Source: Candidatus Schekmanbacteria bacterium
Lineage (GTDB): Bacteria > CSSED10-310 > JACPHN01
Assembly (NCBI GenBank): GCA_016188575.1
Contig: JACPHN010000268.1
Span: 4,269 to 68,268 of the forward strand
Direction: 5' to 3'
DNA length: 64,000 nucleotides
Positions 1-64,000 of the stretch are shown in pieces. The notes under the pieces were generated by a model, which was not told where the DNA came from, did no database searches, and worked only from the letters and a program-made list of their open reading frames with translations. Position numbers and translations under genes: made by a program. Positions within the stretch are counted from its first letter, which is position 1; each line of letters starts with the position of its first letter.

Positions 1-304
1 CGAGGCAGCAGAGCCCCGACAGCCCGAGCACGGCGACGGCGTTGCTCGCGAAGCGCCTGCGCCCCGCGCTTGCCCGGGGGACGAAGTAATACAGACTCTC
101 CGCCATCCCGAGCTGCGCGAGCGCGAACAGCGTCGTGAATACCAGAAAGAGCTGGCGATAGGTGCCGAACTCGGTCTGGTCGAAGACGCGCGCGAGCACC
201 ACGGGGATGAAGAAGGTCGCCGCGAATCCTACCGCGCGCCCGGCCATGAGCAGATACGCCGGCCCGAAGCTCCAGGGGCGGTTGCCGCGGTCCTCGTCAC
301 TCAT
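1..304 (-). CDS. Oligosaccharide flippase (Wzx/MATE-like), N-terminal part only
   Basis: I translated the right edge of this minus-strand gene by hand. It begins ATG at 304 (MSDEDRGNRPWSFGPAYLLM) and stays open to base 1, so about 101 residues are present and the C-terminus lies outside the window. The visible part has a short charged head followed by hydrophobic segments typical of the first helices of polysaccharide flippases (FATFFIPVVLARVFDQTEFG, then a second helix near LVFTTLFALAQLGMAESLYY). The pattern of an aromatic/charged 'Q-T-E-F-G-T-Y-R-Q' loop after helix 1 is characteristic of the family. The start overlaps the stop of the polymerase gene by 8 nt, as elsewhere in this operon. 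The likely role is flipping lipid-linked repeat units across the inner membrane. The assignment rests on topology, motif and context. Confidence 0.75.
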   Translation of the reverse strand, partial: MSDEDRGNRPWSFGPAYLLMAGRAVGFAATFFIPVVLARVFDQTEFGTYRQLFLVFTTLFALAQLGMAESLYYFVPRASAGRRRFASNAVAVLGLSGLCCL

Positions 305-1754
305 GAACGCCCCGGTCGGCCGCCGGCTCCGGCTGCGGTTGCCGGCTCACCGCCCGAGTCGCCGCAACCAGCGCGATGAGCAGGTAGGGGAACCAGCTCA
401 GCACGAAGCCGCCTGCCAGGCCACACGCCAGAAAACCCCACAGCGAGGCGTGCAGCGCGAAGGCGAGCGGGGCGATCAGGTGCGCGTTTCGCCCGCCCCC
501 CACGCCGCCCACACCGCCCACACCGCCCAGCCCGGCGCGCTCGCCGCCCGCGCGGCCCCGCCGCGCCAGGCGGCCCGTGCCGACCAGCGCCGCCGCCAGC
601 ATCCCGGCAAACGGCACGAACCCCGCCAGACCCGTCTCGGCAAGCGCCTGAACCAGCGTGTTGTGGCTGTGCAGCCAGCCGTTGGACGGCGCGTCCGCCG
701 GCGCATACAGCGGCCAGCCAAGCATGGAGCAACCCAGCCCGACCCCGGTCAACGGCCGATCCGCGAACATCTCCAGCCCCACGCGAATCGTCCACAGCCG
801 TTCCTGAACCGTCGTATCCGCCCGCAACCCGGAAAACCCCTCGTCGCGCGTCCACAGCCGGTCTGCGAACGCCAGGCAGACGATCCCCCCGGCAACCGCC
901 AGGACCCACACGGAGAGCTTGCGCGAGCGCAGCACGCTCAGCCCGATCACCACCGCCAGCGCCAGCAGCCCGCCGCGCGAAAACGTCACGAAGATCGCCG
1001 GCAGGTAGATCGCCGCGACGCCATACAGGGCCGCGCGCCGCGGCAAGCTGCCGTCGCGCGCCAGGTACAGCGCCAGCGGCAGGAGAATGACCAGACTGTA
1101 GGCGAGCTCGTTGGGGTTTTCGAAAATCCCGATCCAGCCGGCGCGGGACCCCTCTACAAGCTGACCGGTCGCGTAGTGCTGCAAGGTGCCGAGGGCGGGA
1201 AACAAGCCCCCGACGACCATCACGGTCGCGATGCCGCGGAGGCGTCCGAGATCCGTGGCGACATTCAGCACGAGCAAGGACACGGCGGCCATCTTTGCCA
1301 GATCCGCGAGCTGCTCGGCGGCATACCCCGGCCACAGCGCGCCGGCGACCGACAGCGCGGCGGCGGCGACGAAGCCGAGCAACAGGTAGCTTTCCGGCCA
1401 CACCAGGCGGAACGCACGTTCCGCCACCACCAGCTCGACGGCCAGCACGACGAGCGCCAGCAACGCCACCGCCTGCGCCGGCCGCACCGCTTCCAGCGCC
1501 GGGACCAGCAGCGCCGCATTGGAGTAGAGCAGGGCCAAAAAGAGCAGCACGAGCCAGTAGGACAGGCGCCCGCGACGGGCGCCGTGCCGCCGGTCGCTCC
1601 CCAGCGGCCCCTCCACCTCACCTCCCCGCGCTTGCGGGGGGCGGCCTCCAAGCTCTCTCTCTCCCCCCGCTTGCCGGGGAAGGAAGGCAGCGGGGTATGA
1701 TCGCAGTGGTCGCGTGGCCGCGTCCTGCCGATATTTGACACCGCTTGCCGTCAT
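297..1754 (-). CDS. O-antigen polymerase/ligase family membrane protein (Wzy/WaaL-like)
   Basis: Multi-span inner-membrane protein of the O-antigen ligase/polymerase family. It would join lipid-linked repeats into a polymer in the periplasm. About ten hydrophobic segments follow residue 75, with a large periplasmic loop carrying the family-typical GVGLGCSML...HSHNTLVQALAETGLAG (H-S-H-N-T-x-x-Q). The ATG at 1754 overlaps the wecB stop as ATGA, the coupling style used throughout the operon, so I use it. The first 60-70 residues, however, are basic, Pro/Gly-rich and encoded by the GC-rich palindromic repeat at 1608-1696. A GTG start at about 1638, preceded by a purine-rich stretch, is an alternative that would remove most of this head. 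Near the C-terminus a 9-nt tandem repeat (501-536) encodes a GGVGGVGG run in a cytoplasmic loop. Confidence 0.82.
   Translation of the reverse strand: MTASGVKYRQDAATRPLRSYPAAFLPRQAGGERELGGRPPQARGGEVEGPLGSDRRHGARRGRLSYWLVLLFLALLYSNAALLVPALEAVRPAQAVALLALVVLAVELVVAERAFRLVWPESYLLLGFVAAAALSVAGALWPGYAAEQLADLAKMAAVSLLVLNVATDLGRLRGIATVMVVGGLFPALGTLQHYATGQLVEGSRAGWIGIFENPNELAYSLVILLPLALYLARDGSLPRRAALYGVAAIYLPAIFVTFSRGGLLALAVVIGLSVLRSRKLSVWVLAVAGGIVCLAFADRLWTRDEGFSGLRADTTVQERLWTIRVGLEMFADRPLTGVGLGCSMLGWPLYAPADAPSNGWLHSHNTLVQALAETGLAGFVPFAGMLAAALVGTGRLARRGRAGGERAGLGGVGGVGGVGGGRNAHLIAPLAFALHASLWGFLACGLAGGFVLSWFPYLLIALVAATRAVSRQPQPEPAADRGVHE
1608..1696. repeat. GC-rich palindromic repeat (family 1), double hairpin
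   Basis: Two successive hairpins of the same type: CCCCGC/GCGGGG with a 4-nt loop at 1624-1639, and a second CCCCCCGCTTGCCGGGG-like stem at about 1663-1679, flanked by CTCCACCTCACCTCC-type sequence. The same pattern recurs at 3021, 5431, 9071, 19091, 20105 and 41577. It is translated here as the N-terminal extension of the polymerase gene on the minus strand. Confidence 0.8.
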
Positions 1755-2914
1755 GCCCGCACTCCCGGCTCCCGAGCGCGCACCTGTCTGCTGCGCACGC
1801 CGCGGTACAGCTCCCGGATCTCGGTGCGGTGCTCGTATAGCGCGCTCACGATGCGTTCGGCGGCGTGGCCGTCCCACTTTTCGGGGGTCCGCCGGAGCTT
1901 CGGCGGGCCCGACAAGATGGCCCGGGCGCTTTCGAGAATGAGGCCGCCGTCGAAGCCGACCAGCTCGTTGGTGCCCAGGGTCACGGTGATGGGCCGTTCC
2001 GTGTTTTCGCGCAGCGTCAGACAGGGCACCCGCAGCATGGTGGATTCCTCCTGAACGCCGCCGGAATCGGTCATCACGAATCGGCAATCGCGGAGCAGTC
2101 GGATGAAGTCGACGTAGTTGAGCGGCGGGATCCTGCGCACGTGGTCGAGACTTGCGGTCAGCCCGAGACCGCCAAGCTGGGCCGCCGTGCGCGGATGCAC
2201 CGGAAAGACGATGGGGACGCGTTTGCCGAGCTCTTCTATGATCGCCGCCAGGTGCGCAAGGCGGCGGGGATCGTCGACGTTCGCGGGGCGGTGCAGTGTG
2301 AGCATGGCGTAGTCGCCGTCCTCGAGCTCGAGCCGACTGTGCACGTCGGACGACGCGATGCTCGGCCACGACCGCCGGAGCGTGTCGGCAAGCACGTTGC
2401 CGGTAAAGAAGATCTTCTCGGCGGCGATCCCTTCCTGGCGCAGATTGGTGATGGCCTGGGGTTCCGTGACGAAGAGGTAATCGGCGATGGCGTCGGTCAG
2501 GACGCGGTTGATCTCCTCGGGCATCTCGCGGTCGAAGCTGCGCAGGCCCGCCTCGACGTGTGCCACCGGGATGCCGAGGCGCGTGGCCGTCAAGGCCGCC
2601 GCGAACGTCGAGGCCACGTCGCCGACCACCAGCACCAGGTCGGGGGGAACGGCCTCCAGATAGTCCTCCAGGCCCTCGAGCAGGCGCGCGGTCTGGTGGC
2701 CGGGTGAGCCGGAACCGACGCCGAGGTGGACATCGGGCTCGGGAATGTGCAGGCCGCGGAAAAAAGAGCTGGAGAGCGACTCGTCGTAGTGCTGGCCAGT
2801 GTGGACCAGACGGGGAGCGATGCCCCGATGGCTGGTCATGGCGTCCATGAGCGGCGCGATCTTGACGAAGTTTGGCCGGCAACCGACGACACTGACGATG
2901 CTCAACGCGTCCAT
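1751..2914 (-). CDS. wecB: UDP-N-acetylglucosamine 2-epimerase (non-hydrolysing)
   Basis: Converts UDP-GlcNAc to UDP-ManNAc in the cytoplasm, supplying ManNAc or, with the dehydrogenase at 9450-10799, ManNAcA for the polymer. The product (387 aa) is full length for WecB. Family motifs are easy to read: VGCRPNFVKIAPL near the N-terminus, HTGQHYD, AHVEAGLRSFD (the conserved His-x-Glu-Ala-Gly-Leu-Arg), MPEEINR, TLHRPANVD and the UDP-binding TDSGGVQEES with LRENTERP. The ATG at 2914 is preceded by an AGGAGG ribosome site. Upstream in-frame sequence is only shadow of the deacetylase gene. It overlaps the end of the deacetylase by 13 nt and the start of the polymerase by 4 nt. Confidence 0.95.
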   Translation of the reverse strand: MDALSIVSVVGCRPNFVKIAPLMDAMTSHRGIAPRLVHTGQHYDESLSSSFFRGLHIPEPDVHLGVGSGSPGHQTARLLEGLEDYLEAVPPDLVLVVGDVASTFAAALTATRLGIPVAHVEAGLRSFDREMPEEINRVLTDAIADYLFVTEPQAITNLRQEGIAAEKIFFTGNVLADTLRRSWPSIASSDVHSRLELEDGDYAMLTLHRPANVDDPRRLAHLAAIIEELGKRVPIVFPVHPRTAAQLGGLGLTASLDHVRRIPPLNYVDFIRLLRDCRFVMTDSGGVQEESTMLRVPCLTLRENTERPITVTLGTNELVGFDGGLILESARAILSGPPKLRRTPEKWDGHAAERIVSALYEHRTEIRELYRGVRSRQVRAREPGVRA

Positions 2915-4191
2915 AGCTCGGTCCTCCTGAGGACTGCGTGCGTCGTTTCGGCCAGGGGTCGACTCTCTGCCAGACCGGCCGAATCGGTGGACGAGGTCAT
3001 TGTGAGTGACTGCGTCGCAGCGCCCCCCGCCGCAAGCGGGGGGAGGCAAGGCAGGGGGTCCTGGCGAACGGGCGCTTGATCCAGGTCCGCCGGTCGCTCG
3101 GCGTGGCGGTCTGAGCAGGCGCGCAGAACCTCGAAAATGCCGTTGATCTGAGCGCTCATGACCGCGCCCGAGAACTGCCCGTCCGCGCCCTTGCAGCAGT
3201 TTTCCCACAGGTGTTTGCGCGGCACGGTAAGCTGCGGGAACGCGGCGTGGCGGTGCCGGCAGGTGGTACAGGCGTGGGCATAGCCGGCCGCCGCGACGGC
3301 CTCGACGTCCGCGGCGCTGAACCGGCCGGCGGGGTAGGCGAAGCAGTCGACGCCGTGGCCGAGCTCGGCGGCGAGCTCCTGGCGCGACTCCGCAAGCTCC
3401 CGCCGCACGCGCGCGCGTGATTCGAGCGGCAGGATGATGTGGGTTTGCGTGTGGGAACCAATGGTGACCCCGGCGCGGTCGAGCGCACGGATGGCCGGCC
3501 AGTCCAGGATGCGCAGCTCGTCGAGGTCGCTCTCGTCGACGCCGACTGCGGACTCCAGCGCCGCGACGAGCTCGCCGAGAGCGGCGCAGGTGACCCGGGC
3601 GCAGAGCAGCTCGGTGAGGGTCGCCGCCGACCCGGATCCCGCGGGCACCGCCCCAAGGAGCACCTCCGGCGACACGCCGAGTTCCCGCAGCGCCGCAAGC
3701 GACAAACAACCGCCTTTCCCCCACCGCGCCGCCGCGGTGTGGAGCAGCCGGTAGAGGCGGTCGTGCAGCGGAATGCCCGCGCCGCCCGCCAGGTCGGTCA
3801 CGACGAACACGGTCGCCGGGACGCCGAGCGCGCGGAGGACCGGCAAGCCGTGCTCGGCCACGTCGCGGTAGCCGTCGTCGAAGGTGACGGCGGCGACGGG
3901 GGCGGCGCCTGCCTGATCCGCCCCCTGGTGCGCCGCCGCGAGCTCGTCCAGCGCGACGAAGCGATGGGAACGCCCCACCCAGCGCAGTTGCCGGGCGAGC
4001 ATGTCCTGGGTGATCTGCATCGCCGGCATGGCGTGCGCTTCGGACTGCATCCGCTGCACGACGCGATGGTAGCACAGCACCAGTGGTCGATAGCGCCGCC
4101 GCGACACCGCGCCGATTGCCTCCGCGAGGCCCAACGCGTGCAGGCTGCGCGCCACTGTGCTCTTTATCGTGCGCCGCCAGGGTGCGCTCAT
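2902..4191 (-). CDS. Polysaccharide deacetylase (NodB-like) family protein
   Basis: A carbohydrate esterase 4-type deacetylase expected to remove acetyl groups from N-acetyl sugars of the exopolysaccharide. Residues about 35-45 contain LCYHRVV, the usual opening of polysaccharide deacetylases. AAVTFDDGYRD carries the metal-binding Asp pair, and GSHTQTHIILP carries the H-x-x-x-H metal ligands. The later FAYPAGRFS is the family's Y-P-x-G motif. The 429-aa product is longer than a NodB core. The last ~70 residues are low-complexity and include CLPPLAAGG, which is the translation of the palindromic repeat at 3021-3043, so the C-terminus looks extended by repeat insertion. Its start overlaps the acyltransferase stop as ATGA, and its end overlaps wecB. 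Some PEP-CTERM/EpsH-type loci carry a similar deacetylase; that link here is inference. Confidence 0.88.
   Translation of the reverse strand: MSAPWRRTIKSTVARSLHALGLAEAIGAVSRRRYRPLVLCYHRVVQRMQSEAHAMPAMQITQDMLARQLRWVGRSHRFVALDELAAAHQGADQAGAAPVAAVTFDDGYRDVAEHGLPVLRALGVPATVFVVTDLAGGAGIPLHDRLYRLLHTAAARWGKGGCLSLAALRELGVSPEVLLGAVPAGSGSAATLTELLCARVTCAALGELVAALESAVGVDESDLDELRILDWPAIRALDRAGVTIGSHTQTHIILPLESRARVRRELAESRQELAAELGHGVDCFAYPAGRFSAADVEAVAAAGYAHACTTCRHRHAAFPQLTVPRKHLWENCCKGADGQFSGAVMSAQINGIFEVLRACSDRHAERPADLDQAPVRQDPLPCLPPLAAGGAATQSLTMTSSTDSAGLAESRPLAETTHAVLRRTELWTR
3021..3056. repeat. GC-rich palindromic repeat (family 1)
   Basis: A perfect 8-bp stem, CCCCCCGC at 3023-3030 and GCGGGGGG at 3036-3043, with a 5-nt loop, followed by the family's GAGGCAAGG tail. 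It lies inside the last ~50 codons of the deacetylase gene and is read in frame. Confidence 0.8.
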
Positions 4192-5402
4192 GGCCGTCCC
4201 TCGCGCTGCCGGCGCGCGAGCGCCCGGTCAAGCAGCTTCCGCGCCATCCTGCGCGCCCGCCGCTTGAGCTCGCCGGCGCTCCGGCGCAGGCGCCCGCTCA
4301 TGCCGGGCGGGTAAAGGCGCAAGCATTCGAGCGTCCGCCGCTCTCCCGCCCACAGATACTTGTAGGGCTCCTCACCGTGAAGAAAGTCGAATTCGGTCAC
4401 GCCCTCTTCCATGCAGTGCCGGATGACCAGCCCCGCCATGACCAGGCCGACCCCGCGATCCGCGAGCGCGGGGTCAAAACCGGCCTGGTAATAGAGAAAC
4501 CTGTGCCCAAAGCGGAACCCGTACACGGCGGCCGCGGGACGCCCGTCCAGACGCATGAGGAACAGGCGCAACCAGCCCCGTTCCAGCGCCTCCCGGCTCA
4601 GCTCCTCATGGAAGTCGCGCAGACTTCGGGTGTGAAAGGCATCGGAGCCGCCGCGCTCTTGCCAGCGTTTGAAGTGCAGCACCAGCAGATCCTCGAGCGC
4701 CTCACGGCGTTCCTGGTCGGTGCCCGCCAGCGCGAAGGAAACCGCGTAACGCTGCTGCAGCTTGCGGCAGCGGGCGCGGAAGTTCTGCCGATGCCGCGGC
4801 CCGAGCGAGGCGATGTAGTCTTCGAACGTCGGCTGCTCGAGGCGGACAATGGGGCAGACGTTGGTGGTTGTCGCCGACTGGTGCCATCCCCGCCCGACCA
4901 GCCGGGCGGCCAGCCGGCGCGCGAACGATTCTCCGGCAGCGAGCTGCCCGAGCACCAGCGCTCGGCGCCGCACGGTCACGTGTTTCGCGAGCGCCTCCAG
5001 CACCTCCTCTTCGCACCCGTCGCGGACGATGATGTCGAGGTAGTCCGAGCCGACGCTCCCGGTGCCCAGCAGCTCGAGCGGCGAGAAGGGCCAGCGCTTT
5101 CTCATCAGCGGCGCCAGGGCCACCAGCTCCTCGCGACGCCACAGCGCGATCAGGCGCATGCAGCGCCCCTCGGACAGGTGCTGCCACCACGCCGACATCC
5201 ACTCCCAGGTCAGGAAGAGCTCCCGGCTCTTGCTATTCTCAAGCAGATCGTGCCAGTCGTGGTACAGCCGCAAGAAGGCCAGGCGGCTGCCGATACGTTC
5301 CGCCACCAGCCCGCCGGGGGGACTGCTCCGATTCGCCACGAAGGCGGCTCTGACCTGTTCCGCTGCGAGGATCGGCGGGATATCTACGTTGGCAACGCTC
5401 AT
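4188..5402 (-). CDS. GNAT-family acyltransferase, CelD/BcsL (FemAB-like) type
   Basis: Likely transfers an acyl or aminoacyl group onto a cell-envelope or exopolysaccharide sugar. The C-terminal half shows the CelD/BcsL acetyltransferase pattern: LGPRHRQNFRARCRKL, then GWLRLFLMRLDGRPAAAVYG, FLYYQAGFDP and TEFDFLHGEEPYKYLWA. It is a paralogue of the gene at 6820-8022. I choose ATG 5402 (MSVANVDIPP) because of the GGAAGGGAG ribosome site just upstream, giving 404 aa. The frame is open up to an ATG at 5624 that overlaps the aminotransferase stop as ATGA. That longer form (478 aa) would include a peptide encoded by the repeat at 5431-5473, so the true start is uncertain. The 3' end overlaps the deacetylase by 4 nt. 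Confidence 0.83.
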   Translation of the reverse strand: MSVANVDIPPILAAEQVRAAFVANRSSPPGGLVAERIGSRLAFLRLYHDWHDLLENSKSRELFLTWEWMSAWWQHLSEGRCMRLIALWRREELVALAPLMRKRWPFSPLELLGTGSVGSDYLDIIVRDGCEEEVLEALAKHVTVRRRALVLGQLAAGESFARRLAARLVGRGWHQSATTTNVCPIVRLEQPTFEDYIASLGPRHRQNFRARCRKLQQRYAVSFALAGTDQERREALEDLLVLHFKRWQERGGSDAFHTRSLRDFHEELSREALERGWLRLFLMRLDGRPAAAVYGFRFGHRFLYYQAGFDPALADRGVGLVMAGLVIRHCMEEGVTEFDFLHGEEPYKYLWAGERRTLECLRLYPPGMSGRLRRSAGELKRRARRMARKLLDRALARRQREGRP

Positions 5403-5620
5403 GGCGACTCCCTTCCTGAATCCACTACTTTCCACGCCTCCCCCCGCTTGTGGAGGTGAGGTGGGGTGGAATGCTCCCCTCTGTGGATCCTGAGTAAGGT
5501 GGCCCCGCCGAGCTCTTCGAGCAACGGTCCCCCCAGCCTCCGGGAGAGGGGCCTCGGAAGTGTAGTAGAGGAACCGGCTTCCGAGCTCATTGGGGCCACC
5601 TATGTAAACACGTGCGGTGC
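5403..5620. repeat. Repeat-rich spacer between aminotransferase and acyltransferase genes
   Basis: Contains a family-1 GC-rich palindrome at 5431-5473 (TCCACGCCTCCCCCCGCTTG followed by GGAGGTGAGGTGGGG). A second inverted pair, AGGTGGCCCC at 5497-5506 and GGGGCCACCT at 5592-5601, encloses further small stems such as CGGAAG/CTTCCG. The whole stretch has no stop in the minus-strand frame leading into the acyltransferase, so it may be translated. No other gene is seen in it. Confidence 0.7.
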
Positions 5621-6823
5621 TCATGCCGGCTTCGCCTCCGGAGCGAGCAGCCGGAGACCGCGCGTGCGATGCGTGTCGTCCGCATGCCAGCGGTGCAAAC
5701 CGAGCATGCGAATCTGTTTGGCGATGTGCTCGATGACCTCCAGCGTCACGTACTGGTGAATGGGGATCTCGAGGAGGTGCTCGCGAAGAAAGCGGACGGC
5801 GGGCGAGATCTCCGTGAGCGACGGGTCACCGACGTTCCAGAACTGGACGGTCTGGATGCCCGCTGCCTCCAGCGCCGCCGCGGCCGCCGCCTTGTCGGGA
5901 ACGAGCAGGGGAAAGAAGAGCGGACAGACGCCGTCGTCGATGGTGCTGCGCAGCAGCGGCGCCTGGCCATCCAGAAGCTGCACCAGGAGCTGAAAGTTCG
6001 CTCGCCGCCGCGGCCGGATCTCGGCGTAGGGCAGGCGCTCGAGGATGCGCCGCGACAGGTCGGAAAGCGCGATGTCGGCGACCGAGCGATCGAAGCCCGC
6101 ATCGCCGACGGGAATCCGCGGCCCCCACGTCGCGCTCAGCAGGCGGCCGGTAGCGCGTTTCGCCGCCGCCAGCACCTGGCCCGCGCCGCCGGCCCGGCTG
6201 CGAAACCACTCCACCAGCAGCTCGCTCGCCCTGCCCGCGGTCGACAGCCGGTCACAAGGGCGCAACGGCATGGCCGCGAGCCCCGGAATCGGCCAGCGGT
6301 TCTGTGCCAGGATCGCGCCGTTGGGAACCGGTAGCGTCTTGTACAGGCAGAACACCGAGAAGTCCCCAAACGTGCCGAGCGGCTGTCCCTCCAGCTCGCT
6401 CAAGAGCGCCAGAGCACAATCCTCCACCAGCACGAGGTCGCGCTCCCGGCAAATCTCCGCGAGCTCCCGGATCGGCTGCGGCCAGCCGATGTAGTGGATC
6501 GATAGCAGCGCCCGGGCACCCGACCGCGCGAGCCGCGAGACCTGGTCCAGATCCGGCTGCAGGTGCCGGTCCACGCGGTAGAACCGCAAGCGGGCACCTG
6601 CCGCCAGAATCGCCTTGATCTCATTACCGTGGTGGTAATCCGGAACGAGAACGGTCTCGTCCGGCCGCAACATGAGTTGCGAAAACAGATGGTAGAGCGC
6701 GTTGCGCGCGCGGTACCGGTAGATGACGTCCGGACTGCCCAGCGGGAAGGGCCTGGGAGCAGCGGACGGCGGCGACAGGAAGAGGCGCGGATCGAGACCT
6801 GGCCCCGCGGATGCGTACATCAT
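5621..6823 (-). CDS. DegT/DnrJ/EryC1-type PLP aminotransferase
   Basis: PLP-dependent sugar-aminotransferase-like protein of 400 aa. Visible features are the cofactor-binding Asp in LVLVEDCALALLSELEGQ, a Lys in FCLYKTLPVPNGA at the position of the Schiff-base lysine, and YRYRARNALYHLF near the N-terminus. In this operon it may aminate a keto-sugar nucleotide or a sugar-like acceptor, but no dehydratase that would make a keto-sugar is seen in the window, so the substrate is open. The start MMYASAGP at 6823 has an AGGAGGA ribosome site and overlaps the preceding gene as ATGA. The longer upstream frame is shadow. It sits between two CelD-type acyltransferase paralogues, suggesting the three act on the same substituent. 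Confidence 0.82.
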   Translation of the reverse strand: MMYASAGPGLDPRLFLSPPSAAPRPFPLGSPDVIYRYRARNALYHLFSQLMLRPDETVLVPDYHHGNEIKAILAAGARLRFYRVDRHLQPDLDQVSRLARSGARALLSIHYIGWPQPIRELAEICRERDLVLVEDCALALLSELEGQPLGTFGDFSVFCLYKTLPVPNGAILAQNRWPIPGLAAMPLRPCDRLSTAGRASELLVEWFRSRAGGAGQVLAAAKRATGRLLSATWGPRIPVGDAGFDRSVADIALSDLSRRILERLPYAEIRPRRRANFQLLVQLLDGQAPLLRSTIDDGVCPLFFPLLVPDKAAAAAALEAAGIQTVQFWNVGDPSLTEISPAVRFLREHLLEIPIHQYVTLEVIEHIAKQIRMLGLHRWHADDTHRTRGLRLLAPEAKPA

Positions 6824-8022
6824 GCCTGGGTCCTCCTCATTGCATGGTTCAAGAGCGCACGTGCCTCGCTCATCGGGCGATAAAGCCGACTCGCGCGCAG
6901 CCGCGGCAGGATGTGGAACTTGAGCTGGCGGACCGCGCGGCTGCGCCAGCCGTGCGGGAAGAGAAACAGCCATTCATGGCGGCGCGTCGTCGCCGTCCAC
7001 TCCCGCTTCCACGGCTCGTCGTCGCCGAGAAAGTCGAGCTCGCTCAACCCGCGCTCGTAGCAGTGCTTGAGCACGTGAAAAACCAGAAGGTTGGTCGGCG
7101 AATACTGCCGGTACAGTGGGTCGAAGCCCGTCTTGACCAGGAAAAAACGACCGCCGTACTCGAGCGCGAAGGCGAAGGCGATGCGCCGCCCGCCGGCCGT
7201 GAGAAAACAGAGGCGGAGCCAGCCGTGGCGCGCCGCCTCGGGGACGAGCTGGGCATAGAACTGCCGGCAGCTCTCAGTCGACGCGATCGCGGTGCCCGCG
7301 TCCTGCTTCCACGCGGCGCCCTCGATCTGGATGCCTTCCGCGAGCGCGCTTTCAACTTCGGAACCGGAGGTGACGATCTCCATGTCCAGGCTGGCGCTGC
7401 GCATGAGGCGGCCCAGGCGGTTGCGCAGATTGGCGCGGTGTTTGGCGGAGAGCGACCGCAGGTAGCCGTCGAAGGTCCCTTCCAGCTCCAGGTACGGAGC
7501 GTCGGCGGCGTGCCATAGCTCGCCGGCGACCGCGTCCGCGCGGGCGAGGGCCGGAAGTCTGCGCAGCGTCGGCGAGTCCGCGGGGAGCTGGCAGAGGGTC
7601 ACGTAGTCCAGCTCGTCGAACATCTCGGTCACCTGCTGCCAGAGGGCCAGGTAGACGCGGTCGCTGCGCTCGCCGGCGAGATCGAAGCGAGAGGTGTGGG
7701 CATTGGCGAGAAACTCGAGCGTGACGGTCCTGAGCCCGTAGACGCGGCGCACCGACAGCATCATGGGGGCGACGGCGACAAGCTCGGTGCCGTCGCGGAA
7801 AACGAAAACCCGCAGCGCGTGTCCCGAGCCGAAGCTGTCCCACCAGCAACTGACCCAGGCGTGAGTATTGAAGGGATGATCGCCAGGTGAGCGGCGGGTC
7901 AGCGCGGACCATTCGGGTGCGAGCGCCGCCAGCCCGGCGCTGCTCTGCACCACCTCGACCGCGAGCCGGCCGCGCCGCGGCGCCAGCCGTTCAGTCGCTA
8001 TCTCAAGCACGATCGCGCTCAT
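6820..8022 (-). CDS. GNAT-family acyltransferase, CelD/BcsL type (second paralogue)
   Basis: 400-aa paralogue of the gene at 4188-5402. Shared landmarks are LSAKHRANLRNRLGRL, then GWLRLCFLTAGGRRIAFAFA, FFLVKTGFDPLYRQYSP and LSELDFLGDDEPWKREW. The N-terminal half carries the family's W-x-x-L...HPFNTHAWVSCWWDSFG opening and an ELVAVAPMML strand. It probably acylates a sugar or amino-sugar of the exopolysaccharide in the cytoplasm. It overlaps both the upstream glycosyltransferase and the downstream aminotransferase by 4 nt, so translation is likely coupled. The two paralogues differ considerably in sequence, which argues for distinct acceptors or acyl donors rather than a recent duplication. 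Confidence 0.84.
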   Translation of the reverse strand: MSAIVLEIATERLAPRRGRLAVEVVQSSAGLAALAPEWSALTRRSPGDHPFNTHAWVSCWWDSFGSGHALRVFVFRDGTELVAVAPMMLSVRRVYGLRTVTLEFLANAHTSRFDLAGERSDRVYLALWQQVTEMFDELDYVTLCQLPADSPTLRRLPALARADAVAGELWHAADAPYLELEGTFDGYLRSLSAKHRANLRNRLGRLMRSASLDMEIVTSGSEVESALAEGIQIEGAAWKQDAGTAIASTESCRQFYAQLVPEAARHGWLRLCFLTAGGRRIAFAFALEYGGRFFLVKTGFDPLYRQYSPTNLLVFHVLKHCYERGLSELDFLGDDEPWKREWTATTRRHEWLFLFPHGWRSRAVRQLKFHILPRLRASRLYRPMSEARALLNHAMRRTQA

Positions 8023-9446
8023 AGTCGGAGCTCCCGAGGTTTCGCATGGAGTAATCGCGGCCGCGCGGGGCGCGGCCGCCGCGGATCGCCGGCAGCCGGC
8101 GCCACCGCCACCGCCGCGCCTGACGCCTGCCAGAGATCCTGAGGATGGGTCACGTAGCGGTAGAGGCCGAGCACGGCGGCCCAGTTCAGCATGACGAAGT
8201 GGTAGGGAACGGACAGCAGCCGATCAAGCAGCCGCTGGGGTCCGCCGCCGCCGCCGGACAGGTGCGCGCGGCGATCGCCGCGCAAGCGATAGGCCCCGAC
8301 CACCGCGAGCAGGTAGGCAGCGGTCTGCGCCACCAGGAATGCGGTATAGAGCTCGCCCCGCAGCATCCAGCTCGACGCGTACAGCGCCGGCAGGAGAAAG
8401 GCGACGACGAGGCGCCCTACCTTGTGCGAGGCGAACTGCAGGAAGATCGGATCACGCCACGGCATCAGCAGCTCGGGCATGCGCGCCAGGAGCTGGTAGT
8501 TTCCGGCGAGCGTGCGCACCTTGCGGCGCAGCTCCGCGCTCGACGGCTGCTCGCGGTCGTAGGCGCGCGCGGCCGGGTCGAGGACGGCGCGCTTGCCGCG
8601 CAGAACGGCCCCCATGGGAATCGCGACGTCGTCGAGAATGGTGTCGGCGGGCAGCGGTGTGTACAGGTCCCGGCGCACGGCATGCAGCGCGCCGGTGGCG
8701 CCCGGCAGCGAGTGAATGTCGCTCTCCAGTGCGCGCAGCCACCGGTCGTAGCGCCAGTACAGGCCGATGCCGTCGCCGGCCACGTTGCCGTTTTCGTCCA
8801 GCACGATGACCTCACCGCTCACCGCGCCCACCTCGGGGTCGTGGAAGTTGGCGATGAGCTCGCGCACGGCGGCGCTTTCCAGCCGCTGCCGGGCATCGGC
8901 AAAGACGATGACGTCGCCGCGAGCCGCCGCCACGCCGCGATTCAACGCCCCCGCCTTGCCCTCGTGGCGCGGCGACCGCACTACAGTGAGGCGCGGTGCC
9001 GGCCACGCGCGGCGCGGCGACCGCAGCGGCGACCACGGGTGGTCGCCTAATCCCAGAAACGCCCGGTGCGGCCCCCTACCCCTCCCCCCGCGCGCGGGGG
9101 CAGGTGTGGTGGGGCGTCTTCGCGATGCGTCCCAGGCGCTCGTGAGCCGCCGGTGGGCGCTCGCCCAACGTTCCACCACGCGATCCGTGCCGTCGCTCGG
9201 ACCATCGAGCGCGATGACGATCTCCAGCTTGCTCGGCGGGTAAACCTGGCGCAGGCAGTCCTCGAGCTTGTCCACGATCGCCTCGCGCTCGTTGTAGGCG
9301 GCGATGACGATGCTCACCGACAGGCGACAGGGTTGCTTGTCCACCGGCGCCAGGCCATACCGCCGCCGGGCGAGCAAGTAGAGCGGATAGCCCACATACA
9401 CGTAGGCGATGATCGCCAAACTGCTCCAAAAAACGACCTGCGCCAC
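8019..9446 (-). CDS. GT2-family processive-type membrane glycosyltransferase with repeat-encoded insertion
   Basis: Family 2 glycosyltransferase (475 aa), probably building the repeat unit at the cytoplasmic face of the inner membrane. An N-terminal membrane helix is followed by SVSIVIAAYNEREAI, the nucleotide-binding IALDGPSDGTD, HEGKAGALNRG, a D-A-x-x DXD-equivalent (VIVFADARQ), and TGALHAVRR. ILDDVAIPM supplies the E/D-D acidic pair. Several C-terminal helices follow. Between ASAHRRL and TVVRSPRHEGKAG, where relatives have only a few residues, about 50 Arg/Pro/Gly-rich residues are inserted (roughly 9000-9150). These coincide with the family-1 palindrome at 9071-9114. The insertion falls on a surface loop before the acidic motif, so activity may be retained. 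The start at 9446 lies 3 nt after the dehydrogenase stop. Confidence 0.87.
   Translation of the reverse strand: MAQVVFWSSLAIIAYVYVGYPLYLLARRRYGLAPVDKQPCRLSVSIVIAAYNEREAIVDKLEDCLRQVYPPSKLEIVIALDGPSDGTDRVVERWASAHRRLTSAWDASRRRPTTPAPARGGRGRGPHRAFLGLGDHPWSPLRSPRRAWPAPRLTVVRSPRHEGKAGALNRGVAAARGDVIVFADARQRLESAAVRELIANFHDPEVGAVSGEVIVLDENGNVAGDGIGLYWRYDRWLRALESDIHSLPGATGALHAVRRDLYTPLPADTILDDVAIPMGAVLRGKRAVLDPAARAYDREQPSSAELRRKVRTLAGNYQLLARMPELLMPWRDPIFLQFASHKVGRLVVAFLLPALYASSWMLRGELYTAFLVAQTAAYLLAVVGAYRLRGDRRAHLSGGGGGPQRLLDRLLSVPYHFVMLNWAAVLGLYRYVTHPQDLWQASGAAVAVAPAAGDPRRPRPARPRLLHAKPRELRL
9071..9114. repeat. GC-rich palindromic repeat (family 1) inside a glycosyltransferase gene
   Basis: Contains the perfect 16-nt palindrome CCCCCGCGCGCGGGGG (9085-9100) followed by the family tail CAGGTGTGGTGGGG. 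It is read in frame as part of a Pro/Arg/Gly-rich loop of the GT2 protein. Confidence 0.8.
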
Positions 9447-9449
9447 GGC

Positions 9450-10799
9450 CTACAGCCTCCTGAGGTTCGACGCCTCGATGCCGCGCGTCGCGTTGCGGGT
9501 ATCGAACACCAGCGGCGCCTGTCGGGTAATCTCCTCGTAGTCGAAGCCCGAATGGTCCGTCAGGATCAGCGCGAGGTGGCAGAGCTCCAGGAGCTGCGGC
9601 GTTGGCCGTTTGGACTCCAGAAGCTCGTCGCCGATGGTGATGGAGTCCACAAACGGGTCGCTATAGGAGACCGTCGCCCCGCGCTCCCTGAGCAGCTTGA
9701 TGACCTCGAGAGCCGGCGATTCCCGGGTGTCGCAAACGTCCTTCTTGTAGGCCACGCCGAGCACGTGGATCCAGGTGCGGCTCAGGGGTCTGCCCGCCTC
9801 GCTCAAGATCTCCATCACCCGCATCACCACGTAACGGGGCATGCCGCGATTGATCTTGTCGGCAAGGTGAATGAGCTCCGGCACAAACCCATCGATCGTG
9901 GCCTTCCACTGCAAGTAGATGGGATCGACGGGGATGCAGTGCCCGCCGAGACCGGGACCCGGGAAAAACGGCATGAACCCGAACGGCTTGGTCGCCGCCG
10001 CGTCGATCACCTCCCACACGTCGATGTCCATGTGCTTGCACATCTGCGCCAGCTCGTTGACCAGCGCGATGTTTACGGCGCGGAAGGTGTTCTCCAGCAG
10101 CTTGACCATTTCGGCCACGCGCGTGTTGGAGACTTCCATCACGCCGCCCACGACCTGGCTGTACAGCGACGCCGCCAACCGCCGGCACCGGGGCGTCACC
10201 CCGGCGACGATCTTCGCGATGTTCTCGGTCTTGAACCTGGCATTGCCCGGGTCGACCCGTTCCGGCGAGTATGCCAGGAAGAAGTCCTCTCCGACCTTCA
10301 ATCCGTGCGCCTGCAAGCGCGGCAGGACGATGTCCTCGGTGCTTCCCGGGTAGGTCGTGCTCTCCAGGATCACGAGCTGTCCGGGGCGCAGATGCGCCGC
10401 GACCTCTTCCGCCGCAGACAGCACGAAGGTCAGGTCCGGGTCGCGGCTCTTGCGCAACGGCGTGGGCACGCAGATGATGAGCACGTCCATATCCGGTAAG
10501 GCCGAAAAGTCGGTCGTCGCGGCAAACTTGCCTTCGTGGAGCGCCTGCATCACCCGGCGGCTGTGCACGTCGGTGATCTCGGAAACGCCATTCACCAGCC
10601 CGTCGACGCGCTCGGGGTTGATGTCGAAGCCGGTGGCGCGGAACCCGGCATCGGCACAAGCCATCGCCAGGGGTAGACCGACGTAGCCGAGGCCGAGCAC
10701 ACCGACGCGGGCGGTGCGCGTCTGCAAGCGGCCGGCGAGGGTTTCAAACGAGTTGGTGACCTGAGTAGTTGGAACCTGCAGGACAGCGGTAGTGCTCAC
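9450..10799 (-). CDS. Nucleotide-sugar dehydrogenase (UDP-ManNAc/UDP-GlcNAc 6-dehydrogenase family)
   Basis: NAD-dependent two-step oxidation of the C6 hydroxyl of a UDP-HexNAc to the uronic acid. With WecB in the same operon, UDP-ManNAc to UDP-ManNAcA (WecC-like) is the most natural reaction, but UDP-GlcNAc (WbpA-like) is possible. The 449-aa protein shows the N-terminal Rossmann motif VGVLGLGYVGLPLA, the central ILESTTYPGSTE and PERVDPGN, and the catalytic Cys in GPGLGGHCIPVDP. In the C-terminal domain VAYKKDVCDTRESPA is the usual signature of this family. The annotated start gives a 29-residue head before the Rossmann strand. It is 3 nt from the glycosyltransferase and 11 nt after glmS. 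Confidence 0.93.
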   Translation of the reverse strand: MSTTAVLQVPTTQVTNSFETLAGRLQTRTARVGVLGLGYVGLPLAMACADAGFRATGFDINPERVDGLVNGVSEITDVHSRRVMQALHEGKFAATTDFSALPDMDVLIICVPTPLRKSRDPDLTFVLSAAEEVAAHLRPGQLVILESTTYPGSTEDIVLPRLQAHGLKVGEDFFLAYSPERVDPGNARFKTENIAKIVAGVTPRCRRLAASLYSQVVGGVMEVSNTRVAEMVKLLENTFRAVNIALVNELAQMCKHMDIDVWEVIDAAATKPFGFMPFFPGPGLGGHCIPVDPIYLQWKATIDGFVPELIHLADKINRGMPRYVVMRVMEILSEAGRPLSRTWIHVLGVAYKKDVCDTRESPALEVIKLLRERGATVSYSDPFVDSITIGDELLESKRPTPQLLELCHLALILTDHSGFDYEEITRQAPLVFDTRNATRGIEASNLRRL

Positions 10800-10810
10800 T
10801 GGTGCTTCTC

Positions 10811-12661
10811 CTATTCTACGGTGACGCTCTTGGCGAGGTTGCGGGGTTTGTCGACGTCGCAGCCGCGGCGCACGCCGATGTGGTAGGCGAGGAGCTGCAG
10901 CGGCAGAACCGTCAGCAGCGGTGAAAGCAACGGGTGCGTCGGCGCGACAAAGATGGTTTCGTCCGCCTTTTCCTGCACCTCGTTGTCGCCTTCGGTAGCG
11001 ATGGCGATGACCTTGCCGTCTCGCCCTTTCGCCTCCTCGACGTTCCCCATCGTCTTGCGGTAGACGTGATCTTGTGGGGCGACCACGACGACGGGCATCT
11101 GCGCGTCGATCAGGGCGATCGGACCGTGCTTCATCTCGCCGGCAGGGTAGCCCTCTGCGTGGGCATACGAGATTTCCTTCAGCTTCAAGGCGCCCTCCAG
11201 GGCAATCGGGTAGCTGATGCCGCGGCCCAGGAAGAGAAAGCTCGCGTGGTCGTGGAATCGCTCACAAAGCGGTTCGATCGCCTTGCGGGTGGCAAGGAAT
11301 CGCTCCATGTCCTCGCTGAGCCGGTCGAGCCCGGCCACGTGCTCGGCGATCTGCTGGCGCGACAGCGCGCCGCGCAGCCCGCCGAGGTAGACCCCAAGCG
11401 CGAAGAGCAGCGCCACCTGGGTGGTGAACGCCTTGGTCGACGCCACGCCGATCTCGGGGCCGGCGTGGGTGTAGAGCACCGCGTCGGATTCGCGGGCGAT
11501 CGAGCTGCCGACGACATTGCAAATCGACAGCACCACGGCGCCATGATCGCGCGCCTCTCGCAAGCCGGCCAGAGTATCTGCCGTCTCGCCGGATTGGCTG
11601 ATGCCCAGCACGAGGCTGTTCTTGCCCATCACGGGGTTGCGATAGCGAAACTCGCTGGCATAGTCGACGTCCACGGGCATCCGCGCCAGCGACTCGATCA
11701 TGAGCTTGCCGATGAGGCCCGCGTGCAGGGAGGTGCCGCACGCGAGAATCTGCAACCGCGGCGCCTTCCGGAGACGCTGCGTCAGGGCGCCGTTGAGGCG
11801 CGAGCAGAGATCGTCCTCGAGCACCACGCGGTCGCCGCGCACGCGACCGCACAAGGTATCTCGCAGGGCACGCGGCTGCTCGAGAATCTCCTTGAGCATG
11901 AAGTGCGGGTAGCCCTCCTTTTCCGCCATTTCCGCGGTCCACTCCAGATGCTGGCGGCGACATTCGATCGTTCTGGCCGCGGCATCCTGGAGCTCGACGT
12001 GGTCCGCTCGCAGCACGACAATCTCGCCATCGGCCAGGAAATGAACGTCGCGCGTGTAGGGCAGAATGGCGGGAACGTCCGATGCCACGATCATCTCGTG
12101 CTCGCCGAGCCCGACCACGAGCGGCAGGCCGCGGCGCACCGCAACGATCTTGGAGGGCTCTGTCGTCGCGATGACCACCAGCCCGAAGACCCCCTCGATC
12201 TCGGCGATCGCGCCCCGCACCGCGTCTTCCAGCTTGCCGTTCAGGCGGGCCTCGATGAGGTGCGCGAGGACCTCGGAGTCGGTTTCGCTGTGGAAGATGT
12301 GCCCTTCAGCAATGAGGCGCCGCCGCAGCTCCACGTAGTTCTCGATGATGCCGTTATGCGCGACCAGCACCCGGCCGGTGCAATCCGCGTGGGGATGCGC
12401 GTTGGCCTCCGTCGGCCGGCCGTGAGTCGCCCACCGGGTGTGTCCAATGCCACAATGCCCTGCGGCCAGCGCCTGACCGAGAGTCGCCACCTTTTCCTCG
12501 AGCCCGCCGATGCGACCCGCGTAACGCAACAGGTGCATCGTGCCGTTGAGGGTGACGGCGATCCCGCAGGAGTCGTAGCCGCGGTATTCGAGCCGCTTGA
12601 GAGCGGAGACCAGCACGGGAGCGCTCTGCCGGTCGCCAACGTAGCCGATGAGTCCACACAT
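10811..12661 (-). CDS. glmS: Glutamine--fructose-6-phosphate aminotransferase (isomerizing)
   Basis: Makes glucosamine-6-phosphate from fructose-6-phosphate and glutamine, the committed step to UDP-GlcNAc. The N-terminal glutaminase starts MCGLIGYVG with the catalytic Cys2, followed by RLEYRGYDSCGIAV, HTRWATHG and AHNGIIENY. Two SIS domains follow, with GTSLHAG, SQSGETADT and GRGISYPIALEGALKLKEISY. The C-terminus DKPRNLAKSVTVE matches the canonical end. Length 616 aa is normal. Its location 4 nt downstream of a GlmR/YvcK-like gene inside an exopolysaccharide operon suggests a dedicated copy that boosts amino-sugar supply when the polymer is made. Whether a second housekeeping glmS exists cannot be seen here. 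No glmS-type ribozyme is expected, as the gene is internal to the operon. Confidence 0.97.
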   Translation of the reverse strand: MCGLIGYVGDRQSAPVLVSALKRLEYRGYDSCGIAVTLNGTMHLLRYAGRIGGLEEKVATLGQALAAGHCGIGHTRWATHGRPTEANAHPHADCTGRVLVAHNGIIENYVELRRRLIAEGHIFHSETDSEVLAHLIEARLNGKLEDAVRGAIAEIEGVFGLVVIATTEPSKIVAVRRGLPLVVGLGEHEMIVASDVPAILPYTRDVHFLADGEIVVLRADHVELQDAAARTIECRRQHLEWTAEMAEKEGYPHFMLKEILEQPRALRDTLCGRVRGDRVVLEDDLCSRLNGALTQRLRKAPRLQILACGTSLHAGLIGKLMIESLARMPVDVDYASEFRYRNPVMGKNSLVLGISQSGETADTLAGLREARDHGAVVLSICNVVGSSIARESDAVLYTHAGPEIGVASTKAFTTQVALLFALGVYLGGLRGALSRQQIAEHVAGLDRLSEDMERFLATRKAIEPLCERFHDHASFLFLGRGISYPIALEGALKLKEISYAHAEGYPAGEMKHGPIALIDAQMPVVVVAPQDHVYRKTMGNVEEAKGRDGKVIAIATEGDNEVQEKADETIFVAPTHPLLSPLLTVLPLQLLAYHIGVRRGCDVDKPRNLAKSVTVE

Positions 12662-12665
12662 GGTC

Positions 12666-13721
12666 CTACCTCGCGATCAGGGTCAGAGGGGGAGTCGGCG
12701 ATCTCTTCACCGCAAGCTCGGGACGCTGGCGGCGGGCAAGCAGGAGCAGGAGCTCACCGAGGCGATCGCAATCGTGTTTCACCTCGTCGCAGTCCTCGCG
12801 CGACAGCAGGTTGGCGGCCAGCGGCGCCGTTCCCATCTGGCCGATCTCGCGCACGTCGTTGCGCACCGGCGCGGCGCCGAGCGCGGCGTAGCGGGCGCGC
12901 CGATCGTCCGGAATGGCCCCCGAGCTCAAGATACAGACGTCGATCAGGCCTCCTTCCAGGTATTCGGAGAGCACGCGCAGGTGGTCGGCGGCCGTGAAAC
13001 CGTCCGTCTCGCCGGGCTGGGTCATGAGATTGCAAACGTACACCTTGAGCGCCGACGACAGGCGAATGGCGTCGGCAACGCCGTCCACGAGCAGGTTGGG
13101 CACGACGCTGGTGTACAGGCTGCCCGGCCCGAGCACGATCAGGTCGGAAAAGACCAGGGATTGCAGCACCCCACCCGACGCCGGCGGCGTGCAGGGTTCG
13201 AGCCACACCCGCGTGATCCGGCCGCGTTGCAGCGGGATCTGCGCCTCGCCGCGGACCACGCTGCCGTCGGCGAAGGCGGCGCAGAGGGTCACCGGGCTAT
13301 CGGTGACGGGGAGCACGCGACCGCTGGCGTGCAGCAGCCCCGATGCCTGTTGGCTCGCCTTCGCCAGGCTGCCGTGCTCCTCGCAGTAGGCGGCGAGGAT
13401 GAGGTTGCCGACAACCTGTCCCTGCAGCCCGTTGCCGCCGCGGAACCGGTACTGGAACAGGTCGCATAGCGGCGGCTCGCTGTCGGACAGCGCCGCCATG
13501 CAGTTGCGGATATCACCCACCGCGGGGATGCCGAGGTGTCTGCGAAGCCGACCCGTGGAGCCGCCGTTGTCAGCGGTGGTCACCACGGCCGAAATTTGCA
13601 CGTCCCAGTCCGCGCCGCCGGCCCCCTGCTTGATCGCTGCGCGCTTCAAGCCTCGCAATACGGTTGACAATCCGTGTCCGCCGCCGACACCGACAATCCT
13701 GACGATGGTATTGGTTTTCAT
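12666..13721 (-). CDS. GlmR/YvcK-like (CofD-superfamily) protein
   Basis: UPF0052/CofD-like protein of 351 aa. Motifs match YvcK: VGVGGGHGLSTVLRGLK (usually GGGTGLS), TTADNGGSTGRLRRHLGI, VGDIRNCMAALSD, DLIVLGPGSLYTSVVPNLLV and NLMTQPGETDGFTAADHL. In Bacillus subtilis the orthologue GlmR binds UDP-GlcNAc and stimulates GlmS (established for that species). Here the gene directly precedes glmS with a 4-nt gap, so a regulatory partnership at the branch point into amino sugars is a strong inference. The Thr-to-His change in the first glycine loop is unusual and could affect ligand binding. It follows the sugar transferase by 3 nt. Confidence 0.9.
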   Translation of the reverse strand: MKTNTIVRIVGVGGGHGLSTVLRGLKRAAIKQGAGGADWDVQISAVVTTADNGGSTGRLRRHLGIPAVGDIRNCMAALSDSEPPLCDLFQYRFRGGNGLQGQVVGNLILAAYCEEHGSLAKASQQASGLLHASGRVLPVTDSPVTLCAAFADGSVVRGEAQIPLQRGRITRVWLEPCTPPASGGVLQSLVFSDLIVLGPGSLYTSVVPNLLVDGVADAIRLSSALKVYVCNLMTQPGETDGFTAADHLRVLSEYLEGGLIDVCILSSGAIPDDRRARYAALGAAPVRNDVREIGQMGTAPLAANLLSREDCDEVKHDCDRLGELLLLLARRQRPELAVKRSPTPPLTLIAR

Positions 13722-13724
13722 TTG

Positions 13725-14819
13725 TTACCCGTCCTGTCGATGATCCAAGCCGAAGATGACAACTTTGATGGTGCGAAGAAGAATGAAGACATCAAACCAC
13801 ACAGAAGCGTGCTTCGCGTAGTACAGGTCGTATTGCAGCTTCTCGTAGGCATCTTCAATCGAGTTGCCATAGTCGTAGCTGACCTGTGCCCAACCGGTAA
13901 TACCCGGTTTGATGTAGTGTCTGAGGTCGTAGTAGGGGATCTGTTCTCCCAACATGCGCACGAAGCAGGGGCGCTCGGGCCTGGGTCCGACGAAGGTCAT
14001 GTCGCCGCGCAGGACGTTGATGACCTGCGGGACCTCGTCGAGGTGCAGGCGGCGCAGGATGCGGCCGACCCGGGTAACGCGGTCATCGACGTCGCGCGCC
14101 CACATCGGTCCGGTATCCTGCTCAGCATCATGGCGCATGGAGCGGAACTTGTACATCATGAAGGTGTCGCCATCCTTGCCGACGCGGTCCTGCGCGAACA
14201 GCACGGGGCCGCGGGATTCGAGCTTGATCGCCAGAGCGATCAGGAGCAGAATGGGCGCGGCCAGGACGAGGAGGGCGGCGGCGCAGACGATGTCGAGCCA
14301 GCGTTTGAGGCGGTCATGGCGAGCTGAGAAATGAAAGCCGTCGCAGAAGATCAGCCAGTCCGGCCGCACCGCATCGAGCCACACCTTGTGATGGCGGTGC
14401 TCGTAGAAGTCCGCCGCTTCTTCGATCTCGATGCCCAGCAGCTTGCCTTCGATCAGCGTCGAGGCGATGTCGGCAGCGCCATAGGCGTTGGGTTCGGTAA
14501 TGACGATGCGCGAGACGCGCCCGGCGCGAATCAGGTCGCGAAGGCGTTCAGAGCTCAGCTCTTCGCTCGCGCCGCTACTGCGCGCGGAACGCATGGCCGT
14601 GGGCGTTCGCCCGTTGCCGTTGCGGTAGGCCGAGGTGCTCAGCATCGCGCCCTCGCCGCGGCCGTTGCGGGCGGCCTCCGCGGCAGGCGGCGCGGCGCCA
14701 TCGAGCTCGCGGTGCAGCGTCGCCGCCAGGGCGCCGTTGCCGAGAATAACGATGCCGGCCGAAGGGCGCTCGCGAGTCGGGTGCCAGAATTCGGTTCGGG
14801 GCACTTCAGTTCTTATCAT
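13725..14819 (-). CDS. Phosphoglycosyl transferase (bacterial sugar transferase, WbaP/EpsE type), without N-terminal membrane bundle
   Basis: Initiates repeat-unit synthesis by moving a sugar-1-phosphate from a nucleotide sugar to undecaprenyl phosphate. The C-terminal ~200 residues are the classical domain: RLKRWLDIVCAAALLVLAAP (re-entrant helix), GPVLFAQDRVGKDG, MYKFRSMRHDA, LDEVPQVINVLRGDM, FVGPRPERP and KPGITGWAQVSYDYG. The first ~165 residues contain a Rossmann-like AGIVILGNGALAATLHREL and a later IVITEPN region, as in the cytoplasmic domain of long family members, but the four N-terminal helices found in most ~460-aa relatives are absent. The ATG at 14819 has a GGAGGAA site and overlaps wzc by 14 nt. 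An upstream frame is wzc shadow. Confidence 0.88.
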   Translation of the reverse strand: MIRTEVPRTEFWHPTRERPSAGIVILGNGALAATLHRELDGAAPPAAEAARNGRGEGAMLSTSAYRNGNGRTPTAMRSARSSGASEELSSERLRDLIRAGRVSRIVITEPNAYGAADIASTLIEGKLLGIEIEEAADFYEHRHHKVWLDAVRPDWLIFCDGFHFSARHDRLKRWLDIVCAAALLVLAAPILLLIALAIKLESRGPVLFAQDRVGKDGDTFMMYKFRSMRHDAEQDTGPMWARDVDDRVTRVGRILRRLHLDEVPQVINVLRGDMTFVGPRPERPCFVRMLGEQIPYYDLRHYIKPGITGWAQVSYDYGNSIEDAYEKLQYDLYYAKHASVWFDVFILLRTIKVVIFGLDHRQDG

Positions 14820-16914
14820 GAACAGATTCCTCCGATGTTGCCGAGACCAGGTAGCGCTCGGAGTAATACCGGTACGCATAGGCATAGGGTGCCGCGACGA
14901 AGCTGACGTCGTTGAGCACCACACCGAGCAGCTTCGTGGTGTCGAAGCTCTCGAAGGCGCGCTGAACCAGCTCGCGCCGGGTTGTCCGGGCGCGCACCAC
15001 GAACAGCGTGCCGTCCACCAGCCGTTCCAGCACGTGGCTGTCCACCATCGGCAGGACGGGGGGGGAATCGATGACGATGCAGGCGAAGCGCCGGCGCAGG
15101 CGGCCGAGGAGGCGCTCCAGGGAAGTGCGCAGCAACGAGCCGCCGGGCACGGACTGGCGCGCGCCACCGGTCAGGACGTAGAGGTTTCCTTGGCGGTGGA
15201 TGTACTCCCAGAGGTCGGCGTCGGCGTTGCTGAGTAGCTCGGAAAGACCTTTTTCCAGCGGCAGATGGAGATACGCGTGGAGGTGGGGCTTGCGCACGTC
15301 GGCGTCGACGAGCAGCACGGGACCCTCGAGGCTTTGTGAAAGGGCCACCCCGAGGTTGATCGCGGTCGTCGATTTTCCTTCAGCCCCGGCGGCGCTCGTC
15401 ACCATCACGGTCGTGCTTGGGGCTGCGGCCAGGCGCCGGGAAACGGCGTGAGCGAGGATGCGGTATTGCTCGGACTCCACGGAAGCCGGATTGGTGATCG
15501 TGACGACGTTCGGTGCCACGCCCAGAGGGACGCCGTTGCGCCGCGGCGGCACGATCGTGGGGATGGCGAGCAGCACCGGAGCGTCGCTGGCGGCGCGAAA
15601 GTCTTCGAGGTCGCGAAACGTGGTGTCCAGATGCTCCCGCGCGAGACCGGCGCCGAGGCCGCAGCACAGCCCGGCGACAAGGCCCATCGCCAGGATCCTC
15701 AGGCGGCGCGGGCTCACGGGCTGGATCGGGGTGACGGCGGCCTCCGCAATGGTGAGCACCGCGCCGGTCCCGACGCCGAAGCGCTCGCCGAGCCTGGCCA
15801 TCTGCAGCTCCTCGACCAGGCGTTGCCGTTGGGCGACGGCGGCGTCGTACTCGCGCACGAGCTGCGCCTCGGCGGGGGACAGCGCCTCCGTAGCCGCGGT
15901 CCCCCGGTTGATCGCTGCCTGCAGCGAGGTGTCTCCGCGCTCGCTCTGATACGGGGCAAGCTGCTGATTGACCGTGGCGAGCTCCTCCTGGAGGCGCGCC
16001 TGGCGGGATCGCAAGCCACGCAGCGTCCGGCCGGTCTGCCGTTCATGGCCCGCGGTTTCCTTCTCGAGGGCGGCCATTTCTTGCTGCACGGCGACCACTT
16101 CCGGGTGCGCGATGGTGTAGCGGCTCAGCAGCTCCCGGAACTGGGTGCGCAGCGCGGCAAGGCGTCCCTCTGCGGACTGCATGGCGGTGCCCGTGTCCGC
16201 GGCACGCGCGACGCGACGTTCCTGCTCGAGCTCACTGTCGATGTCCCGCAACGCACTCTCGAGGTTCGCCCGGCGGGCGCGCAGCACCGCGAGCTCGGAG
16301 TTCGTCCGCGAGCTCAACGCCTGCAGCTTTTGCTCCTGGCTCTCCAGGTTCCGTTCCGCTGCGGCCAGCTCCGCCTCGAGTCCGGCGATCGTCCATTGCG
16401 CCTGCCGGCGGGCACCGCCGCCTTGACCGGTGACGAGAATTTGGCCGAGGTGGTTTGCTACCTGCGCGGCGCGCCGCGGGCTCGTATCCTTGAAGCCGAT
16501 GGCGACCGTCTGGGTCCCCTGGACCTGCACGGTGATGCGGTTGCGCATCTCGGTGAGCTGCTGCTCGCTGAAGCCGCCGAGCTCGGGCTCGTAAAGGCGA
16601 TATTCGCGCATGATGTCCGCCAGGACGGAACGACGCAGGAGTCGCTCGCCAATCGCGCCCAGCGCCCGCTGTGCGTCATCCGGTGTGCGGAAGCGATCCA
16701 GCGCCTCCGGTCCACCCATGGTTTCGGCAACCACCAGGAGCTCCGCGCGGTACTGGTCGGGCAGCCGCATCTGCCATCCCGCGGCTGCTGCCTCGAGAAG
16801 CAGGATTCCGGCCAACACCCAGACGCGGCGGCGTTTCAGCGTCTCCAGCAGGTACCTCACGGAGAGCTCGGTGCCGGCGTCTTTCTTGGACAGGCACTGA
16901 TGATGTTTACTCAT
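14806..16914 (-). CDS. Polysaccharide co-polymerase with C-terminal BY-kinase (Wzc-like)
   Basis: Inner-membrane protein (702 aa) controlling polymer length and export. A Wzz-type domain has TM1 at about residues 32-48 and TM2 at about 404-425. The periplasmic part is rich in coiled coil (about 170-330). The cytoplasmic tyrosine autokinase follows, with Walker A TSAAGAEGKSTT (506-517), Walker A' VLLVDADVRKP (533-543) and Walker B CIVIDSPP (612-619). The C-terminal tail APYAYAYRYYSERYLV carries a tyrosine cluster (677-688) expected to be phosphorylated. Kinase and co-polymerase are fused, as in Gram-negative Wzc. It overlaps the outer-membrane gene upstream by 8 nt and the sugar transferase downstream by 14 nt. 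Confidence 0.95.
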   Translation of the reverse strand: MSKHHQCLSKKDAGTELSVRYLLETLKRRRVWVLAGILLLEAAAAGWQMRLPDQYRAELLVVAETMGGPEALDRFRTPDDAQRALGAIGERLLRRSVLADIMREYRLYEPELGGFSEQQLTEMRNRITVQVQGTQTVAIGFKDTSPRRAAQVANHLGQILVTGQGGGARRQAQWTIAGLEAELAAAERNLESQEQKLQALSSRTNSELAVLRARRANLESALRDIDSELEQERRVARAADTGTAMQSAEGRLAALRTQFRELLSRYTIAHPEVVAVQQEMAALEKETAGHERQTGRTLRGLRSRQARLQEELATVNQQLAPYQSERGDTSLQAAINRGTAATEALSPAEAQLVREYDAAVAQRQRLVEELQMARLGERFGVGTGAVLTIAEAAVTPIQPVSPRRLRILAMGLVAGLCCGLGAGLAREHLDTTFRDLEDFRAASDAPVLLAIPTIVPPRRNGVPLGVAPNVVTITNPASVESEQYRILAHAVSRRLAAAPSTTVMVTSAAGAEGKSTTAINLGVALSQSLEGPVLLVDADVRKPHLHAYLHLPLEKGLSELLSNADADLWEYIHRQGNLYVLTGGARQSVPGGSLLRTSLERLLGRLRRRFACIVIDSPPVLPMVDSHVLERLVDGTLFVVRARTTRRELVQRAFESFDTTKLLGVVLNDVSFVAAPYAYAYRYYSERYLVSATSEESVHDKN

Positions 16915-18208
16915 AAGGCAACACCGTGCGAAGCCGGTCGACTTCCTCGTCCCAGGCGCGGGACGCGGTGTCCGAGGCTGTCAGGTTGAGGCGCAAGCCG
17001 AGCGCGAAGCGCCGTGCGGTCAGGGCCGCAAGCTCCGGGGTGGAAAGCTGCTGATCGAGGAGCTGCGCGTCCAGGAAGGCGTCGAGGTTGTTGCGCAGGC
17101 GCACGTTCAGGTGGGCTCGCGAGCTGAGGGTAGTAAGCTCGCCGCCGGTGCTGAGCGCGGCGCGCGCCCGCTGCAGCCGCGCCTGGTAGCGAAGGCGGCT
17201 GCCGAGACGGCCCGCGAAGGCCAGGCTATAGATGCGCGCCGTGGCACTTCCGGAAACGGCGCCGCCATAGGGGTCTGGCGCTCCACCTTCGCCCGCGTCG
17301 GGGCCGCTGGACAGACCGGCGCCTTCGAGCGCCAACACTCTGCGGTCAGCGGCGCCGCTGAGCACGTGGCGGCCGCCGCGGAGCCGCACGGAGGCCTCGA
17401 CGCCCATCACGATCTCGACCTCTGCCGTGCGCTCGTAGCGCGCCACGCCGCTGCGGATGCGAGCCGCCAGGGCGGGGCGCGGAGCGAGGGAGCAGGTGGC
17501 CTCGACCTGGTGCACCGGCTCCGAGGTCTCGGCGAGGCCGGCGCCGGCGCCCGCGGCGTCGGTCCGCGTCGCCGCGTACAGATAGGTATAGCCAAGGCCG
17601 ACGCTCGTCGAGCTCGCGAGCTGCCACGTCAGGCTCAGGTTTCCCGTTCCCGCGCCCTGATCGATGGGCACGTCGGCGGATTCCAACAGGAGTCGGCCGT
17701 GGCTCACACTGGCCTCGAGGCTTGCCGCCAGATCCGTGCGGCGGGTCAGCTCGTGGCGAGCGCCCACGGCGAGCCGCCCCTGCCAGAATGGGCTGCTGGC
17801 TACCGCCAGTAGCGGTTGACCGAGCTCTCTGCCGGCGTCGCGGCTGGAGAAGACGGAGCCAAATACGGTAAAACCCGCGCGGCCCACGTCGGTCCCATAG
17901 CGCAGCCCCGCCTGTTGGCGCGCGGCGAGCACGCGCCCCGTCTCCCGCACCCACTCCACGTGCGGCTCATAGGCGGCGATCAGCTCGCTCACGGCGCGGC
18001 GGTACGACACCAGGACGCTTTGCCGCAATGTCAGGTAGGAGCGGGCTTCGCCCTCGGGCGTCCGCTCGGACGTGCGGGACTCGTGAGCGACGCTCACCGC
18101 CGCGGGCAGCAGCCAACGCGCCGCTGCCCCGGAACCAGTGGGGCTCGCCAGGGCGGCGAGCATTGCCAGCGTCGCCCCGAGGAACCTCAGCACCGTCGAT
18201 GTCGTCAT
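16907..18208 (-). CDS. Outer-membrane beta-barrel-like protein of the exopolysaccharide locus
   Basis: 433-aa protein with an N-terminal hydrophobic signal-like segment (TVLRFLGATLAMLAALASPTGSGAAA). It then has a long series of alternating polar/aliphatic strands (for example LSLTWQLASSTSVGLGYTYLYAAT and RRFALGLRLNLTASD) typical of outer-membrane barrels. There are no cysteines suited to lipidation and no enzyme motifs. Its place between the export protein and Wzc matches the large outer-membrane proteins described in PEP-CTERM/EpsH-type loci and EpsL-like proteins, but sequence alone supports only 'barrel-like'. It probably helps polymer cross the outer membrane, compensating for the short Wza-type protein. 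It overlaps wzc by 8 nt and is 11 nt from the export gene. Confidence 0.7.
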   Translation of the reverse strand: MTTSTVLRFLGATLAMLAALASPTGSGAAARWLLPAAVSVAHESRTSERTPEGEARSYLTLRQSVLVSYRRAVSELIAAYEPHVEWVRETGRVLAARQQAGLRYGTDVGRAGFTVFGSVFSSRDAGRELGQPLLAVASSPFWQGRLAVGARHELTRRTDLAASLEASVSHGRLLLESADVPIDQGAGTGNLSLTWQLASSTSVGLGYTYLYAATRTDAAGAGAGLAETSEPVHQVEATCSLAPRPALAARIRSGVARYERTAEVEIVMGVEASVRLRGGRHVLSGAADRRVLALEGAGLSSGPDAGEGGAPDPYGGAVSGSATARIYSLAFAGRLGSRLRYQARLQRARAALSTGGELTTLSSRAHLNVRLRNNLDAFLDAQLLDQQLSTPELAALTARRFALGLRLNLTASDTASRAWDEEVDRLRTVLPYE

Positions 18209-18219
18209 ACCAGAGCTCC

Positions 18220-18822
18220 TCAGCGCACGTAAATGACGTCCGCCGGCTGGATGTCGAAGGGGTTTTCCGCACCATTGAGCATGGCCTTGATATTCACTGT
18301 GATCTTGCGCTCGGCGTCCGATCCCTGGCTGCGGATGACGATGACGCTCGCGCGGCGCGCGAACTCCGTGAATCCGCCGGCGAGAGCGATGGCGTCGAGC
18401 ACCGAGAGGCGCTGCCGGACCACGTACCAGTCAGGACGCGTCACCTCGCCGAAAACGGCGATGCGGTGGCTGTTGATTTCCTTGACCACGACGGTGACGA
18501 TCGGGTGCTCGATATACTTCTGCAGCCGCCTGGCGATCTCCTCCTGGAGGTCTTGCGGGATGCGTCCGCTGGCGCGGATCTCGCCTGCGAGGGGCACCGA
18601 GAGGTAGCCATCCGGGCGCACGATGACCGTTCGGGAAATGTCGGGCTCGCGCCAGACGAAGACCTCCACGACGTCCTCGGGTCCCAGGCGGTAGGTGTCT
18701 GTGGCGAGGAGCTCGTCTGCGGGCGCCGCATCGTCCGCTCCGGCGGCGGCGGCGAGGAGCGACGGAGCGGCGAGAGTCAGCGCGAAGAAGAGCGACAAGC
18801 AATGGCGTATAAGGAGATACAT
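18220..18822 (-). CDS. Short Wza-type polysaccharide export protein (Poly_export + SLBB)
   Basis: First gene of the exopolysaccharide operon. After a signal peptide (about residues 1-26) comes the Poly_export domain: YRLGPEDVVEVFVWREPDIS, VRPDGYLSVPLAGEIRASG and an amphipathic LQEEIARRLQKYI. One SLBB-like domain follows (HRIAVFGEVTRPDWYVVRQR, LSVLDAIALAGGFTEFARR). At 200 aa it is about half the length of E. coli Wza and lacks the C-terminal amphipathic helix that forms the outer-membrane pore. No clear lipobox is visible. Short forms of this kind are known from PEP-CTERM-type exopolysaccharide loci. A sigma-54-type promoter sits 58-74 nt upstream (18880-18896). Confidence 0.9.
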   Translation of the reverse strand: MYLLIRHCLSLFFALTLAAPSLLAAAAGADDAAPADELLATDTYRLGPEDVVEVFVWREPDISRTVIVRPDGYLSVPLAGEIRASGRIPQDLQEEIARRLQKYIEHPIVTVVVKEINSHRIAVFGEVTRPDWYVVRQRLSVLDAIALAGGFTEFARRASVIVIRSQGSDAERKITVNIKAMLNGAENPFDIQPADVIYVR

Positions 18823-18879
18823 AAGAACCGTTTACTCTTTGTTAGACCGATGTTGTTTTGCTGGCGTCCGCGGAAGAGC

Positions 18880-18896
18880 TTGCAAGGTCTATGCCA
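18880..18896 (-). promoter_or_regulatory. Sigma-54 (-24/-12) promoter for the exopolysaccharide operon
   Basis: The minus strand reads TGGCATAGACCTTGCAA. The invariant GG and GC are separated by exactly 10 nt, and TGGCA and TTGCA match the consensus on both halves. Transcription would start near 18869-18870, about 47 nt before the export-gene start codon. A GAFTGA-containing activator is encoded 1.5 kb away. Confidence 0.72.
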
Positions 18897-18954
18897 CCGC
18901 GAGAGATGCGGCTTGGACGGCCATTTGCCGCGGTTCTGGGGCCGTGCAATGGAC

Positions 18955-18988
18955 CCCCTTCCATGGAAGGGTCGTTCCGCAAGTGGAA
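18955..18988. promoter_or_regulatory. Palindromic sites, possible activator-binding region
   Basis: CCCTTCCATGGAAGGG is a perfect palindrome of 16 nt, followed within a few bases by the imperfect dyad TTCCGCAAGTGGAA. They lie roughly 70-100 nt upstream of the -24 element, a normal distance for an enhancer-type site. Function is inferred from position only. Confidence 0.4.
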
Positions 18989-19090
18989 TGTCGGTTCAAC
19001 TCTCAGTACAGGTCTCTAGGGACTTGTCCCGGCACAGCATCGGCAGACACCTGACAGGGCAGTTGCCAGGGGCACGATCTCCGTCTCCTT

Positions 19091-19160
19091 CTGCCCTCCG
19101 TTCCCCCCGCTGGCGAAGGGAGGTGAGGTGGGGGGAGGGCAGGGGTGGGGGGAGAGCTGG
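19091..19160. repeat. GC-rich palindromic repeat (family 1)
   Basis: TTCCCCCCGCTGGCGAAGGG followed by AGGTGAGGTGGGGGGAGG and a G-rich tail. It is intergenic here, immediately 3' of the regulator gene on the minus strand, and shares the CCTCCCCCCGC...GGAGGTGAGGTGGGG pattern of the other copies. Confidence 0.7.
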
Positions 19161-19186
19161 AGGGTGGGGGAGAAACCGCAGCCCGC

Positions 19187-19894
19187 CTATTGTTCCCGCG
19201 CCGCTGCGGTCAGGCCGTGCTCAATGGCCTGAAGAACCGCCTGCGCGGTGCTCTGGACGCCCATCTTGGTGCGGATTCGCGTTTTGTGGGCGTCGACGGT
19301 GCTGGTGGTGATGCCCAGTCGGGTGCCGATTTCCCGACTCTTCATGCCCTGGATGAGCAAGGTCAGAACCTCGCGCTCGCGCTCGGAGAGCTCGGTGGGG
19401 GCCGGCACCTGCCGCTGCAGAACGCACTTCAGCATGGCGTCCGAGATACTTGGACTGAGGTGAACGAGTCCACTGGCGACCTCCGCGAGCGCCTGGGAAA
19501 GGTCACCGGCAGGGTCCGAGGTGAGCACGACACCTCTGGCGCCGGCGCGCAGCCCATCCACGAGCTTCTGCTGCAGGGCGGCTTCGGTGCTGACCAGGAT
19601 GACCTGGGTGGCAGGAGAGTGGCGGCGGATCTGCCTGGCCGTGGCAATGCTGTCGGCAGTCGCGTCGAGGTCGATGATGGCGACGTCCGGGTGCGCGGCC
19701 GCGGCAAGAGCGATGGCGTTCCGCGCGCCGTCGGCCTCCCCGATGATCGTGGCGAAGCTGGTATCCAGTGCTGCGCAAATGGCGGTTCGCATGGCCGAGT
19801 GAGCGCTCACCACGGCGACGCGGAGCACGGCTCTACCGCCAGGTCGCGGCTTGACCGCGAGCACTGGACGGCCGAGCGGAGGCCGAAATCTCAT
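19187..19894 (-). CDS. LuxR/NarL-type regulator with degenerate receiver domain
   Basis: 235-aa DNA-binding protein. The C-terminal GerE/LuxR helix-turn-helix is clear (LSEREREVLTLLIQGMKSRE, IGTRLGITTSTVDAHKTRI). The N-terminal half has the fold of a response-regulator receiver, and the usual phosphoacceptor Asp is present (VAIIDLDA, about residue 75). However, the acidic pair of the metal site is replaced (RVAVVSAHSAM where VDDH is normal), and the conserved Lys is replaced (VVLTSDPAG where LLKDA is normal). It may therefore be an atypical, phosphorylation-independent regulator. The start MRFRPP at 19894 has a GAGAGGA site. It lies between the exopolysaccharide operon and the divergent sigma-54 activator, so control of the polymer is the likely job. 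A possible -24/-12 promoter is at 19974-19990. Confidence 0.85.
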   Translation of the reverse strand: MRFRPPLGRPVLAVKPRPGGRAVLRVAVVSAHSAMRTAICAALDTSFATIIGEADGARNAIALAAAAHPDVAIIDLDATADSIATARQIRRHSPATQVILVSTEAALQQKLVDGLRAGARGVVLTSDPAGDLSQALAEVASGLVHLSPSISDAMLKCVLQRQVPAPTELSEREREVLTLLIQGMKSREIGTRLGITTSTVDAHKTRIRTKMGVQSTAQAVLQAIEHGLTAAAREQ

Positions 19895-19973
19895 CGTCGC
19901 GTCCTCTCGTGCGTGTTCCCGGTGCGGGCGAGACCAGAGTGGTTCTCCCGGGAGGGAGCTCTGCGGTTGCTTT

Positions 19974-19990
19974 ATGCAATCGCCATACCA
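19974..19990 (-). promoter_or_regulatory. Possible sigma-54 promoter for the LuxR-type regulator
   Basis: The minus strand reads TGGTATGGCGATTGCAT: GG and GC are 10 nt apart and TTGCA is perfect, but the -24 half is TGGTAT instead of TGGCAC. It lies about 80 nt upstream of the regulator start codon. It is weaker than the site at 18880-18896. Confidence 0.45.
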
Positions 19991-20104
19991 TGCCGCCCTG
20001 GCGGCGAAACGCCCATCGTAAGTACCACCGGCGCGGCCGGCGGTGCCTCCGAATGGAAGTAGCGTTCCCCTTCGTGAACGCGGGTGGCGCCGTCGTGCTC
20101 CGAC

Positions 20105-20145
20105 TCCTTCCTGCCCCGCTCGCGGCAGGGTTGGGGTGGGGGCTA
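20105..20145. repeat. GC-rich palindromic repeat (family 1, diverged)
   Basis: CTGCC...GGCAG stem at 20111-20128 followed by a GTTGGGGTGGGGG tail. Intergenic, between the regulator and activator genes. Confidence 0.55.
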
Positions 20146-20356
20146 CGCAGTATTGCCGAGGGGCTCCTCGGGGTTTTTCCGCAGAACCCAGGGGTTTCAC
20201 AGGAGCTCGTCTAGGGTTTCGGGCGGGCCGTCCGTAGGCGGCCCACCGGATTGTCAACGATGGCCGCGCTACTTATCTTCATAGAAGTGCTTATGGAAGG
20301 AACCGCGGCACCTCATACCAGGCGCCCGCTCGGCGGGCAAGCAGGAGAGGGGAAAA

Positions 20357-21394
20357 ATGGCAAGTTTTAAGCCAGGCGGGAGTCCATACCCTGCGGATGG
20401 GCTCGTTACGGTAGATCACCAGATGCATCACATCGAGGCCATAGCCCGACAGGTCGCCGATGTCGATGTGCCCATATTGCTTCTCGGCGAATCAGGCGTC
20501 GGCAAAGGCGTCGTCGCCCGTTACATTCACCGTTTCTCGGCGCGCGCGCGCGCCCCGTTTGTCGACGTAAACTGCGCTGCTGTGCCTCGCGACCTCTTGG
20601 AGTCAGAGTTTTTCGGCCACGAACGCGGCGCGTTCACGGGAGCGGTACAGCAGCAGATCGGGCAGTTCGAGCTCGCCGAAAACGGTACGATCTTTCTCGA
20701 CGAGATCGGCGAGATGGACCCGGCGGTCCAGGCCAAGCTGCTGCACGTCTTGCAGGACGGCGAGCTCCGGCGCGTCGGCGGCGCCGGAACCACCAAGGTA
20801 CAGTGCCGAGTCATCGCGGCAACCAACTGCGATTTGAAGGACGCAGTGCGAGAAGGGCGATTCCGCGCCGACTTGTACTATCGACTGGCGGTCATCAAGC
20901 TCGAAATACCGCCGCTGCGTGAACGCCCGGACGACGTTGTGCTGCTTTCGCGGTACTTCTTGGGCAAGTACGCAAGCGAGTACCGCCGCCCGGTACCCGA
21001 GCTGCCGAGATCCATGGAGGAAACCTTTCGGCACTATCGGTGGCCGGGCAACGTGCGCGAGCTAGAGAATGCCATCAAGCGGTACGTCCTGCTGCCGGAT
21101 GCCGCGGAAATCTGCGCGGATCTGAGCGAATCGATGGATCCGCATACGAACGGTACCACCGCCATGGTCGCGCGCGTCGCCGGAGCGGAAGGGCCGATGT
21201 CGCTGCTGGACATCGGCGCGCAGGCGGCGGATGAGGCGGAACGACAAGCCGTCGTGCGGATGCTGGAAGCTACCAACTGGAATCGGAAAGCGGCGGCAGA
21301 GCGCCTGAACGTCTGCTACAAGACACTGCTGAACAAACTGCGCAGGTGGGAGATCGACGACCGCGCGCCGGTGTGGACGCTCGCCGATCGGTAG
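20357..21394 (+). CDS. Sigma-54-dependent transcriptional activator lacking a receiver domain
   Basis: 345-aa AAA+ enhancer-binding protein. Walker A GESGVGKG is at 44-51. The sigma-54-contacting loop is an exact GAFTGA (91-96), and Walker B is TIFLDEIGEM (111-120). Sensor and arginine-finger regions follow (FRADLYYRLAVIKLEIPPLRER), with HYRWPGNVRELENAI and a C-terminal Fis-type helix-turn-helix (NRKAAAERLNVCYKTLLNKL). There is no N-terminal sensory or receiver domain: the AAA+ core begins within 25 residues, as in PspF. Activity must be set by a partner protein or by expression level. The GGAGAGGGG ribosome site precedes ATG 20357. Divergent from the LuxR-type regulator and near a -24/-12 promoter, it is the natural candidate activator of the exopolysaccharide operon. 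Confidence 0.95.
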   Translation: MASFKPGGSPYPADGLVTVDHQMHHIEAIARQVADVDVPILLLGESGVGKGVVARYIHRFSARARAPFVDVNCAAVPRDLLESEFFGHERGAFTGAVQQQIGQFELAENGTIFLDEIGEMDPAVQAKLLHVLQDGELRRVGGAGTTKVQCRVIAATNCDLKDAVREGRFRADLYYRLAVIKLEIPPLRERPDDVVLLSRYFLGKYASEYRRPVPELPRSMEETFRHYRWPGNVRELENAIKRYVLLPDAAEICADLSESMDPHTNGTTAMVARVAGAEGPMSLLDIGAQAADEAERQAVVRMLEATNWNRKAAAERLNVCYKTLLNKLRRWEIDDRAPVWTLADR

Positions 21395-21440
21395 GCATCT
21401 GCCGCCACGGGGCGCCAGATGCCTTGCATTGACGGTGCGA

Positions 21441-21474
21441 TGAAGCTTGCTCTCGCCTCCTACGGCAAGCTTCA
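21441..21474. terminator. Hairpin between convergent genes
   Basis: Perfect 10-bp stem TGAAGCTTGC (21441-21450) / GCAAGCTTCA (21465-21474) with a 14-nt loop, between the converging activator and alcohol dehydrogenase genes and touching the stop of the latter. A second 8-bp stem GGCATCTG/CAGATGCC (21394-21423) precedes it. No long T-run is present, so termination is inferred from position. Confidence 0.5.
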
Positions 21475-22485
21475 GCGTTCCTTCACCGCCAAAACCATGC
21501 GATAACGAGCGCGATTGGCGCGCACCTTGTCCAGCGCGTCGTTCACCTGTCGCAGCGGCAGGATCTCGATTTGCGGCACAACTTCGTTGCGGGCTGCGAA
21601 GGACAGCATTTCGCGAATGAGCGGTGGGCTGCCGATCGCGCTGCCGCGGATCGATCGCCTGCCAAGGATCAGCGCCGTGGCCGACACCTGAACCGGCCCT
21701 GGCGAGGCGCCGACGATGCACAGCGTCCCGTTTGGGCGGAGCAAATCCACGTAGTCCGGCCAGCTCAGGTCGGCGCTCGCTGTGGAAATCAGAAAGTCCA
21801 CGGTTCCCGCCGCCTTCTTCAGCCCCCCATCGCCCTGAGTCGTGACGAAATCATGAGCACCGAACCGTGCCGCCTCCGCCGCCTTTTCCGGAGAGCTCGA
21901 AAACGCCGTCACGCGACAGCCGAACGCTCTCGCGAACCGAATCGCCAGGTGCCCGAGACCGCCGATACCAATCACGCCGACGCTGTGCGCCGGCCGCACC
22001 CCGAACTGGACCAGTGGCGCGTAGACAGTGACGCCACCGCACAGCAGCGGCGCGGCCATGGCCGGCGCGAGCGCCCCCGGAATGGGGACGGCAAACGCCG
22101 CATCGCAGCGCACCCGCGTCGCGTAACCGCCGTGATGCCCCACGCAGGTCGCGCGACTGGCAGGGCACAGGTTCTGGTCCCCCGTCAGGCACCACTCGCA
22201 GGAGCCGCAGCAGCCGCGCTGCCAGCCGATTCCCACGCGGGCACCGAGCTCCGGCGTCACCACGCGGTCGCCCAGCGCCACCACGGTGCCGACAATTTCG
22301 TGCCCGGCAACCAGCGGATAGGAGCTGATCCCCCAATCGTTGTCAATGAGGTGGATGTCGGAGTGACAGACGCCGCAGTATTCGACCTCGACCTCGACCT
22401 CGCCCGCGGCGAGCGGGCCGGCCTCGAAGGTGAACGTGGCAAGTGCCTCGGCAGCGGCGTACGCGGCAAAAGCATTGATCTTCAT
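21472..22485 (-). CDS. Zinc-dependent alcohol dehydrogenase (cinnamyl-alcohol/aldehyde reductase family)
   Basis: 337-aa medium-chain dehydrogenase. The catalytic zinc region is CGVCHSDIHLID and GHEIVG. The structural zinc loop CCGSCEWCLTGDQNLC has the four-cysteine spacing, and GIGGLGHLAIRFARAFGC is the NADP-type Rossmann motif. It resembles YahK/AdhA-type broad aldehyde reductases. I start at MKINAFAAYA (22485) because an AGGAGG site lies immediately upstream. A longer frame reaching 22614 runs over the divergent promoter region. It is transcribed away from the UPF0173 gene from overlapping promoters at 22531-22558. The substrate cannot be read from sequence. Confidence 0.92.
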   Translation of the reverse strand: MKINAFAAYAAAEALATFTFEAGPLAAGEVEVEVEYCGVCHSDIHLIDNDWGISSYPLVAGHEIVGTVVALGDRVVTPELGARVGIGWQRGCCGSCEWCLTGDQNLCPASRATCVGHHGGYATRVRCDAAFAVPIPGALAPAMAAPLLCGGVTVYAPLVQFGVRPAHSVGVIGIGGLGHLAIRFARAFGCRVTAFSSSPEKAAEAARFGAHDFVTTQGDGGLKKAAGTVDFLISTASADLSWPDYVDLLRPNGTLCIVGASPGPVQVSATALILGRRSIRGSAIGSPPLIREMLSFAARNEVVPQIEILPLRQVNDALDKVRANRARYRMVLAVKER

Positions 22486-22508
22486 ACGGTCCTCCTGTGC
22501 ACGTAGCG

Positions 22509-22558
22509 TTGGCAACAGAGCGCTAGAATGATTATAATGACGCCATCCCGATTGCCAA
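22509..22558. promoter_or_regulatory. Mirror-image divergent sigma-70 promoters
   Basis: Plus strand: TTGGCA (22509-22514), 18-nt spacer, TATAAT (22533-22538), driving the UPF0173 gene. Minus strand: TTGGCA (complement of 22553-22558), 16-nt spacer, TATAAT (complement of 22531-22536), driving the alcohol dehydrogenase. The two -10 boxes share the palindrome ATTATAAT, so only one polymerase can bind at a time. Confidence 0.75.
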
Positions 22559-22580
22559 TCCTCGCGGACCGGAGGCCAAG

Positions 22581-23303
22581 ATGACGAACACCCGCCTCGA
22601 CTGCGGAGCCACAATTACCTGGCTCGGTCACTCTACCTTCACGATCGAGTCGCCCGCCGGCAAGATCCTCATCGTCGACCCGTGGATCCAAGGGAATCCC
22701 GCGTGCCCGCCGGCACTGAAGAACCCCGCGCGCGCCGACGTGATGCTGATCACGCACGGGCATTTCGATCACATTGGCGACGCCGTGGCGCTCGGCAAGG
22801 CACTGTCGCCGGCCGTCGTGGGGATCTACGAAACGTGCCACTGGCTCGAGAGCAAAGGCGTTCAGGGCTGCAGCGCCATGAACAAGGGCGGCGCGCAGAC
22901 TGTGCAGGGCATCAAGGTCACGATGACGCACGCCATTCACTCGTGTGGCATCCTCGACGACGGCAAGATCATCTACGGCGGCGAAGCCGCCGGCTACGTC
23001 ATCGAGCTCGAAAACGGCTATCGCATCTACCATGCGGGAGATACCGCACTGTTTTCCGACATGACGATCATCGGCAAGCTGTGGAAGCCCGATCTCGCGC
23101 TGTTGCCGATCGGCGATCACTTCACGATGGATCCCGTGCAGGCCGCGGAAGCCCTCCGCTACCTCGGCGTAAAAACCGTGATCCCGATGCATTTTGGCAC
23201 GTTTCCGCTGTTGCGCGGAACGCCCGGAGCACTGCGCGACGCGGCCGCCGACATCGAGGGCCTGCGCGTCATCGATCTGAAACCCGGCGAATCGATCCGG
23301 TAG
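22581..23303 (+). CDS. UPF0173 metal-dependent hydrolase (metallo-beta-lactamase fold)
   Basis: 240-aa protein of the UPF0173 family. It shows ITWLGHSTFTIE, LIVDPWIQGNP, the metal-binding LITHGHFDHIGD (H-x-H-x-D-H), IYHAGDTALF with the bridging Asp, and PMHFGTFPLL with a late His ligand. These are the canonical metallo-beta-lactamase ligands, so it is probably an active hydrolase of unknown substrate. An own strong promoter lies at 22509-22538. A small gene follows 12 nt downstream and is probably co-transcribed. Confidence 0.9.
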   Translation: MTNTRLDCGATITWLGHSTFTIESPAGKILIVDPWIQGNPACPPALKNPARADVMLITHGHFDHIGDAVALGKALSPAVVGIYETCHWLESKGVQGCSAMNKGGAQTVQGIKVTMTHAIHSCGILDDGKIIYGGEAAGYVIELENGYRIYHAGDTALFSDMTIIGKLWKPDLALLPIGDHFTMDPVQAAEALRYLGVKTVIPMHFGTFPLLRGTPGALRDAAADIEGLRVIDLKPGESIR

Positions 23304-23315
23304 AAGAGATACATA

Positions 23316-23558
23316 ATGGATGCATTGCGACAGTTTCTGAACCAGGACGTGGAGGTTTCGGCCAATCGCACCGTATACGCGGGAACGCTCACCGGGATCG
23401 GGGAGAGCGAGCTCTACCTGCGCGCTTCCGGCCGGTGGATGGCAATCCCCCTGTCGGCGGTCAAGAGCATTCGGCCACGGGCGAGCTATACGCAGATGCC
23501 GTTTACGGACGACATCTTCGCGGGCCTGGAAGAGGAAGAGAAAGAGCCGAAGGAGTAG
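23316..23558 (+). CDS. Small Sm/SH3-like barrel protein of unknown function
   Basis: 80-aa protein. The sequence FLNQDVEVSANRTVYAGTLT, GIGESELYLRA, WMAIPLSAVKSIRP has the strand pattern of small Sm-like or SH3-like barrels (a five-strand repeat ending in a conserved 'I-x-x-I' edge), followed by an acidic tail GLEEEEKEPKE. The ribosome site is AGAAGAG. It is 12 nt after the UPF0173 hydrolase and probably in its operon. No function is assigned. The fold suggestion comes from pattern only. Confidence 0.65.
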   Translation: MDALRQFLNQDVEVSANRTVYAGTLTGIGESELYLRASGRWMAIPLSAVKSIRPRASYTQMPFTDDIFAGLEEEEKEPKE

Positions 23559-23583
23559 CGCCGCCCGGCTGGTCGCGCAGCGC

Positions 23584-24915
23584 CTATTCCGGGGTTACCT
23601 GCAGCACCTCGCGGACCTCCGGAATTCCCCGCAGCGCCGCGGTGAACCCTTTCGCCAGCCAGCCGGCGCGGGCGATTGCCGCGCCAACACCGGGATCATC
23701 GTAAAGCTGGCGCGTCATCATGACATCGCGCCCCGCCGAGAGGCCCTGGACCCGAGACGCCAGGTTGACCGTCCGCCCGAAGTAATCCAGCGCGTCGTTT
23801 GAGGTGACGGCGATGCACGCCCCCCGGTGGGCGCCAACCTTGATCAGGATTTCGCTACCGTGCTCGCTGTTGCGGTTGAGATCGTCGAAGACCCCGTGCA
23901 TGGCGAGCAACGCCGCGGCCGCGTCCTCAGACGTCACGAACGTCGCCATGATGGCGTCCCCGATGGTCTTGACTACGGCCCCGTGATGGTCCCGGACGAT
24001 TCGCGTGAGAATGCGGAAGTGCTCGCGCACCAACCCGTACGCCAGGGAGTCGCCCAACCGCTCGTACAGCGCTGTGGAACCCTTGATATCCGTGAATGCA
24101 AACACGAGGTTGCGGATGGCGAAGGATTCGTCCGCGGCGATGAGCTCGGAGGTGAAAAAGTCACGAAAGCTCTGATTGGACGTCACATCCAGCCCCGTCA
24201 CCCAGGGCGAATCCGCGACCCGCAGCAACATGACCTCAAGCGGCTCGCTGCTCGTATTGACGATGCGGAGGTCGAATCGCCCCGGCGCAAGCCGCTCACA
24301 ACTCTCGCGCCTCATGCAAGTGCCATCGGTAGTGAAGGTCAGCGCGCGCGTACCGTCCCCAGATTCCCCTTCCACGAGCAGCGGCGAGCCGAAGCCGAGA
24401 TCCGTGCGCATGAGATGATGCCTGCCCTCGCCGAGCTCCACGGACAGGACCGTTTCCCCAGGAGCCGCCACGGCGGTGGCGAGCCGTTCGTAGGAGATCC
24501 AGTAGCGAATGATCTCCGGGAGCGAGACGTCGGGGTAGCGACGAGCTTCCTGGCTGACGCGAAACGTGACCTCGACCGCCTCGTCCAGGGTTCCGGTGAT
24601 ATCGATGTTGCAGTGACCGCAGTGGGATTGGGGTTTGAGCAGCGAGAGCGAATCCACACGTTGGGTCGACCCCGTGCAGCTCGGGCAACGGATGTCCCAC
24701 TCCATGTCGAAGACGCCGTGGCGGGTAGCGAACAGGAACGCCTCCAGGGTTTCGTACCTGTCGACGCCCCAGTCCCTGGCAAGGCGAAAGGGCGGTATCT
24801 TGACGAGCCCGGGCGGGGCAGCGGTGAGCACATGATCGGTCATCTGGGCGATCAGCCGGGGTGAAACGCCGAGCCGCTCCAGATCCTGCGTCGCCTTCCT
24901 GAGTCGTGTGGTCAA
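23584..24915 (-). CDS. Class III adenylate cyclase with N-terminal zinc-ribbon region (DUF5939-like)
   Basis: 443-aa cytoplasmic cyclase making cAMP. The N-terminal half holds a four-cysteine ribbon (C77, C80, C99, C102) within CPSCTGSTQRVD...HCGHCNID, resembling DUF5939 regulators. The catalytic domain (about 270-443) keeps every key residue: metal Asp in FAFTDIKGST (D276) and IGDAIMATF (D320), adenine-selecting Lys (VVKTIG, K316) and Asp (ALDYFGRTVN, D377), and transition-state Asn384 and Arg388 (TVNLASRV). The Lys/Asp pair indicates ATP rather than GTP or pyrimidine substrates. As there is one catalytic domain it should act as a homodimer. It starts 6 nt after a cytidylate-kinase-like gene, so the two form an operon. 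Confidence 0.92.
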   Translation of the reverse strand: MTTRLRKATQDLERLGVSPRLIAQMTDHVLTAAPPGLVKIPPFRLARDWGVDRYETLEAFLFATRHGVFDMEWDIRCPSCTGSTQRVDSLSLLKPQSHCGHCNIDITGTLDEAVEVTFRVSQEARRYPDVSLPEIIRYWISYERLATAVAAPGETVLSVELGEGRHHLMRTDLGFGSPLLVEGESGDGTRALTFTTDGTCMRRESCERLAPGRFDLRIVNTSSEPLEVMLLRVADSPWVTGLDVTSNQSFRDFFTSELIAADESFAIRNLVFAFTDIKGSTALYERLGDSLAYGLVREHFRILTRIVRDHHGAVVKTIGDAIMATFVTSEDAAAALLAMHGVFDDLNRNSEHGSEILIKVGAHRGACIAVTSNDALDYFGRTVNLASRVQGLSAGRDVMMTRQLYDDPGVGAAIARAGWLAKGFTAALRGIPEVREVLQVTPE

Positions 24916-24921
24916 CGGTCG

Positions 24922-25641
24922 TCAGTCCGCGCCGTAGACGTCTGTCTCGTGGATAGCGCTCACGATCCGCTGCCAGGCCGACTCGATCATTGTCACCGCG
25001 GTGTCCAGGCCGATGTTGGCGGTGTTCAGGACGACGTCGAAGTTCTCGGGGTCCAGCCACTCCTTCCCGAAGAGCGTCCTGACAAACCGCTTCCGCTCGC
25101 CGTCGGACCGTCGAATCGCGTCCTGGGCCGCCGAGCGGGTGTAGCCCTCCCGATCCATGAGCCGCTGCATCCGATGTTCAAGCGGCGCGATCACGCTGAC
25201 ATCCAAACGCGGTCGCAGCCGCGGCACGAACGCCGCTCCTCGACCGAGGATCACTACCGATCCCAGCCGCGAAAGCGACTCGACCGTCTCCAGCAGGAAG
25301 TGGTAGTAATCCCCGTGTCCAAACACCTTGCCGGCCAGCAGCGATTCGAGCCAGTTGTGAACCTCGGAACGCGCCTTTTCGTCCATCGCGTCCACGAGCT
25401 CTCGCCGCACGTCGCCGCGATTGGCGATCTCGTCGATGAGCTTCACCCCCATGAGCTGACAGCCCAACCGCTCCGCCACGCCTCTTGCGATATCCGCGCC
25501 GCCGCTGCCAAGCATTCGCGATACCGTCACCACCGGCTTGAGGACCGATGGCTGATCGAGAGGCTTGTGGTACCGATTCTTCTCCGCAATCCAGCGCGCG
25601 ATCTGCTGCTCGACGATCTGATTCACGTTCGGGCTCATCAT
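24922..25641 (-). CDS. Cytidylate kinase-like family protein
   Basis: 239-aa P-loop-type protein of the cytidylate-kinase-like family. A nucleotide-binding loop-like stretch is PVVTVSRMLGSGGADIARGVAERLG, where canonical Cmk has GP-x-G-x-GK-S/T and here the Lys is absent. Later come ILGRGAAFVPRL and RPRLDVSVIAPLEHRMQRLM, typical of the family. It may phosphorylate a nucleotide or be a sensory derivative. The missing P-loop Lys makes activity uncertain. The start MMSPNVNQ at 25641 has a strong AAAGGAGG site, and longer upstream frames are not supported. It directly precedes the adenylate cyclase by 6 nt. Confidence 0.82.
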   Translation of the reverse strand: MMSPNVNQIVEQQIARWIAEKNRYHKPLDQPSVLKPVVTVSRMLGSGGADIARGVAERLGCQLMGVKLIDEIANRGDVRRELVDAMDEKARSEVHNWLESLLAGKVFGHGDYYHFLLETVESLSRLGSVVILGRGAAFVPRLRPRLDVSVIAPLEHRMQRLMDREGYTRSAAQDAIRRSDGERKRFVRTLFGKEWLDPENFDVVLNTANIGLDTAVTMIESAWQRIVSAIHETDVYGAD

Positions 25642-25806
25642 GGCCTCCTTTCCGCTGATTCCAGCATTCCCCTCGGAGGCGGGCATGCGTCTTGGCCTGG
25701 GATGCCCCGCGTACCCTTGCTATAGGAGCGCCCCGCGGCAGTGTCAAGGAATGGCAAGACGCCAACGCGCTTGCGTCCCCAGGCATGTCGAGCTACGGTC
25801 AGGTTC

Positions 25807-27312
25807 ATGAACGCGGAGTTGCTCATCGTCGGCCGCGCCCGGGAGCACGCGTCGCGCTGCGCGATTGCCGATGCTGGGGGTCGCTTCTCGTACACGGAGC
25901 TGCTCGCCGCAAGTGAGCGCATCGCCAGTGTCTTGCTCGGCGGCGCTCCGGACCTGGCGGAGCAGCGGGTGGCCTATCTCGCCCCGCCGGGCTTCGACTG
26001 GGTTGCCGCGCAATGGGGCATCTGGCGCGCAGGAGGTGTCGCCGTGCCACTGGCCACGAGTCATCCGCCGGCCGAGCTCGCCTTTGTCCTCCGCGACTCG
26101 GGCGCGCGCGCGACGATCAGTCATCCCACCTATTCCTACCTGCTGCGGCCACTCGCCGGCGGCCTCGGCATTCGGCACCTGGAGCTCTCCGCGGCCCTGA
26201 GCGCCGCGCCGAGGCCGCTGCCGGACCTCCACGGCGATCGACGCGCGCAGGTTTTCTATACCAGCGGCACCTCGGCCCGACCCAAAGGTGTCGTCCTGAC
26301 GCACCGCAATATCGCGGCGCAAGTCCAGAGCCTGACCGCCGCCTGGGAATGGACCGCCGCCGACCGTATCCTCGGGGTGTTGCCGCTGCATCACGTTCAC
26401 GGCGTGATCAACGTGCTGACGTGCGCCCTGTGGTCCGGTGCTACCTGCGAGCTGGTCGCGAAGTTCGACGCGGCACCCGTTTGGGATCGCCTCGCATCGG
26501 CGGAAATCACGCTGTTCATGGCGGTTCCCACCGTGTACGCCTTGCTGATTTCCGCCTGGGAGCAAGCCGACGGGCACACGCGAGCCCGCTGGTCCGCGGG
26601 AGCGCGAACCGTTCGACTGATGGTTTCGGGGTCCGCGGCTCTCCCCGTAGGTGTCCTGCGCAAATGGCGGGAGCTCACCGGTCAGGTGCTCCTGGAGCGA
26701 TACGGCATGACCGAGATCGGCATGGCGCTCGCAAATCCCCTGCATGGCCCGCGTACCGCCGGCTCGGTCGGGACGCCACTTCCCGGCGTCGACGTGCGCC
26801 TCGTAGGGGATGATGGCGCGGCGGTACCGCCGGGCACTCCCGGCGAGATCGAAGTGCGCGGGGAGACCGTGTTCCTGGAGTATCTGGGCAATGCCGCGGC
26901 CACCGCCGCCGCCTTTCGCGACAGATGGTTTCGCACGGGCGATGTGGCCGTCCTCGAGGAGGAGCGCTACCGAATCCTCGGCCGAAAGAGCGTTGACATC
27001 ATCAAGACCGGTGGCTACAAGGTGTCGGCCCTGGAGATCGAGGAGGTCCTGCGCGCTCACCCCGAAGTCCGCGACTGCGCGGTCGTCGCGATGCCCGATC
27101 CGGTCTGGGGAGAACGCGTGGCCGCGGCCATCGTGGCGGCGCCGGGAGCGCGGCCGGACGCCGATGAGCTACAGGCCTGGAGCCGTGAGCGGCTCGCCCC
27201 CTACAAGGTTCCCTCGCGCCTCACGCTCGTCGACGAGCTACCCCGCAATGCCCTCGGCAAGGTCCAGAAGAACCGCGTAGCACGGCTCCTGTCGGGCTCT
27301 GGGGACGGCTGA
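25807..27312 (+). CDS. matB: Malonyl-CoA synthetase-like acyl-CoA ligase (MatB/ACSF3 type)
   Basis: 501-aa ANL-superfamily ligase forming an acyl-CoA through an acyl-AMP. Motifs are VFYTSGTSARPKGVVLTH (AMP-binding P-loop), LPLHHVHGVINVLTCAL (strongly MatB-like), LLERYGMTEIGMALANPL, WFRTGDVA and the catalytic Lys in the C-terminal ALGKVQKNRV. Length and the HHVHG and RYGMTE motifs fit malonyl- or methylmalonyl-CoA synthetases. Other short-chain dicarboxylic acids remain possible. I start at ATG 25807 (MNAELLIVG); the upstream frame adds a non-conserved 22 residues. It is monocistronic and convergent with the kinase gene. A supply of malonyl-CoA would suit lipid synthesis, but no direct partner lies beside it. 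Confidence 0.85.
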   Translation: MNAELLIVGRAREHASRCAIADAGGRFSYTELLAASERIASVLLGGAPDLAEQRVAYLAPPGFDWVAAQWGIWRAGGVAVPLATSHPPAELAFVLRDSGARATISHPTYSYLLRPLAGGLGIRHLELSAALSAAPRPLPDLHGDRRAQVFYTSGTSARPKGVVLTHRNIAAQVQSLTAAWEWTAADRILGVLPLHHVHGVINVLTCALWSGATCELVAKFDAAPVWDRLASAEITLFMAVPTVYALLISAWEQADGHTRARWSAGARTVRLMVSGSAALPVGVLRKWRELTGQVLLERYGMTEIGMALANPLHGPRTAGSVGTPLPGVDVRLVGDDGAAVPPGTPGEIEVRGETVFLEYLGNAAATAAAFRDRWFRTGDVAVLEEERYRILGRKSVDIIKTGGYKVSALEIEEVLRAHPEVRDCAVVAMPDPVWGERVAAAIVAAPGARPDADELQAWSRERLAPYKVPSRLTLVDELPRNALGKVQKNRVARLLSGSGDG

Positions 27313-27451
27313 TTGCCGAGCACAACCGGCGCCTGTGTCCTGAATCCACCGAGGGCTCGACGTCGATGCGCCTTCCGCGCAGCTTTCAGCCGCACAGGCG
27401 GTGGATTGAGATGTGTGGCAGGCCTGGTGCAGAATCAGGGATCAGCAGACG

Positions 27452-29791
27452 TTACACGCGGCCTTCGAGTTTGGGGCGAGACGCTTGCAGATCCTGTGCG
27501 GCCCGCTCCGCCATGCGCAGCAGCACTCTGGATCGCAAGAATTCGAGAATGTCGCCGGTGATCCGCTCCTGGTCTCCGCGCCGGGCCGCGATCGTGGTGG
27601 CCGCGGCGAATCCCGCGGGGACCTCCACCACCGCCACCTGGCCCTCGACATCCCAAACACGGGCGACGCCCGACATCTTCCCGGAAACCGCCAGCCGGTC
27701 GTCGCCCACAATATTGATGTCGACGACATATTCGCGAATCTCCAGCGCCAGCAGAACGGCGCAGCCCATCGCCTTGGCGCGAGCCACGAGGCGCGCCGGG
27801 TCGAGCTCGGCGATTCCTCCCTCGATCGGCTCTCGCGCGATGAGCTCGGAAAAACGCTCGGCCACCGCGCCATCGCCCAGCCCATCGGCTTCGAACGGAG
27901 CGAAGAATGTCATTTCCGGGGGAAGCGCGGCGCGTTCGGGCGCGACGCTGAGCCCAAACACCAACCCGGCGTCCCTGGTGCACCCGCGGCGTTCGGCCTG
28001 GAGCTCGACATAGCGGTCTCGCCCCGCTCGCAGGAGCGACAGATCCAGAAGCTCTGCAACATCCGCCGGAAGGCGCAGGCTCACCGCCGCCAACACGCCG
28101 GCGTCGTCGTCCGCGAGCAGCGCCGAAGTCGCCGCCACGTGGAGCGGCGCCGAGCCCCCCTGGCCCGCTGTCGTCCCACTGTCTTCGGAGCCGCGACGGC
28201 CGGTATCTGCCAGCGCCAGCCACAGCGCGAGAACCATCGCGCCGACAACCACCGCCGCGGCGCTCGTGAGACCTCGCCGGGTGCGCCAAAACGCGCCGGA
28301 CGGCGCCGCGAGCGCGGAGACGGCTCGGTCCTCCGGCGGCGTGACCGTAACCGGCGCAGCAACAGGTGCGGCCGCCGGCGCAGCAGCGACCACGGGGCGG
28401 CGGCGCTGCGCGAGCCACAAGGCGCGCTGGTGCTGGGAGGGGCGCGCCAGCATGTCCTGGATCGCCCTGAGGCGATCGGAAACTTCCAGCAGCGAAACCG
28501 CGCGCGCGTCAGGATCCTCCGCCAGGAGCTCGTCCAGAAGCGGCTGCAGGCTCGCGATCAGAAACCCATCGAGCTCGTAGTGCTCCAGGGGCGGGGCTGG
28601 GCGATTGGCGCGCTTTTCAAGTCCCGTGGCGCTCGGCTCCAGGAGCGGGTGCTCACCTGTGATCATCTGCTGCAACAGGATCCCGAAGGCATAGATGTCC
28701 GTTGCCGGCGACGGCGGCAGGCCGCGAAACTGTTCGGGAGCCCTGTAGAGGGGGCTGCCGACCCACTCTTCCGCGGCCGCGTTTTCCTGTCCGTGCATTC
28801 GCAGCGTCAGCCCAAAGTCCGCGATCTTGGCCTGCAAATCCTCGGCGACAAAGACGTTCCCCGGTTTGAGGTCGCCGTGGACACAACCGTGGCCGTGAAG
28901 ATAGGCGAGCGCCTCCGCGATCTGGCGCCCGACAGGAAGTGCCTCCTGCCAGGAAAGCCGCCCGCGATCTTCCAATAGCGCGGCCAGTGTCCGTCCCGAG
29001 CTCTGCTCCAGAACCAGGCAAGGGCTGCCGTCTCCGTCGACGAACGCATCCAGAGGCGCGATCGCATTCACATGGTGCAGGCCGATCAGTGCTTTCCAGT
29101 CATCCGTGATCCGCACCGCCGCGCTCTTGTCTCCCAGCAGGAACCGCTTCAGGCGCTTGACCGCGACGCGCCGCTCTGCGCGCTCGTCGCGGCAGGAAAA
29201 GACGCCCGCCGCCGCGCTTTCACCGAGCTGTTCCAGGACACGATATCGGCCGCCCAGAAGCGTTCCGGTCGCGCCGGGTAGCCGCGGCGGTCGGACGGGG
29301 ACCTCCTTCGCTTCGCCTCCCGCCAAAGCCGACGGGATCGGTCCCCCCTCCGCGTCTCCCCTCGCAGGCGCGCGATGCATACTGTCTTGCTCGCTCGGAT
29401 GTTGCGGCGCAATGGCGTCACTATCGTCATCCCGGCGAAAGCTGGCAGCCATGCTCCTGCTGCCATCGGATACAGGGACCGCGGCTTTCGCCGGGATGAC
29501 GGAATCCTGTGGATCACCCGTCGGGGGCGGGGGAAGCTGGGTTGGAGGGGCTTCACGTCGCGCTTCCAGCGGCGCGACGGAGGGTGCCGGAGAGGATTCG
29601 CCCGCTTCCGCCCCCACCTCAGGCATCTCTGGCTCCGGCTCCTCGCGCGGCGCCAGCCCCATGATCTTCACGGGGCCTCCGCACCGCGGGCACCGCATAC
29701 GGGCGGGATCCACCGTGCGGCCACTCCGCAAGCGCAGCCGTTTACCGCAGCTCTGACACCGAAACCCGGACTCGTCCGTCGCGCTCACCAC
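27452..29791 (-). CDS. Zinc-ribbon Ser/Thr protein kinase with transmembrane helix and extracytoplasmic domain
   Basis: 779-aa receptor-like kinase starting with GTG at 29791. An N-terminal four-cysteine ribbon (C12, C15, C34, C37) is followed by a Pro/Glu-rich linker. The linker contains SVIPAKAAVPVSDG...SFRRDDD (about 97-126), the translation of a palindromic repeat at 29424-29500. The kinase domain (about 182-448) keeps Lys212 (VAVKRLKRF), HGDLKPGN (305-312; HGD instead of HRD), DFG (325-327) and APE-like RAPEQF, so it should be active. A single helix at about 509-528 leads to a ~250-residue periplasmic domain of unknown type with Cys residues. It is 54 nt downstream of a ParA-like gene, suggesting a joint role in positioning or envelope signalling. 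Confidence 0.88.
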   Translation of the reverse strand: MVSATDESGFRCQSCGKRLRLRSGRTVDPARMRCPRCGGPVKIMGLAPREEPEPEMPEVGAEAGESSPAPSVAPLEARREAPPTQLPPPPTGDPQDSVIPAKAAVPVSDGSRSMAASFRRDDDSDAIAPQHPSEQDSMHRAPARGDAEGGPIPSALAGGEAKEVPVRPPRLPGATGTLLGGRYRVLEQLGESAAAGVFSCRDERAERRVAVKRLKRFLLGDKSAAVRITDDWKALIGLHHVNAIAPLDAFVDGDGSPCLVLEQSSGRTLAALLEDRGRLSWQEALPVGRQIAEALAYLHGHGCVHGDLKPGNVFVAEDLQAKIADFGLTLRMHGQENAAAEEWVGSPLYRAPEQFRGLPPSPATDIYAFGILLQQMITGEHPLLEPSATGLEKRANRPAPPLEHYELDGFLIASLQPLLDELLAEDPDARAVSLLEVSDRLRAIQDMLARPSQHQRALWLAQRRRPVVAAAPAAAPVAAPVTVTPPEDRAVSALAAPSGAFWRTRRGLTSAAAVVVGAMVLALWLALADTGRRGSEDSGTTAGQGGSAPLHVAATSALLADDDAGVLAAVSLRLPADVAELLDLSLLRAGRDRYVELQAERRGCTRDAGLVFGLSVAPERAALPPEMTFFAPFEADGLGDGAVAERFSELIAREPIEGGIAELDPARLVARAKAMGCAVLLALEIREYVVDINIVGDDRLAVSGKMSGVARVWDVEGQVAVVEVPAGFAAATTIAARRGDQERITGDILEFLRSRVLLRMAERAAQDLQASRPKLEGRV
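29424..29500. repeat. Palindromic repeat (family 2) inside the kinase gene
   Basis: Perfect 18-bp inverted arms CGTCATCCCGGCGAAAGC (29424-29441) and GCTTTCGCCGGGATGACG (29483-29500) with a 41-nt loop. This is the widespread proteobacterial 'GTCATCCCGGCGAAAGC' type of element and is read in frame as part of the kinase's disordered linker. Confidence 0.9.
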
Positions 29792-29845
29792 GCTGTCACT
29801 CCGAGGCGCCGTCTTGAGTTGCCGCCGCGCTGTCTGTGACGCGAC

Positions 29846-30724
29846 CTACCATCCCATCCTACCGCGTTCCCGCAGCCGGAGCCCAACCTCGTCGACCAGG
29901 GCTCGGTAATCCGTGCTGCCGCGCGAATCCGGAGCAAAATCATAGATCGATTCTCCTGCGAACTGTGCCCGCGCGATGGCCGTGTTGACGCCGATCCGCG
30001 TGTCAAGCAGCGCCGGACCGTAGTGCGCCTCCAGCATGGACTCGACTTCCCGGTTGAGGCCCTTGGTGCGACTATCGAGCTGGGTGACGAGGATTCCGAG
30101 GATTTCCACCGCCGCTCGCAGACGCTCGCGCACGAGTTGGACGGCGTCGATGAGGTCGGCCACACCCTGAAAGCTGAGCAGCGAATACTCGCAAGGTACG
30201 AGCAGATAGTCAGCAGCGACAAGCGCATTCACCGTAAGGTTACCGAGGCTCGGCGGGCAGTCCAGCACGATGCAGTCGTAGTGTGTCCGCGTCACGTGTA
30301 ACGCCTGTTGCAAGACGAACTCCTTGCCGATTCGTGCGCTCAGGAGCTGTTCGCTCTCCGTGAGACTCTTGTCGGGGGCGGTGATGTCCAGGCCACAAAC
30401 CCGCGTTGGGATCGCTGCGTCGAGCACTTCGCGCTGCCGTTCGGCCATCACGGCGGAAAGCTGCTTTGCGGCGCTTCCCCCGCGGATCCCCAGGCTCGAA
30501 CCGACGTGGCCTTGAGGGTCGAGGTCGACGACCAGGACTCGCCGGGAGCCGTACCGGGCCAGTCCCGCGCCAAGGTTGACGGCCGTCGTCGTCTTGCCGA
30601 CTCCGCCCTTGCTGGCGGCAACGGCGATGACGGTCGCGGTCTTCGTGCCGAGCTGGGGCGCCGGGGCAGCGCCCATCATTTGCTTGAAGCGACTCGCCAG
30701 AAACGAGGTGAGATCGACGGCCAT
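29846..30724 (-). CDS. ParA/MinD-family ATPase without a ParB partner
   Basis: 292-aa ATPase of the ParA family. The deviant Walker A ASKGGVGKTTTAVNLGAGLA, VVDLDPQGHVGSSLG (Walker A'), and IVLDCPPSLGNLTVNALVAAD (Walker B) are complete, and VLVTQLDSRTKGL follows. An N-terminal ~30 residues (MAVDLTSFLASRFKQMMGAA) may be an amphipathic or partner-binding segment. I start at 30724, which has an AAGGAG site. A longer frame reaches 30760. No parB or rep gene is nearby, so chromosome or plasmid partitioning is unlikely. Orphan ParA proteins position other cargo such as chemoreceptors, carboxysomes or envelope machines. The downstream transmembrane kinase is the obvious candidate partner. Confidence 0.9.
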   Translation of the reverse strand: MAVDLTSFLASRFKQMMGAAPAPQLGTKTATVIAVAASKGGVGKTTTAVNLGAGLARYGSRRVLVVDLDPQGHVGSSLGIRGGSAAKQLSAVMAERQREVLDAAIPTRVCGLDITAPDKSLTESEQLLSARIGKEFVLQQALHVTRTHYDCIVLDCPPSLGNLTVNALVAADYLLVPCEYSLLSFQGVADLIDAVQLVRERLRAAVEILGILVTQLDSRTKGLNREVESMLEAHYGPALLDTRIGVNTAIARAQFAGESIYDFAPDSRGSTDYRALVDEVGLRLRERGRMGW

Positions 30725-30908
30725 GAGGGCTGCTCCTTGTGCCTGTGCCGTTCCTTGCACATATGCCGCTATTCTGTAGCAGGCGCAGCCCGGGAGTGCA
30801 ACGCCTCCTGCAGGGGCGCATGCCCCACCGAGTAGTCAGGCGATTCTTGCCAGTTCGACATCGAGACACTAGGTTAAGATCAGGATCGGTTGTGACCAGC
30901 CGCAGCGG

Positions 30909-30927
30909 CTCTGTCCGTACGACAGAG
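30909..30927. promoter_or_regulatory. Inverted repeat between parA and a small divergent gene
   Basis: CTCTGTC (30909-30915), spacer CGTAC, GACAGAG (30921-30927). It lies 41-59 nt before the start of the 115-aa gene and about 185 nt from parA. It could be an operator or a binding site for a partner of the ParA-like ATPase. Only the symmetry is seen. Confidence 0.4.
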
Positions 30928-30967
30928 ACGTTGCGGGAGACAGAGCTCTACGGCGGAAGGAAATGCC

Positions 30968-31315
30968 ATGGCCCAAGTGGGAACACGCGGTGCCACCGCT
31001 TTGGACAATCGGCGAAAGTCCGACCGCATGAGTGTCCATCCGGACACGGAGGTGGTTCTGTACCTCCACAACAAGGACCCGGCGATGGCCAATGCTGGCC
31101 GGTTCCTCGGTCGGCTGCTACGAACGAACTTGCGAGCAACAGACGCGATACTGGTGGCTACGGCGAGCGGTGGGCAGGTGTGCACGATCGACCTGCCGGC
31201 TACCGATAGCAGCGGTGCTGCCGTTGTCGCGGACAAGCTTGCCGACATTGCCACTGAAGCCTCCTGGACCGTCACGTCGTATCGAACACGCCGGAAAGCC
31301 GTCCGGCTCCACTGA
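30968..31315 (+). CDS. Hypothetical 115-aa protein
   Basis: Small soluble basic protein starting at ATG 30968 with a GGAAGGAA site. The N-terminus is basic (RGATALDNRRKSDRM), followed by TEVVLYLHNKDPAMANAGRF, a hydrophobic ATDAILVATASGG strand and a helix (VVADKLADIATEASW), ending in a basic RTRRKAVRLH. I recognise no family. It is divergent from the parA-kinase pair across an inverted repeat and 78 nt before an FAD enzyme on the same strand. There are no membrane segments or cysteine motifs. It may be a DNA- or RNA-binding accessory, but that is a guess from charge alone. Confidence 0.6.
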   Translation: MAQVGTRGATALDNRRKSDRMSVHPDTEVVLYLHNKDPAMANAGRFLGRLLRTNLRATDAILVATASGGQVCTIDLPATDSSGAAVVADKLADIATEASWTVTSYRTRRKAVRLH

Positions 31316-31393
31316 GCGGTCCGGCCGGCGCCGGGCGATCCGTTGGATCGCCCGGTTGCTCGCAAGCATGCCAACCGCCGAAGCGAAACGATT

Positions 31394-32644
31394 ATGAGAA
31401 TTGCCATCATCGGCGGGGGCATTGCCGGGCTGACCGCTGGCCACCTGCTTCACTCGCGCCACCAAGTCACCTTGTTCGAACGCGCCGCGCGCCTGGGCGG
31501 CAATGCGTACACGATTACCACGCACGACGGGGAGGAAGTCGATATCGCGGTCGCCGCGTTTGGCAAGGCCGGCTACCCAAACTTTTACAAGCTGCTCGAC
31601 CGGCTCGGTATCGAAACGCGGTGGTGCGCGGATTCCTATATCAGCATGCACGATCTGGGCAGCGGCACCGGTCTGTACATGACGCCGTTCAGCCTCAGGG
31701 GCCTGGTGCGCCAACGCTTCGACCTGTTCAGCCCCGCAAACTGCGCCGCCTTTCTTGAGCTGGGCCGCGCCCTGCGGGCCGGCCGCGGCATGCTCGAGCA
31801 TGGACGCCTTCCCGGGCTCACCCTCCAGCAGGCACTCGATCGCATCGGCCTGGGCCGCGGCCAGGCGCGACGCCTGCTGCTGTGCGCCTTGTGTCTGATG
31901 TCTTCGATGTCCGGGGACGAGGTCATGCACGGGCCCGCCGAGTTTTTCTTCAGAAAGCTGAGGATCAACAACGACGTTCTCTCGCCGCGCTCGACGTGGT
32001 CGGTGCGCTGCGTGGCAACCAGGACGAAGAGCTACGTGGAGGCGCTGGTGCGGCCGTTTCGCGACCGCGTCGTCCTGCAGTCCGAGATCAGAGCGGTCGA
32101 GCGCGATGAAACCGGCATCGAGATCGTCCATGCCGGGGGGCACCGGCAACGATTCGACAAGGTCATCTTCGCTTGCCCTCCCGACAACGCCCTGGCGCTG
32201 ATACCGCGGCCGACCGCGAGTGAATCCGAGCTGCTCGGCGCCTGGCGCTACAAGGACGGAACCGTCGTCGTCCACCGCGACTGCTCCTCGTTTCCCCGAC
32301 GGGAGCTCATGCAAGCGTACACGTTCCTCTTTCGCGAACACGAGGACCGCTTCGAAACGTCGGTGAACGGCAGTTTGTGGCACGAACCTGGGGTATCCCG
32401 GTCGTCGCCCTATGTCAGCTCGCAACATCCGAACTTCCCGATCGAGAAGCGACTGATCGAGTTTGAGACGGTGTTGCGCACGCCCATCTTCGACTTTACC
32501 TCCTATCCAACGATGGAGCGCCTGCCGGCGCTCAACGGCGTGCAGGGTTCGTACTATTGTGGTAGTTACTGGGGCCACGGGCTGCACGAGGATGCCGTCA
32601 CCTCCGCGATCAGCGTGGCGCGACAACTCGGAGCAGTCTGGTAA
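31394..32644 (+). CDS. FAD-dependent amine-oxidase-like oxidoreductase (NAD(P)-binding Rossmann)
   Basis: 416-aa flavoprotein starting at ATG 31394 with the dinucleotide-binding MRIAIIGGGIAGLTAGHLL and FERAARLGGNAYTIT. A second FAD contact is FDKVIFACPPDNAL, and SYYCGSYWGHGLHEDAVTS is the C-terminal FAD-closing motif. It belongs to the COG2907-type proteins related to protoporphyrinogen and polyprenyl desaturases, often found beside cyclopropane-fatty-acid or lipid genes. It probably oxidises or reduces a lipid or isoprenoid. It is the first gene of a plus-strand run with an SDR (49 nt later) and a saccharopine-dehydrogenase-like reductase. Confidence 0.85.
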   Translation: MRIAIIGGGIAGLTAGHLLHSRHQVTLFERAARLGGNAYTITTHDGEEVDIAVAAFGKAGYPNFYKLLDRLGIETRWCADSYISMHDLGSGTGLYMTPFSLRGLVRQRFDLFSPANCAAFLELGRALRAGRGMLEHGRLPGLTLQQALDRIGLGRGQARRLLLCALCLMSSMSGDEVMHGPAEFFFRKLRINNDVLSPRSTWSVRCVATRTKSYVEALVRPFRDRVVLQSEIRAVERDETGIEIVHAGGHRQRFDKVIFACPPDNALALIPRPTASESELLGAWRYKDGTVVVHRDCSSFPRRELMQAYTFLFREHEDRFETSVNGSLWHEPGVSRSSPYVSSQHPNFPIEKRLIEFETVLRTPIFDFTSYPTMERLPALNGVQGSYYCGSYWGHGLHEDAVTSAISVARQLGAVW

Positions 32645-32693
32645 CGTACCCGCCGCGTGCCAGGTTCCAGCACTTTTTGCCGAGGAGGTCAGC

Positions 32694-33554
32694 GTGTTCA
32701 GCAGACGTCAATTGCGCCACAATCGGATCGTCGTCACCGGCGCTGCCGGAGGCATCGGGAGCGCTCTCGCTCGGCTTCTGGTCACGCGCGAGGAGGCGTC
32801 GGTGATTCTGCTCGACCGCAACGCAGCAGCGCTGGCGGCGTTGCAGGCGGAGCTCCCCGTTCCCACGAGCCCAAACGGGGGACGCGGTCACCGCGTCGCC
32901 TGTGTCGATATTACGGACGCCGCTGCCATCGACGCGTTCGCGGACAGCGTCGCCTCCGAGCCCCTCGACGGCCTCATCAACAATGCCGGAGTGGCGTATG
33001 GCGGCACGTTTGAAACCATGAGCATGCACGACTTCCGCAAGGTGATGGAAGTCAATCTGATGGGTGCCGTCCACCTCACCAACCGCCTCCTGCCACAGCT
33101 TATCGACCGCCGGGGGTTCATCGCCAACATCGCCTCCGGCGCCGGGCTCGTGGCGCCCGCCGGCCTCGCGGCGTATGCGACGTCGAAGTTCGCCCTCGTC
33201 GGCTTCTCGGAGGCTTTGCGCGCCGAGCTCCGCGGCCGCGTGAGCGTCACGGCAATCTGTCCGGCGTTCATCGCCACCGACATCGGCAAGCGCGCCATGG
33301 CGCCCTCGACCCTTACTGGTGAAGCAGAGCTCCACTTCCGGGAAACCGTCGAGTCGCTCCTGCACCGGTCCGGCAAGGACCCGAGCGACGCCGCCGAGAC
33401 AATTTTGGCCGCCATCCGGCGCGAGCGCGGCACCGTGCCGATGTGCGCGCTGACGCATGTGATTTTCAATGCCAAGAAGCTCGCCCCGGCACTCGTCGAT
33501 CTCGCCAATCACCTGCAGTTCCGCCACCTGGTCGGCCTTGGCGTGATGCGGTAG
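32694..33554 (+). CDS. Short-chain dehydrogenase/reductase
   Basis: 286-aa SDR. I start at GTG 32694 (VFSRRQLRHN) with a GAGGAGG site; upstream frame is shadow of the FAD gene. Motifs are IVVTGAAGGIGSALAR (cofactor), DGLINNAGVAYGG, IASGAGLVAP (catalytic Ser region) and the YATSK active site, with ICPAFIATDIGK after it. The N-terminal arrangement suits NADP(H). It lies between an FAD oxidoreductase and a saccharopine-dehydrogenase-like reductase, with 24 nt to the latter's start, so it is probably a step in modifying a lipid or polyketide-like chain. Substrate unknown. Confidence 0.88.
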   Translation: MFSRRQLRHNRIVVTGAAGGIGSALARLLVTREEASVILLDRNAAALAALQAELPVPTSPNGGRGHRVACVDITDAAAIDAFADSVASEPLDGLINNAGVAYGGTFETMSMHDFRKVMEVNLMGAVHLTNRLLPQLIDRRGFIANIASGAGLVAPAGLAAYATSKFALVGFSEALRAELRGRVSVTAICPAFIATDIGKRAMAPSTLTGEAELHFRETVESLLHRSGKDPSDAAETILAAIRRERGTVPMCALTHVIFNAKKLAPALVDLANHLQFRHLVGLGVMR

Positions 33555-33578
33555 ACGATGGCGCCGGGAGGGTTGACA

Positions 33579-34697
33579 ATGATCGATGAAGCTGAGCACG
33601 GGGCCCGCATCGTCCTTTTCGGCGCGACCGGATATACCGGGAGGCTCACCGCCGAGGCTATGGTGGCGCGGGGGCTGCGGCCCTTGCTCCTCGGCCGCTC
33701 GCGGCAAAAGGTCGAGGCACTCGCGCGTGAGCTCGGCGGCTTGGGCCATGGGGTTGCCGACGTGGAACGTCCCGCGGAGCTCGCTGGTCATCTTCGCTCG
33801 GGAGACGTGCTGGTGACGACGGTCGGGCCGTTTTCGCGTCACGGTCAGGTCGCTCTGGCCGCGGCGGTTGCCGCGGGCGCCCACTACGTCGACTCCACTG
33901 GGGAGATCGGGTTCGCGCGCACGGTGGTGGAGACCTACGACGCTCCGGCGCGCGATCGCGGCATCGCCCTACTGACCACGAGCGGCTACGACTTCGTGCC
34001 AGGTCATTGCGCGGCTGCGGAGGCCGTGCGGCGGTCGCAGGGGCGCGCCCGGCGGGTGGACGTCGGCTACTTCGGCGTTGGCGACGGACCGCTCGGGCTG
34101 AGCGAGGGAACGCGCGCTTCGATGGCCGAAGTGTCGCTCGCGCCCGGCGTCTTTTGGGAGGGCGGCCGGCTCACCGAGCATCGCGCCGGTCACAAGGTCC
34201 GCCGCTTCGACGTCGCTGGCCGTTCGCGACCGGCAGTCGCGATTTCGAGCAGCGAAGCGCTCTTTCTCCCGCGACTATTCCCCGACCTCCGTGACCTCAC
34301 GGTGTACCTCGGCTGGTTTGGGGAGCTGTCGTACCTGATGCCGGCCGCTTCCCTGGTCACGGCCGCGGTGCAGCGCCTGCCGCTAGTGCACCAGGTGGTC
34401 GGCACCGCGCTGCGGTGGACGCTGTCCAGCAGTGGCCGCGGCCCTGGACCGGACCGGCGCGAGCGAATCGGGTCGTACATTGTCGCCGAGACCTACGACG
34501 GGCGCGGCGACAAGGTGGCCGAGGCGGCACTGTCGGGGGTCAACGGCTATACCTTTACGGCAAACATCCTGGCGTTGCTCGCGGAGCGCGCGGCAGCCGG
34601 GCGTATCTTCGGCACCGGAGCGATCAGCCCGATTACGGCGCTCGGCCTCGATGGCCTCATCGAAGCGTGTGCCGACGCCGGCCTCACGCTCGCCTGA
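33579..34697 (+). CDS. Saccharopine dehydrogenase-like / trans-acting enoyl reductase-type protein
   Basis: 372-aa Rossmann protein with IVLFGATGYTGRLTAEAM, LGRSRQKVEALARELGG, VGPFSRHGQVALAAAVAAGAHYVDSTGE, and GYDFVPGHCAA. This pattern is shared with saccharopine-dehydrogenase-like proteins and mycobacterial trans-acting enoyl reductases for phthiocerol lipids. I prefer ATG 33579 (MIDEAEHGAR), which has GGGAGG upstream, over 33558. Together with the SDR and FAD enzyme it could reduce a double bond and keto group of a lipid intermediate. It ends 58 nt before the convergent decarboxylase-like gene. Confidence 0.82.
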   Translation: MIDEAEHGARIVLFGATGYTGRLTAEAMVARGLRPLLLGRSRQKVEALARELGGLGHGVADVERPAELAGHLRSGDVLVTTVGPFSRHGQVALAAAVAAGAHYVDSTGEIGFARTVVETYDAPARDRGIALLTTSGYDFVPGHCAAAEAVRRSQGRARRVDVGYFGVGDGPLGLSEGTRASMAEVSLAPGVFWEGGRLTEHRAGHKVRRFDVAGRSRPAVAISSSEALFLPRLFPDLRDLTVYLGWFGELSYLMPAASLVTAAVQRLPLVHQVVGTALRWTLSSSGRGPGPDRRERIGSYIVAETYDGRGDKVAEAALSGVNGYTFTANILALLAERAAAGRIFGTGAISPITALGLDGLIEACADAGLTLA

Positions 34698-34755
34698 GCC
34701 CGGCAAGAGGCTATCAGGCAAGAAGCGCTACATGCTGCCGGCGGCGAAGGACCGG

Positions 34756-35586
34756 TCACCGCGGCGGGCCATCCGCCTCCGACATCGACAGGATCATCTC
34801 GCACCGGGGCGCATAAATAAGCTCGACCGCGTGGCCCAGGCGGAGCGCGCGGAGCTGTCGCGCCTTGCCGTGCTCGCCCAGGCGCAGCGCGACCCCGCGC
34901 GGGAGCCAGGACGTGGCCGAGTCGATCAGGTTTACCTTCAGCTCGGCGCGCAGGGTGCGCCCGCCCTTGACAGGGTAGCTGGCGAGCTCCATGACGCGAA
35001 GCGGCGCGACGTCGCGGGCGCGCGCTGAATGGTGGGCGCGCGCCGGTAACGACGGGACCGCGAGCGTAAAGAGCTCCGGGCCGCCGCGCTCGTCACCATA
35101 CACGGTGACGATGAGCTGCCCGCCGCGCTCCTGAAACGCCATGCGCGCCATGTATTTGGGGACATTCAGGTAATCGATACCGCCCGCCATGGCGACTTCC
35201 GAATCTACCGGCAACTGAAAAACGTAGGCCTCATACCGCTCGCTCAGCACGGAGCGCACGAGGTGCAGCGCGCCGTGAGCCCATGCGTCGCGAGTGTACG
35301 AGATGCCGGCCGACAGCGAGACCTCACAGTATGCCCCGAGCTGGGAGGCGCGGTATTGAAAGCAGTGAATGGCGACGAGCGCGGTTCCCGGCAGCGGCCG
35401 CAGCGGGCGATGACGCGGCGTCGGCATCAGCGCCTGCACCGCCGCCGCGTCCGCGGTAAAAACAACCGCCGTCATGGAGGCATCGTAGTAAAAGAGCGGC
35501 GAATAGCCGCGCCACTGCCGAATCGGGATCTCCCGCTGCTCCACGCCGCGGAAAAACTCGCTTGTTGTGCGCTGCTCCCCGCTCAC
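34756..35586 (-). CDS. Acetoacetate decarboxylase family protein
   Basis: 276-aa member of the acetoacetate-decarboxylase superfamily. AYCEVSLSAGISY and AGGIDYLNVPKYMARMAF hold the expected region around the Schiff-base Lys (Lys in VPKYMA). An Arg/Glu pocket is suggested by the surrounding GE-x-x motif but cannot be confirmed by eye. Some family members act as aldolase-dehydratases rather than decarboxylases. The start overlaps the acyl-CoA synthetase stop as ATGA. It is the last gene of a minus-strand operon (acyl-CoA dehydrogenase, thiolase, acyl-CoA synthetase, this), consistent with processing of a beta-keto acid released from the pathway. Confidence 0.82.
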   Translation of the reverse strand: MSGEQRTTSEFFRGVEQREIPIRQWRGYSPLFYYDASMTAVVFTADAAAVQALMPTPRHRPLRPLPGTALVAIHCFQYRASQLGAYCEVSLSAGISYTRDAWAHGALHLVRSVLSERYEAYVFQLPVDSEVAMAGGIDYLNVPKYMARMAFQERGGQLIVTVYGDERGGPELFTLAVPSLPARAHHSARARDVAPLRVMELASYPVKGGRTLRAELKVNLIDSATSWLPRGVALRLGEHGKARQLRALRLGHAVELIYAPRCEMILSMSEADGPPR

Positions 35587-37331
35587 CGTTGCAGGTCCAC
35601 GGTGCGCGGCGTCACCCCGCGCGCCTTGAGCTCCTCCTTCATGACCCGGTGGGTGGCGGTCTTCGGCAACGCGTCGACAACCTCGACGTAGCGTGGCAGA
35701 GCATATTTTGGCAGGCGGGGTGCGAGAAAGGCGGCGAGCGCCTGGGGGTCGACGGTGCGCCCCTCGACCGGCACCACACAGACCATGATCTCCTCTTCCG
35801 CCAGCTCGCTGGGGACGCCGAACGCGGCGCTCTCGAGCACGTCGGGGTGGGCATCGACTTCCTTTTCGACCTCGTATGCCGAAACGTTTTCACCGCGGCG
35901 GCGCATCGAGTCGGTCCGGCGGCCGACGAAATAGAGAAAGCCGCCGGCGTCGCGCCGCATGACGTCGCCCGTGCGAAGCCACCCGTCACGCGTCTTGTCT
36001 GCGCTCGCCGCCTCGTTCTTGTAGTACGTTACCGGGGCGTCGGCGCTGCGTGCCGCGTGGAACATCAGCTCGCCGGCCTCGCCCACAGCGGCGTCCGCGC
36101 CGCTCGCGGTGACCAGGCGGTAGCGCGCGCCGAACGAGGGCCGGCCAATGGAACCTACGGGGGCATTGCCCGCGTTGAAGACCACGAATCCGCCACCATC
36201 GACCGCGCCGTACGCTTCCCAGATGCGCACGCCAAAGCGCTCCTCGAACGGCCGCCAGGCGTCCGCGGGGCAGGCCGAGCTGATGACCTTCCTGACGCGA
36301 TGCTCGCGCTCGAAAACGCTCGGGGGCGTCTTCAACAGGATCGGAATCATGGCACCCAGAGCGTTGAAGGTCGTCGCTCCGCTTTCGCTCACCTCGCGCC
36401 AGAAGCGGGAAGCCCGGAACCGCCGCGCGAGCGCGACCGGAATCCCCCGCCAGAGCGCTTGCACGACCGTGACCAGCAAGGCGTTGGCGTGAAAAAGCGG
36501 CAAACAGGTGTAGATCTTGTCGTCGGGATCGTAGAACACGTGGCTGGCGAAACCGAGCTTCTTGACTCCGGCACTTCCGGAGCGATAGACCACCGCCTTC
36601 GGCAGACCCGTCGTGCCCGAAGTGTACATCAGCAGCGAAGGCGCATGCGCGTCGGGCCGCGTCCCGAGGTCCGCGTCGCAGCGCTCGCGCCGCTCGAGCT
36701 CGGCGTACGGAAGCAAGCGCAGCCGAGCGGAGGGAGGCATCGCCGCCAGGGATTCGCGATCGCCGCCGCCATCGTCATCCACCACGAACACCGTGAGCGG
36801 CCGCGCGAGCCGGTCCGCTATCGCCCGCAGCTTGTCGAGCGCCGGACCATCAGCGCCGACAATCGCTACTTCCGAGTGGTTCACGATGTAGGCCAGGCCG
36901 TCACCTACGAGGTGCGTGTTGATCGGTACGCAGTAGGCCCCCACTTTCTGCGAAGCGAAGAAGAGCTCCAGGAAGCTCGGGCGATTATCCATCATGATGG
37001 CCACGCCGGCACCGGCCGCGGCGCCGTGCGCCTGCAGGCCGCGCGCGACCTGGTTGGCGCGCCGATTCAGCAGGTCAAAGCTCAGGCAATCGCCAGCGAA
37101 ATCGATAAACGGGTTTCCGCCGAAGCGGCGCGCAGCCCATTCCAGCAGCTCCGCAAAGGTCCAGTCGCGTGCGAAAGCGAGCGTCCCGCGCCGGCGCGCG
37201 GCTGCGAGCGTTGCCCCCAGCTCACCCGCTTGCCACTCCAACCCCAGACTGAACGCCGCCGCACCCAAGACGCGGCGCGCCAGCGCCAGATCTCCGAGTC
37301 TGTGGGTCAGCGCTGCCGGCAGTCGCGCCAT
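35583..37331 (-). CDS. Long/very-long-chain acyl-CoA synthetase (FATP/FadD6-like)
   Basis: 582-aa ANL ligase. SLLMYTSGTTGLPKAVVYRSG is the AMP-binding motif. LPLFHANALLVTVVQAL, RIWEAYGAVDGGGFVVFNAG, DGWLRTGDVM and FVGRRTDSMRRRGENVSAYEV follow, the last being the family's 'D-x-x-R-x-x-G-E-N-V' stretch of FATP-type enzymes. The catalytic Lys region KTATHRVMKEEL is near the C-terminus. I start at MARLPAALTH (37331) with an AAGGAGAG site; the frame extends to 37433 but without a ribosome site. It is likely to activate a long or branched carboxylic acid for the dehydrogenase and thiolase encoded upstream. It overlaps the decarboxylase-like gene by 4 nt. Confidence 0.87.
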   Translation of the reverse strand: MARLPAALTHRLGDLALARRVLGAAAFSLGLEWQAGELGATLAAARRRGTLAFARDWTFAELLEWAARRFGGNPFIDFAGDCLSFDLLNRRANQVARGLQAHGAAAGAGVAIMMDNRPSFLELFFASQKVGAYCVPINTHLVGDGLAYIVNHSEVAIVGADGPALDKLRAIADRLARPLTVFVVDDDGGGDRESLAAMPPSARLRLLPYAELERRERCDADLGTRPDAHAPSLLMYTSGTTGLPKAVVYRSGSAGVKKLGFASHVFYDPDDKIYTCLPLFHANALLVTVVQALWRGIPVALARRFRASRFWREVSESGATTFNALGAMIPILLKTPPSVFEREHRVRKVISSACPADAWRPFEERFGVRIWEAYGAVDGGGFVVFNAGNAPVGSIGRPSFGARYRLVTASGADAAVGEAGELMFHAARSADAPVTYYKNEAASADKTRDGWLRTGDVMRRDAGGFLYFVGRRTDSMRRRGENVSAYEVEKEVDAHPDVLESAAFGVPSELAEEEIMVCVVPVEGRTVDPQALAAFLAPRLPKYALPRYVEVVDALPKTATHRVMKEELKARGVTPRTVDLQR

Positions 37332-37508
37332 CTCGCTCTCCTTGGGACCCGTAACGAAATAACCGTTGCATTCGGCCGGCTGCGAAGGCCGCCGGCTTCG
37401 TCTCTCCTCCTCACCGTATTGCTCCATTGACACGCTTCGTCGTCGTTCCTCGAAAGCGGCCTTCTCGCTCGGCCTCGGTGCTTGACACAGTGATTTCGCT
37501 ACGGGTCC

Positions 37509-38939
37509 TCACATCCGGTCAATGATGTGAATGGCCATCGCCGCCTCCTCCACGCCCAGTGCCCCGCCGCCATTCACCGCCATGCCGATAGTGGCGCCCT
37601 CCACTTGTCGCGCACCGGCTTCACCCCGGAGCTGGCACACGAGCTCGTGGACCTGCGCGAGACCCGAAGCCGCGATGGGATGGCCCCGGCACTCCAGACC
37701 CCCGCTCGGGTTCACCGGCCGAGCGCCACCGATGCGCGTGGCTCCGGACGCCGCATAAGCCCCCCCTTCACCTTCGCGGCAAAACCCGAGTGTCTCGCAT
37801 TGGTGGAGCTCGCCAAAGGCTGTCGCGTCGTGCACCTCGGCCACGTCGATCGCCTCGGGGCCGACGCCGGCCCGCTCATACGCCGCCGCCGCCAGCCGCG
37901 CGCTGATGTCCGGCTCCCCATCACCGCGCGCCTTGCCCGATCCAAGCACGCTCGCGCGAATCCGCACCGGCCGGGAACCCGAACGCCGCCGCCGCCAGAC
38001 ATTCCGGCTGCAGACCACGACCGCCGCCGCACCGTCGCCGATCGGCGCGCACATGGCTCGCGTCAACGGAAAACTGACCGGCCGATCCGCCAGGACCTCC
38101 TGCACCGTCAGCGGAAACCGATACTGCGCCAACGGGTTGTGAACGCTGTGCTCATGGTTCTTGGCCGCGACCGCGGCGAGCTGCTCGATGGTCGTTCCGT
38201 AGCGCTTCATGTGGCGGCGCGCGTTGAGCGAGTACACATCCATGAAGGGGCTCTGATCGCCAGCGCCGCGGCTCGCGAACGCCTTCCGCATCGACCACAG
38301 GCGCTCCCAGCCGAAGGTGTGGCCGATCGTGACGAGGTCCTGCGCGAGCTGCAGCGCGTCGTTTGCGGCGCGCGTCGCGGTGCGCAGCGCGAGCACGTCG
38401 CGCCAGGATTGGGCCGGCGGGGACACCGGGCGCCGATTTCCCGGATGTGCGACTGTCCAGTCCGCGGGAAACGCCGCCGGTATCCCGAGCTCCCGCTCCG
38501 CTTCGAGGTAGCGCGCGAGCGAGGCCGGAAGGTCGGCGACGTCGAGCCCGCCCAGGAAACCGGCAAACATGAAAAGCCGATTCGGTGAGTAGATCTTCTC
38601 CGCGCCCACCGCCAGGGCGACTTCGTACTGGCCCGCGGCGACTCCCATCCACGCCCCATGCAGGGCGGTGGAACCACCTGCGCACGCGTTCTCCACGTTG
38701 ACGATGGGGATCGTGTCGATGCCGGCGGCGCGCAACGCGACCTGGCCGCGAATGCAGAGCTGCCCGTCGCTGCGCCCCCAGTTGCTGTTCGCGAACCACG
38801 CGGCCTGCACGTCCTCACGCGCCAACCCGGCGTCGCGAAGGGCGTTGTCGACGACCTCCGCCGTCATGTCCTTGATCGTGCGCTGCGGATACTTCGCAAA
38901 CCGCAGCATCTGGCTGCCCGCGATCAGTGCTTCCCTCAC
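37509..38939 (-). CDS. Thiolase (SCP-x-like acetyl-CoA acyltransferase)
   Basis: 476-aa thiolase starting with GTG 38939, whose GTGA overlaps the acyl-CoA dehydrogenase stop. The nucleophile Cys is in VNVENACAGGSTALHGAW. VAEVHDATAFGELHQCE and NPSGGLECRGHPIAASGLAQ carry the active-site His, and GMAVNGGGALG ends the fold. The C-terminal pattern, with H but without the usual final C-x-G, is typical of SCP-x/lipid-transfer-type thiolases that handle branched or sterol side chains. An internal insertion VVCSRNVWRRRRSGSRPVR is unusually Arg-rich. It probably cleaves a 3-ketoacyl-CoA made after the dehydrogenase. Confidence 0.88.
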   Translation of the reverse strand: MREALIAGSQMLRFAKYPQRTIKDMTAEVVDNALRDAGLAREDVQAAWFANSNWGRSDGQLCIRGQVALRAAGIDTIPIVNVENACAGGSTALHGAWMGVAAGQYEVALAVGAEKIYSPNRLFMFAGFLGGLDVADLPASLARYLEAERELGIPAAFPADWTVAHPGNRRPVSPPAQSWRDVLALRTATRAANDALQLAQDLVTIGHTFGWERLWSMRKAFASRGAGDQSPFMDVYSLNARRHMKRYGTTIEQLAAVAAKNHEHSVHNPLAQYRFPLTVQEVLADRPVSFPLTRAMCAPIGDGAAAVVVCSRNVWRRRRSGSRPVRIRASVLGSGKARGDGEPDISARLAAAAYERAGVGPEAIDVAEVHDATAFGELHQCETLGFCREGEGGAYAASGATRIGGARPVNPSGGLECRGHPIAASGLAQVHELVCQLRGEAGARQVEGATIGMAVNGGGALGVEEAAMAIHIIDRM

Positions 38940-40387
38940 GGCTCCCGCGCCTCCATCGCAAACAGCCCCCTGAAGACGTGCAGTCGGTTCACTTCGTTGG
39001 TTCCCTCGTAGATTTGCGTCAGCTTGGCATCCCGCAGGCATTTTTCGACGCCCCAGGCCGGCTCGCAGGCATCCTCGCCGAGGATTCGCATCGCGGCACG
39101 GCAGATGTCCATGGCCAGGTCGCTGCACGTTTGCTTCGCCAGAGAAGCGAGGCCGAGCACAAAATCCAGCTCCCTTTCCGGCACGGCGTGGGCGAGCCAC
39201 GCGCGCATGGCGCCGGTGACGAGGCGCGACGATAACGCTCCGCGCAGCGGCGAGGCACGGAGCAGCGGGCGGGGCACGGCCGCCATGGCGTCCTGGAGTC
39301 GCGGGCTCAAAGCTTTCATGAAGCCGCACGATTCCACGGCCATGGCGGCGTCAAAATAGAGCTGCCTGCCGCTCTGGAGCTTGCCGATCATGTCGGCGAG
39401 CGCGAGCTGCACCCACTGGGCCTCGAACCGCCACCGGCCGTTTTCCCTCTTCTCCGCCAGGTAGGCGAGAGCTCGTTCGATCGCGCCCCGGGCGATGCCC
39501 ATCGCGATCGCGCCGACCGGGCCGCGCGTCATGGACAAGGCGTGTTTGACGAGCGGGATCGGGCTGCCCTTGCCGCCCAGGCAGTCCGAGAAGGGGACGA
39601 AGAGATCGTCGAACACGAGCTCGGCAGCAGGACAGAGGCGTTGTCCGAGCTTGTGCTCGATGCGCCCTACCGAGAATCCGGCGGCATTGGTGGGCACCAC
39701 GAACTGGATCGTGCTTTCCACGGGGCGGGACGGATCGGTAATGGCCGAGGCCCAGGCGTAGCGGGCGATGCTGCCATTGGAGATGAACACCTTGCGGCCG
39801 GTAACGCGATAGCCGCCCGGGACCTCGCGGGCGACCGTGCGCAGCCGCGCGGAATGGATATGCACCTCATCCTCGATGTCGCTACCGGCCTCCGGTTCCG
39901 TGTAGGCGAGCGCGAAGATGACGGGGGTGCCGGCGCGTTCACCGTCTGCGATTTCGGCAAGGTGGCGATAGAACCAGTCCAGCTCGAGACTGTAGATCAG
40001 TGGCACGATGCCGAGGTTGTGAGCGCCAAAGATGTTGGCGATGCCGGCGTCGGCCGCGCATAGCTCCTCCATCATGAAGGCCACGGCGGGGAGCCGCTGG
40101 CCCAGGCCGCCAAAGGCGCGCGGGATCACCGCACTGAGAAAGCGGTAGGGGAGCGCGCCGCGGATCGCTTCCCAGGCGACGAAGGTGTGGTCGTCGCCGG
40201 CGCGGCGATCCCAGTCGGCCGCGTACGGGCGCACGTGCTCGTCGCTGAAGCGTCGCGCCGCGGCTTGTAGCCGCGCGCACTGATCGATGAGCTCCGGATC
40301 CCCTTTCGCGAGGCCGGCGGCACGCGGAAAGGCGCGCGGGAGCTCGTGCAGGATCGGGCTATAGACGTGCGGTGCGGAAGTCCCCAC
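38936..40387 (-). CDS. Acyl-CoA dehydrogenase
   Basis: 483-aa flavoprotein dehydrogenase. IFALAYTEPEAGSDIED and GYRVTGRKVFISNGSIARY are the FAD and substrate-binding loops. VFDDLFVPFSD, GIARGAIERALAYLAEK, and LRDAKLTQIYEGTNEVNRLHVFRGLF near the C-terminus hold the conserved YEGT-x-E motif. I start at GTG 40387 because an AGGAGG site (40393-40398) is correctly spaced. Longer frames are not supported. It is first in a four-gene minus-strand lipid-degradation-type operon and is divergent from the sucrose module across 207 nt. Like other long ACADs it may act on bulky or branched substrates. Confidence 0.9.
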   Translation of the reverse strand: MGTSAPHVYSPILHELPRAFPRAAGLAKGDPELIDQCARLQAAARRFSDEHVRPYAADWDRRAGDDHTFVAWEAIRGALPYRFLSAVIPRAFGGLGQRLPAVAFMMEELCAADAGIANIFGAHNLGIVPLIYSLELDWFYRHLAEIADGERAGTPVIFALAYTEPEAGSDIEDEVHIHSARLRTVAREVPGGYRVTGRKVFISNGSIARYAWASAITDPSRPVESTIQFVVPTNAAGFSVGRIEHKLGQRLCPAAELVFDDLFVPFSDCLGGKGSPIPLVKHALSMTRGPVGAIAMGIARGAIERALAYLAEKRENGRWRFEAQWVQLALADMIGKLQSGRQLYFDAAMAVESCGFMKALSPRLQDAMAAVPRPLLRASPLRGALSSRLVTGAMRAWLAHAVPERELDFVLGLASLAKQTCSDLAMDICRAAMRILGEDACEPAWGVEKCLRDAKLTQIYEGTNEVNRLHVFRGLFAMEAREP

Positions 40388-40594
40388 GAGAGCCTCCTGG
40401 TGATGCGGGCGAGCGGGCGGCGTGACGCAGAGCATCGTAGCAGCCCGCCGCGCCGCGGTCAACCGCCGCCATGAAGTGTGCGGCGCCACGGGGCGGCCCG
40501 GGTCTTGCTTACTTCGCTCGGGTCCCAGTTTGCACCGTGGGCGGTATAAAGGAGTAGATACTGGGAATTCAGGAGCACGCGGGAGGATCGCACC

Positions 40595-41515
40595 ATGGAT
40601 TCGTCCTGTGGACCCCTCGTTTTCGGTGAAGCGCTGTATGACAGCTTCCCTGACGGCAGCGCGGTGTTGGGCGGCGCGCCATTCAACGTCGCCTGGCACT
40701 TGCAGGGGTTCGGGCTGGCACCCTTGTTCATCACCCGCGTCGGCCGTGATGAGCTGGGCGAGCGAATGATCGCGGCGATGCGCGCCTGGGGAATGGACAC
40801 GCGCGGTGTACAGACGGACCCGCGCCACCCCACGGGCAGCGTTGCGGTCAGCTTCCGAGGCCACGAGCCGAGCTTCTCGATCGTGCCCGAGCAAGCCTAC
40901 GATTTCATCGACGGCGAGCTCGCGGCGGCGCTCATGCAGGACGGTAGCCCCGGGCTGCTCTACCATGGCAGTCTCATTGCCCGACATTCTGCCTCGCGTG
41001 ACGCCCTGGCGAGGCTGCGCTCAGCAGGGCTCTCTGTTTTCCTCGACGTCAATCTTCGCGCTCCGTGGTGGCAACGACCCTGGCTCGACGACGCCTTGCG
41101 AAGCGCTCGCTGGGGGAAAGTCAACGAGCACGAGCTGCGGGTGCTGGCCGCGCCTGACGCGACCGGCGACGATGGCGACGACGGCGACGACGACGTGTCG
41201 GCCCGCGGCCAGCGCCTGCGCCGAGAATACGGCCTGGAGCTGCTGGTGGTAACGCGCGGCGCCGCAGGCGCGCTGCTCCTGACCGCTGCCGGCGCGACCG
41301 CTGCGGCGCCCCACGACACCGCCGCGATCGTCGACACCGTAGGGGCCGGCGATGCCTTCAGCGCGGTGACGATACTCGGACTCTTGCGTGGCTGGTCGTT
41401 GCCACAGATGGCGGTGCGGGCCGTGGAGCTCGCCGGGGCGGTATGCCGCATGCGCGGCGCCACGGGTCACGACCGCGCGCTCTATCAGAAACACTTACTG
41501 AGGTGGGCAACATGA
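40595..41515 (+). CDS. PfkB-family carbohydrate kinase (fructokinase)
   Basis: 306-aa ribokinase-fold kinase phosphorylating fructose, the by-product of sucrose synthase. VFGEALYDSFPDGSAVLGGAPFN is the sugar-binding region, DTVGAGDAFSA holds the catalytic Asp and anion hole, and LDVNLRAPWW precedes it. A nine-nucleotide tandem repeat around 41164-41195 encodes an acidic GDDGDDGDDD loop. It overlaps the next gene as ATGA. Its place as first gene of a fructokinase, sucrose-phosphate synthase and sucrose synthase operon strongly supports fructose as the substrate and mirrors sucrose loci of nitrifiers and methanotrophs. Confidence 0.9.
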   Translation: MDSSCGPLVFGEALYDSFPDGSAVLGGAPFNVAWHLQGFGLAPLFITRVGRDELGERMIAAMRAWGMDTRGVQTDPRHPTGSVAVSFRGHEPSFSIVPEQAYDFIDGELAAALMQDGSPGLLYHGSLIARHSASRDALARLRSAGLSVFLDVNLRAPWWQRPWLDDALRSARWGKVNEHELRVLAAPDATGDDGDDGDDDVSARGQRLRREYGLELLVVTRGAAGALLLTAAGATAAAPHDTAAIVDTVGAGDAFSAVTILGLLRGWSLPQMAVRAVELAGAVCRMRGATGHDRALYQKHLLRWAT

Positions 41516-43782
41516 CCGCTTCCCCTGACTCCACCGCCACTTCGCCTGCAAGCTGCGCGGAAAGCGCATCACGAACACCCCCCACCTCTCCTTCCCCCGC
41601 CAGCGGCGGGAGGGACGGAGCGGGGCTTTCCACTTCCGATGCCGGCTTGTACCTGATGCTTCTCAGCATCCACGGACTGATCCGCGGCCATGACCTGGAG
41701 CTCGGCCGCGATGCGGACACCGGCGGGCAAACCAAATACGTCGTCGAGCTGACCCGGGCGCTCGCTGCGCATCCCCGCATCTGGCGCGTAGATCTGCTGA
41801 CGCGGCTCATTGACGACCCGCGGGTCGACGACGACTATTCGAGCGAGCAAGAACCCGTAGCGGAAAATGCCTTCATCACACGCATCCCCTGTGGCCCGCG
41901 CCGCTATCTCCGCAAGGAAACCCTGTGGACCTATCTTGACGGCTTTGCCGACAACGCCCTGCTCCACATCCGCCGCGTGGGCAGACTGCCGGATGTGATC
42001 CACAGCCACTATGCCGACGCCGGCTACGTCGGAGCTCGGCTCGCAGGTCTCCTCGGCGTGCCGCTGGTTCACACCGGGCACTCGCTCGGAAGAGAGAAAA
42101 AGAGACGCCTGCTCGTGCAGGGTATGGATGCGGAGGAGATCGAAAAGACGTACAACATGTCGCAACGTATCGAGGCCGAGGAGCTCGCCATGGACAATGC
42201 TGCCATGGTGATCGCCAGCACGACGCAAGAAGTCGAGAAGCAATACAGCGTATACGACAACTATCAGCCGCAAAGCATGGTGGTGATTCCGCCAGGTGTT
42301 GCCTTGGACCGCTTCTATCCCCCGCGCCGTGGCTGGTTCGCCACTCCGGATCCTCTGGAGCTCGGGCGCTTCTTGCGCGAGCCGCGCAGGCCCATGATCC
42401 TGGCGCTCGCTCGGCCCGACGAACGCAAGAACATCGCTACGTTGCTACACGCCTACGGCCAGCACCCCCGCCTGCAGCGCGCCGCGAATCTGGTGCTGAT
42501 CGCCGGCATCCGCGACGACATCAGCGCCATGGAGAGGGGACCGCGCGCCGTGCTCAACGAGATCCTCTTGTTGATCGACCGCTACGACCTCTATGGCCGC
42601 GTGGCATGCCCCAAGCACCATCATGCCGATGATGTGCCGCTCCTGTACCGCCTGGCAGCCAAGCGCGGCGGCATCTTCGTCAATCCCGCGCTCACCGAGC
42701 CTTTCGGCCTGACCCTGATTGAGGCCGCGGCAAGCGGGCTTCCCATCGTAGCCACGGAGGACGGGGGCCCGCGCGACATCATCGCGCACTGCCGAAACGG
42801 CGTGCTGATCGATCCCCTGGATCACGCGCGCCTGGGCGACGTGCTCTATGCGGCCATCAGCAATCGCCGCCAATGGCGCCGCTGGGCCAAGAATGGCGTC
42901 GCCGGCGCCCACAGGCGTTTCTCGTGGAGCAGCCACGTCAGCCGATACCTGTCCGAGGTGGAAAAGTTGATGAAGAAATGGCGACGCAAGCGCCCGGCGG
43001 CGGCGCCCAGGAGCAAGTTGCCAACCCTGACGAGGATCCTGATCACGGATATCGACAACACGCTGATCGGCGACCGCGCAGCGCTACAGACGCTGCTCGA
43101 GAGGATGCGTAGGCACGGCGAAAAACTCGGTTTCGGTGTCGCTACCGGGCGACGCCTCGAAAGTGTCGCCCGCGTCCTCAAGGAATGGGACGTGCCGACT
43201 CCGGACGTGCTGATTACCTCGGTGGGCACCGAGATTCACTACGGCAAGCGCCTGGAGCCGGATCTGGGCTATCAGGACCACCTGGAATACCGTTGGGCTC
43301 CGCAGGCGCTCCCGGAAGTGCTGAATGAGCTCCCGGGCTTGCGCTTGCAGGCCGCCGTGGAACAGCGACGGTTCAAGGTCAGCTTTCTTCTGGATCCCGG
43401 GAAGGCACCCAGCGTGCGGGTGATCAAGAAGCAGTTGCGGCGGCATGGCATACATGCCACCGTGGTATTGTCTAACGGCATTTATCTTGACGTCATTCCG
43501 GTGCGCGCCTCCAAGGGTAAGGCGATACGATATATAGCCAATAAGTGGGGGATTCCAATAGATAGTATTCTTGTTGCAGGTGATTCCGGAAATGATGAAG
43601 AAATGCTGACAGGGAATACCCTCGGCGTCGTCGTTGGCAACCATTGCGAGGAGCTGAAGGTCCTGCGCGGCCAAGAGCGCGTTTACTTCGCCCGCGGTCA
43701 ATATGCGCTGGGTATTCTGGAAGGAGTAGAGTTTTATAACTTCTTTGATGACATTAACAGTATCCATGAAAGTGTCGGATAG
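41512..43782 (+). CDS. Bifunctional sucrose-phosphate synthase / sucrose-phosphate phosphatase
   Basis: 756-aa fusion of a GT4 sucrose-phosphate synthase and a HAD phosphatase, giving sucrose from UDP-glucose and fructose-6-phosphate. The synthase part has [48 protein letters not shown] and the C-terminal GT4 motif [19 protein letters not shown]. The phosphatase begins at [12 protein letters not shown] (D-x-D-x-T) and ends with [12 protein letters not shown]. The first 47 residues precede the core, and about 22-40 of them are encoded by a family-1 palindrome (41577-41632). The ATGA overlap fixes this start. The last ~100 codons are noticeably richer in A/T than the rest. It is followed after one base by sucrose synthase. 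Confidence 0.93.
41577..41632. repeat. GC-rich palindromic repeat (family 1) in the sucrose-phosphate synthase gene
   Basis: CCCACCTCTCCTTCCCCCGC followed by CAGCGGCGGGAGGGACGGAG. The stem is CCCGCC/GGCGGG with an AGC loop. Translated in frame as a Ser/Pro/Gly-rich leader of the enzyme. Confidence 0.75.
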
Positions 43783-43783
43783 T

Positions 43784-46180
43784 ATGAACGAAGACCTTAG
43801 TTTATGTATGGATGAGCACAGAGAGGTTGTTTATCTGCTTTTGCGTCGCTATTCGTCACTCGGACGACCCTTCCTGTTGCGATCTGAATTGTGGGACCAG
43901 TTTTCCGCGTTTTGTCAGGAAAACGATCTGGAGGCCCTGCTCGATTCCGCCCTTGCCGACACCATACGCAGCGTCCAGGAGGCGGCCGTGGCCGCCCCGT
44001 GGGTCTATTTTGCCAGTCGGCGACACGTGGCTCGCTGGCGGTACTTTCGCATCCATGCGGAATCGCCCCAGTTGGAAGCGATCTCGGCGTCGGAGTATCT
44101 GCGCTTCAAGGAGCAGCTCGTCACCGGCGGTGGGCCGGAACCGTGGGTGCTGGAATTCGACATTGGGCCCTTCAACCGCGAGTTTCCCAAGCTCCAGGAG
44201 GCGCGCTCCATCGGCCGCGGTGTCGAGTTCCTCAATCGCCACCTCTCCAGCCAGCTTTTTCAGGAACTGGGCAAGGGAGATCAGCTCCTGCTCGATTTCT
44301 TGCGTCTGCACCAATGCCAGGGCCAGCAACTCATGCTCAGTGGCCGGATCAAGGAGCTGGCCGAGCTGCGGCGGTGTTTGCGCGAGGCGGATGACTATCT
44401 GGCGCGCAAACCTGGCGAGGCCGGTTGGGACCTCGTGGGGCCGGAGCTGCAGCGCCTGGGTTTGGAGCCGGGCTGGGGCCGAACCGCCGCGCGCATGCGC
44501 GATACCCTCGGCCTGCTGTCCGATATCCTCGAGGCACCCGAGCCGGGGACCCTGGGGCGCTTCTTGGGTCGGATACCGATGATCTTTAGCGTGGTCATCC
44601 TTTCGCCACACGGCTACTTTGGACAGGCCAACGTCCTGGGGCTGCCGGACACGGGTGGACAGGTCGTCTACATTCTCGATCAGGTGCGCGCTCTGGAGCA
44701 TGAGATGCGCACGCGGCTCCATGAACAAGGTCTGGGTATCGAACCGCGGATCCTGGTCGTGACCCGTCTGATCCCGGAGGCACCGCCGGGAAGCACCTGC
44801 AATCAACGTGTGGAGAGCATCGCGGGAACGCAGGGCGCGCTGATCTTGCGGATTCCGTTTCGTGGCCCTGGCGGGGAAGTAATTCCCCACTGGCTTTCGC
44901 GCTTCGATTTGTGGCCGTATCTGGAGCGGTACAGCCGCGAAGTCGAAAGGGAGGTCGTCGCGGAGTTGCGCGGGCGCCCCGATCTCATCGTCGGTAACTA
45001 TTCCGACGGCAATCTCGTGGCAACCTTGCTCGCACAGCGCCTGCACGTGACGCAGTGCAATATCGCTCACGCCTTGGAGAAGACCAAATACCTCATGTCG
45101 GACCTGTATTGGCGTGACAACGATCCGCAATACCACTTCGGCTGCCAGTTCACCGCCGACCTCATTGCCATGAACGCCGCCGATTTCATCATTACGAGCA
45201 CCTATCAAGAAATCGCAGGCCACCGTGACAGCATGGGACAGTATGAGAGTTACGGTGTTTTCACTCTGCCCGGTCTGTATCGCGTCGTGAATGGCATGGA
45301 TCCTTTCGAACCGAAGTTCAACATCGTCTCGCCCGGCGCGGACGCACAGGTCTATTTCCCATACACGGAGTCGGAGCGACGCCTGAGCAGGCTGCATGAC
45401 GAAATCAGAGCGATCCTGTATCAGCCCGACCTCCCCGGCGCCCGCGGCGCCTTGCGAGACCCCGGCAAGCCCCTCCTGTTCACCATGGCTCGTCTCGACC
45501 GGATCAAGAACATCACGGGGCTGGTAGAGTGGTATGGCCGGAGCCGGCAGCTTCGCGACCGCGCCAACCTGTTGGTGGTCGCGGGCCACATCGATCCCGG
45601 AAGCTCGACGGATGCCGAAGAGCAACAGCAGATCGCGCGCATGCACGAGCTTATGGATCAGTATCACCTCGACGCCGAGCTGCGCTGGCTCGGAGCGCGT
45701 CTGGAAAGGAATGTCACTGGCGAGCTATATCGATACGTCGCCGATGGCCGCGGCGCTTTTGTGCAGCCGGCCTTGTTCGAGGCCTTTGGTCTGACCGTGG
45801 TCGAAGCGATGACCTCGGGGCTGCCGACGTTCGCAACGGTATACGGCGGCCCACTCGAGATCATCGAAGATGGGGTGTCGGGGTTTCATATCGATCCCAA
45901 CCACGGCGATCGTGCGGCCCAGCGCATGGCGGAATTTCTTGATCGCTGCACCGTGGAACCCGATTATTGGGAGAGGATCTCGACGGGTGCGATGGAGCGG
46001 GTGGCGGCGCGTTACACCTGGAAGCTCTACGCGGAACGTATCATGACCTTGTCGCGCATCTACGGGTACTGGAAGTACGTGACTGATTTGGAGCGGGACG
46101 AGACGCGGCGTTACCTGGAGATGTTCTACGGCTTGCAGTTCCGGCCCCTGGCCGAAAAGATCAGGGAGGAGGCGCGATAA
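43784..46180 (+). CDS. Sucrose synthase
   Basis: 798-aa GT4 enzyme interconverting UDP (or ADP) plus sucrose with UDP-glucose (or ADP-glucose) and fructose. An N-terminal regulatory region (1-270) precedes [62 protein letters not shown] and [20 protein letters not shown]. These are the full set of sucrose synthase landmarks, and the length is typical. I use ATG 43784, directly after the phosphatase stop, though M at 43766 and 43745 are in frame. Its first ~80 codons share the lower GC content seen at the end of the preceding gene. It is the third gene of the sucrose operon. Confidence 0.93.
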
Positions 46181-46304
46181 AGCGGCTGTGGGCTGAGCAC
46201 CCGACTCCCGTGAGCACGCGGCGCGGGTTTCGAATCCGCCGCCAATGCGCTAAACTGCGGCATCTTGTCGGTGCGCGCGGAAAACCTCGAGGGGAGACGA
46301 TAAC

Positions 46305-47102
46305 GTGTCGTATGCAACCGCTTTTGCTAACAAGGTCGCGCTCGTAACGGGCGCTTCCTCGGGAATCGGTCGCGAGCTGTCGCTGCGGTTGGGCCGGGCG
46401 GGCGCCCGCATCGGGCTCCTGGCGCGCAGCGCGGACAAGCTCGCGGCAGCTCGCGATGCCATCGACGGCGGCGAGAACGTGCTGCTCTTGCCCGCCGACG
46501 TCGCCGACGAGGCGGCCTGCCGGGACGCCGTGGACAGGCTTGCCGCGACCTTCGGCGGCATCGATCTGGTCATCAATAACGCCGGGCTCTCCATGTACGC
46601 ACCGTTCGCGGAGACGGAGACCGCGGTCTTTCATCGGCTCATGGACGTGAACTATTTCGGCTCGCTCTACATCGCGAAGCGCGCCTATCCCCATTTGTTG
46701 CGCAGCAAGGGCAGCATGGTGTTCGTGTCGAGTGTTGTCGGCAAGCGCGGTTTCCCGACGCGGAGCGGCTACTCTGCGGCGAAGTTCGCGGTCCACGGTC
46801 TGTTCGAATGCTTGCGAACGGAATGGGCGGCCACCGGGATCCATGTGGGCATCGTCGCTCCCGGTTTCACCGACACCGGGATTCGCGCCGCGGCCCTATC
46901 CGCCGATGGCACCATCCGGGGTGAGGACAGCAAGATCCGGGGATCGGCCATGTCCGCCGCAGACGCCGCGGAGGCCATTCTCGAGGCCGCTGCCCGGCGC
47001 CGGCGGGAGGTAGTCTTGACGCCTGCCGGAACTTTCATGGTGTGGCTGAACAAGCTGCTGCCGGGGCTGGCAGATCGGCTCGCCGCGCGCGCCATCGGCT
47101 GA
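46305..47102 (+). CDS. Short-chain dehydrogenase/reductase
   Basis: 265-aa SDR starting with GTG 46305 and a GGGGAG ribosome site. ALVTGASSGIGRELSLRL is the cofactor loop, IDLVINNAGLSMYAPF the stabilising N-N-A-G, and VFVSSVVGKRGFPTRSGYSAAKFA supplies Ser, Tyr and Lys. GIVAPGFTDTGIRA follows. The C-terminal ~20 residues (FMVWLNKLLPGLADRLAARA) form an amphipathic or weakly hydrophobic helix, as in membrane-associated lipid dehydrogenases. It leads a four-gene plus-strand run with an epimerase/3-beta-HSD-like protein, an E2-like acyltransferase and a small regulator. Confidence 0.88.
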   Translation: MSYATAFANKVALVTGASSGIGRELSLRLGRAGARIGLLARSADKLAAARDAIDGGENVLLLPADVADEAACRDAVDRLAATFGGIDLVINNAGLSMYAPFAETETAVFHRLMDVNYFGSLYIAKRAYPHLLRSKGSMVFVSSVVGKRGFPTRSGYSAAKFAVHGLFECLRTEWAATGIHVGIVAPGFTDTGIRAAALSADGTIRGEDSKIRGSAMSAADAAEAILEAAARRRREVVLTPAGTFMVWLNKLLPGLADRLAARAIG

Positions 47103-47162
47103 CCGCCTGCCCAAGCAGCGCGGCTGCCTTGGGAACGTGGACGTAACCTGTTGGAGGGAACA

Positions 47163-48170
47163 ATGCGCGTTTTCATGACGGGTGGCACCGGGTTTCTCGG
47201 AAAAGCCGTGACGACTCGCCTCATCGCGGCCGGGCACGAGGTCACGCTGCTGTGCCTTCCCCGGGAATCGGTCGCCGCGCGCGCCGGGCTGCACCTCGTC
47301 ACCGGAGACATCACGCGCCCGGACACGCTCGTGGGCCTGTTCGCCGACCACGACGCCGTGGTGCACCTCGCGGGGGCGGTTGGGTATGGGCAGAAAATGA
47401 GCGTCTGTCTGGCGGTGAATCGCGACGGCACCCGCAACGTCGCCGCCGCCGCCGTGGCCGCGGGGACCCGGCGCTTCATTCACCTGAGCTCGGTGTCAGT
47501 CTACGGCCGTGTGGCCGGCGTCCCGATTACGGAGAACGCGCCGCGCCTGCGCACGGGGGAACCCTACGGCGATACCAAGATCGACGCCGAGGAGGTGCTC
47601 GAGGACTTTGTCGCGCGGGGCGAGCTCGCGGTAACCATGCTGCGCCCGACGGTGATCTATGGGCCGGGCGACGAGAAGTTTCTCCCGAAGCTCGCGCAAA
47701 ACCTGCTTTCGGGCAAGGCGCGGATCATCGGGGACGGCGACAACTCGGTGGACCTCATTCACGTCGACGACGTGGCGCTCATCGTCGAGCAGCTCCTGAG
47801 GCGCGAGGATACGATTGGCGCCGTATTCAATGTCACCAATCCGGACAACTGCACCTGGCGCGAGCTGCTGGCCGCGGTGGCGGACGAGCTCGGCGTGTCG
47901 CCGCCGCGTACCCGGCTTCCGTACGGCGCGGCGTTGATCGTCGCCGGCGCCCTGGAATGGATCGCCGCGATCCGCGGTAAGGAGCCGGCGCTCACGCGCT
48001 ATGCCGTGCGCGTCATCGGGCGGCAGTACTATTATGTGGTCGATCGCCTGCAGCGCGATCTCGGGTTCGTCCCTTGTGTCGAGGTGCGCGACGGCGTTCG
48101 GGAGTGCGTGCGCGAGCTTGCGGCGGCCGGCCGGTTGCAGCCCGGAACGCGAGCGCGCCGGGCTCGGTGA
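47163..48170 (+). CDS. NAD(P)-dependent epimerase/dehydratase (extended SDR)
   Basis: 335-aa extended SDR with MRVFMTGGTGFLGKAVTTRL, VVHLAGAVGYGQK, HLSSVSVYG and the active-site Tyr/Lys in EPYGDTKIDAEE. IYGPGDEKFLPKL and LIHVDDVALIVEQLL follow, typical of sugar epimerases and of 3-beta-hydroxysteroid/dihydroflavonol-type reductases. ATG 47163 is preceded by GGAGGGAA; the frame also contains an upstream start at 47151. The C-terminal part has a short hydrophobic helix (GAALIVAGALEWIAAI). Whether it acts on a nucleotide sugar or a lipid is not decided by sequence; neighbours favour a lipid. Confidence 0.86.
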   Translation: MRVFMTGGTGFLGKAVTTRLIAAGHEVTLLCLPRESVAARAGLHLVTGDITRPDTLVGLFADHDAVVHLAGAVGYGQKMSVCLAVNRDGTRNVAAAAVAAGTRRFIHLSSVSVYGRVAGVPITENAPRLRTGEPYGDTKIDAEEVLEDFVARGELAVTMLRPTVIYGPGDEKFLPKLAQNLLSGKARIIGDGDNSVDLIHVDDVALIVEQLLRREDTIGAVFNVTNPDNCTWRELLAAVADELGVSPPRTRLPYGAALIVAGALEWIAAIRGKEPALTRYAVRVIGRQYYYVVDRLQRDLGFVPCVEVRDGVRECVRELAAAGRLQPGTRARRAR

Positions 48171-48207
48171 GCACGCTCCAGCAGGAAAGCGAGCTACACA
48201 GAAAACC

Positions 48208-49074
48208 ATGAGACCACAAAAGAATACCGTGACCAGGCAGTTCATGACCTGGTTTTTCAAGTACCCTCACAATCCCTATGTGTCGTGCTCGGTGTCGCTT
48301 GATTTCGGTTCGGCGCAGGCCTACTTGCGGTCGCTGAACGACGACGATGCTCGCCCTCGGGTCTCCATCCAGCACTTGCTGACCGCTGCAGTCGCGCGCG
48401 TGTACCGCGAGTTTCCCGCGGCCAACGCGACGATCATCGGCTCGCGAATCTACCGGCACGAGCACGTGGGCGTGGCGATGCCGGTTAACATGCTCGAGAC
48501 AGGCGGCTCCTTGGGCCTGGAGACGAGCCTGATCTTCGTCGAACGGGTGGACTGTCTCAGCCTGCGGGGGCTGGCGCTGGCGACGCAGGAACGCGTGGCG
48601 TCGCTGCGCGATGGCGAGGGGAAAAGCAACGTGTGGCGCAACCTCGCACCCCTGGTGGGAAAGCTCCCCGACGCCGTGATCCACGCGACTCTGGATGCTT
48701 TTGAGGCGATCTGCACCATCCCGTTCGTCGGCGAAGCGGTGCACCGTTCACTGCCCATCACCGTGGCCGTGTCCAACCCGGGCGCGGCGTTTTCGATGCC
48801 GGCGGGTGGCGCCTTTCGAGCCGCCTCGTTTGCACCCCCCAATCGACTGTTCGCGGTCGGCTCGGTGCTCGGCGTGTCCGCGCTGCAGGATGAAGTGGTT
48901 CCGATCGCTGGCCGTCCCGAGGTGCGAACCATGTTGCCGCTCATCTATGTTTTCGACCACCGGCTGTTCGACGGGGTGATGTGTGCCCGCATCCTCAATC
49001 GCCTGGGCACGGTGTTGCTCTCGCCGGAGGACTGCTTCGGCCCCGCTGGTGACGATGGCGGAGCGGCGGCATGA
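48208..49074 (+). CDS. Stand-alone 2-oxoacid dehydrogenase E2-like acyltransferase
   Basis: 288-aa protein of the CAT/E2 acyltransferase fold. The hallmark is PLIYVFDHRLFDGVMCARIL, giving the catalytic D-H-R-x-x-D-G motif, preceded by a trimer-type beta sheet region and ITVAVSNPGAAF. It lacks lipoyl and subunit-binding domains, so it is not a normal E2 of a dehydrogenase complex. It probably transfers an acyl group between CoA and another acceptor. Start at ATG 48208 (MRPQKNTV); an upstream frame is shadow. It overlaps the small regulator gene as ATGA and follows the epimerase by 37 nt. Confidence 0.8.
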   Translation: MRPQKNTVTRQFMTWFFKYPHNPYVSCSVSLDFGSAQAYLRSLNDDDARPRVSIQHLLTAAVARVYREFPAANATIIGSRIYRHEHVGVAMPVNMLETGGSLGLETSLIFVERVDCLSLRGLALATQERVASLRDGEGKSNVWRNLAPLVGKLPDAVIHATLDAFEAICTIPFVGEAVHRSLPITVAVSNPGAAFSMPAGGAFRAASFAPPNRLFAVGSVLGVSALQDEVVPIAGRPEVRTMLPLIYVFDHRLFDGVMCARILNRLGTVLLSPEDCFGPAGDDGGAAA

Positions 49075-49364
49075 GTGACGAAGAGGAGCGGCGCACGCGA
49101 CGCCAGGAGCTTACGGACTACCTCCGCCACGGCCCGACGCCGCTGCGCGAGCTGGCGGCGGCCATCAAGGCCGGACTGCGGGAAACCGTCGAGGAGTTGG
49201 AGCACGTCGCTCGTAGCCTCCGCCCGGAACGGATCAACATCCAGGCGGCAAGCTGCCAGACCTGCGACTTTGTGTTTCGCGAACGGCGCCGCTTCACTAC
49301 CCCGAGCCGGTGTCCGCTCTGCAAATCCCAGCGCATCAACGAACCACTATTCTGGCTGGAGTAG
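49071..49364 (+). CDS. Small HTH/zinc-ribbon protein (COG3357-like)
   Basis: 97-aa protein combining a winged-helix-like N-terminus (RRQELTDYLRHGPTPLRELAAAI, KAGLRETVEELEHVARSL) with a C-terminal zinc ribbon. CQTCDFVFRERRRFTTPSRC plus PLCKSQRI gives C-x2-C...C-x2-C. This architecture is best known from archaeal predicted regulators and is uncommon in proteobacteria. Its ATGA overlap with the acyltransferase gene suggests a tightly linked function: either local regulation or, since the ribbon resembles those of acyl-transfer partner proteins, a subunit of the same enzyme. The gene ends before the convergent GspE-type ATPase. Confidence 0.78.
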   Translation: MSDEEERRTRRQELTDYLRHGPTPLRELAAAIKAGLRETVEELEHVARSLRPERINIQAASCQTCDFVFRERRRFTTPSRCPLCKSQRINEPLFWLE

Positions 49365-49414
49365 ACCCGCAGGTACTCGCGTGCCGGCCCCCGTGCACCG
49401 CGGGTATCTTCTCC

Positions 49415-51061
49415 TCACAGCACGCGCCCGATCTCGGCCAGCGACGTCGTGCCGCTGGCAATCTTCGCCAGGCCGTCCTCGAGCAGCGTCAGCATCCCCT
49501 GTGCCCGTGCAGTTTCGTGAAGCTGCGAGGTTGTCACCTTGGAGATGATCTGATCGCGAAACGAATCGTCCACGGTGAGCACCTCGAAAAGCGCCGTCCT
49601 GCCGCGATAGCCGATGCCGCCGCACTGGTGGCAACCCACCGGGCCGAGAAATCGCATGGGGCTGTCGGCGGGAATCCCCAACTGGCGCAACAGAGAGAGC
49701 GGCGGAATCTCCTCCGCCTTGCAAGCGCTGCACAGGACGCGCACGAGCCGCTGGGAGACAATTGCCAGCACCGACGAGGCGAGCAGGAAAGGCTCGATCC
49801 CCATCTGCAGCAGGCGGGTGATGACTCCCGCGGCACTGTCGGCGTGAATGCTCGTGTAGAGCAAGTGTCCGGTCAGACCGGCCTGGGTGGCGATTTGCGC
49901 CGTCTCCAGGTCGCGAATCTCGCCAACCATGATGACATCGGGATCCTGGCGCAGGATCGTGCGCAGCCCGCGAGCAAACGTCAGCCCTTTTGCGACGTTT
50001 ACTTGCGTCTGGTTGAAGATGCCGAGATCCATCTCGATTGGATCCTCGATGGTCACGATGTTGACCGTCTTGTTGCGGACCTCCCAGGTCCGGCGCATGG
50101 CGGCGTAGATTGTGGTCGTCTTGCCGCTGCCGGTAGGACCCGTGAGGATAATCATGCCTTGGGGCCGGCGCACCAGTTGCTCGGCCGCGGCCAACGCCGG
50201 ACCGTTCATGCCGAGCTCGGGCAGGGCGAGAACCCGGTCGGCAGTGGCCTCGAACAGTCTGAGCACACCTTTTTCGCCGTGCAGCGTGGGCAGCAAGGAG
50301 ACGCGGACGTCGTATTCCTTGGCGCCGACCGCAGCGGACATACGCCCGTCTTGCGGGACGTCGCGCTGGTAGACGGTGAGGTGGGAAAGCACCTTGATGC
50401 GGCTGATGAGCCTGCCATAGAGCTCGTCGGGGATCCGGCAAACGTCGTGTAGCAGGCCATCGACGCGGAACTTCAGAGTGTGGGCGTTTTCACCGGGCTC
50501 GAAGTGGATGTCGCGGGCGGCCGCCTTGTCCCCTGACGCAAAGACCCGGTCGAGGATGGGCGAGACCTCGACCTCGGCGTCCTTGGCCTCGGCCGCGGCC
50601 CGGCGCAGCAGTGGCCTGAGGTTGGTCGCCGCTTCCTGTGGAGACATGCGGAGAACGGCGCCCGGCAGGTCGCGCGCGGCAGCGGGTGCGGTCCCTCGCG
50701 AAGGGCGGCTCGAGGCAACCGTCTGGTCGGCGGCCAGCGCCGTGGGATCGTTTTCCATGCCGTGCTCGGCAGCGGCAAGCGCCGCGGCTCTCTTCTGCCG
50801 CAACTGGCGTTGCTCCTCCGAAACCGTCCGGCGCGCGCGAAAATCGCTCGCATAGGCCGTTCCGACCTTCGCTCCGATGACGAGGAGCAGGAGAAGCGAC
50901 AGCACGGCGATCACGACCGGGCGGCGCAGCAGGCTCCAGACGACGTCGAGTGCCTCGGGCAGCAGATCCGGCGCGACGGCGGCCAGGAATGAGAGTGTAA
51001 ACGATCCGACGATCGCGACGAGAACAGCGGTATTGATCGACGTGGCGGTATCTCTGCCCAT
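49415..51061 (-). CDS. GspE/PulE/PilB-type ATPase with N-terminal membrane anchor
   Basis: 548-aa secretion/pilus ATPase. Walker A ILTGPTGSGKTTTIY, Asp box NIVTIEDPIE, Walker B DPDVIMVGEIRDLETA and His box TGHLLYTSIHADS are complete. The C-terminal CSACKAEEI plus CHQCGGIGYRGR form the tetracysteine zinc site of GspE. Unusually, the N-terminus has two hydrophobic helices (about residues 10-30 and 48-68) and a Glu/Ala-rich linker instead of the soluble N1 domain that binds GspL/PilM. I start at ATG 51061 (MGRDTATSIN). No other type II secretion or pilus gene is near, so it is an orphan and may drive a compact or non-standard machine with the TPR protein downstream. Confidence 0.87.
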   Translation of the reverse strand: MGRDTATSINTAVLVAIVGSFTLSFLAAVAPDLLPEALDVVWSLLRRPVVIAVLSLLLLLVIGAKVGTAYASDFRARRTVSEEQRQLRQKRAAALAAAEHGMENDPTALAADQTVASSRPSRGTAPAAARDLPGAVLRMSPQEAATNLRPLLRRAAAEAKDAEVEVSPILDRVFASGDKAAARDIHFEPGENAHTLKFRVDGLLHDVCRIPDELYGRLISRIKVLSHLTVYQRDVPQDGRMSAAVGAKEYDVRVSLLPTLHGEKGVLRLFEATADRVLALPELGMNGPALAAAEQLVRRPQGMIILTGPTGSGKTTTIYAAMRRTWEVRNKTVNIVTIEDPIEMDLGIFNQTQVNVAKGLTFARGLRTILRQDPDVIMVGEIRDLETAQIATQAGLTGHLLYTSIHADSAAGVITRLLQMGIEPFLLASSVLAIVSQRLVRVLCSACKAEEIPPLSLLRQLGIPADSPMRFLGPVGCHQCGGIGYRGRTALFEVLTVDDSFRDQIISKVTTSQLHETARAQGMLTLLEDGLAKIASGTTSLAEIGRVL

Positions 51062-51237
51062 GCTCTTTGCGAAACCCGTGGGCTCCTCTCTATGCTTGCG
51101 TGTACCTGGTGGTCCGCTTCTGGCTCGGCACCGGGAAGGATCGCCGGCAAGGAGTCGCCAGCGATCATACCAATCGTGCGCACGCAGGGTCAAGATCAAC
51201 CTCGGACTCGGAACGACACCAAAGTCGCGCCGCGGTT

Positions 51238-51922
51238 GCCCCGGGCTTTGGCCCTGGGGCGGACGCGGCTCTTCTCTTGCACTGGATGACCGCGCACGGT
51301 ATAGTTGGGCCGATGCGCTTCGATCTCGAGTACAAGTCCAACCTGAATGTCGTTTTCTCCTGCAAGTACCATGTCGTGTGGTGCCCGAAGTACCGTCGCA
51401 GTGTCCTCGTAGGCGGAGTTGATAGCAGGCTGAAGGAAATTATCTCCGAGGTTATCCAGGAGTGCCGCGCCGAGCTTTTCGAGCTCGAGGTCATGGCCGA
51501 TCACGTCCAACTTCTTGTCGAGGTCGATCCTCAGTTCGGCATCCATACCCTCGTCAAGCGCATCAAAGGGAGATCCTCGCGGTTGCTTCGTCAAGAATTC
51601 CCATGGTTGCGCAGCCGCCTGCCCAGCCTCTGGACCCATAGCTATTTCGTCTCGACCGTCGGCGGCGCTCCGCTCGCCGTGATCAAGCAGTACGTCGAGA
51701 ACCAGAAAAACGTCTGATTCATGGCAAACAGCCGCGGCCCCAGCTTTATCCTCCAGCTCGACCTCGCGACCACCGCAAGAGCCGGAGAAGAGCTGTACAA
51801 GCGCGTCGAGCAAGCTGCACGCAACCCTGCAACGCCTGTCTCGGCGAAGCCTTGCGCCGTCTTGGGTTGCGCGATCAGTCGCGCGACTTTCCGTTTAGAA
51901 CCCCCCGGCTTTGACCGCGGGG
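51238..51922 (+). mobile_element. IS200/IS605-type element carrying only tnpA
   Basis: Left-end hairpin: GCCCCGGGC / GCCCTGGGGC (51238-51260) with TTTG loop and a bulged T, the classical feature of IS200/IS605 ends. Right-end hairpin: CCCCGG / CC..GGGG (51903-51922). About 685 bp between the outer edges matches a tnpA-only IS200-group element. It lies in the divergent gap between the GspE-type gene and the TPR gene. The exact cleavage sites were not determined. Confidence 0.75.
51313..51717 (+). CDS. tnpA: IS200/IS605 transposase TnpA with altered HUH motif
   Basis: 134-aa Y1 transposase: LNVVFSCKYHVVWCPKYRR, VMADHVQLLVEVDPQFGIH, RLLRQEFPWLRSRLPSLWTHS and AVIKQYVENQK with the catalytic Tyr127. 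The metal-binding His-hydrophobic-His is His64-Val-Gln66 here: the codon CAA replaces CAC/CAT, a single-base change. HUQ sites occur naturally in circovirus/nanovirus Rep proteins, but for IS200/IS605 this change more likely weakens or kills the enzyme. No tnpB follows; 51718-51900 is short and non-conserved. Confidence 0.9.
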   Translation: MRFDLEYKSNLNVVFSCKYHVVWCPKYRRSVLVGGVDSRLKEIISEVIQECRAELFELEVMADHVQLLVEVDPQFGIHTLVKRIKGRSSRLLRQEFPWLRSRLPSLWTHSYFVSTVGGAPLAVIKQYVENQKNV

Positions 51923-51931
51923 AGGCTCAGC

Positions 51932-53332
51932 GTGACAGCAGATCGCATCGTTGAATGTCTGACCAAGGGGCTGGAGCTCCACGAAAACGGTGACCGCGAC
52001 GGCGCAGCGCAAGCCTTTGCGGCGATTCTCGAGATGGACCCGCGCTACGAGCCGGCGCGCCGCTACTTGCGGCTGTTGAGCAAGGTCCCGCCGGGTGGTG
52101 ACGGCCAGGTCGAGGTCGATAGCGACGAGCGCGCGGCGCCGGCGGCCCCTCCCGGGCGCCATTTTCGAGGCGGCGACAAGCCGCGAGGCGAAATCGCAGG
52201 GTCACCGGCCGTCGCCGTATGGCCAGTAGGCGGTGGACCGGATCGCGCGACGCGCGCACGGGCGCGCAGCCACGAGCTGGAGCCGGAGAATGCGGATGAG
52301 CGACCCCTGACATGGTGGCAAGCGCTGGCGAATCCGACCCGAGCGACGCTGTACGTGTACCTCTGGGGAGGCGTGCTCGTCGTCTGCGTCATCATGGTTG
52401 TCACCGCCATCTCCACCCGGTTCGCGACTACGCTCAGCACCACCGTCGGTGAGCTCGGCGAAGTGGTTACCGCAGGCTCGGAAGCCGAGCGCGTCACGGC
52501 AATCGTCGTCTACGCGACCAAAGACGAGCCCGCGCGGGCGCAGGAAGTGGTGAGCTCGCTGGATGGTGGAGCGACCAAGGCGCTGGCGGAGCGATACCTG
52601 GCTGCGGAAAAGAAGGCCATGGACGCCGAGGACCGGCTGCTGCTGCGCCTGCTCGCCGGGCCGCGGCGAAGCACGCAGGCCGACACGCCCCAGCAGATGG
52701 CCGCCCACGGGGCGGCGCCGGCCGACAAAGAGGGTGGCCTGGAGCGGGTCGCAGCGGCCCTGGAGGCTACCTCCGTAGGCCACTATGTGGATGCGATCCC
52801 CGAGCTGCTTGGCCTGGGGAAGGCGCCGTACGCGGCGGAGCTCCCGGACCTGGACTTTCACCTCGGGGTGGCGATGCTCGGGGCAGGAAGGCAAGATGAC
52901 GCCGCGCCGTTACTGCAGGCGGCCATCGCGAGCGACATTCACGCCCGGCGCGCCCGGCGCCTCGCGGCCGCCACGGCGCTCGAACGGCACGATCTGGCCG
53001 CCGCACTCTCGCTCAGCAATGAGCTTCTTGAAGCGCCTGCGGACGCTGCCGAGAAAGCTCTGCTCAACTATTTGAAGGGGGTCGTCATGATGGAAGGTGG
53101 CAATGCCGAGACGGCGCTGCCGCTTCTCAAAGCGGCCCAGACCGGAGCACTGGCCGAGAACGCGGGACTGGCGGCCGCGATTGCGCGTGCCTATGAAGTC
53201 AGCGGCAGGCTCGAGGACGCCCGCACCGCCTACCTGCGCGCCACGCGATTGGACCCGGGAAACGAAACCGTGCGACAGGCGATCGTCACCCTTGACCGCC
53301 AGCTCGGGCTGTCGCCGGGGAAGTCGCGGTAG
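51932..53332 (+). CDS. TPR-containing single-pass membrane protein
   Basis: 466-aa protein starting with GTG 51932. The start is preceded by GGGGAGGC, which belongs to the right end of the IS element, so the insertion supplies the ribosome site. Residues 1-45 form a TPR-like helix pair (VECLTKGLELHENGDRDGAA). A charged linker and one membrane helix (LYVYLWGGVLVVCVIMVVTA, about residues 140-160) follow. The C-terminal 250 residues carry several TPR-like repeats (LGVAMLGAGRQDDAAPLLQA, LPLLKAAQTGALAENAGLAA, YEVSGRLEDARTAYLRATRL). It is probably a scaffold. It is divergent from the membrane GspE-type ATPase and followed by galT. Confidence 0.78.
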   Translation: MTADRIVECLTKGLELHENGDRDGAAQAFAAILEMDPRYEPARRYLRLLSKVPPGGDGQVEVDSDERAAPAAPPGRHFRGGDKPRGEIAGSPAVAVWPVGGGPDRATRARARSHELEPENADERPLTWWQALANPTRATLYVYLWGGVLVVCVIMVVTAISTRFATTLSTTVGELGEVVTAGSEAERVTAIVVYATKDEPARAQEVVSSLDGGATKALAERYLAAEKKAMDAEDRLLLRLLAGPRRSTQADTPQQMAAHGAAPADKEGGLERVAAALEATSVGHYVDAIPELLGLGKAPYAAELPDLDFHLGVAMLGAGRQDDAAPLLQAAIASDIHARRARRLAAATALERHDLAAALSLSNELLEAPADAAEKALLNYLKGVVMMEGGNAETALPLLKAAQTGALAENAGLAAAIARAYEVSGRLEDARTAYLRATRLDPGNETVRQAIVTLDRQLGLSPGKSR

Positions 53333-53347
53333 GCGAGCACGCCGCCG

Positions 53348-54340
53348 ATGAGCGAGCTGCGCCACGATCCGATCTCCCAGCGCTGGGTCATCATCGCTCC
53401 AGCGCGCGCCAGCCGGCCGACAGACTTCGGCGGCACGTCGTCGAGCCGACCGCGCGCTCCGCGCTGCCCGTTCTGCCCGGGGAACGAGGATGATACGCCG
53501 CCGCCCGTCGCCGTGACCGGCCCCGAGATGCAGGGAGAGAGCCCGCACGCGCCGTGGCTCGTTCGCGTGGTTCCCAACAAGTACCCTGCCGTCGGACCTG
53601 AAATCTCGGCGCGTTTTTCCGCCGGACCTCGCCCAGCCCTGCCTGCCCAGGGAATCCACGAGGTCATTGTGGAAACACCGTTGCACGATCGTCCGCTCAC
53701 GATGATGTCCGACCCGGAGGTCACGGCAGTCGCCATGGCCTATCGCTCGCGCGTCGCCGACGCGGCGAGCGCACCGTTCGCGCGGTCCGTCATGCTCTTC
53801 AAGAACCACGGCGCCGATGCCGGAGCTTCGCTCGCGCATCCGCACGCCCAGCTCATCTCGCTGCCGATCGTCCCGGAGCTGCTGGCGACCGAGCTGCGCG
53901 GCACGGCTGCCTATCACGCGGCAAACGGCGTATGCCCGTACTGCGCCGCGGCCGCAGCGAGCCCGGATCTACTGGTCGCCGAAAACGAGCTCTTCCTGGC
54001 CTATTGCCCCTGGGTATCGCGCGTGCCCTACGAGGTCTGGCTGCAGCCCCGCCGGCACGATCCCGACTTTGCCGCCATGACCGAGCACGAGCCGGCAGCG
54101 CTCGGCCGACTGCTGCGGGACGTGCTGATTCGCATCGGGAGCGCGCTACAGACGCCGGCCTATAACTACTTTCTGCATACGGCACCGGTACACGGCCAAG
54201 CCCACCCCACCTACCACTGGCATCTGGAGATCCTGCCGCGGCTTTGTCGTTTCGCCGGCTTTGAATGGGGCAGCGGGTTTTCGATGAACCACGTGCCGCC
54301 GGAGCTTGCCGCGGAGCGGCTGCGCGCGGTCTCGACATGA
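53348..54340 (+). CDS. galT: Galactose-1-phosphate uridylyltransferase family protein
   Basis: 330-aa HIT-superfamily nucleotidyl transferase. SELRHDPISQRWVIIAPARA opens the protein, CPFCPGNE is the first zinc site, RVVPNKYPAV follows, and LAHPHAQLISLP is the catalytic H-P-H motif (nucleophile His). A second zinc site is CPYC, and YHWHLEILPR lies near the C-terminus. Length and motifs fit GalT, which exchanges UMP between UDP-glucose and galactose-1-phosphate, though close relatives use other hexose-1-phosphates. No galK or galE is adjacent. It overlaps the next gene as ATGA and follows the TPR gene by 15 nt. Confidence 0.9.
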   Translation: MSELRHDPISQRWVIIAPARASRPTDFGGTSSSRPRAPRCPFCPGNEDDTPPPVAVTGPEMQGESPHAPWLVRVVPNKYPAVGPEISARFSAGPRPALPAQGIHEVIVETPLHDRPLTMMSDPEVTAVAMAYRSRVADAASAPFARSVMLFKNHGADAGASLAHPHAQLISLPIVPELLATELRGTAAYHAANGVCPYCAAAAASPDLLVAENELFLAYCPWVSRVPYEVWLQPRRHDPDFAAMTEHEPAALGRLLRDVLIRIGSALQTPAYNYFLHTAPVHGQAHPTYHWHLEILPRLCRFAGFEWGSGFSMNHVPPELAAERLRAVST

Positions 54341-55218
54341 TCCGCGGTGACGAGCCGCCGCCGCGGGCGTGCCCCAACTGCGGCCACGAGAACGATCGCG
54401 CGGACCTCTATTGCCAGCTTTGTCATGAGGTCCTCGGGCCGGAGCGGCGGCCGGGGACCGCGCCGCCGTGGGGCACCATCACCGTCGGCGCTGGTGCCGG
54501 CAACCCGGCGCTGCCGGTCCACCGCGCTGGGGAGCGGGTGGAGAACTATTCGCGAGCGCCGCGCCGCGACCACGCGGATGCGGCACGACCGCGGTACAGC
54601 AAGACCATCCTGTCGGCGTTTTTCGTCATCGGCGTCGCCAGCGTGGCATCGCTGTTCCTTTTCATGGCGCGCCGGCATTCCGCCACTGCCGACCGCGCCG
54701 GCTCCCGCGAGCTCGCCATCGCCGCGCTCGGCATCAAGGCCGTGTCGCCGCCGGGCGGCGACTACTATGTAATCGATCGGCGGGACATCGCTGAAACTGC
54801 CGCTCCCCGCGTCCCCGCGGACCGATTTTTCGTCGGCCTGATCGGCAAGCGCGGGGCGGGCGGCGCGCTCATGCTGTTTTCCTATGATCGCGGCGCGGCC
54901 TCGCGCGCGCCGGAGGACATGCTCTCGCAGCTCAGGGCCACGGTCATCAGCGCCAGCTTCTCCACCTTCATAGCCGCGGATCCCGCACCCATGCGTCTGG
55001 GCGATGCGGTCGCCGCCTGGTCGAGCAGTTGGCGGGGCGAGACGCGCGAGGAAGGTGCCGCCGGCCGTGGGCGGCTCAACGTGGTGGGCCGGGTCTTGTG
55101 GATTCCGCGCGCGAATGGCGCGGCCGCCGTCGTCGTCTATACGGTGGCGGGGGCGCCCGAGGCGGTCGCGCGCGAGCTCGATGGCTTCCTCGCACTGCTC
55201 GCGTTCACGGGGGAATAG
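54337..55218 (+). CDS. Zinc-ribbon membrane protein of unknown function
   Basis: 293-aa protein. An N-terminal zinc ribbon (RACPNCGHENDRADLYCQLC, C-x2-C...C-x2-C) is followed by a Pro/Gly linker. A membrane helix (KTILSAFFVIGVASVASLFL, about residues 90-110) leads to an extracytoplasmic domain of about 180 residues with alternating strands and no recognised motif. The architecture of ribbon, linker, TM and periplasmic domain resembles a simple envelope sensor and recalls the kinase at 27452-29791 without its kinase domain. It overlaps galT by 4 nt. Function unknown. Confidence 0.75.
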   Translation: MIRGDEPPPRACPNCGHENDRADLYCQLCHEVLGPERRPGTAPPWGTITVGAGAGNPALPVHRAGERVENYSRAPRRDHADAARPRYSKTILSAFFVIGVASVASLFLFMARRHSATADRAGSRELAIAALGIKAVSPPGGDYYVIDRRDIAETAAPRVPADRFFVGLIGKRGAGGALMLFSYDRGAASRAPEDMLSQLRATVISASFSTFIAADPAPMRLGDAVAAWSSSWRGETREEGAAGRGRLNVVGRVLWIPRANGAAAVVVYTVAGAPEAVARELDGFLALLAFTGE

Positions 55219-55395
55219 CCGCGCTGCCGGGCGCGATCCGCATTGCCGAGACCCGCTACCTACCGCCCCGGCGGCTCAACACCCCGGCGACCCGGCGCAG
55301 CGGAGTTGACTTCGCGGGGGCTCGGCCGTAGCGTCGAACAGGCGGGCGCCGGTGCGCGGCGACGCCGCGAATACCACTGTCGCCGGGGGACACAG

Positions 55396-56679
55396 ATGAG
55401 AACAGGGTTTCGGCCATCAGTCGGGCTCGCACTTGCCGCTCTCGTCCTGGCCTGTCCGTCATGCTCGAGCAAGCCGGCGGAGGCACCCGGTGAACGGAGC
55501 GAGAGCAGCTCCCCGCCGTCGAACGCCCCCACAGTGGTCGTGGGCTACACCGCCTCGGCAAGCGGCAAGCTCAACGTCGAATCGATCCGCCAAAGAAACG
55601 GCCTCGAGCTCTGGCGGGAGCACGTCAACGCGACTGGCGCGTGGCGCGTCGAAACCCGCTGGTACGACGACGAGTCGCGCAGCGATCGCATCCAGGAGCT
55701 GTACACCCGCCTCGCCACGAACGACCACGCGAACTTTCTGATCAGCCCCTATTCGAGCGGCCTGACCGCGGCCGCTGCGGTGATCTCCGAGCAGTACGGA
55801 ATCCCCATGATCAGCACCGGCGCTGCCTCGGACAGCACCTATCAGCAAGGATTGACCATGGTGTACCAGGTCTACACGCCCGCCAGCCAGTACTTGACCG
55901 GCGCCCTTGACCTGCTCGCTGCGCGCCTGCCGGATCTCAAGAAGCTCGCAATCCTGCATGAAGCGGATCGGTTTTCCAGCGACGTCGCCGCGGCGGTCAA
56001 GGCCCGGGCGGAGGCCTCCGGATATGCCGTCGTCCTGGACGAGGGGTACGACTCGGCGACGACCGACTTCTCGCCGTTCATCAACAAGATCCAACAGGCG
56101 CGGCCGGACGCGGTTGTTGGCGGTGGCCATTTTCAGGACGGTAGCGCGCTGGCGCGGCAGCTCGCGGACAAACGCGTCGCCGTCCCGTTTGTCGCCTTGC
56201 TCGTGGCGCCGCCGGAGCCGAGCTTTGCGGAGCTTGGGAGCGCGGCCATCGGCATCGTTGGGCCGAGCCAGTGGGAGCCGCAGGCGGCTTATGACGCCGC
56301 GGCGGCGCAGGCCGCCGGTACGCGTTGGGTTGGGCCGACCGGAGCAGAGTTTGCGCACGCCTATCTCCAGGCGTTCGGTGAGCAACCCTCCTATCACGCC
56401 GCGGGCGGATACGCGGCCGGGCTCGTGCTGCAGGACGCCTTGCAGCGCGCCGGCAGCGGCGAGGCGACGGCGTTGAAAACAGCGCTCGACGCCACCGACA
56501 TCATGACGTTTTTTGGGCGAACCACCTTCGCTACTGCGCCGGAGTCGCACGGGCTGCAGGTCGGTCACCTCATGGTCTACGTACAATGGCAGCAGGGCGC
56601 CGGCGGCAAACCGGTCAAGCGTGTCGTGTGGCCCGCGGCGGCGGCGAGCGCCGAGCTGGCGGCGCGCCCCACCCCGTGA
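55396..56679 (+). CDS. Branched-chain amino-acid-type ABC transporter substrate-binding lipoprotein
   Basis: 427-aa Peripla_BP_6-type binding protein. MRTGFRPSVGLALAALVLAC has a lipobox-like end (LVLAC or LACPSC), so it is probably a lipoprotein. TVVVGYTASASGKLNVESIR, AVISEQYGIPMISTGAASDS, ILHEADRFSSDVAAAVKARA and FSPFINKIQQARPDAVVGG are the usual LivJ/AmiC-type landmarks. I start at ATG 55396; the frame upstream is open but without a signal. The ligand (amino acid, amide, urea or other) cannot be inferred. It is followed 10 nt later by the permease genes in the order H, M, G, F. Confidence 0.88.
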   Translation: MRTGFRPSVGLALAALVLACPSCSSKPAEAPGERSESSSPPSNAPTVVVGYTASASGKLNVESIRQRNGLELWREHVNATGAWRVETRWYDDESRSDRIQELYTRLATNDHANFLISPYSSGLTAAAAVISEQYGIPMISTGAASDSTYQQGLTMVYQVYTPASQYLTGALDLLAARLPDLKKLAILHEADRFSSDVAAAVKARAEASGYAVVLDEGYDSATTDFSPFINKIQQARPDAVVGGGHFQDGSALARQLADKRVAVPFVALLVAPPEPSFAELGSAAIGIVGPSQWEPQAAYDAAAAQAAGTRWVGPTGAEFAHAYLQAFGEQPSYHAAGGYAAGLVLQDALQRAGSGEATALKTALDATDIMTFFGRTTFATAPESHGLQVGHLMVYVQWQQGAGGKPVKRVVWPAAAASAELAARPTP

Positions 56680-56689
56680 GGAGCCGGTG

Positions 56690-57553
56690 GTGTGGAGCGA
56701 AACGCTGCTCGCCTCGACGGTTGACGGCCTGCTGATCGGCGTCGTCTACGGTCTGGCGGCGCTCGGCCTGACGCTGATCTTCGGCGTCATGAACGTCGTC
56801 AACCTGGCGCACGGTCCAACCATGACCCTGGGCATGTTCGGCATCTACCTGAGCGCCACCAAGCTCGGCCTGCATCCGTTCGCGGGTCTGGTCCTCGTTG
56901 CGGCGGGCGGTTTACTGCTTGGCGTCGGCATCTATGTCGTCGCGGTCAAGCGCGTGATCGATGCTCCGCATCTGGCGAGCCTGCTGGCCACGTTTTCGGT
57001 CAATCTGATGATCGTGGGCGTCGCCACCGCGATCTTCTCCACGTCCTTCCGCAACCTGAGCCACGATCTCGGCGTGCTACGCGCCGGGCCGATCGCCGTC
57101 CCGGGGACCCGAGTCGCGGCCGCACTGTTGGCGGTGGCGGTCGCCGCGGCGCTGCAGGTCTTCCTGACGCGCACCCGCCTGGGCAAATACGTGCGCGCCG
57201 TGGCGGCCAACCGCGCCGCCGCCGAGCTGGTCGGGATCCCGTCCGCTCGGGTCCTGGCGCTGAGCTTCGGGATCGGCACGATGCTCGCGGCTACGGCCGG
57301 CGGGCTGATCGCGTTGTCCCTGCCATTCACGGTGCTGTCGGGCGGTGTCTATGAGCTCAAGAGCTTCGTCATCGTGGTGCTGGGCGGCCTCGGCAATCCG
57401 TTGGGCGCGCTCGTCGGAGGAGTCGTGCTCGGGCTCATCGAGGGCATCGTCCCCGTATTCGCGCGTGCCACATGGGTGCCGGTGCTCGAATACGGGCTAT
57501 TCGTCCTGATCCTCCTGGTCCGGCCCAGCGGCCTCTTGGGGGGAGGTCGCTGA
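56690..57553 (+). CDS. livH: ABC transporter permease, LivH type
   Basis: 287-aa inner-membrane permease with eight hydrophobic segments: GLLIGVVYGLAALGLTLIFGVMNVVNLAHG is the N-terminal LivH signature, and GVYELKSFVIVVLGGLGNPLGALVGG the C-terminal motif contacting the ATPase. I use GTG 56690 (VWSETLLA), 7 nt after AGGAG; GTG 56687 is an alternative. It overlaps livM as TGATG. Confidence 0.9.
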   Translation: MWSETLLASTVDGLLIGVVYGLAALGLTLIFGVMNVVNLAHGPTMTLGMFGIYLSATKLGLHPFAGLVLVAAGGLLLGVGIYVVAVKRVIDAPHLASLLATFSVNLMIVGVATAIFSTSFRNLSHDLGVLRAGPIAVPGTRVAAALLAVAVAAALQVFLTRTRLGKYVRAVAANRAAAELVGIPSARVLALSFGIGTMLAATAGGLIALSLPFTVLSGGVYELKSFVIVVLGGLGNPLGALVGGVVLGLIEGIVPVFARATWVPVLEYGLFVLILLVRPSGLLGGGR

Positions 57554-58542
57554 TGGGCACGCAGCGGCGGCACGCGCCGACTGTGGTCGCGGCCTCGCTG
57601 CTCGTGCTGTCGGCGGCCCTCCCCGCGCTGGCGGGCAGCGCCAGCATGCGCGAAACGATGTTTTCGGTGCTGCTGGCCATCGGCCTGGCAGCGAGCCTCA
57701 ATATCCTGCTCGGCTATTGCGGGTATGCCAGCTTTGGCCACGTCGTGTTCTTTGGCATCGGCGGCTACGCCGGCTTCTACCTGGTTGCGGTGCAGGGGGC
57801 GCACCTGGCGACCGCGATTGCCGGCGGCGGGCTGGTGGCCGGAGCGTTTGCCGCCGGTCTGGGGGCGGCCATCCTGCGGCTGCGCGGGCCACACTTCGCG
57901 CTCGCCACGATCGGCGTGAACGAGGCCGTCAAGGCGCTGATCGTCAATATCGAGCCGCTTGGCGGTCCGACCGGCATGAATCTGAACGTGAGCGTCTTTC
58001 GCGCCTATGGCGGCGCTGCCGGCATGCTTTGGGCCGCGTACGGCACCGCCGCGGCGATCGCCGTCGGTGCCGTGGTGTTGGGAGGCCTCGTGCGCACCTC
58101 GCGGTTCGGCCTCGGCCTGCTGGTGATCCGGGAGGACGAAGATGCCGCGGCGGTGCTCGGAGTGGTCGCCTGGCGATACAAGGTGGGGGCCTACGTGTTG
58201 TCGGCGGTTTTTCCGGGGATGCTGGGCGCTCTGTTCTTCTTCAAGCAGGGGGTGATCGAGCCGGCAGGTGCTTTTCGCCTGGACCTTTCGGTCGAGCTCC
58301 TCGTCATGGTGATGCTCGGGGGCGCGGGAACCGTGCTCGGACCCCTCGTGGGCGCCGGAAGCTACCAACTGCTGCGGTCAGGGCTGCTGACGAGCGACCT
58401 GGAGGTCCTGGGGGTGCGCATTCGTGACGTGCAGCTCGCCGTGGCGGGAGCACTGCTGCTCCTGGTGGTGCAGCTCGTGCCTGCCGGGCTCGTGGGGTGG
58501 GCGCGCGGTCGCTGGCTGGCATTGCGGAGCCGACCGGCATGA
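57553..58542 (+). CDS. livM: ABC transporter permease, LivM type
   Basis: 329-aa permease. LNILLGYCGYASFGHVVFFGIGGYAGF is the LivM signature, followed by GPHFALATIGVNE, VREDEDAA-like LGLLVIREDEDAAAVLG and SVELLVMVMLGGAGTVLGPLVGA. ATG 57553 overlaps the livH stop. It overlaps livG by 4 nt. Confidence 0.9.
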   Translation: MGTQRRHAPTVVAASLLVLSAALPALAGSASMRETMFSVLLAIGLAASLNILLGYCGYASFGHVVFFGIGGYAGFYLVAVQGAHLATAIAGGGLVAGAFAAGLGAAILRLRGPHFALATIGVNEAVKALIVNIEPLGGPTGMNLNVSVFRAYGGAAGMLWAAYGTAAAIAVGAVVLGGLVRTSRFGLGLLVIREDEDAAAVLGVVAWRYKVGAYVLSAVFPGMLGALFFFKQGVIEPAGAFRLDLSVELLVMVMLGGAGTVLGPLVGAGSYQLLRSGLLTSDLEVLGVRIRDVQLAVAGALLLLVVQLVPAGLVGWARGRWLALRSRPA

Positions 58543-59306
58543 TTCTGCATCTTCATCGCGTTACGAAGGCATTCGGCGGCCTCGTTGCCGTCCGCGACGT
58601 GACCTTCGCGGTGGCGCCGGGCCAGATCGCGGGGCTGATTGGGCCGAACGGCGCCGGTAAGACCACGTTGTTCAACTGTATCAACGGGGTCGTGCCGATC
58701 ACGGCGGGCCGTGTGGAGCTGGACGGCCGCGCGATTTCGGGATTGCCGCCGCACGCCGTCGCGCGGCTGGGACTGGCGCGGACGCACCAGATCGTACGGC
58801 CGCTCAAGGAGCTTACTGTCCGGGAAAACACGATCGCTGGCGCGTGTTTCGGGCGCGAGCGCCACGGGCTGAAGGCGGCGGCGCGCCTCGCCGACGAAGC
58901 GCTCGAGCGTCTGGAGCTTTCGTCGCTGGCGGCCGTCCCCGCTGGCAACCTCACCATCGCCATGAAGAAGCGCCTGGAGCTCGCCCGCGCGCTGGCCGCA
59001 CAACCGCGCCTGCTGCTGCTCGACGAGGTGCTCGCCGGCTTGAATGCGACCGAAGTCGGGCAGATGGTGCGGACCATCCGCTCCATTCGCGAGTCGGGGG
59101 TCACCATTGTGATGATCGAGCACATCATGCACGCGGTGATGGCGCTGTCGGATCGGGTCCTCGTGATCGACCGGGGGACGCTGATCGCCGACGGGGAGCC
59201 GAAGGCGGTGGCGCGGGATCCGGCCGTCATCGCGGCGTACTTGGGGAAGCCGAGCGAGCCAGCGGATGCGGATCAGGACGGCGTGTCGCCGGAAGCGCCG
59301 CGATGA
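58539..59306 (+). CDS. livG: ABC transporter ATP-binding protein, LivG type
   Basis: 255-aa ATPase: Walker [14 protein letters not shown], Walker [13 protein letters not shown] and H-loop IVMIEHIM are present. The signature region reads [16 protein letters not shown] in place of LSYGQQRRLEIARAL, as in a known subset of Liv ATPases. The ATG at 58539 overlaps livM, and livF overlaps its end by 4 nt. Confidence 0.9.
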
Positions 59307-60064
59307 CGACCACGACGACGACAGCGGCGGCCCCGGCGGCACCCGCGGCGACGGCGGCGGTTTTGGAGGCGCACGAGGTGGAAACCGGCTACGGGGGGGT
59401 GCAGATTCTCTGGGGGATATCGATAGTGCTGGCGCCGGGCACGCTGACCGCTCTGGTCGGGGCGAACGGCGGTGGCAAGACGACGCTGTTGCGGGCAATC
59501 GTCGGGCAGCTTCCCTTGTGGCGCGGCGCGGTGACCTTCGACGGGGCGGACCTCGGCCGGCTGCCGCCGCACGGGCGGGCGGCGCGGGGTCTCGTGCTCG
59601 TGCCGGAAGGCCGCCAGCTCTTCGCGACGATGACGGTTGCAGAGAACCTCGAGCTGGGCGCCACGCCACGCCGTGCCCGAGCGGCGGCAAGGCGGAATCG
59701 CGAGCGCGTGCTCGAGCTCTTCCCGCGTCTCGGTGAGCGCCTGCGGCAGCGGGCGGGGAGTCTCAGCGGCGGCGAGCAGCAGATGCTGGCCGTGGCGCGC
59801 GGGATCATGGCCGATCCCCGCCTGCTCATCGTCGACGAGCTGTCCATGGGGCTGGCGCCGCTGCTGGCGGCGTCGCTGTTTGCCGCGATGCGGCGATTGC
59901 GGGACGGCGGGTTATCGATTCTCCTTGTCGAGCAAAACGTTCAGCTCGCGCTCGCCGTGAGCGATGCCGCCATCGTGATGGAAAGCGGGCGGGTGGCACG
60001 GTCGGGTTCGGCGGCGGATCTCGCCGGCGACGACGGGGTGCGGAAGAGCTACCTCGGGGTGTAG
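59303..60064 (+). CDS. livF: ABC transporter ATP-binding protein, LivF type
   Basis: 253-aa ATPase with a Thr/Ala-rich head ([18 protein letters not shown]), Walker A GANGGGKTTLLR, Q-loop region LVPEGRQLFATMTVAENL, signature SLSGGEQQMLAVARG, Walker B LLIVDELSMGLAP and H-loop LLVEQNV. All catalytic elements are present, so with livG it forms one canonical and one variant ATP site. Convergent with the propeller gene 19 nt beyond its stop. Confidence 0.9.
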   Translation: MTTTTTTAAAPAAPAATAAVLEAHEVETGYGGVQILWGISIVLAPGTLTALVGANGGGKTTLLRAIVGQLPLWRGAVTFDGADLGRLPPHGRAARGLVLVPEGRQLFATMTVAENLELGATPRRARAAARRNRERVLELFPRLGERLRQRAGSLSGGEQQMLAVARGIMADPRLLIVDELSMGLAPLLAASLFAAMRRLRDGGLSILLVEQNVQLALAVSDAAIVMESGRVARSGSAADLAGDDGVRKSYLGV

Positions 60065-60083
60065 GGAGCGCGCGCAAAGCCCA

Positions 60084-62150
60084 TCACGAAGACCCCCCTC
60101 CGCTCCACCGGTGCTCCTGACGATCGGCCCATCGTATCGTGAGCCGGCGTAAGACACGTCTCGGGCGTAGAAACCGGAGCCCGAATATCCCGAGGAGCAC
60201 CAGCAGGAGGGCAGCCCCGCTTGCCGGCACCGTGGAGCCCGGCTCGAGGTCCATCCAGGAAACGCCGGCCCCGTCGCTGCTCGCGTAGATCCGCGGCGGG
60301 GCGGATCGACCGATCGCCAGGAACCGTACGGTCCCGTAGACCAATCCTGCGCTGACTGCCGCCCAGGTCCCCCCGCCGTCCGTGGTCTTGAACACTCCGT
60401 TGGAGAAGGTGCCGGCATAGACCGTCTGCGGCGTCGTCGGATCGATCGCCACGTCGTAGACGGTGGTAGCGGTGAGTCCCGAGCTCACCGCCATCCACGT
60501 CGTCCCGCCGTCGGTGGTCTTGAACACGCCGTCGAAGGTGCCGGCATAGACCGTCTGCGGCGTCGTCGGATCGAGCGCCAAGTCGTAGACGGTGGTAGCG
60601 GTGAGTCCGGAGCTCACCGCCGTCCACGTCGTCCCGCCGTCGGTGGTCTTGAACACTCCGTCGGAGGTGCCGGCATAGACCGTCTGCGGCGTCGTCGGAT
60701 CGATCGCCAGGGATTCTATCGACTCGTCAGGCAGGCCCTGGGCGGCGGCGCTCCACCATCCCCCGCCGTCCATGGTCTTGAACACTCCGTCGAAGGTGGT
60801 GCCGGCATAGACTGTCCACGGCGTCATCGGATCGATTGCCAGGGAATCTATCGACCCCCAGGGCAGGCCCTGGGTGGCGGCGCTCCAACTTCCCCCGCCG
60901 TCCGTAGTCTTGAACACTCCGTCGGGGGAGGCGCCGGCATAGACCGTTTGCGGCGTCGTCGGATCGATCGCCAGCGAATCTAGCGACTCGTCAGGCAGGC
61001 CCTGGGCGGCGGCGCTCCAGCTTCTCCCGCCGTCAATGCTCTTCAACAATCCTTCGCCGGAGGTATCGGCATAGAGCGTCAGGGACGTGGACGGATCGAT
61101 CGCCAGGACTCCAATCGAGGTGGCGATAAGTCCCGCGTTGATCCGGGCCCAGCCGCCCCCCCCATCTGTGGACTTGAGGACGCCCTGGGTGTCGCTGCCC
61201 GCGTAGAGCGTCCAGGGCGCCGCCGGATCGTTCGCCAGGGCGGTCACCGCGCTGGTGATGGTTCCGGAGTTGATCGCTGCCCAACTCAGCCCGCCGTTCG
61301 TACTCTTGAAGACACCGTCACCGGTGCCGGCGTAGACCGTCTGGGAAGACGTGGGATCGATCGCCAGGGCGTAAGCGTAGATGGAGTCGCCGCCGAGTCC
61401 CGAGCTCACCGCCGTCCACGTCGTCCCGCCGTCGGTGCTCTTGAGCACGCCGGAACCATCCGTGCCGGCATAGAGCGTCTGCGGCGTCGACGGATCGATC
61501 GCCAGGGTGTTAATTTCGTCCTGGCCGAGGTCTGCCGCCGCAGCCCAAACTCCCCCGCCGTCCGTGCTCTTGAACACGGAACCGTCCGTCCGGCCCGCAA
61601 ACAGCGTCTGGGGTGCGGTCGGATCGATCGCCAGGGCCTCGACCCAGCCGTTCCCGCCGAAACTCGACTCCGACCAGGTCGCCCCACCGTCCGTGCTCTT
61701 GCGCACGCCTCCGTAGGAACCCGCAAAGACCGTCTGGGCGGATGCAGGGTTGACCGCCAGAGCATAGGCGGTACCGACCCCTAGCCGGACCCAGATGCCG
61801 CCGGCGTTCGTGCTCTTGTACACATCCCACCCGTTCAGCGCATAGAGCGTCTGCGGAGTGGACGGATTGGTCGCCAGGGCCTTGAGGTCGAACCCGGCCC
61901 AGTTCGAAATTCCTTCGTTGATCGCGGTCCAGCTTGCGCCGCCGTTGGTGGACTTATGAGCGCCGGCAGCGGTTCCCGCATACACCGTTTGGGGCGTTGC
62001 CGGGTCAACCGCCAGAGCGTAGATTCTCCCGCCCTCCGGACCTACCGGCGTCCACTGATCGACCGCCGCATGGCCCCTTGCCCCAAGACCGAGGAGCAGC
62101 AACAGGGCCAGCACTTCCAATGATCCCCTAACGACGTGACCGATGCTCAT
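60084..62150 (-). CDS. Secreted beta-propeller repeat protein with C-terminal anchor
   Basis: 688-aa protein. A signal peptide (VVRGSLEVLALLLLLGLGAR) precedes about 13 imperfect repeats of 40-50 residues with the core IDPTTPQTVYAGT-DGVFKTTDGGTTW (YCF48/sialidase Asp-box-like S/T-x-D-G-G-x-T-W), so probably two propellers or one large one. Repeats 11-13 (about 60420-60720) are nearly identical at DNA level, about 126 nt each, indicating recent tandem duplication. The C-terminus STVPASGAALLLVLLGIFGL then RFLRPRR is a motif-helix-basic tail resembling CTERM sorting signals, although no PEP or IPTL motif is present. ATG 62150 has AGGAGG. Likely an outer-surface or extracellular adhesion or binding protein. 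Confidence 0.85.
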   Translation of the reverse strand: MSIGHVVRGSLEVLALLLLLGLGARGHAAVDQWTPVGPEGGRIYALAVDPATPQTVYAGTAAGAHKSTNGGASWTAINEGISNWAGFDLKALATNPSTPQTLYALNGWDVYKSTNAGGIWVRLGVGTAYALAVNPASAQTVFAGSYGGVRKSTDGGATWSESSFGGNGWVEALAIDPTAPQTLFAGRTDGSVFKSTDGGGVWAAAADLGQDEINTLAIDPSTPQTLYAGTDGSGVLKSTDGGTTWTAVSSGLGGDSIYAYALAIDPTSSQTVYAGTGDGVFKSTNGGLSWAAINSGTITSAVTALANDPAAPWTLYAGSDTQGVLKSTDGGGGWARINAGLIATSIGVLAIDPSTSLTLYADTSGEGLLKSIDGGRSWSAAAQGLPDESLDSLAIDPTTPQTVYAGASPDGVFKTTDGGGSWSAATQGLPWGSIDSLAIDPMTPWTVYAGTTFDGVFKTMDGGGWWSAAAQGLPDESIESLAIDPTTPQTVYAGTSDGVFKTTDGGTTWTAVSSGLTATTVYDLALDPTTPQTVYAGTFDGVFKTTDGGTTWMAVSSGLTATTVYDVAIDPTTPQTVYAGTFSNGVFKTTDGGGTWAAVSAGLVYGTVRFLAIGRSAPPRIYASSDGAGVSWMDLEPGSTVPASGAALLLVLLGIFGLRFLRPRRVLRRLTIRWADRQEHRWSGGGSS
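60410..60730. repeat. Near-identical tandem repeats in the propeller gene
   Basis: About three copies of a ~126-nt unit, differing at few positions, each encoding one repeat ending DGVFKTTDGGTTW. GGTGCCGGCATAGACCGTCT recurs in every copy. Confidence 0.8.
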
Positions 62151-62259
62151 CCGGAATCCTCCTGGAACGTAGTGCCACCTTATTCGCGCCGACGACCCAC
62201 CCATCGCTGCGCCGTTCCGACCAACAAGGATGCCGGCCTCCAGGCCGGCGAGATGTTTG

Positions 62260-62295
62260 GGCGGGGTTTCGGAGCAGCTTACGAATGGATGATTG
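62260..62295 (+). repeat. 36-bp dispersed repeat, copy 1
   Basis: Begins GGCGGGGTTTCGGAGCAGCT and ends ATGGATGATTG. It is the inverse of the copy at 63598-63633 with one mismatch. A GC-rich hairpin GCCGGCCT/AGGCCGGC precedes it (about 62232-62249). Intergenic, upstream of the propeller gene. Confidence 0.85.
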
Positions 62296-62382
62296 CACCA
62301 AACCGATTCGGCGTCCGGTGCCGTCCAAGGCTCCCGAGCCGGTGGAGCCGCGGACCTTCCGCTCAAGCCACGCGGCGCGACC

Positions 62383-63096
62383 TCAGATGCTTGTCCCGCC
62401 ACCCGAGGGTGGTGTTGGCTCTTCCGCCGGCTCGGAGCGAGTACGCGAGGGCATGGTGTAGCTGAGGGCCTCGGAGGCGCTGCCTCCGAGGAGGGCACGG
62501 AGCTTTCCCAGCACGACGCCGGCCTGGGCTACGGCCTCCTCGCGATAGAAGCGCGAGGCGTCGGCGGCTTCGCCACGGGCGAGGAGCTTCTCGGTCCACT
62601 CCTTGACGACCTGGTCGAGATGGTCGGCGAGGGAGGTGATGGTCGCGCGCCCATCGTTGAGCAACGCGGTAAGCTCCCCCACCTTGGGGTCGGTGGCGAG
62701 CTCGGGTGACTTGAGCACTTCGCCGATGCGCGTGGAGAGGTCCCGGAGGCGGACGACCTGCTCGCGGCCGCGGGGCGAGATCTCCGGTTTGATGCCCTGG
62801 GGATAGCTGCGCTGGACGACGAAGTGGCGGTCGCCGACGAGCCCGCCGATGGCTCGGCGCAAGTCGCGGTTCTTGACGTCACCCTGCTCGTCCTCCCAGT
62901 CGCGGACGGCGCGGGCGACGACCTCGGCCCGGTTCGCGGCGCGCACGGCGGCCATGGTGCGCTCGAGCAGGTCCACGATCGCCCAAACCTCGGCGGAAAC
63001 CACGCGTGTCACCGGATTGGCGTTGGTTTTGGCGGCGAGATAGACCAGGGAATCGATGGTCTCATCGATGGGATCTGAGGGTCGCGGAAGGGCCAT
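62383..63096 (-). CDS. Hypothetical protein
   Basis: 237-aa cytoplasmic protein of mostly helical, charged sequence (LVYLAAKTNANPVTRVVSAE, AVRDWEDEQGDVKNRDLRR, LSTRIGEVLKSPELATDPKV, LADHLDQVVKEWTEKLLARG). I start at ATG 63096 with an AGGAG site; a TTG at 63102 also exists. No family is recognised. It may be coiled-coil in part. It is the only gene between two inverted 36-bp repeats and lies at the edge of a repeat-rich noncoding region. Confidence 0.68.
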   Translation of the reverse strand: MALPRPSDPIDETIDSLVYLAAKTNANPVTRVVSAEVWAIVDLLERTMAAVRAANRAEVVARAVRDWEDEQGDVKNRDLRRAIGGLVGDRHFVVQRSYPQGIKPEISPRGREQVVRLRDLSTRIGEVLKSPELATDPKVGELTALLNDGRATITSLADHLDQVVKEWTEKLLARGEAADASRFYREEAVAQAGVVLGKLRALLGGSASEALSYTMPSRTRSEPAEEPTPPSGGGTSI

Positions 63097-63266
63097 GGTC
63101 AACTCCTGTTGTTGGCGAGCTGGCGGCCGCCTGATGGCCGAGCCTGCGCTCGCGCGGCAAGATCCAGAGCGACGACAAGCGACTGCCAGTCTTAGCGTTG
63201 GGGCGCAGCGGTGTCAAGGGGATCGCCGTCGGGATCGGCCCGGAATCGTGGGGATCAATACCATCA

Positions 63267-63567
63267 GGACACCTCGCCGGGAGCCGTTGACCCGCGCTCA
63301 GCGGCGCCGGGACAGGTCGGCAGCCGCGACTGACGAGACGTCACCACCGCCGGTCGAGGTCGCCTCCCACCATTCACCACCCCTCACCGCCGTCAGGACA
63401 GATCGCCTCGCTTCATTGACCCGTCGGCACTCCGGCCACGACACGCCACCTGCCGCCTTTCACCCGTCGGCAATCGCGCGAGGACAGGTGTCGTGCGCGC
63501 ATTCCGGAGCTCGCCGCGGCTCGGGGCGAGGTGGCGGCAGGTCCTACCGCCCGCACCGTCGTCAACT
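63267..63567. repeat. Degenerate tandem repeat, ~43-nt period
   Basis: GGACA-type unit heads at 63267, 63310, 63396, 63439 (CGACA) and 63482 are spaced by 43 or 86 nt, with weaker units at 63353 and 63525. Shared cores include TTGACCCG and ACCCGTCGGCA. Similarity is moderate, so the array is old. Confidence 0.5.
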
Positions 63568-63597
63568 TCGTCCCTGCCGCGTGCGGATTGCCGGCCC

Positions 63598-63633
63598 CAA
63601 TCATCCATTCGTAAGCTGGTCCGAAACCCCGCC
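63598..63633 (-). repeat. 36-bp dispersed repeat, copy 2 (inverted)
   Basis: CAATCATCCATTCGTAAGCT at its start, GTCCGAAACCCCGCC at its end; reverse complement of copy 1 (62260-62295) with a single mismatch. Confidence 0.85.
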
Positions 63634-63750
63634 ATTCAGGGCGAAATCGGCGCGGAAGGTCCAGGGCAGCGCCCGCCGCCGCAGGCGGTGGTTTGGGCGG
63701 AGCCCGAACCCGGCGTCGGCCGAATCTGCTTTACACCTGAGGCCGCCACG

Positions 63751-63859
63751 CAGGGGCGCGATTCATCGCGCCCGGTCGTCGCGGCCGGTAATCGGGGCGG
63801 ATCATTCTCGGCCCGATGATCCCCGGCCCGGCATTGGGGCGCGATGAATCGCGCCCCTG
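63751..63859. repeat. Inverted repeat with 23-bp arms
   Basis: Arms 63751-63773 (starting CAGGGGCGCGATTCATCGCG) and 63837-63859 (ending GATGAATCGCGCCCCTG) are perfect inverses. Inside is a smaller stem GGATCAT/ATGATCC. This class of palindrome is common in GC-rich environmental genomes. Confidence 0.85.
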
Positions 63860-64000
63860 GTGCGCCTGCGAGCGTACGTGGTCGGAGAGGTGGAAGTCCT
63901 CTTCGGGCATGCGCTCTCCGGCCCGTAACCAAATGTGACTGCGTCGCCGCGAGGCGGGGTGGGAAGCAACAGGAGGTGAACGACCAGTCCGTAGGATGAC

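Follow-up and report, generated by a model that had tools for sequence, protein, structure and literature searches.

We have traced the GC-rich palindromic repeats of the window, by which we mean the whole 64,000-nt stretch of DNA analysed, to a non-autonomous transposed element of the MITE class. In all likelihood it is a MITE of IS1380 type which inserted mostly between genes and whose in-frame insertions into genes are tolerated and translated. The minority of copies lying within genes is genuine. Genes are strongly avoided in the sampled part of the genome and these copies are therefore tolerated fallout of insertion rather than the product of a general drive to extend proteins.

An earlier note, made from the letters of the window, had described a family of short palindromes. 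The repeats are real and lie where that note placed them: allowing ≤3 mismatches, the 15-mer GGAGGTGAGGTGGGG occurs 14 times in the window versus 2.9 expected, and the genome-wide search which the note had proposed yields, at ≤1 mismatch, 187 occurrences in the 9.2-Mb genome versus 2 when the pattern is reversed. With a profile built on the entire element, 172 copies of at least 12 bits are detected in 2.35 Mb and 0 in reversed decoys. The exact 15-mer was found in none of 59 other genomes, among them seven further members of the phylum. The repeat unit is not a short palindrome, as the extension of copies outwards revealed the palindrome to be the core of a 140-nt element with consensus ends CCTGAATCCACCGCC...GGCGGTGGATTCAGG (predicted cut ends CCTGAATCC...GGATTCAGG) and terminal inverted repeats of ∼21 bp, CCTGAATCCACCGCCTGTTCG and CGAACAGGCGGTGGATTCAGG. 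When folded, the entire 140-nt consensus forms one long stem, which explains the palindromes first noticed. Matches to the terminal inverted repeats number 348 genome-wide versus 0 reversed, and 140 nt is the modal length (14 of 39 full-length copies). Comparison of the flanks of 34 full-length copies identified an exact 4-bp target duplication at 11, versus 0.12 expected from mismatched flank pairs, indicating that the element has transposed in the manner of a MITE. It is short, lacks a transposase gene, is present in high copy number and has both terminal inverted repeats and a target duplication, as MITEs do. Scaling from a sample of 25.6% of the genome, we estimate a total of ∼650–700 copies and fragments. 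The end-pair pattern had no match in 84,980 species genomes, a collection that may not include this genome or its closest relatives. The family belongs to none that can be named among known families; thus the family is new, while the process is already known.

The whole-element profile detects nine pieces in the window, which are given here with their host genes.

297-1754, minus strand: O-antigen polymerase/ligase-like membrane protein gene, two weak core pieces in its leader
1610-1643, minus strand: MITE core fragment in the polymerase leader (12 bits), read on the element's plus strand
1658-1708, minus strand: weak MITE core fragment in the polymerase N-terminal leader (18 bits)
2902-4191, minus strand: polysaccharide deacetylase gene with a C-terminal extension
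2993-3068, plus strand: MITE fragment in the deacetylase C-terminal extension
5415-5494, plus strand: short MITE derivative with both ends, CCTGAATCCAC...GTGGATCCTGAG (assigned by eye), by the FemAB-like gene
8019-9446, minus strand: family 2 glycosyltransferase (GT2) gene, insert near residues 103-150
9058-9156, plus strand: degraded MITE copy, consensus about 28-133, within the GT2 gene
19065-19135, plus strand: MITE core fragment, intergenic
27353-27410, plus strand: MITE right end, intergenic
41512-43782, plus strand: sucrose-phosphate synthase/phosphatase (SPS) gene, host of the leader copy
41524-41626, minus strand: MITE copy, consensus 38-140, right end complete, in the SPS leader (82 bits)
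60070-60106, minus strand: MITE fragment over the stop end of gene 60084-62150 (minus strand)

The evidence for in-frame residence differs among these hosts. The MITE copy makes up most of the SPS N-terminal leader, which is absent from SPS orthologues (49–54% identity), these beginning after it. At 41512 the SPS ATG shares bases with the stop codon of the kinase gene upstream (ATGA) and is preceded by a ribosome site, AGGTGG, which makes translation of the leader probable. In other genomes, homologues of GT2 form two alignment blocks that skip residues 103-150, and in a multiple alignment the ∼54-aa insert is absent from 15 of 15 homologues spanning the site; the recognisable element accounts for about 33 of these residues, the insert being longer than the element part. 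The in-frame status of the MITE is firm in both the SPS leader and the GT2 insert. It is also firm that the deacetylase C-terminus is an open read-through tail, homologues ceasing to align at residue 352 of 417 with the element lying within the tail. The 366-aa core of the polymerase had no Pfam match. The polymerase ATG at 1754 shares bases with the stop codon that precedes it (ATGA), and the leader, with its in-frame MITE segment, is therefore probably translated. At the GNAT/FemAB-like gene the well-placed start, ATG 5401, lies after the repeat at 5415-5494, making this copy ambiguous, and it may not be translated. Thus, of four in-frame copies that had been proposed, those in SPS, GT2 and the deacetylase hold, each being absent from homologues, and the one in the polymerase is only probable, while a fifth, placed at 5431 in an open acyltransferase leader, exists as an element but possibly outside the translated part. 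The proposal that a mobile repeat sits in frame inside several genes and supplies predicted peptide segments, as RPEs of Rickettsia do, is borne out.

Several other repeats were observed. Gene 60084-62150 (minus strand) contains about a dozen imperfect repeats of 43–44 codons and ends in a VPASG..hydrophobic..RPRR tail that resembles a protein-sorting signal. Inverted repeats of 36 nt, 97% complementary and 1.3 kb apart (62260-62295 and 63598-63633), surround gene 62383-63096 (minus strand), and similar ends (at least 26 of 36 bases) occur at >20 places in 2.35 Mb, representing another mobile element family. The stretch 63751-63859 contains a hairpin whose 23-nt arms, GGGCGCGATGAATCGCGCCC, are perfect; palindromes like it were counted at 30 places in 2.35 Mb and possibly constitute a second small dispersed repeat. 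A Y1_Tnp (IS200-like) match at 51352-51705 was not called by the gene finder. Another genome of the phylum (G001; L250–L254) has its own dispersed repeat, CCCCTGAATCCCCCGCCAGCGGGGGACAG, unrelated to the MITE beyond the first bases, and the G001 repeat CCTGAATCCCCCGCC, considered as a relative of the MITE, proved to be a different palindrome.

Placement was counted in the 2.35-Mb sample (25.6% of the genome), leaving out the window and contigs selected by hits; the gene calls, 1444 in the whole sample, come from a self-trained finder run with the elements masked. Among 159 copies, 141 fall between genes, 4 extend over a gene end and 14 (∼1/11, 9%) lie within genes, although 84% of the sampled DNA is coding. 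The deficit is enormous and the MITE thus strongly avoids genes. Loci drawn by end sequence or the 15-mer alone (n = 24) agreed with this, comprising 21 intergenic, 2 internal and 1 edge copies. The window is unusual in that 5 of its 9 pieces are in-gene. Copies lie equally near gene starts and stops, and raw counts indicated no clear preference of the elements for convergent gene ends. The earlier suggestion of repeat-driven protein extension does not survive as a general drive, since only 14 of 159 copies are found in genes.

Insertion of a 140-nt element with its 4-bp duplication adds 144 nt, or 48 codons, and a clean full-length insertion therefore keeps the frame. Frame is preserved by 21 of 39 full-length copies, comprising 5/5 of those in genes versus 16/34 of the others (p = 0.035). 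The avoidance of stops pointed out in the earlier note is weak evidence: openness is unremarkable in such GC-rich DNA, in which shuffling leaves 1.56 of 3 frames open by chance, compared with 1.72 (plus strand) and 2.11 (minus strand) in real copies. Strand is distinctly biased. All 16 of the unbiased in-gene copies of at least 20 bits are read on the element's minus strand, versus 56.5% expected from open frames (p = 1e-4), and with weak and hit-selected copies added the ratio is 23:6 (p about 0.009). Minus-strand translations are all hydrophilic (GRAVY −0.9 to −1.6), making selection against harmful peptides the likeliest cause of the bias. A preference for a single frame, initially 9/14 (p = 5e-4 versus all six frames), was withdrawn, as addition of two independent copies gave 9/6/1 within the strand, which is not significant. 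The same features could be read as an element shaped for life in genes: its length and its duplication sum to a multiple of three, and one of its strands is open and hydrophilic. If so, gene insertions would survive more often and the element would persist, and in a free-living phylum of which little is known the MITE would be selected for its compatibility with proteins; we regard this as unlikely.

Copies within genes elsewhere in the genome bear on whether such insertions are real. A full-length 140-nt copy with exact duplication CTCG resides in a 1347-aa kinase/AAA protein (C85), within a single AAA_16 Pfam match and with strong same-frame coding signal on both flanks. A beta-propeller protein (C64) has gained 40 codons from a 116-nt copy whose duplication, GTCA, is exact, and a 140-nt copy with 3/4 of its duplication follows the Walker B motif of an AAA protein (C173) and is absent from six paralogues. 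Further internal copies are found in a PD-(D/E)XK nuclease (C160), cyclase-like and AAA proteins (C102, C72), a kinase loop (C194) and a kinase-AAA linker (L080). The C194 loop varies naturally, so that absence from paralogues is weak proof there. The genome (G000) encodes many large Ser/Thr kinase-AAA-TPR proteins of >1000 aa, which are frequent hosts of internal copies. AlphaFold was used to model the AAA region of C173 and the GT2 of the window; the AAA core and the GT-A core, respectively, are confident (blocks with pLDDT ≥90) and the insert is <50 in both. The models are consistent with the insert being a disordered loop in an intact fold, which fits tolerance without proving it. The in-gene copies might instead be mostly artefacts of annotation or start-codon choice, open frames running through intergenic elements in DNA of high GC where stops are rare. 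About half of the frames in such DNA are indeed open by chance, and several N- and C-terminal cases (FemAB, C239, C177, L270, L273 and L274) could be chance read-through. Against this, internal copies have a strong coding signal in one and the same frame across both flanks, lie inside Pfam domains and break up alignment blocks that homologues conserve, and strand is more biased than openness predicts, making an artefactual origin of most in-gene copies distinctly unlikely.

The ends and the length of the duplication had pointed to an IS1380-type transposase before any search of the genome for such an enzyme. Target duplications of the IS1380 family are typically 4–5 bp, a range which the 4-bp duplication observed here fits. 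Like those of the family, the MITE ends begin CCT, an end common to the matches to PF13701 (IS1380-type transposase) in the genome, which are decayed copies at three places (C174, C143 and C269). The relic end CCTAAATCCACCGG, located downstream of the gene where expected, is identical to the MITE end at 13/15 bases, thus differing at two positions, with one relic copy matching at 12 bases and another at 11; the other end of the relics was not seen. In addition, a hybrid 241-bp element (C37:484-724) combines an end of the relic type with, at its opposite side, the right arm of the MITE. The match between relic and MITE ends and the hybrid element together constitute good evidence for an IS1380 origin of the MITE. 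Its mobilisation would be the work of an IS1380 transposase. Unlike IS1380 elements the MITE lacks a transposase, and only decayed copies, with no intact IS1380 transposase having matching ends, were found in the genome; among inverted end pairs 0.2–3.5 kb apart, which were listed but not each searched, none was seen with a transposase. Two IS1380 relics (L090 and L091) adjoin the same neighbour genes, the relic-bearing segment seemingly having been duplicated.

A different source of mobility would be a RAYT (Y1 tyrosine) transposase moving REP/REPIN-type sequences. The core is a GC-rich hairpin, dispersed and in high copy, and the genome contains eight Y1_Tnp matches, one of them in the window. 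The 140-nt unit, its ∼21-bp terminal inverted repeats and the 4-bp duplications are at odds with this; Y1 enzymes are not known to leave target duplications. The best Y1 matches are short, IS200-like open reading frames, mostly of 135–155 aa, and the MITE ends match the IS1380 relics. Unit structure and duplications also separate the element from REP units of 20–40 bp with a nearby RAYT gene, and a REP/RAYT origin is very improbable.

Under the IS1380-type explanation, a transposase acting in trans would cut at the MITE ends and the element would insert with its 4-bp target duplication, surviving insertions being mostly intergenic. A canonical-length insertion would add 144 nt and keep the frame, and the strand usually read would be mostly stop-free. 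Insertions in that orientation, in protein loops or ends, would be tolerated and would yield, on translation, a segment of up to ∼48 aa that is hydrophilic and probably disordered; other insertions would be lost. Translation of the peptide and a near-neutral effect on host proteins appear probable on this basis. That the insertions are adaptive, providing useful linkers or regulatory loops as in signalling kinases, is very unlikely: several internal hosts are indeed kinase/AAA or cyclase-type signalling proteins of >1000 aa, but in-gene copies are as diverged as intergenic ones, genes are strongly avoided, loops such as that of C194 vary naturally and nothing shows benefit.

In-frame insertion by MITEs is best known from the intracellular Rickettsia, whereas the genome investigated here is large and, judging from its size and content, apparently free-living. 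Enterobacteria and Coxiella have already furnished examples as well (PMC2759123, PMC5896051), and for the same process a 2024 review considered an occurrence in other prokaryotes conceivable (PMC10969869). The RPE of Rickettsia, which has relatives in Wolbachia, is a palindromic mobile repeat of 105–150 nt located both between genes and in frame in unrelated genes (PMC10969869, PMC2229807). The MITE resembles it in effect, in-frame insertion into unrelated protein genes yielding a predicted peptide segment; the sequences appear to differ and no membership in the RPE family is claimed. Terminal inverted repeats are ∼21 bp here and 12 bp in RPE, target duplications can be demonstrated here but are given as unknown for RPE (PMC2229807), the evidence points to an IS1380 origin of the MITE, and 9% of its copies lie in genes versus nearly half for RPE. 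ERIC/RU-1 and YPAL/RU-2 of enterobacteria are MITEs of 127–168 nt, mainly intergenic and sometimes fused in frame (PMC2759123, PMC2229807). Their sequence and ends (5'-TA in RU-1) are unrelated to those of the MITE, for which, unlike in the ERIC/YPAL account, a mid-enzyme insertion was compared with homologues and the frame shown to be kept. In Coxiella burnetii, QMITE1 and QMITE2 extend or enter open reading frames, as in the C-terminal extension of enhC (PMC5896051); QMITE1 is 300–400 bp with 2–3-nt repeats, resides in an obligate intracellular host and is unrelated in sequence. The present system offers one family with many insertions, dateable by their exact duplications, in enzymes and kinases, and thus a good natural experiment for studying how proteins acquire disordered segments from mobile DNA and which of their loops can accommodate about 48 additional residues.
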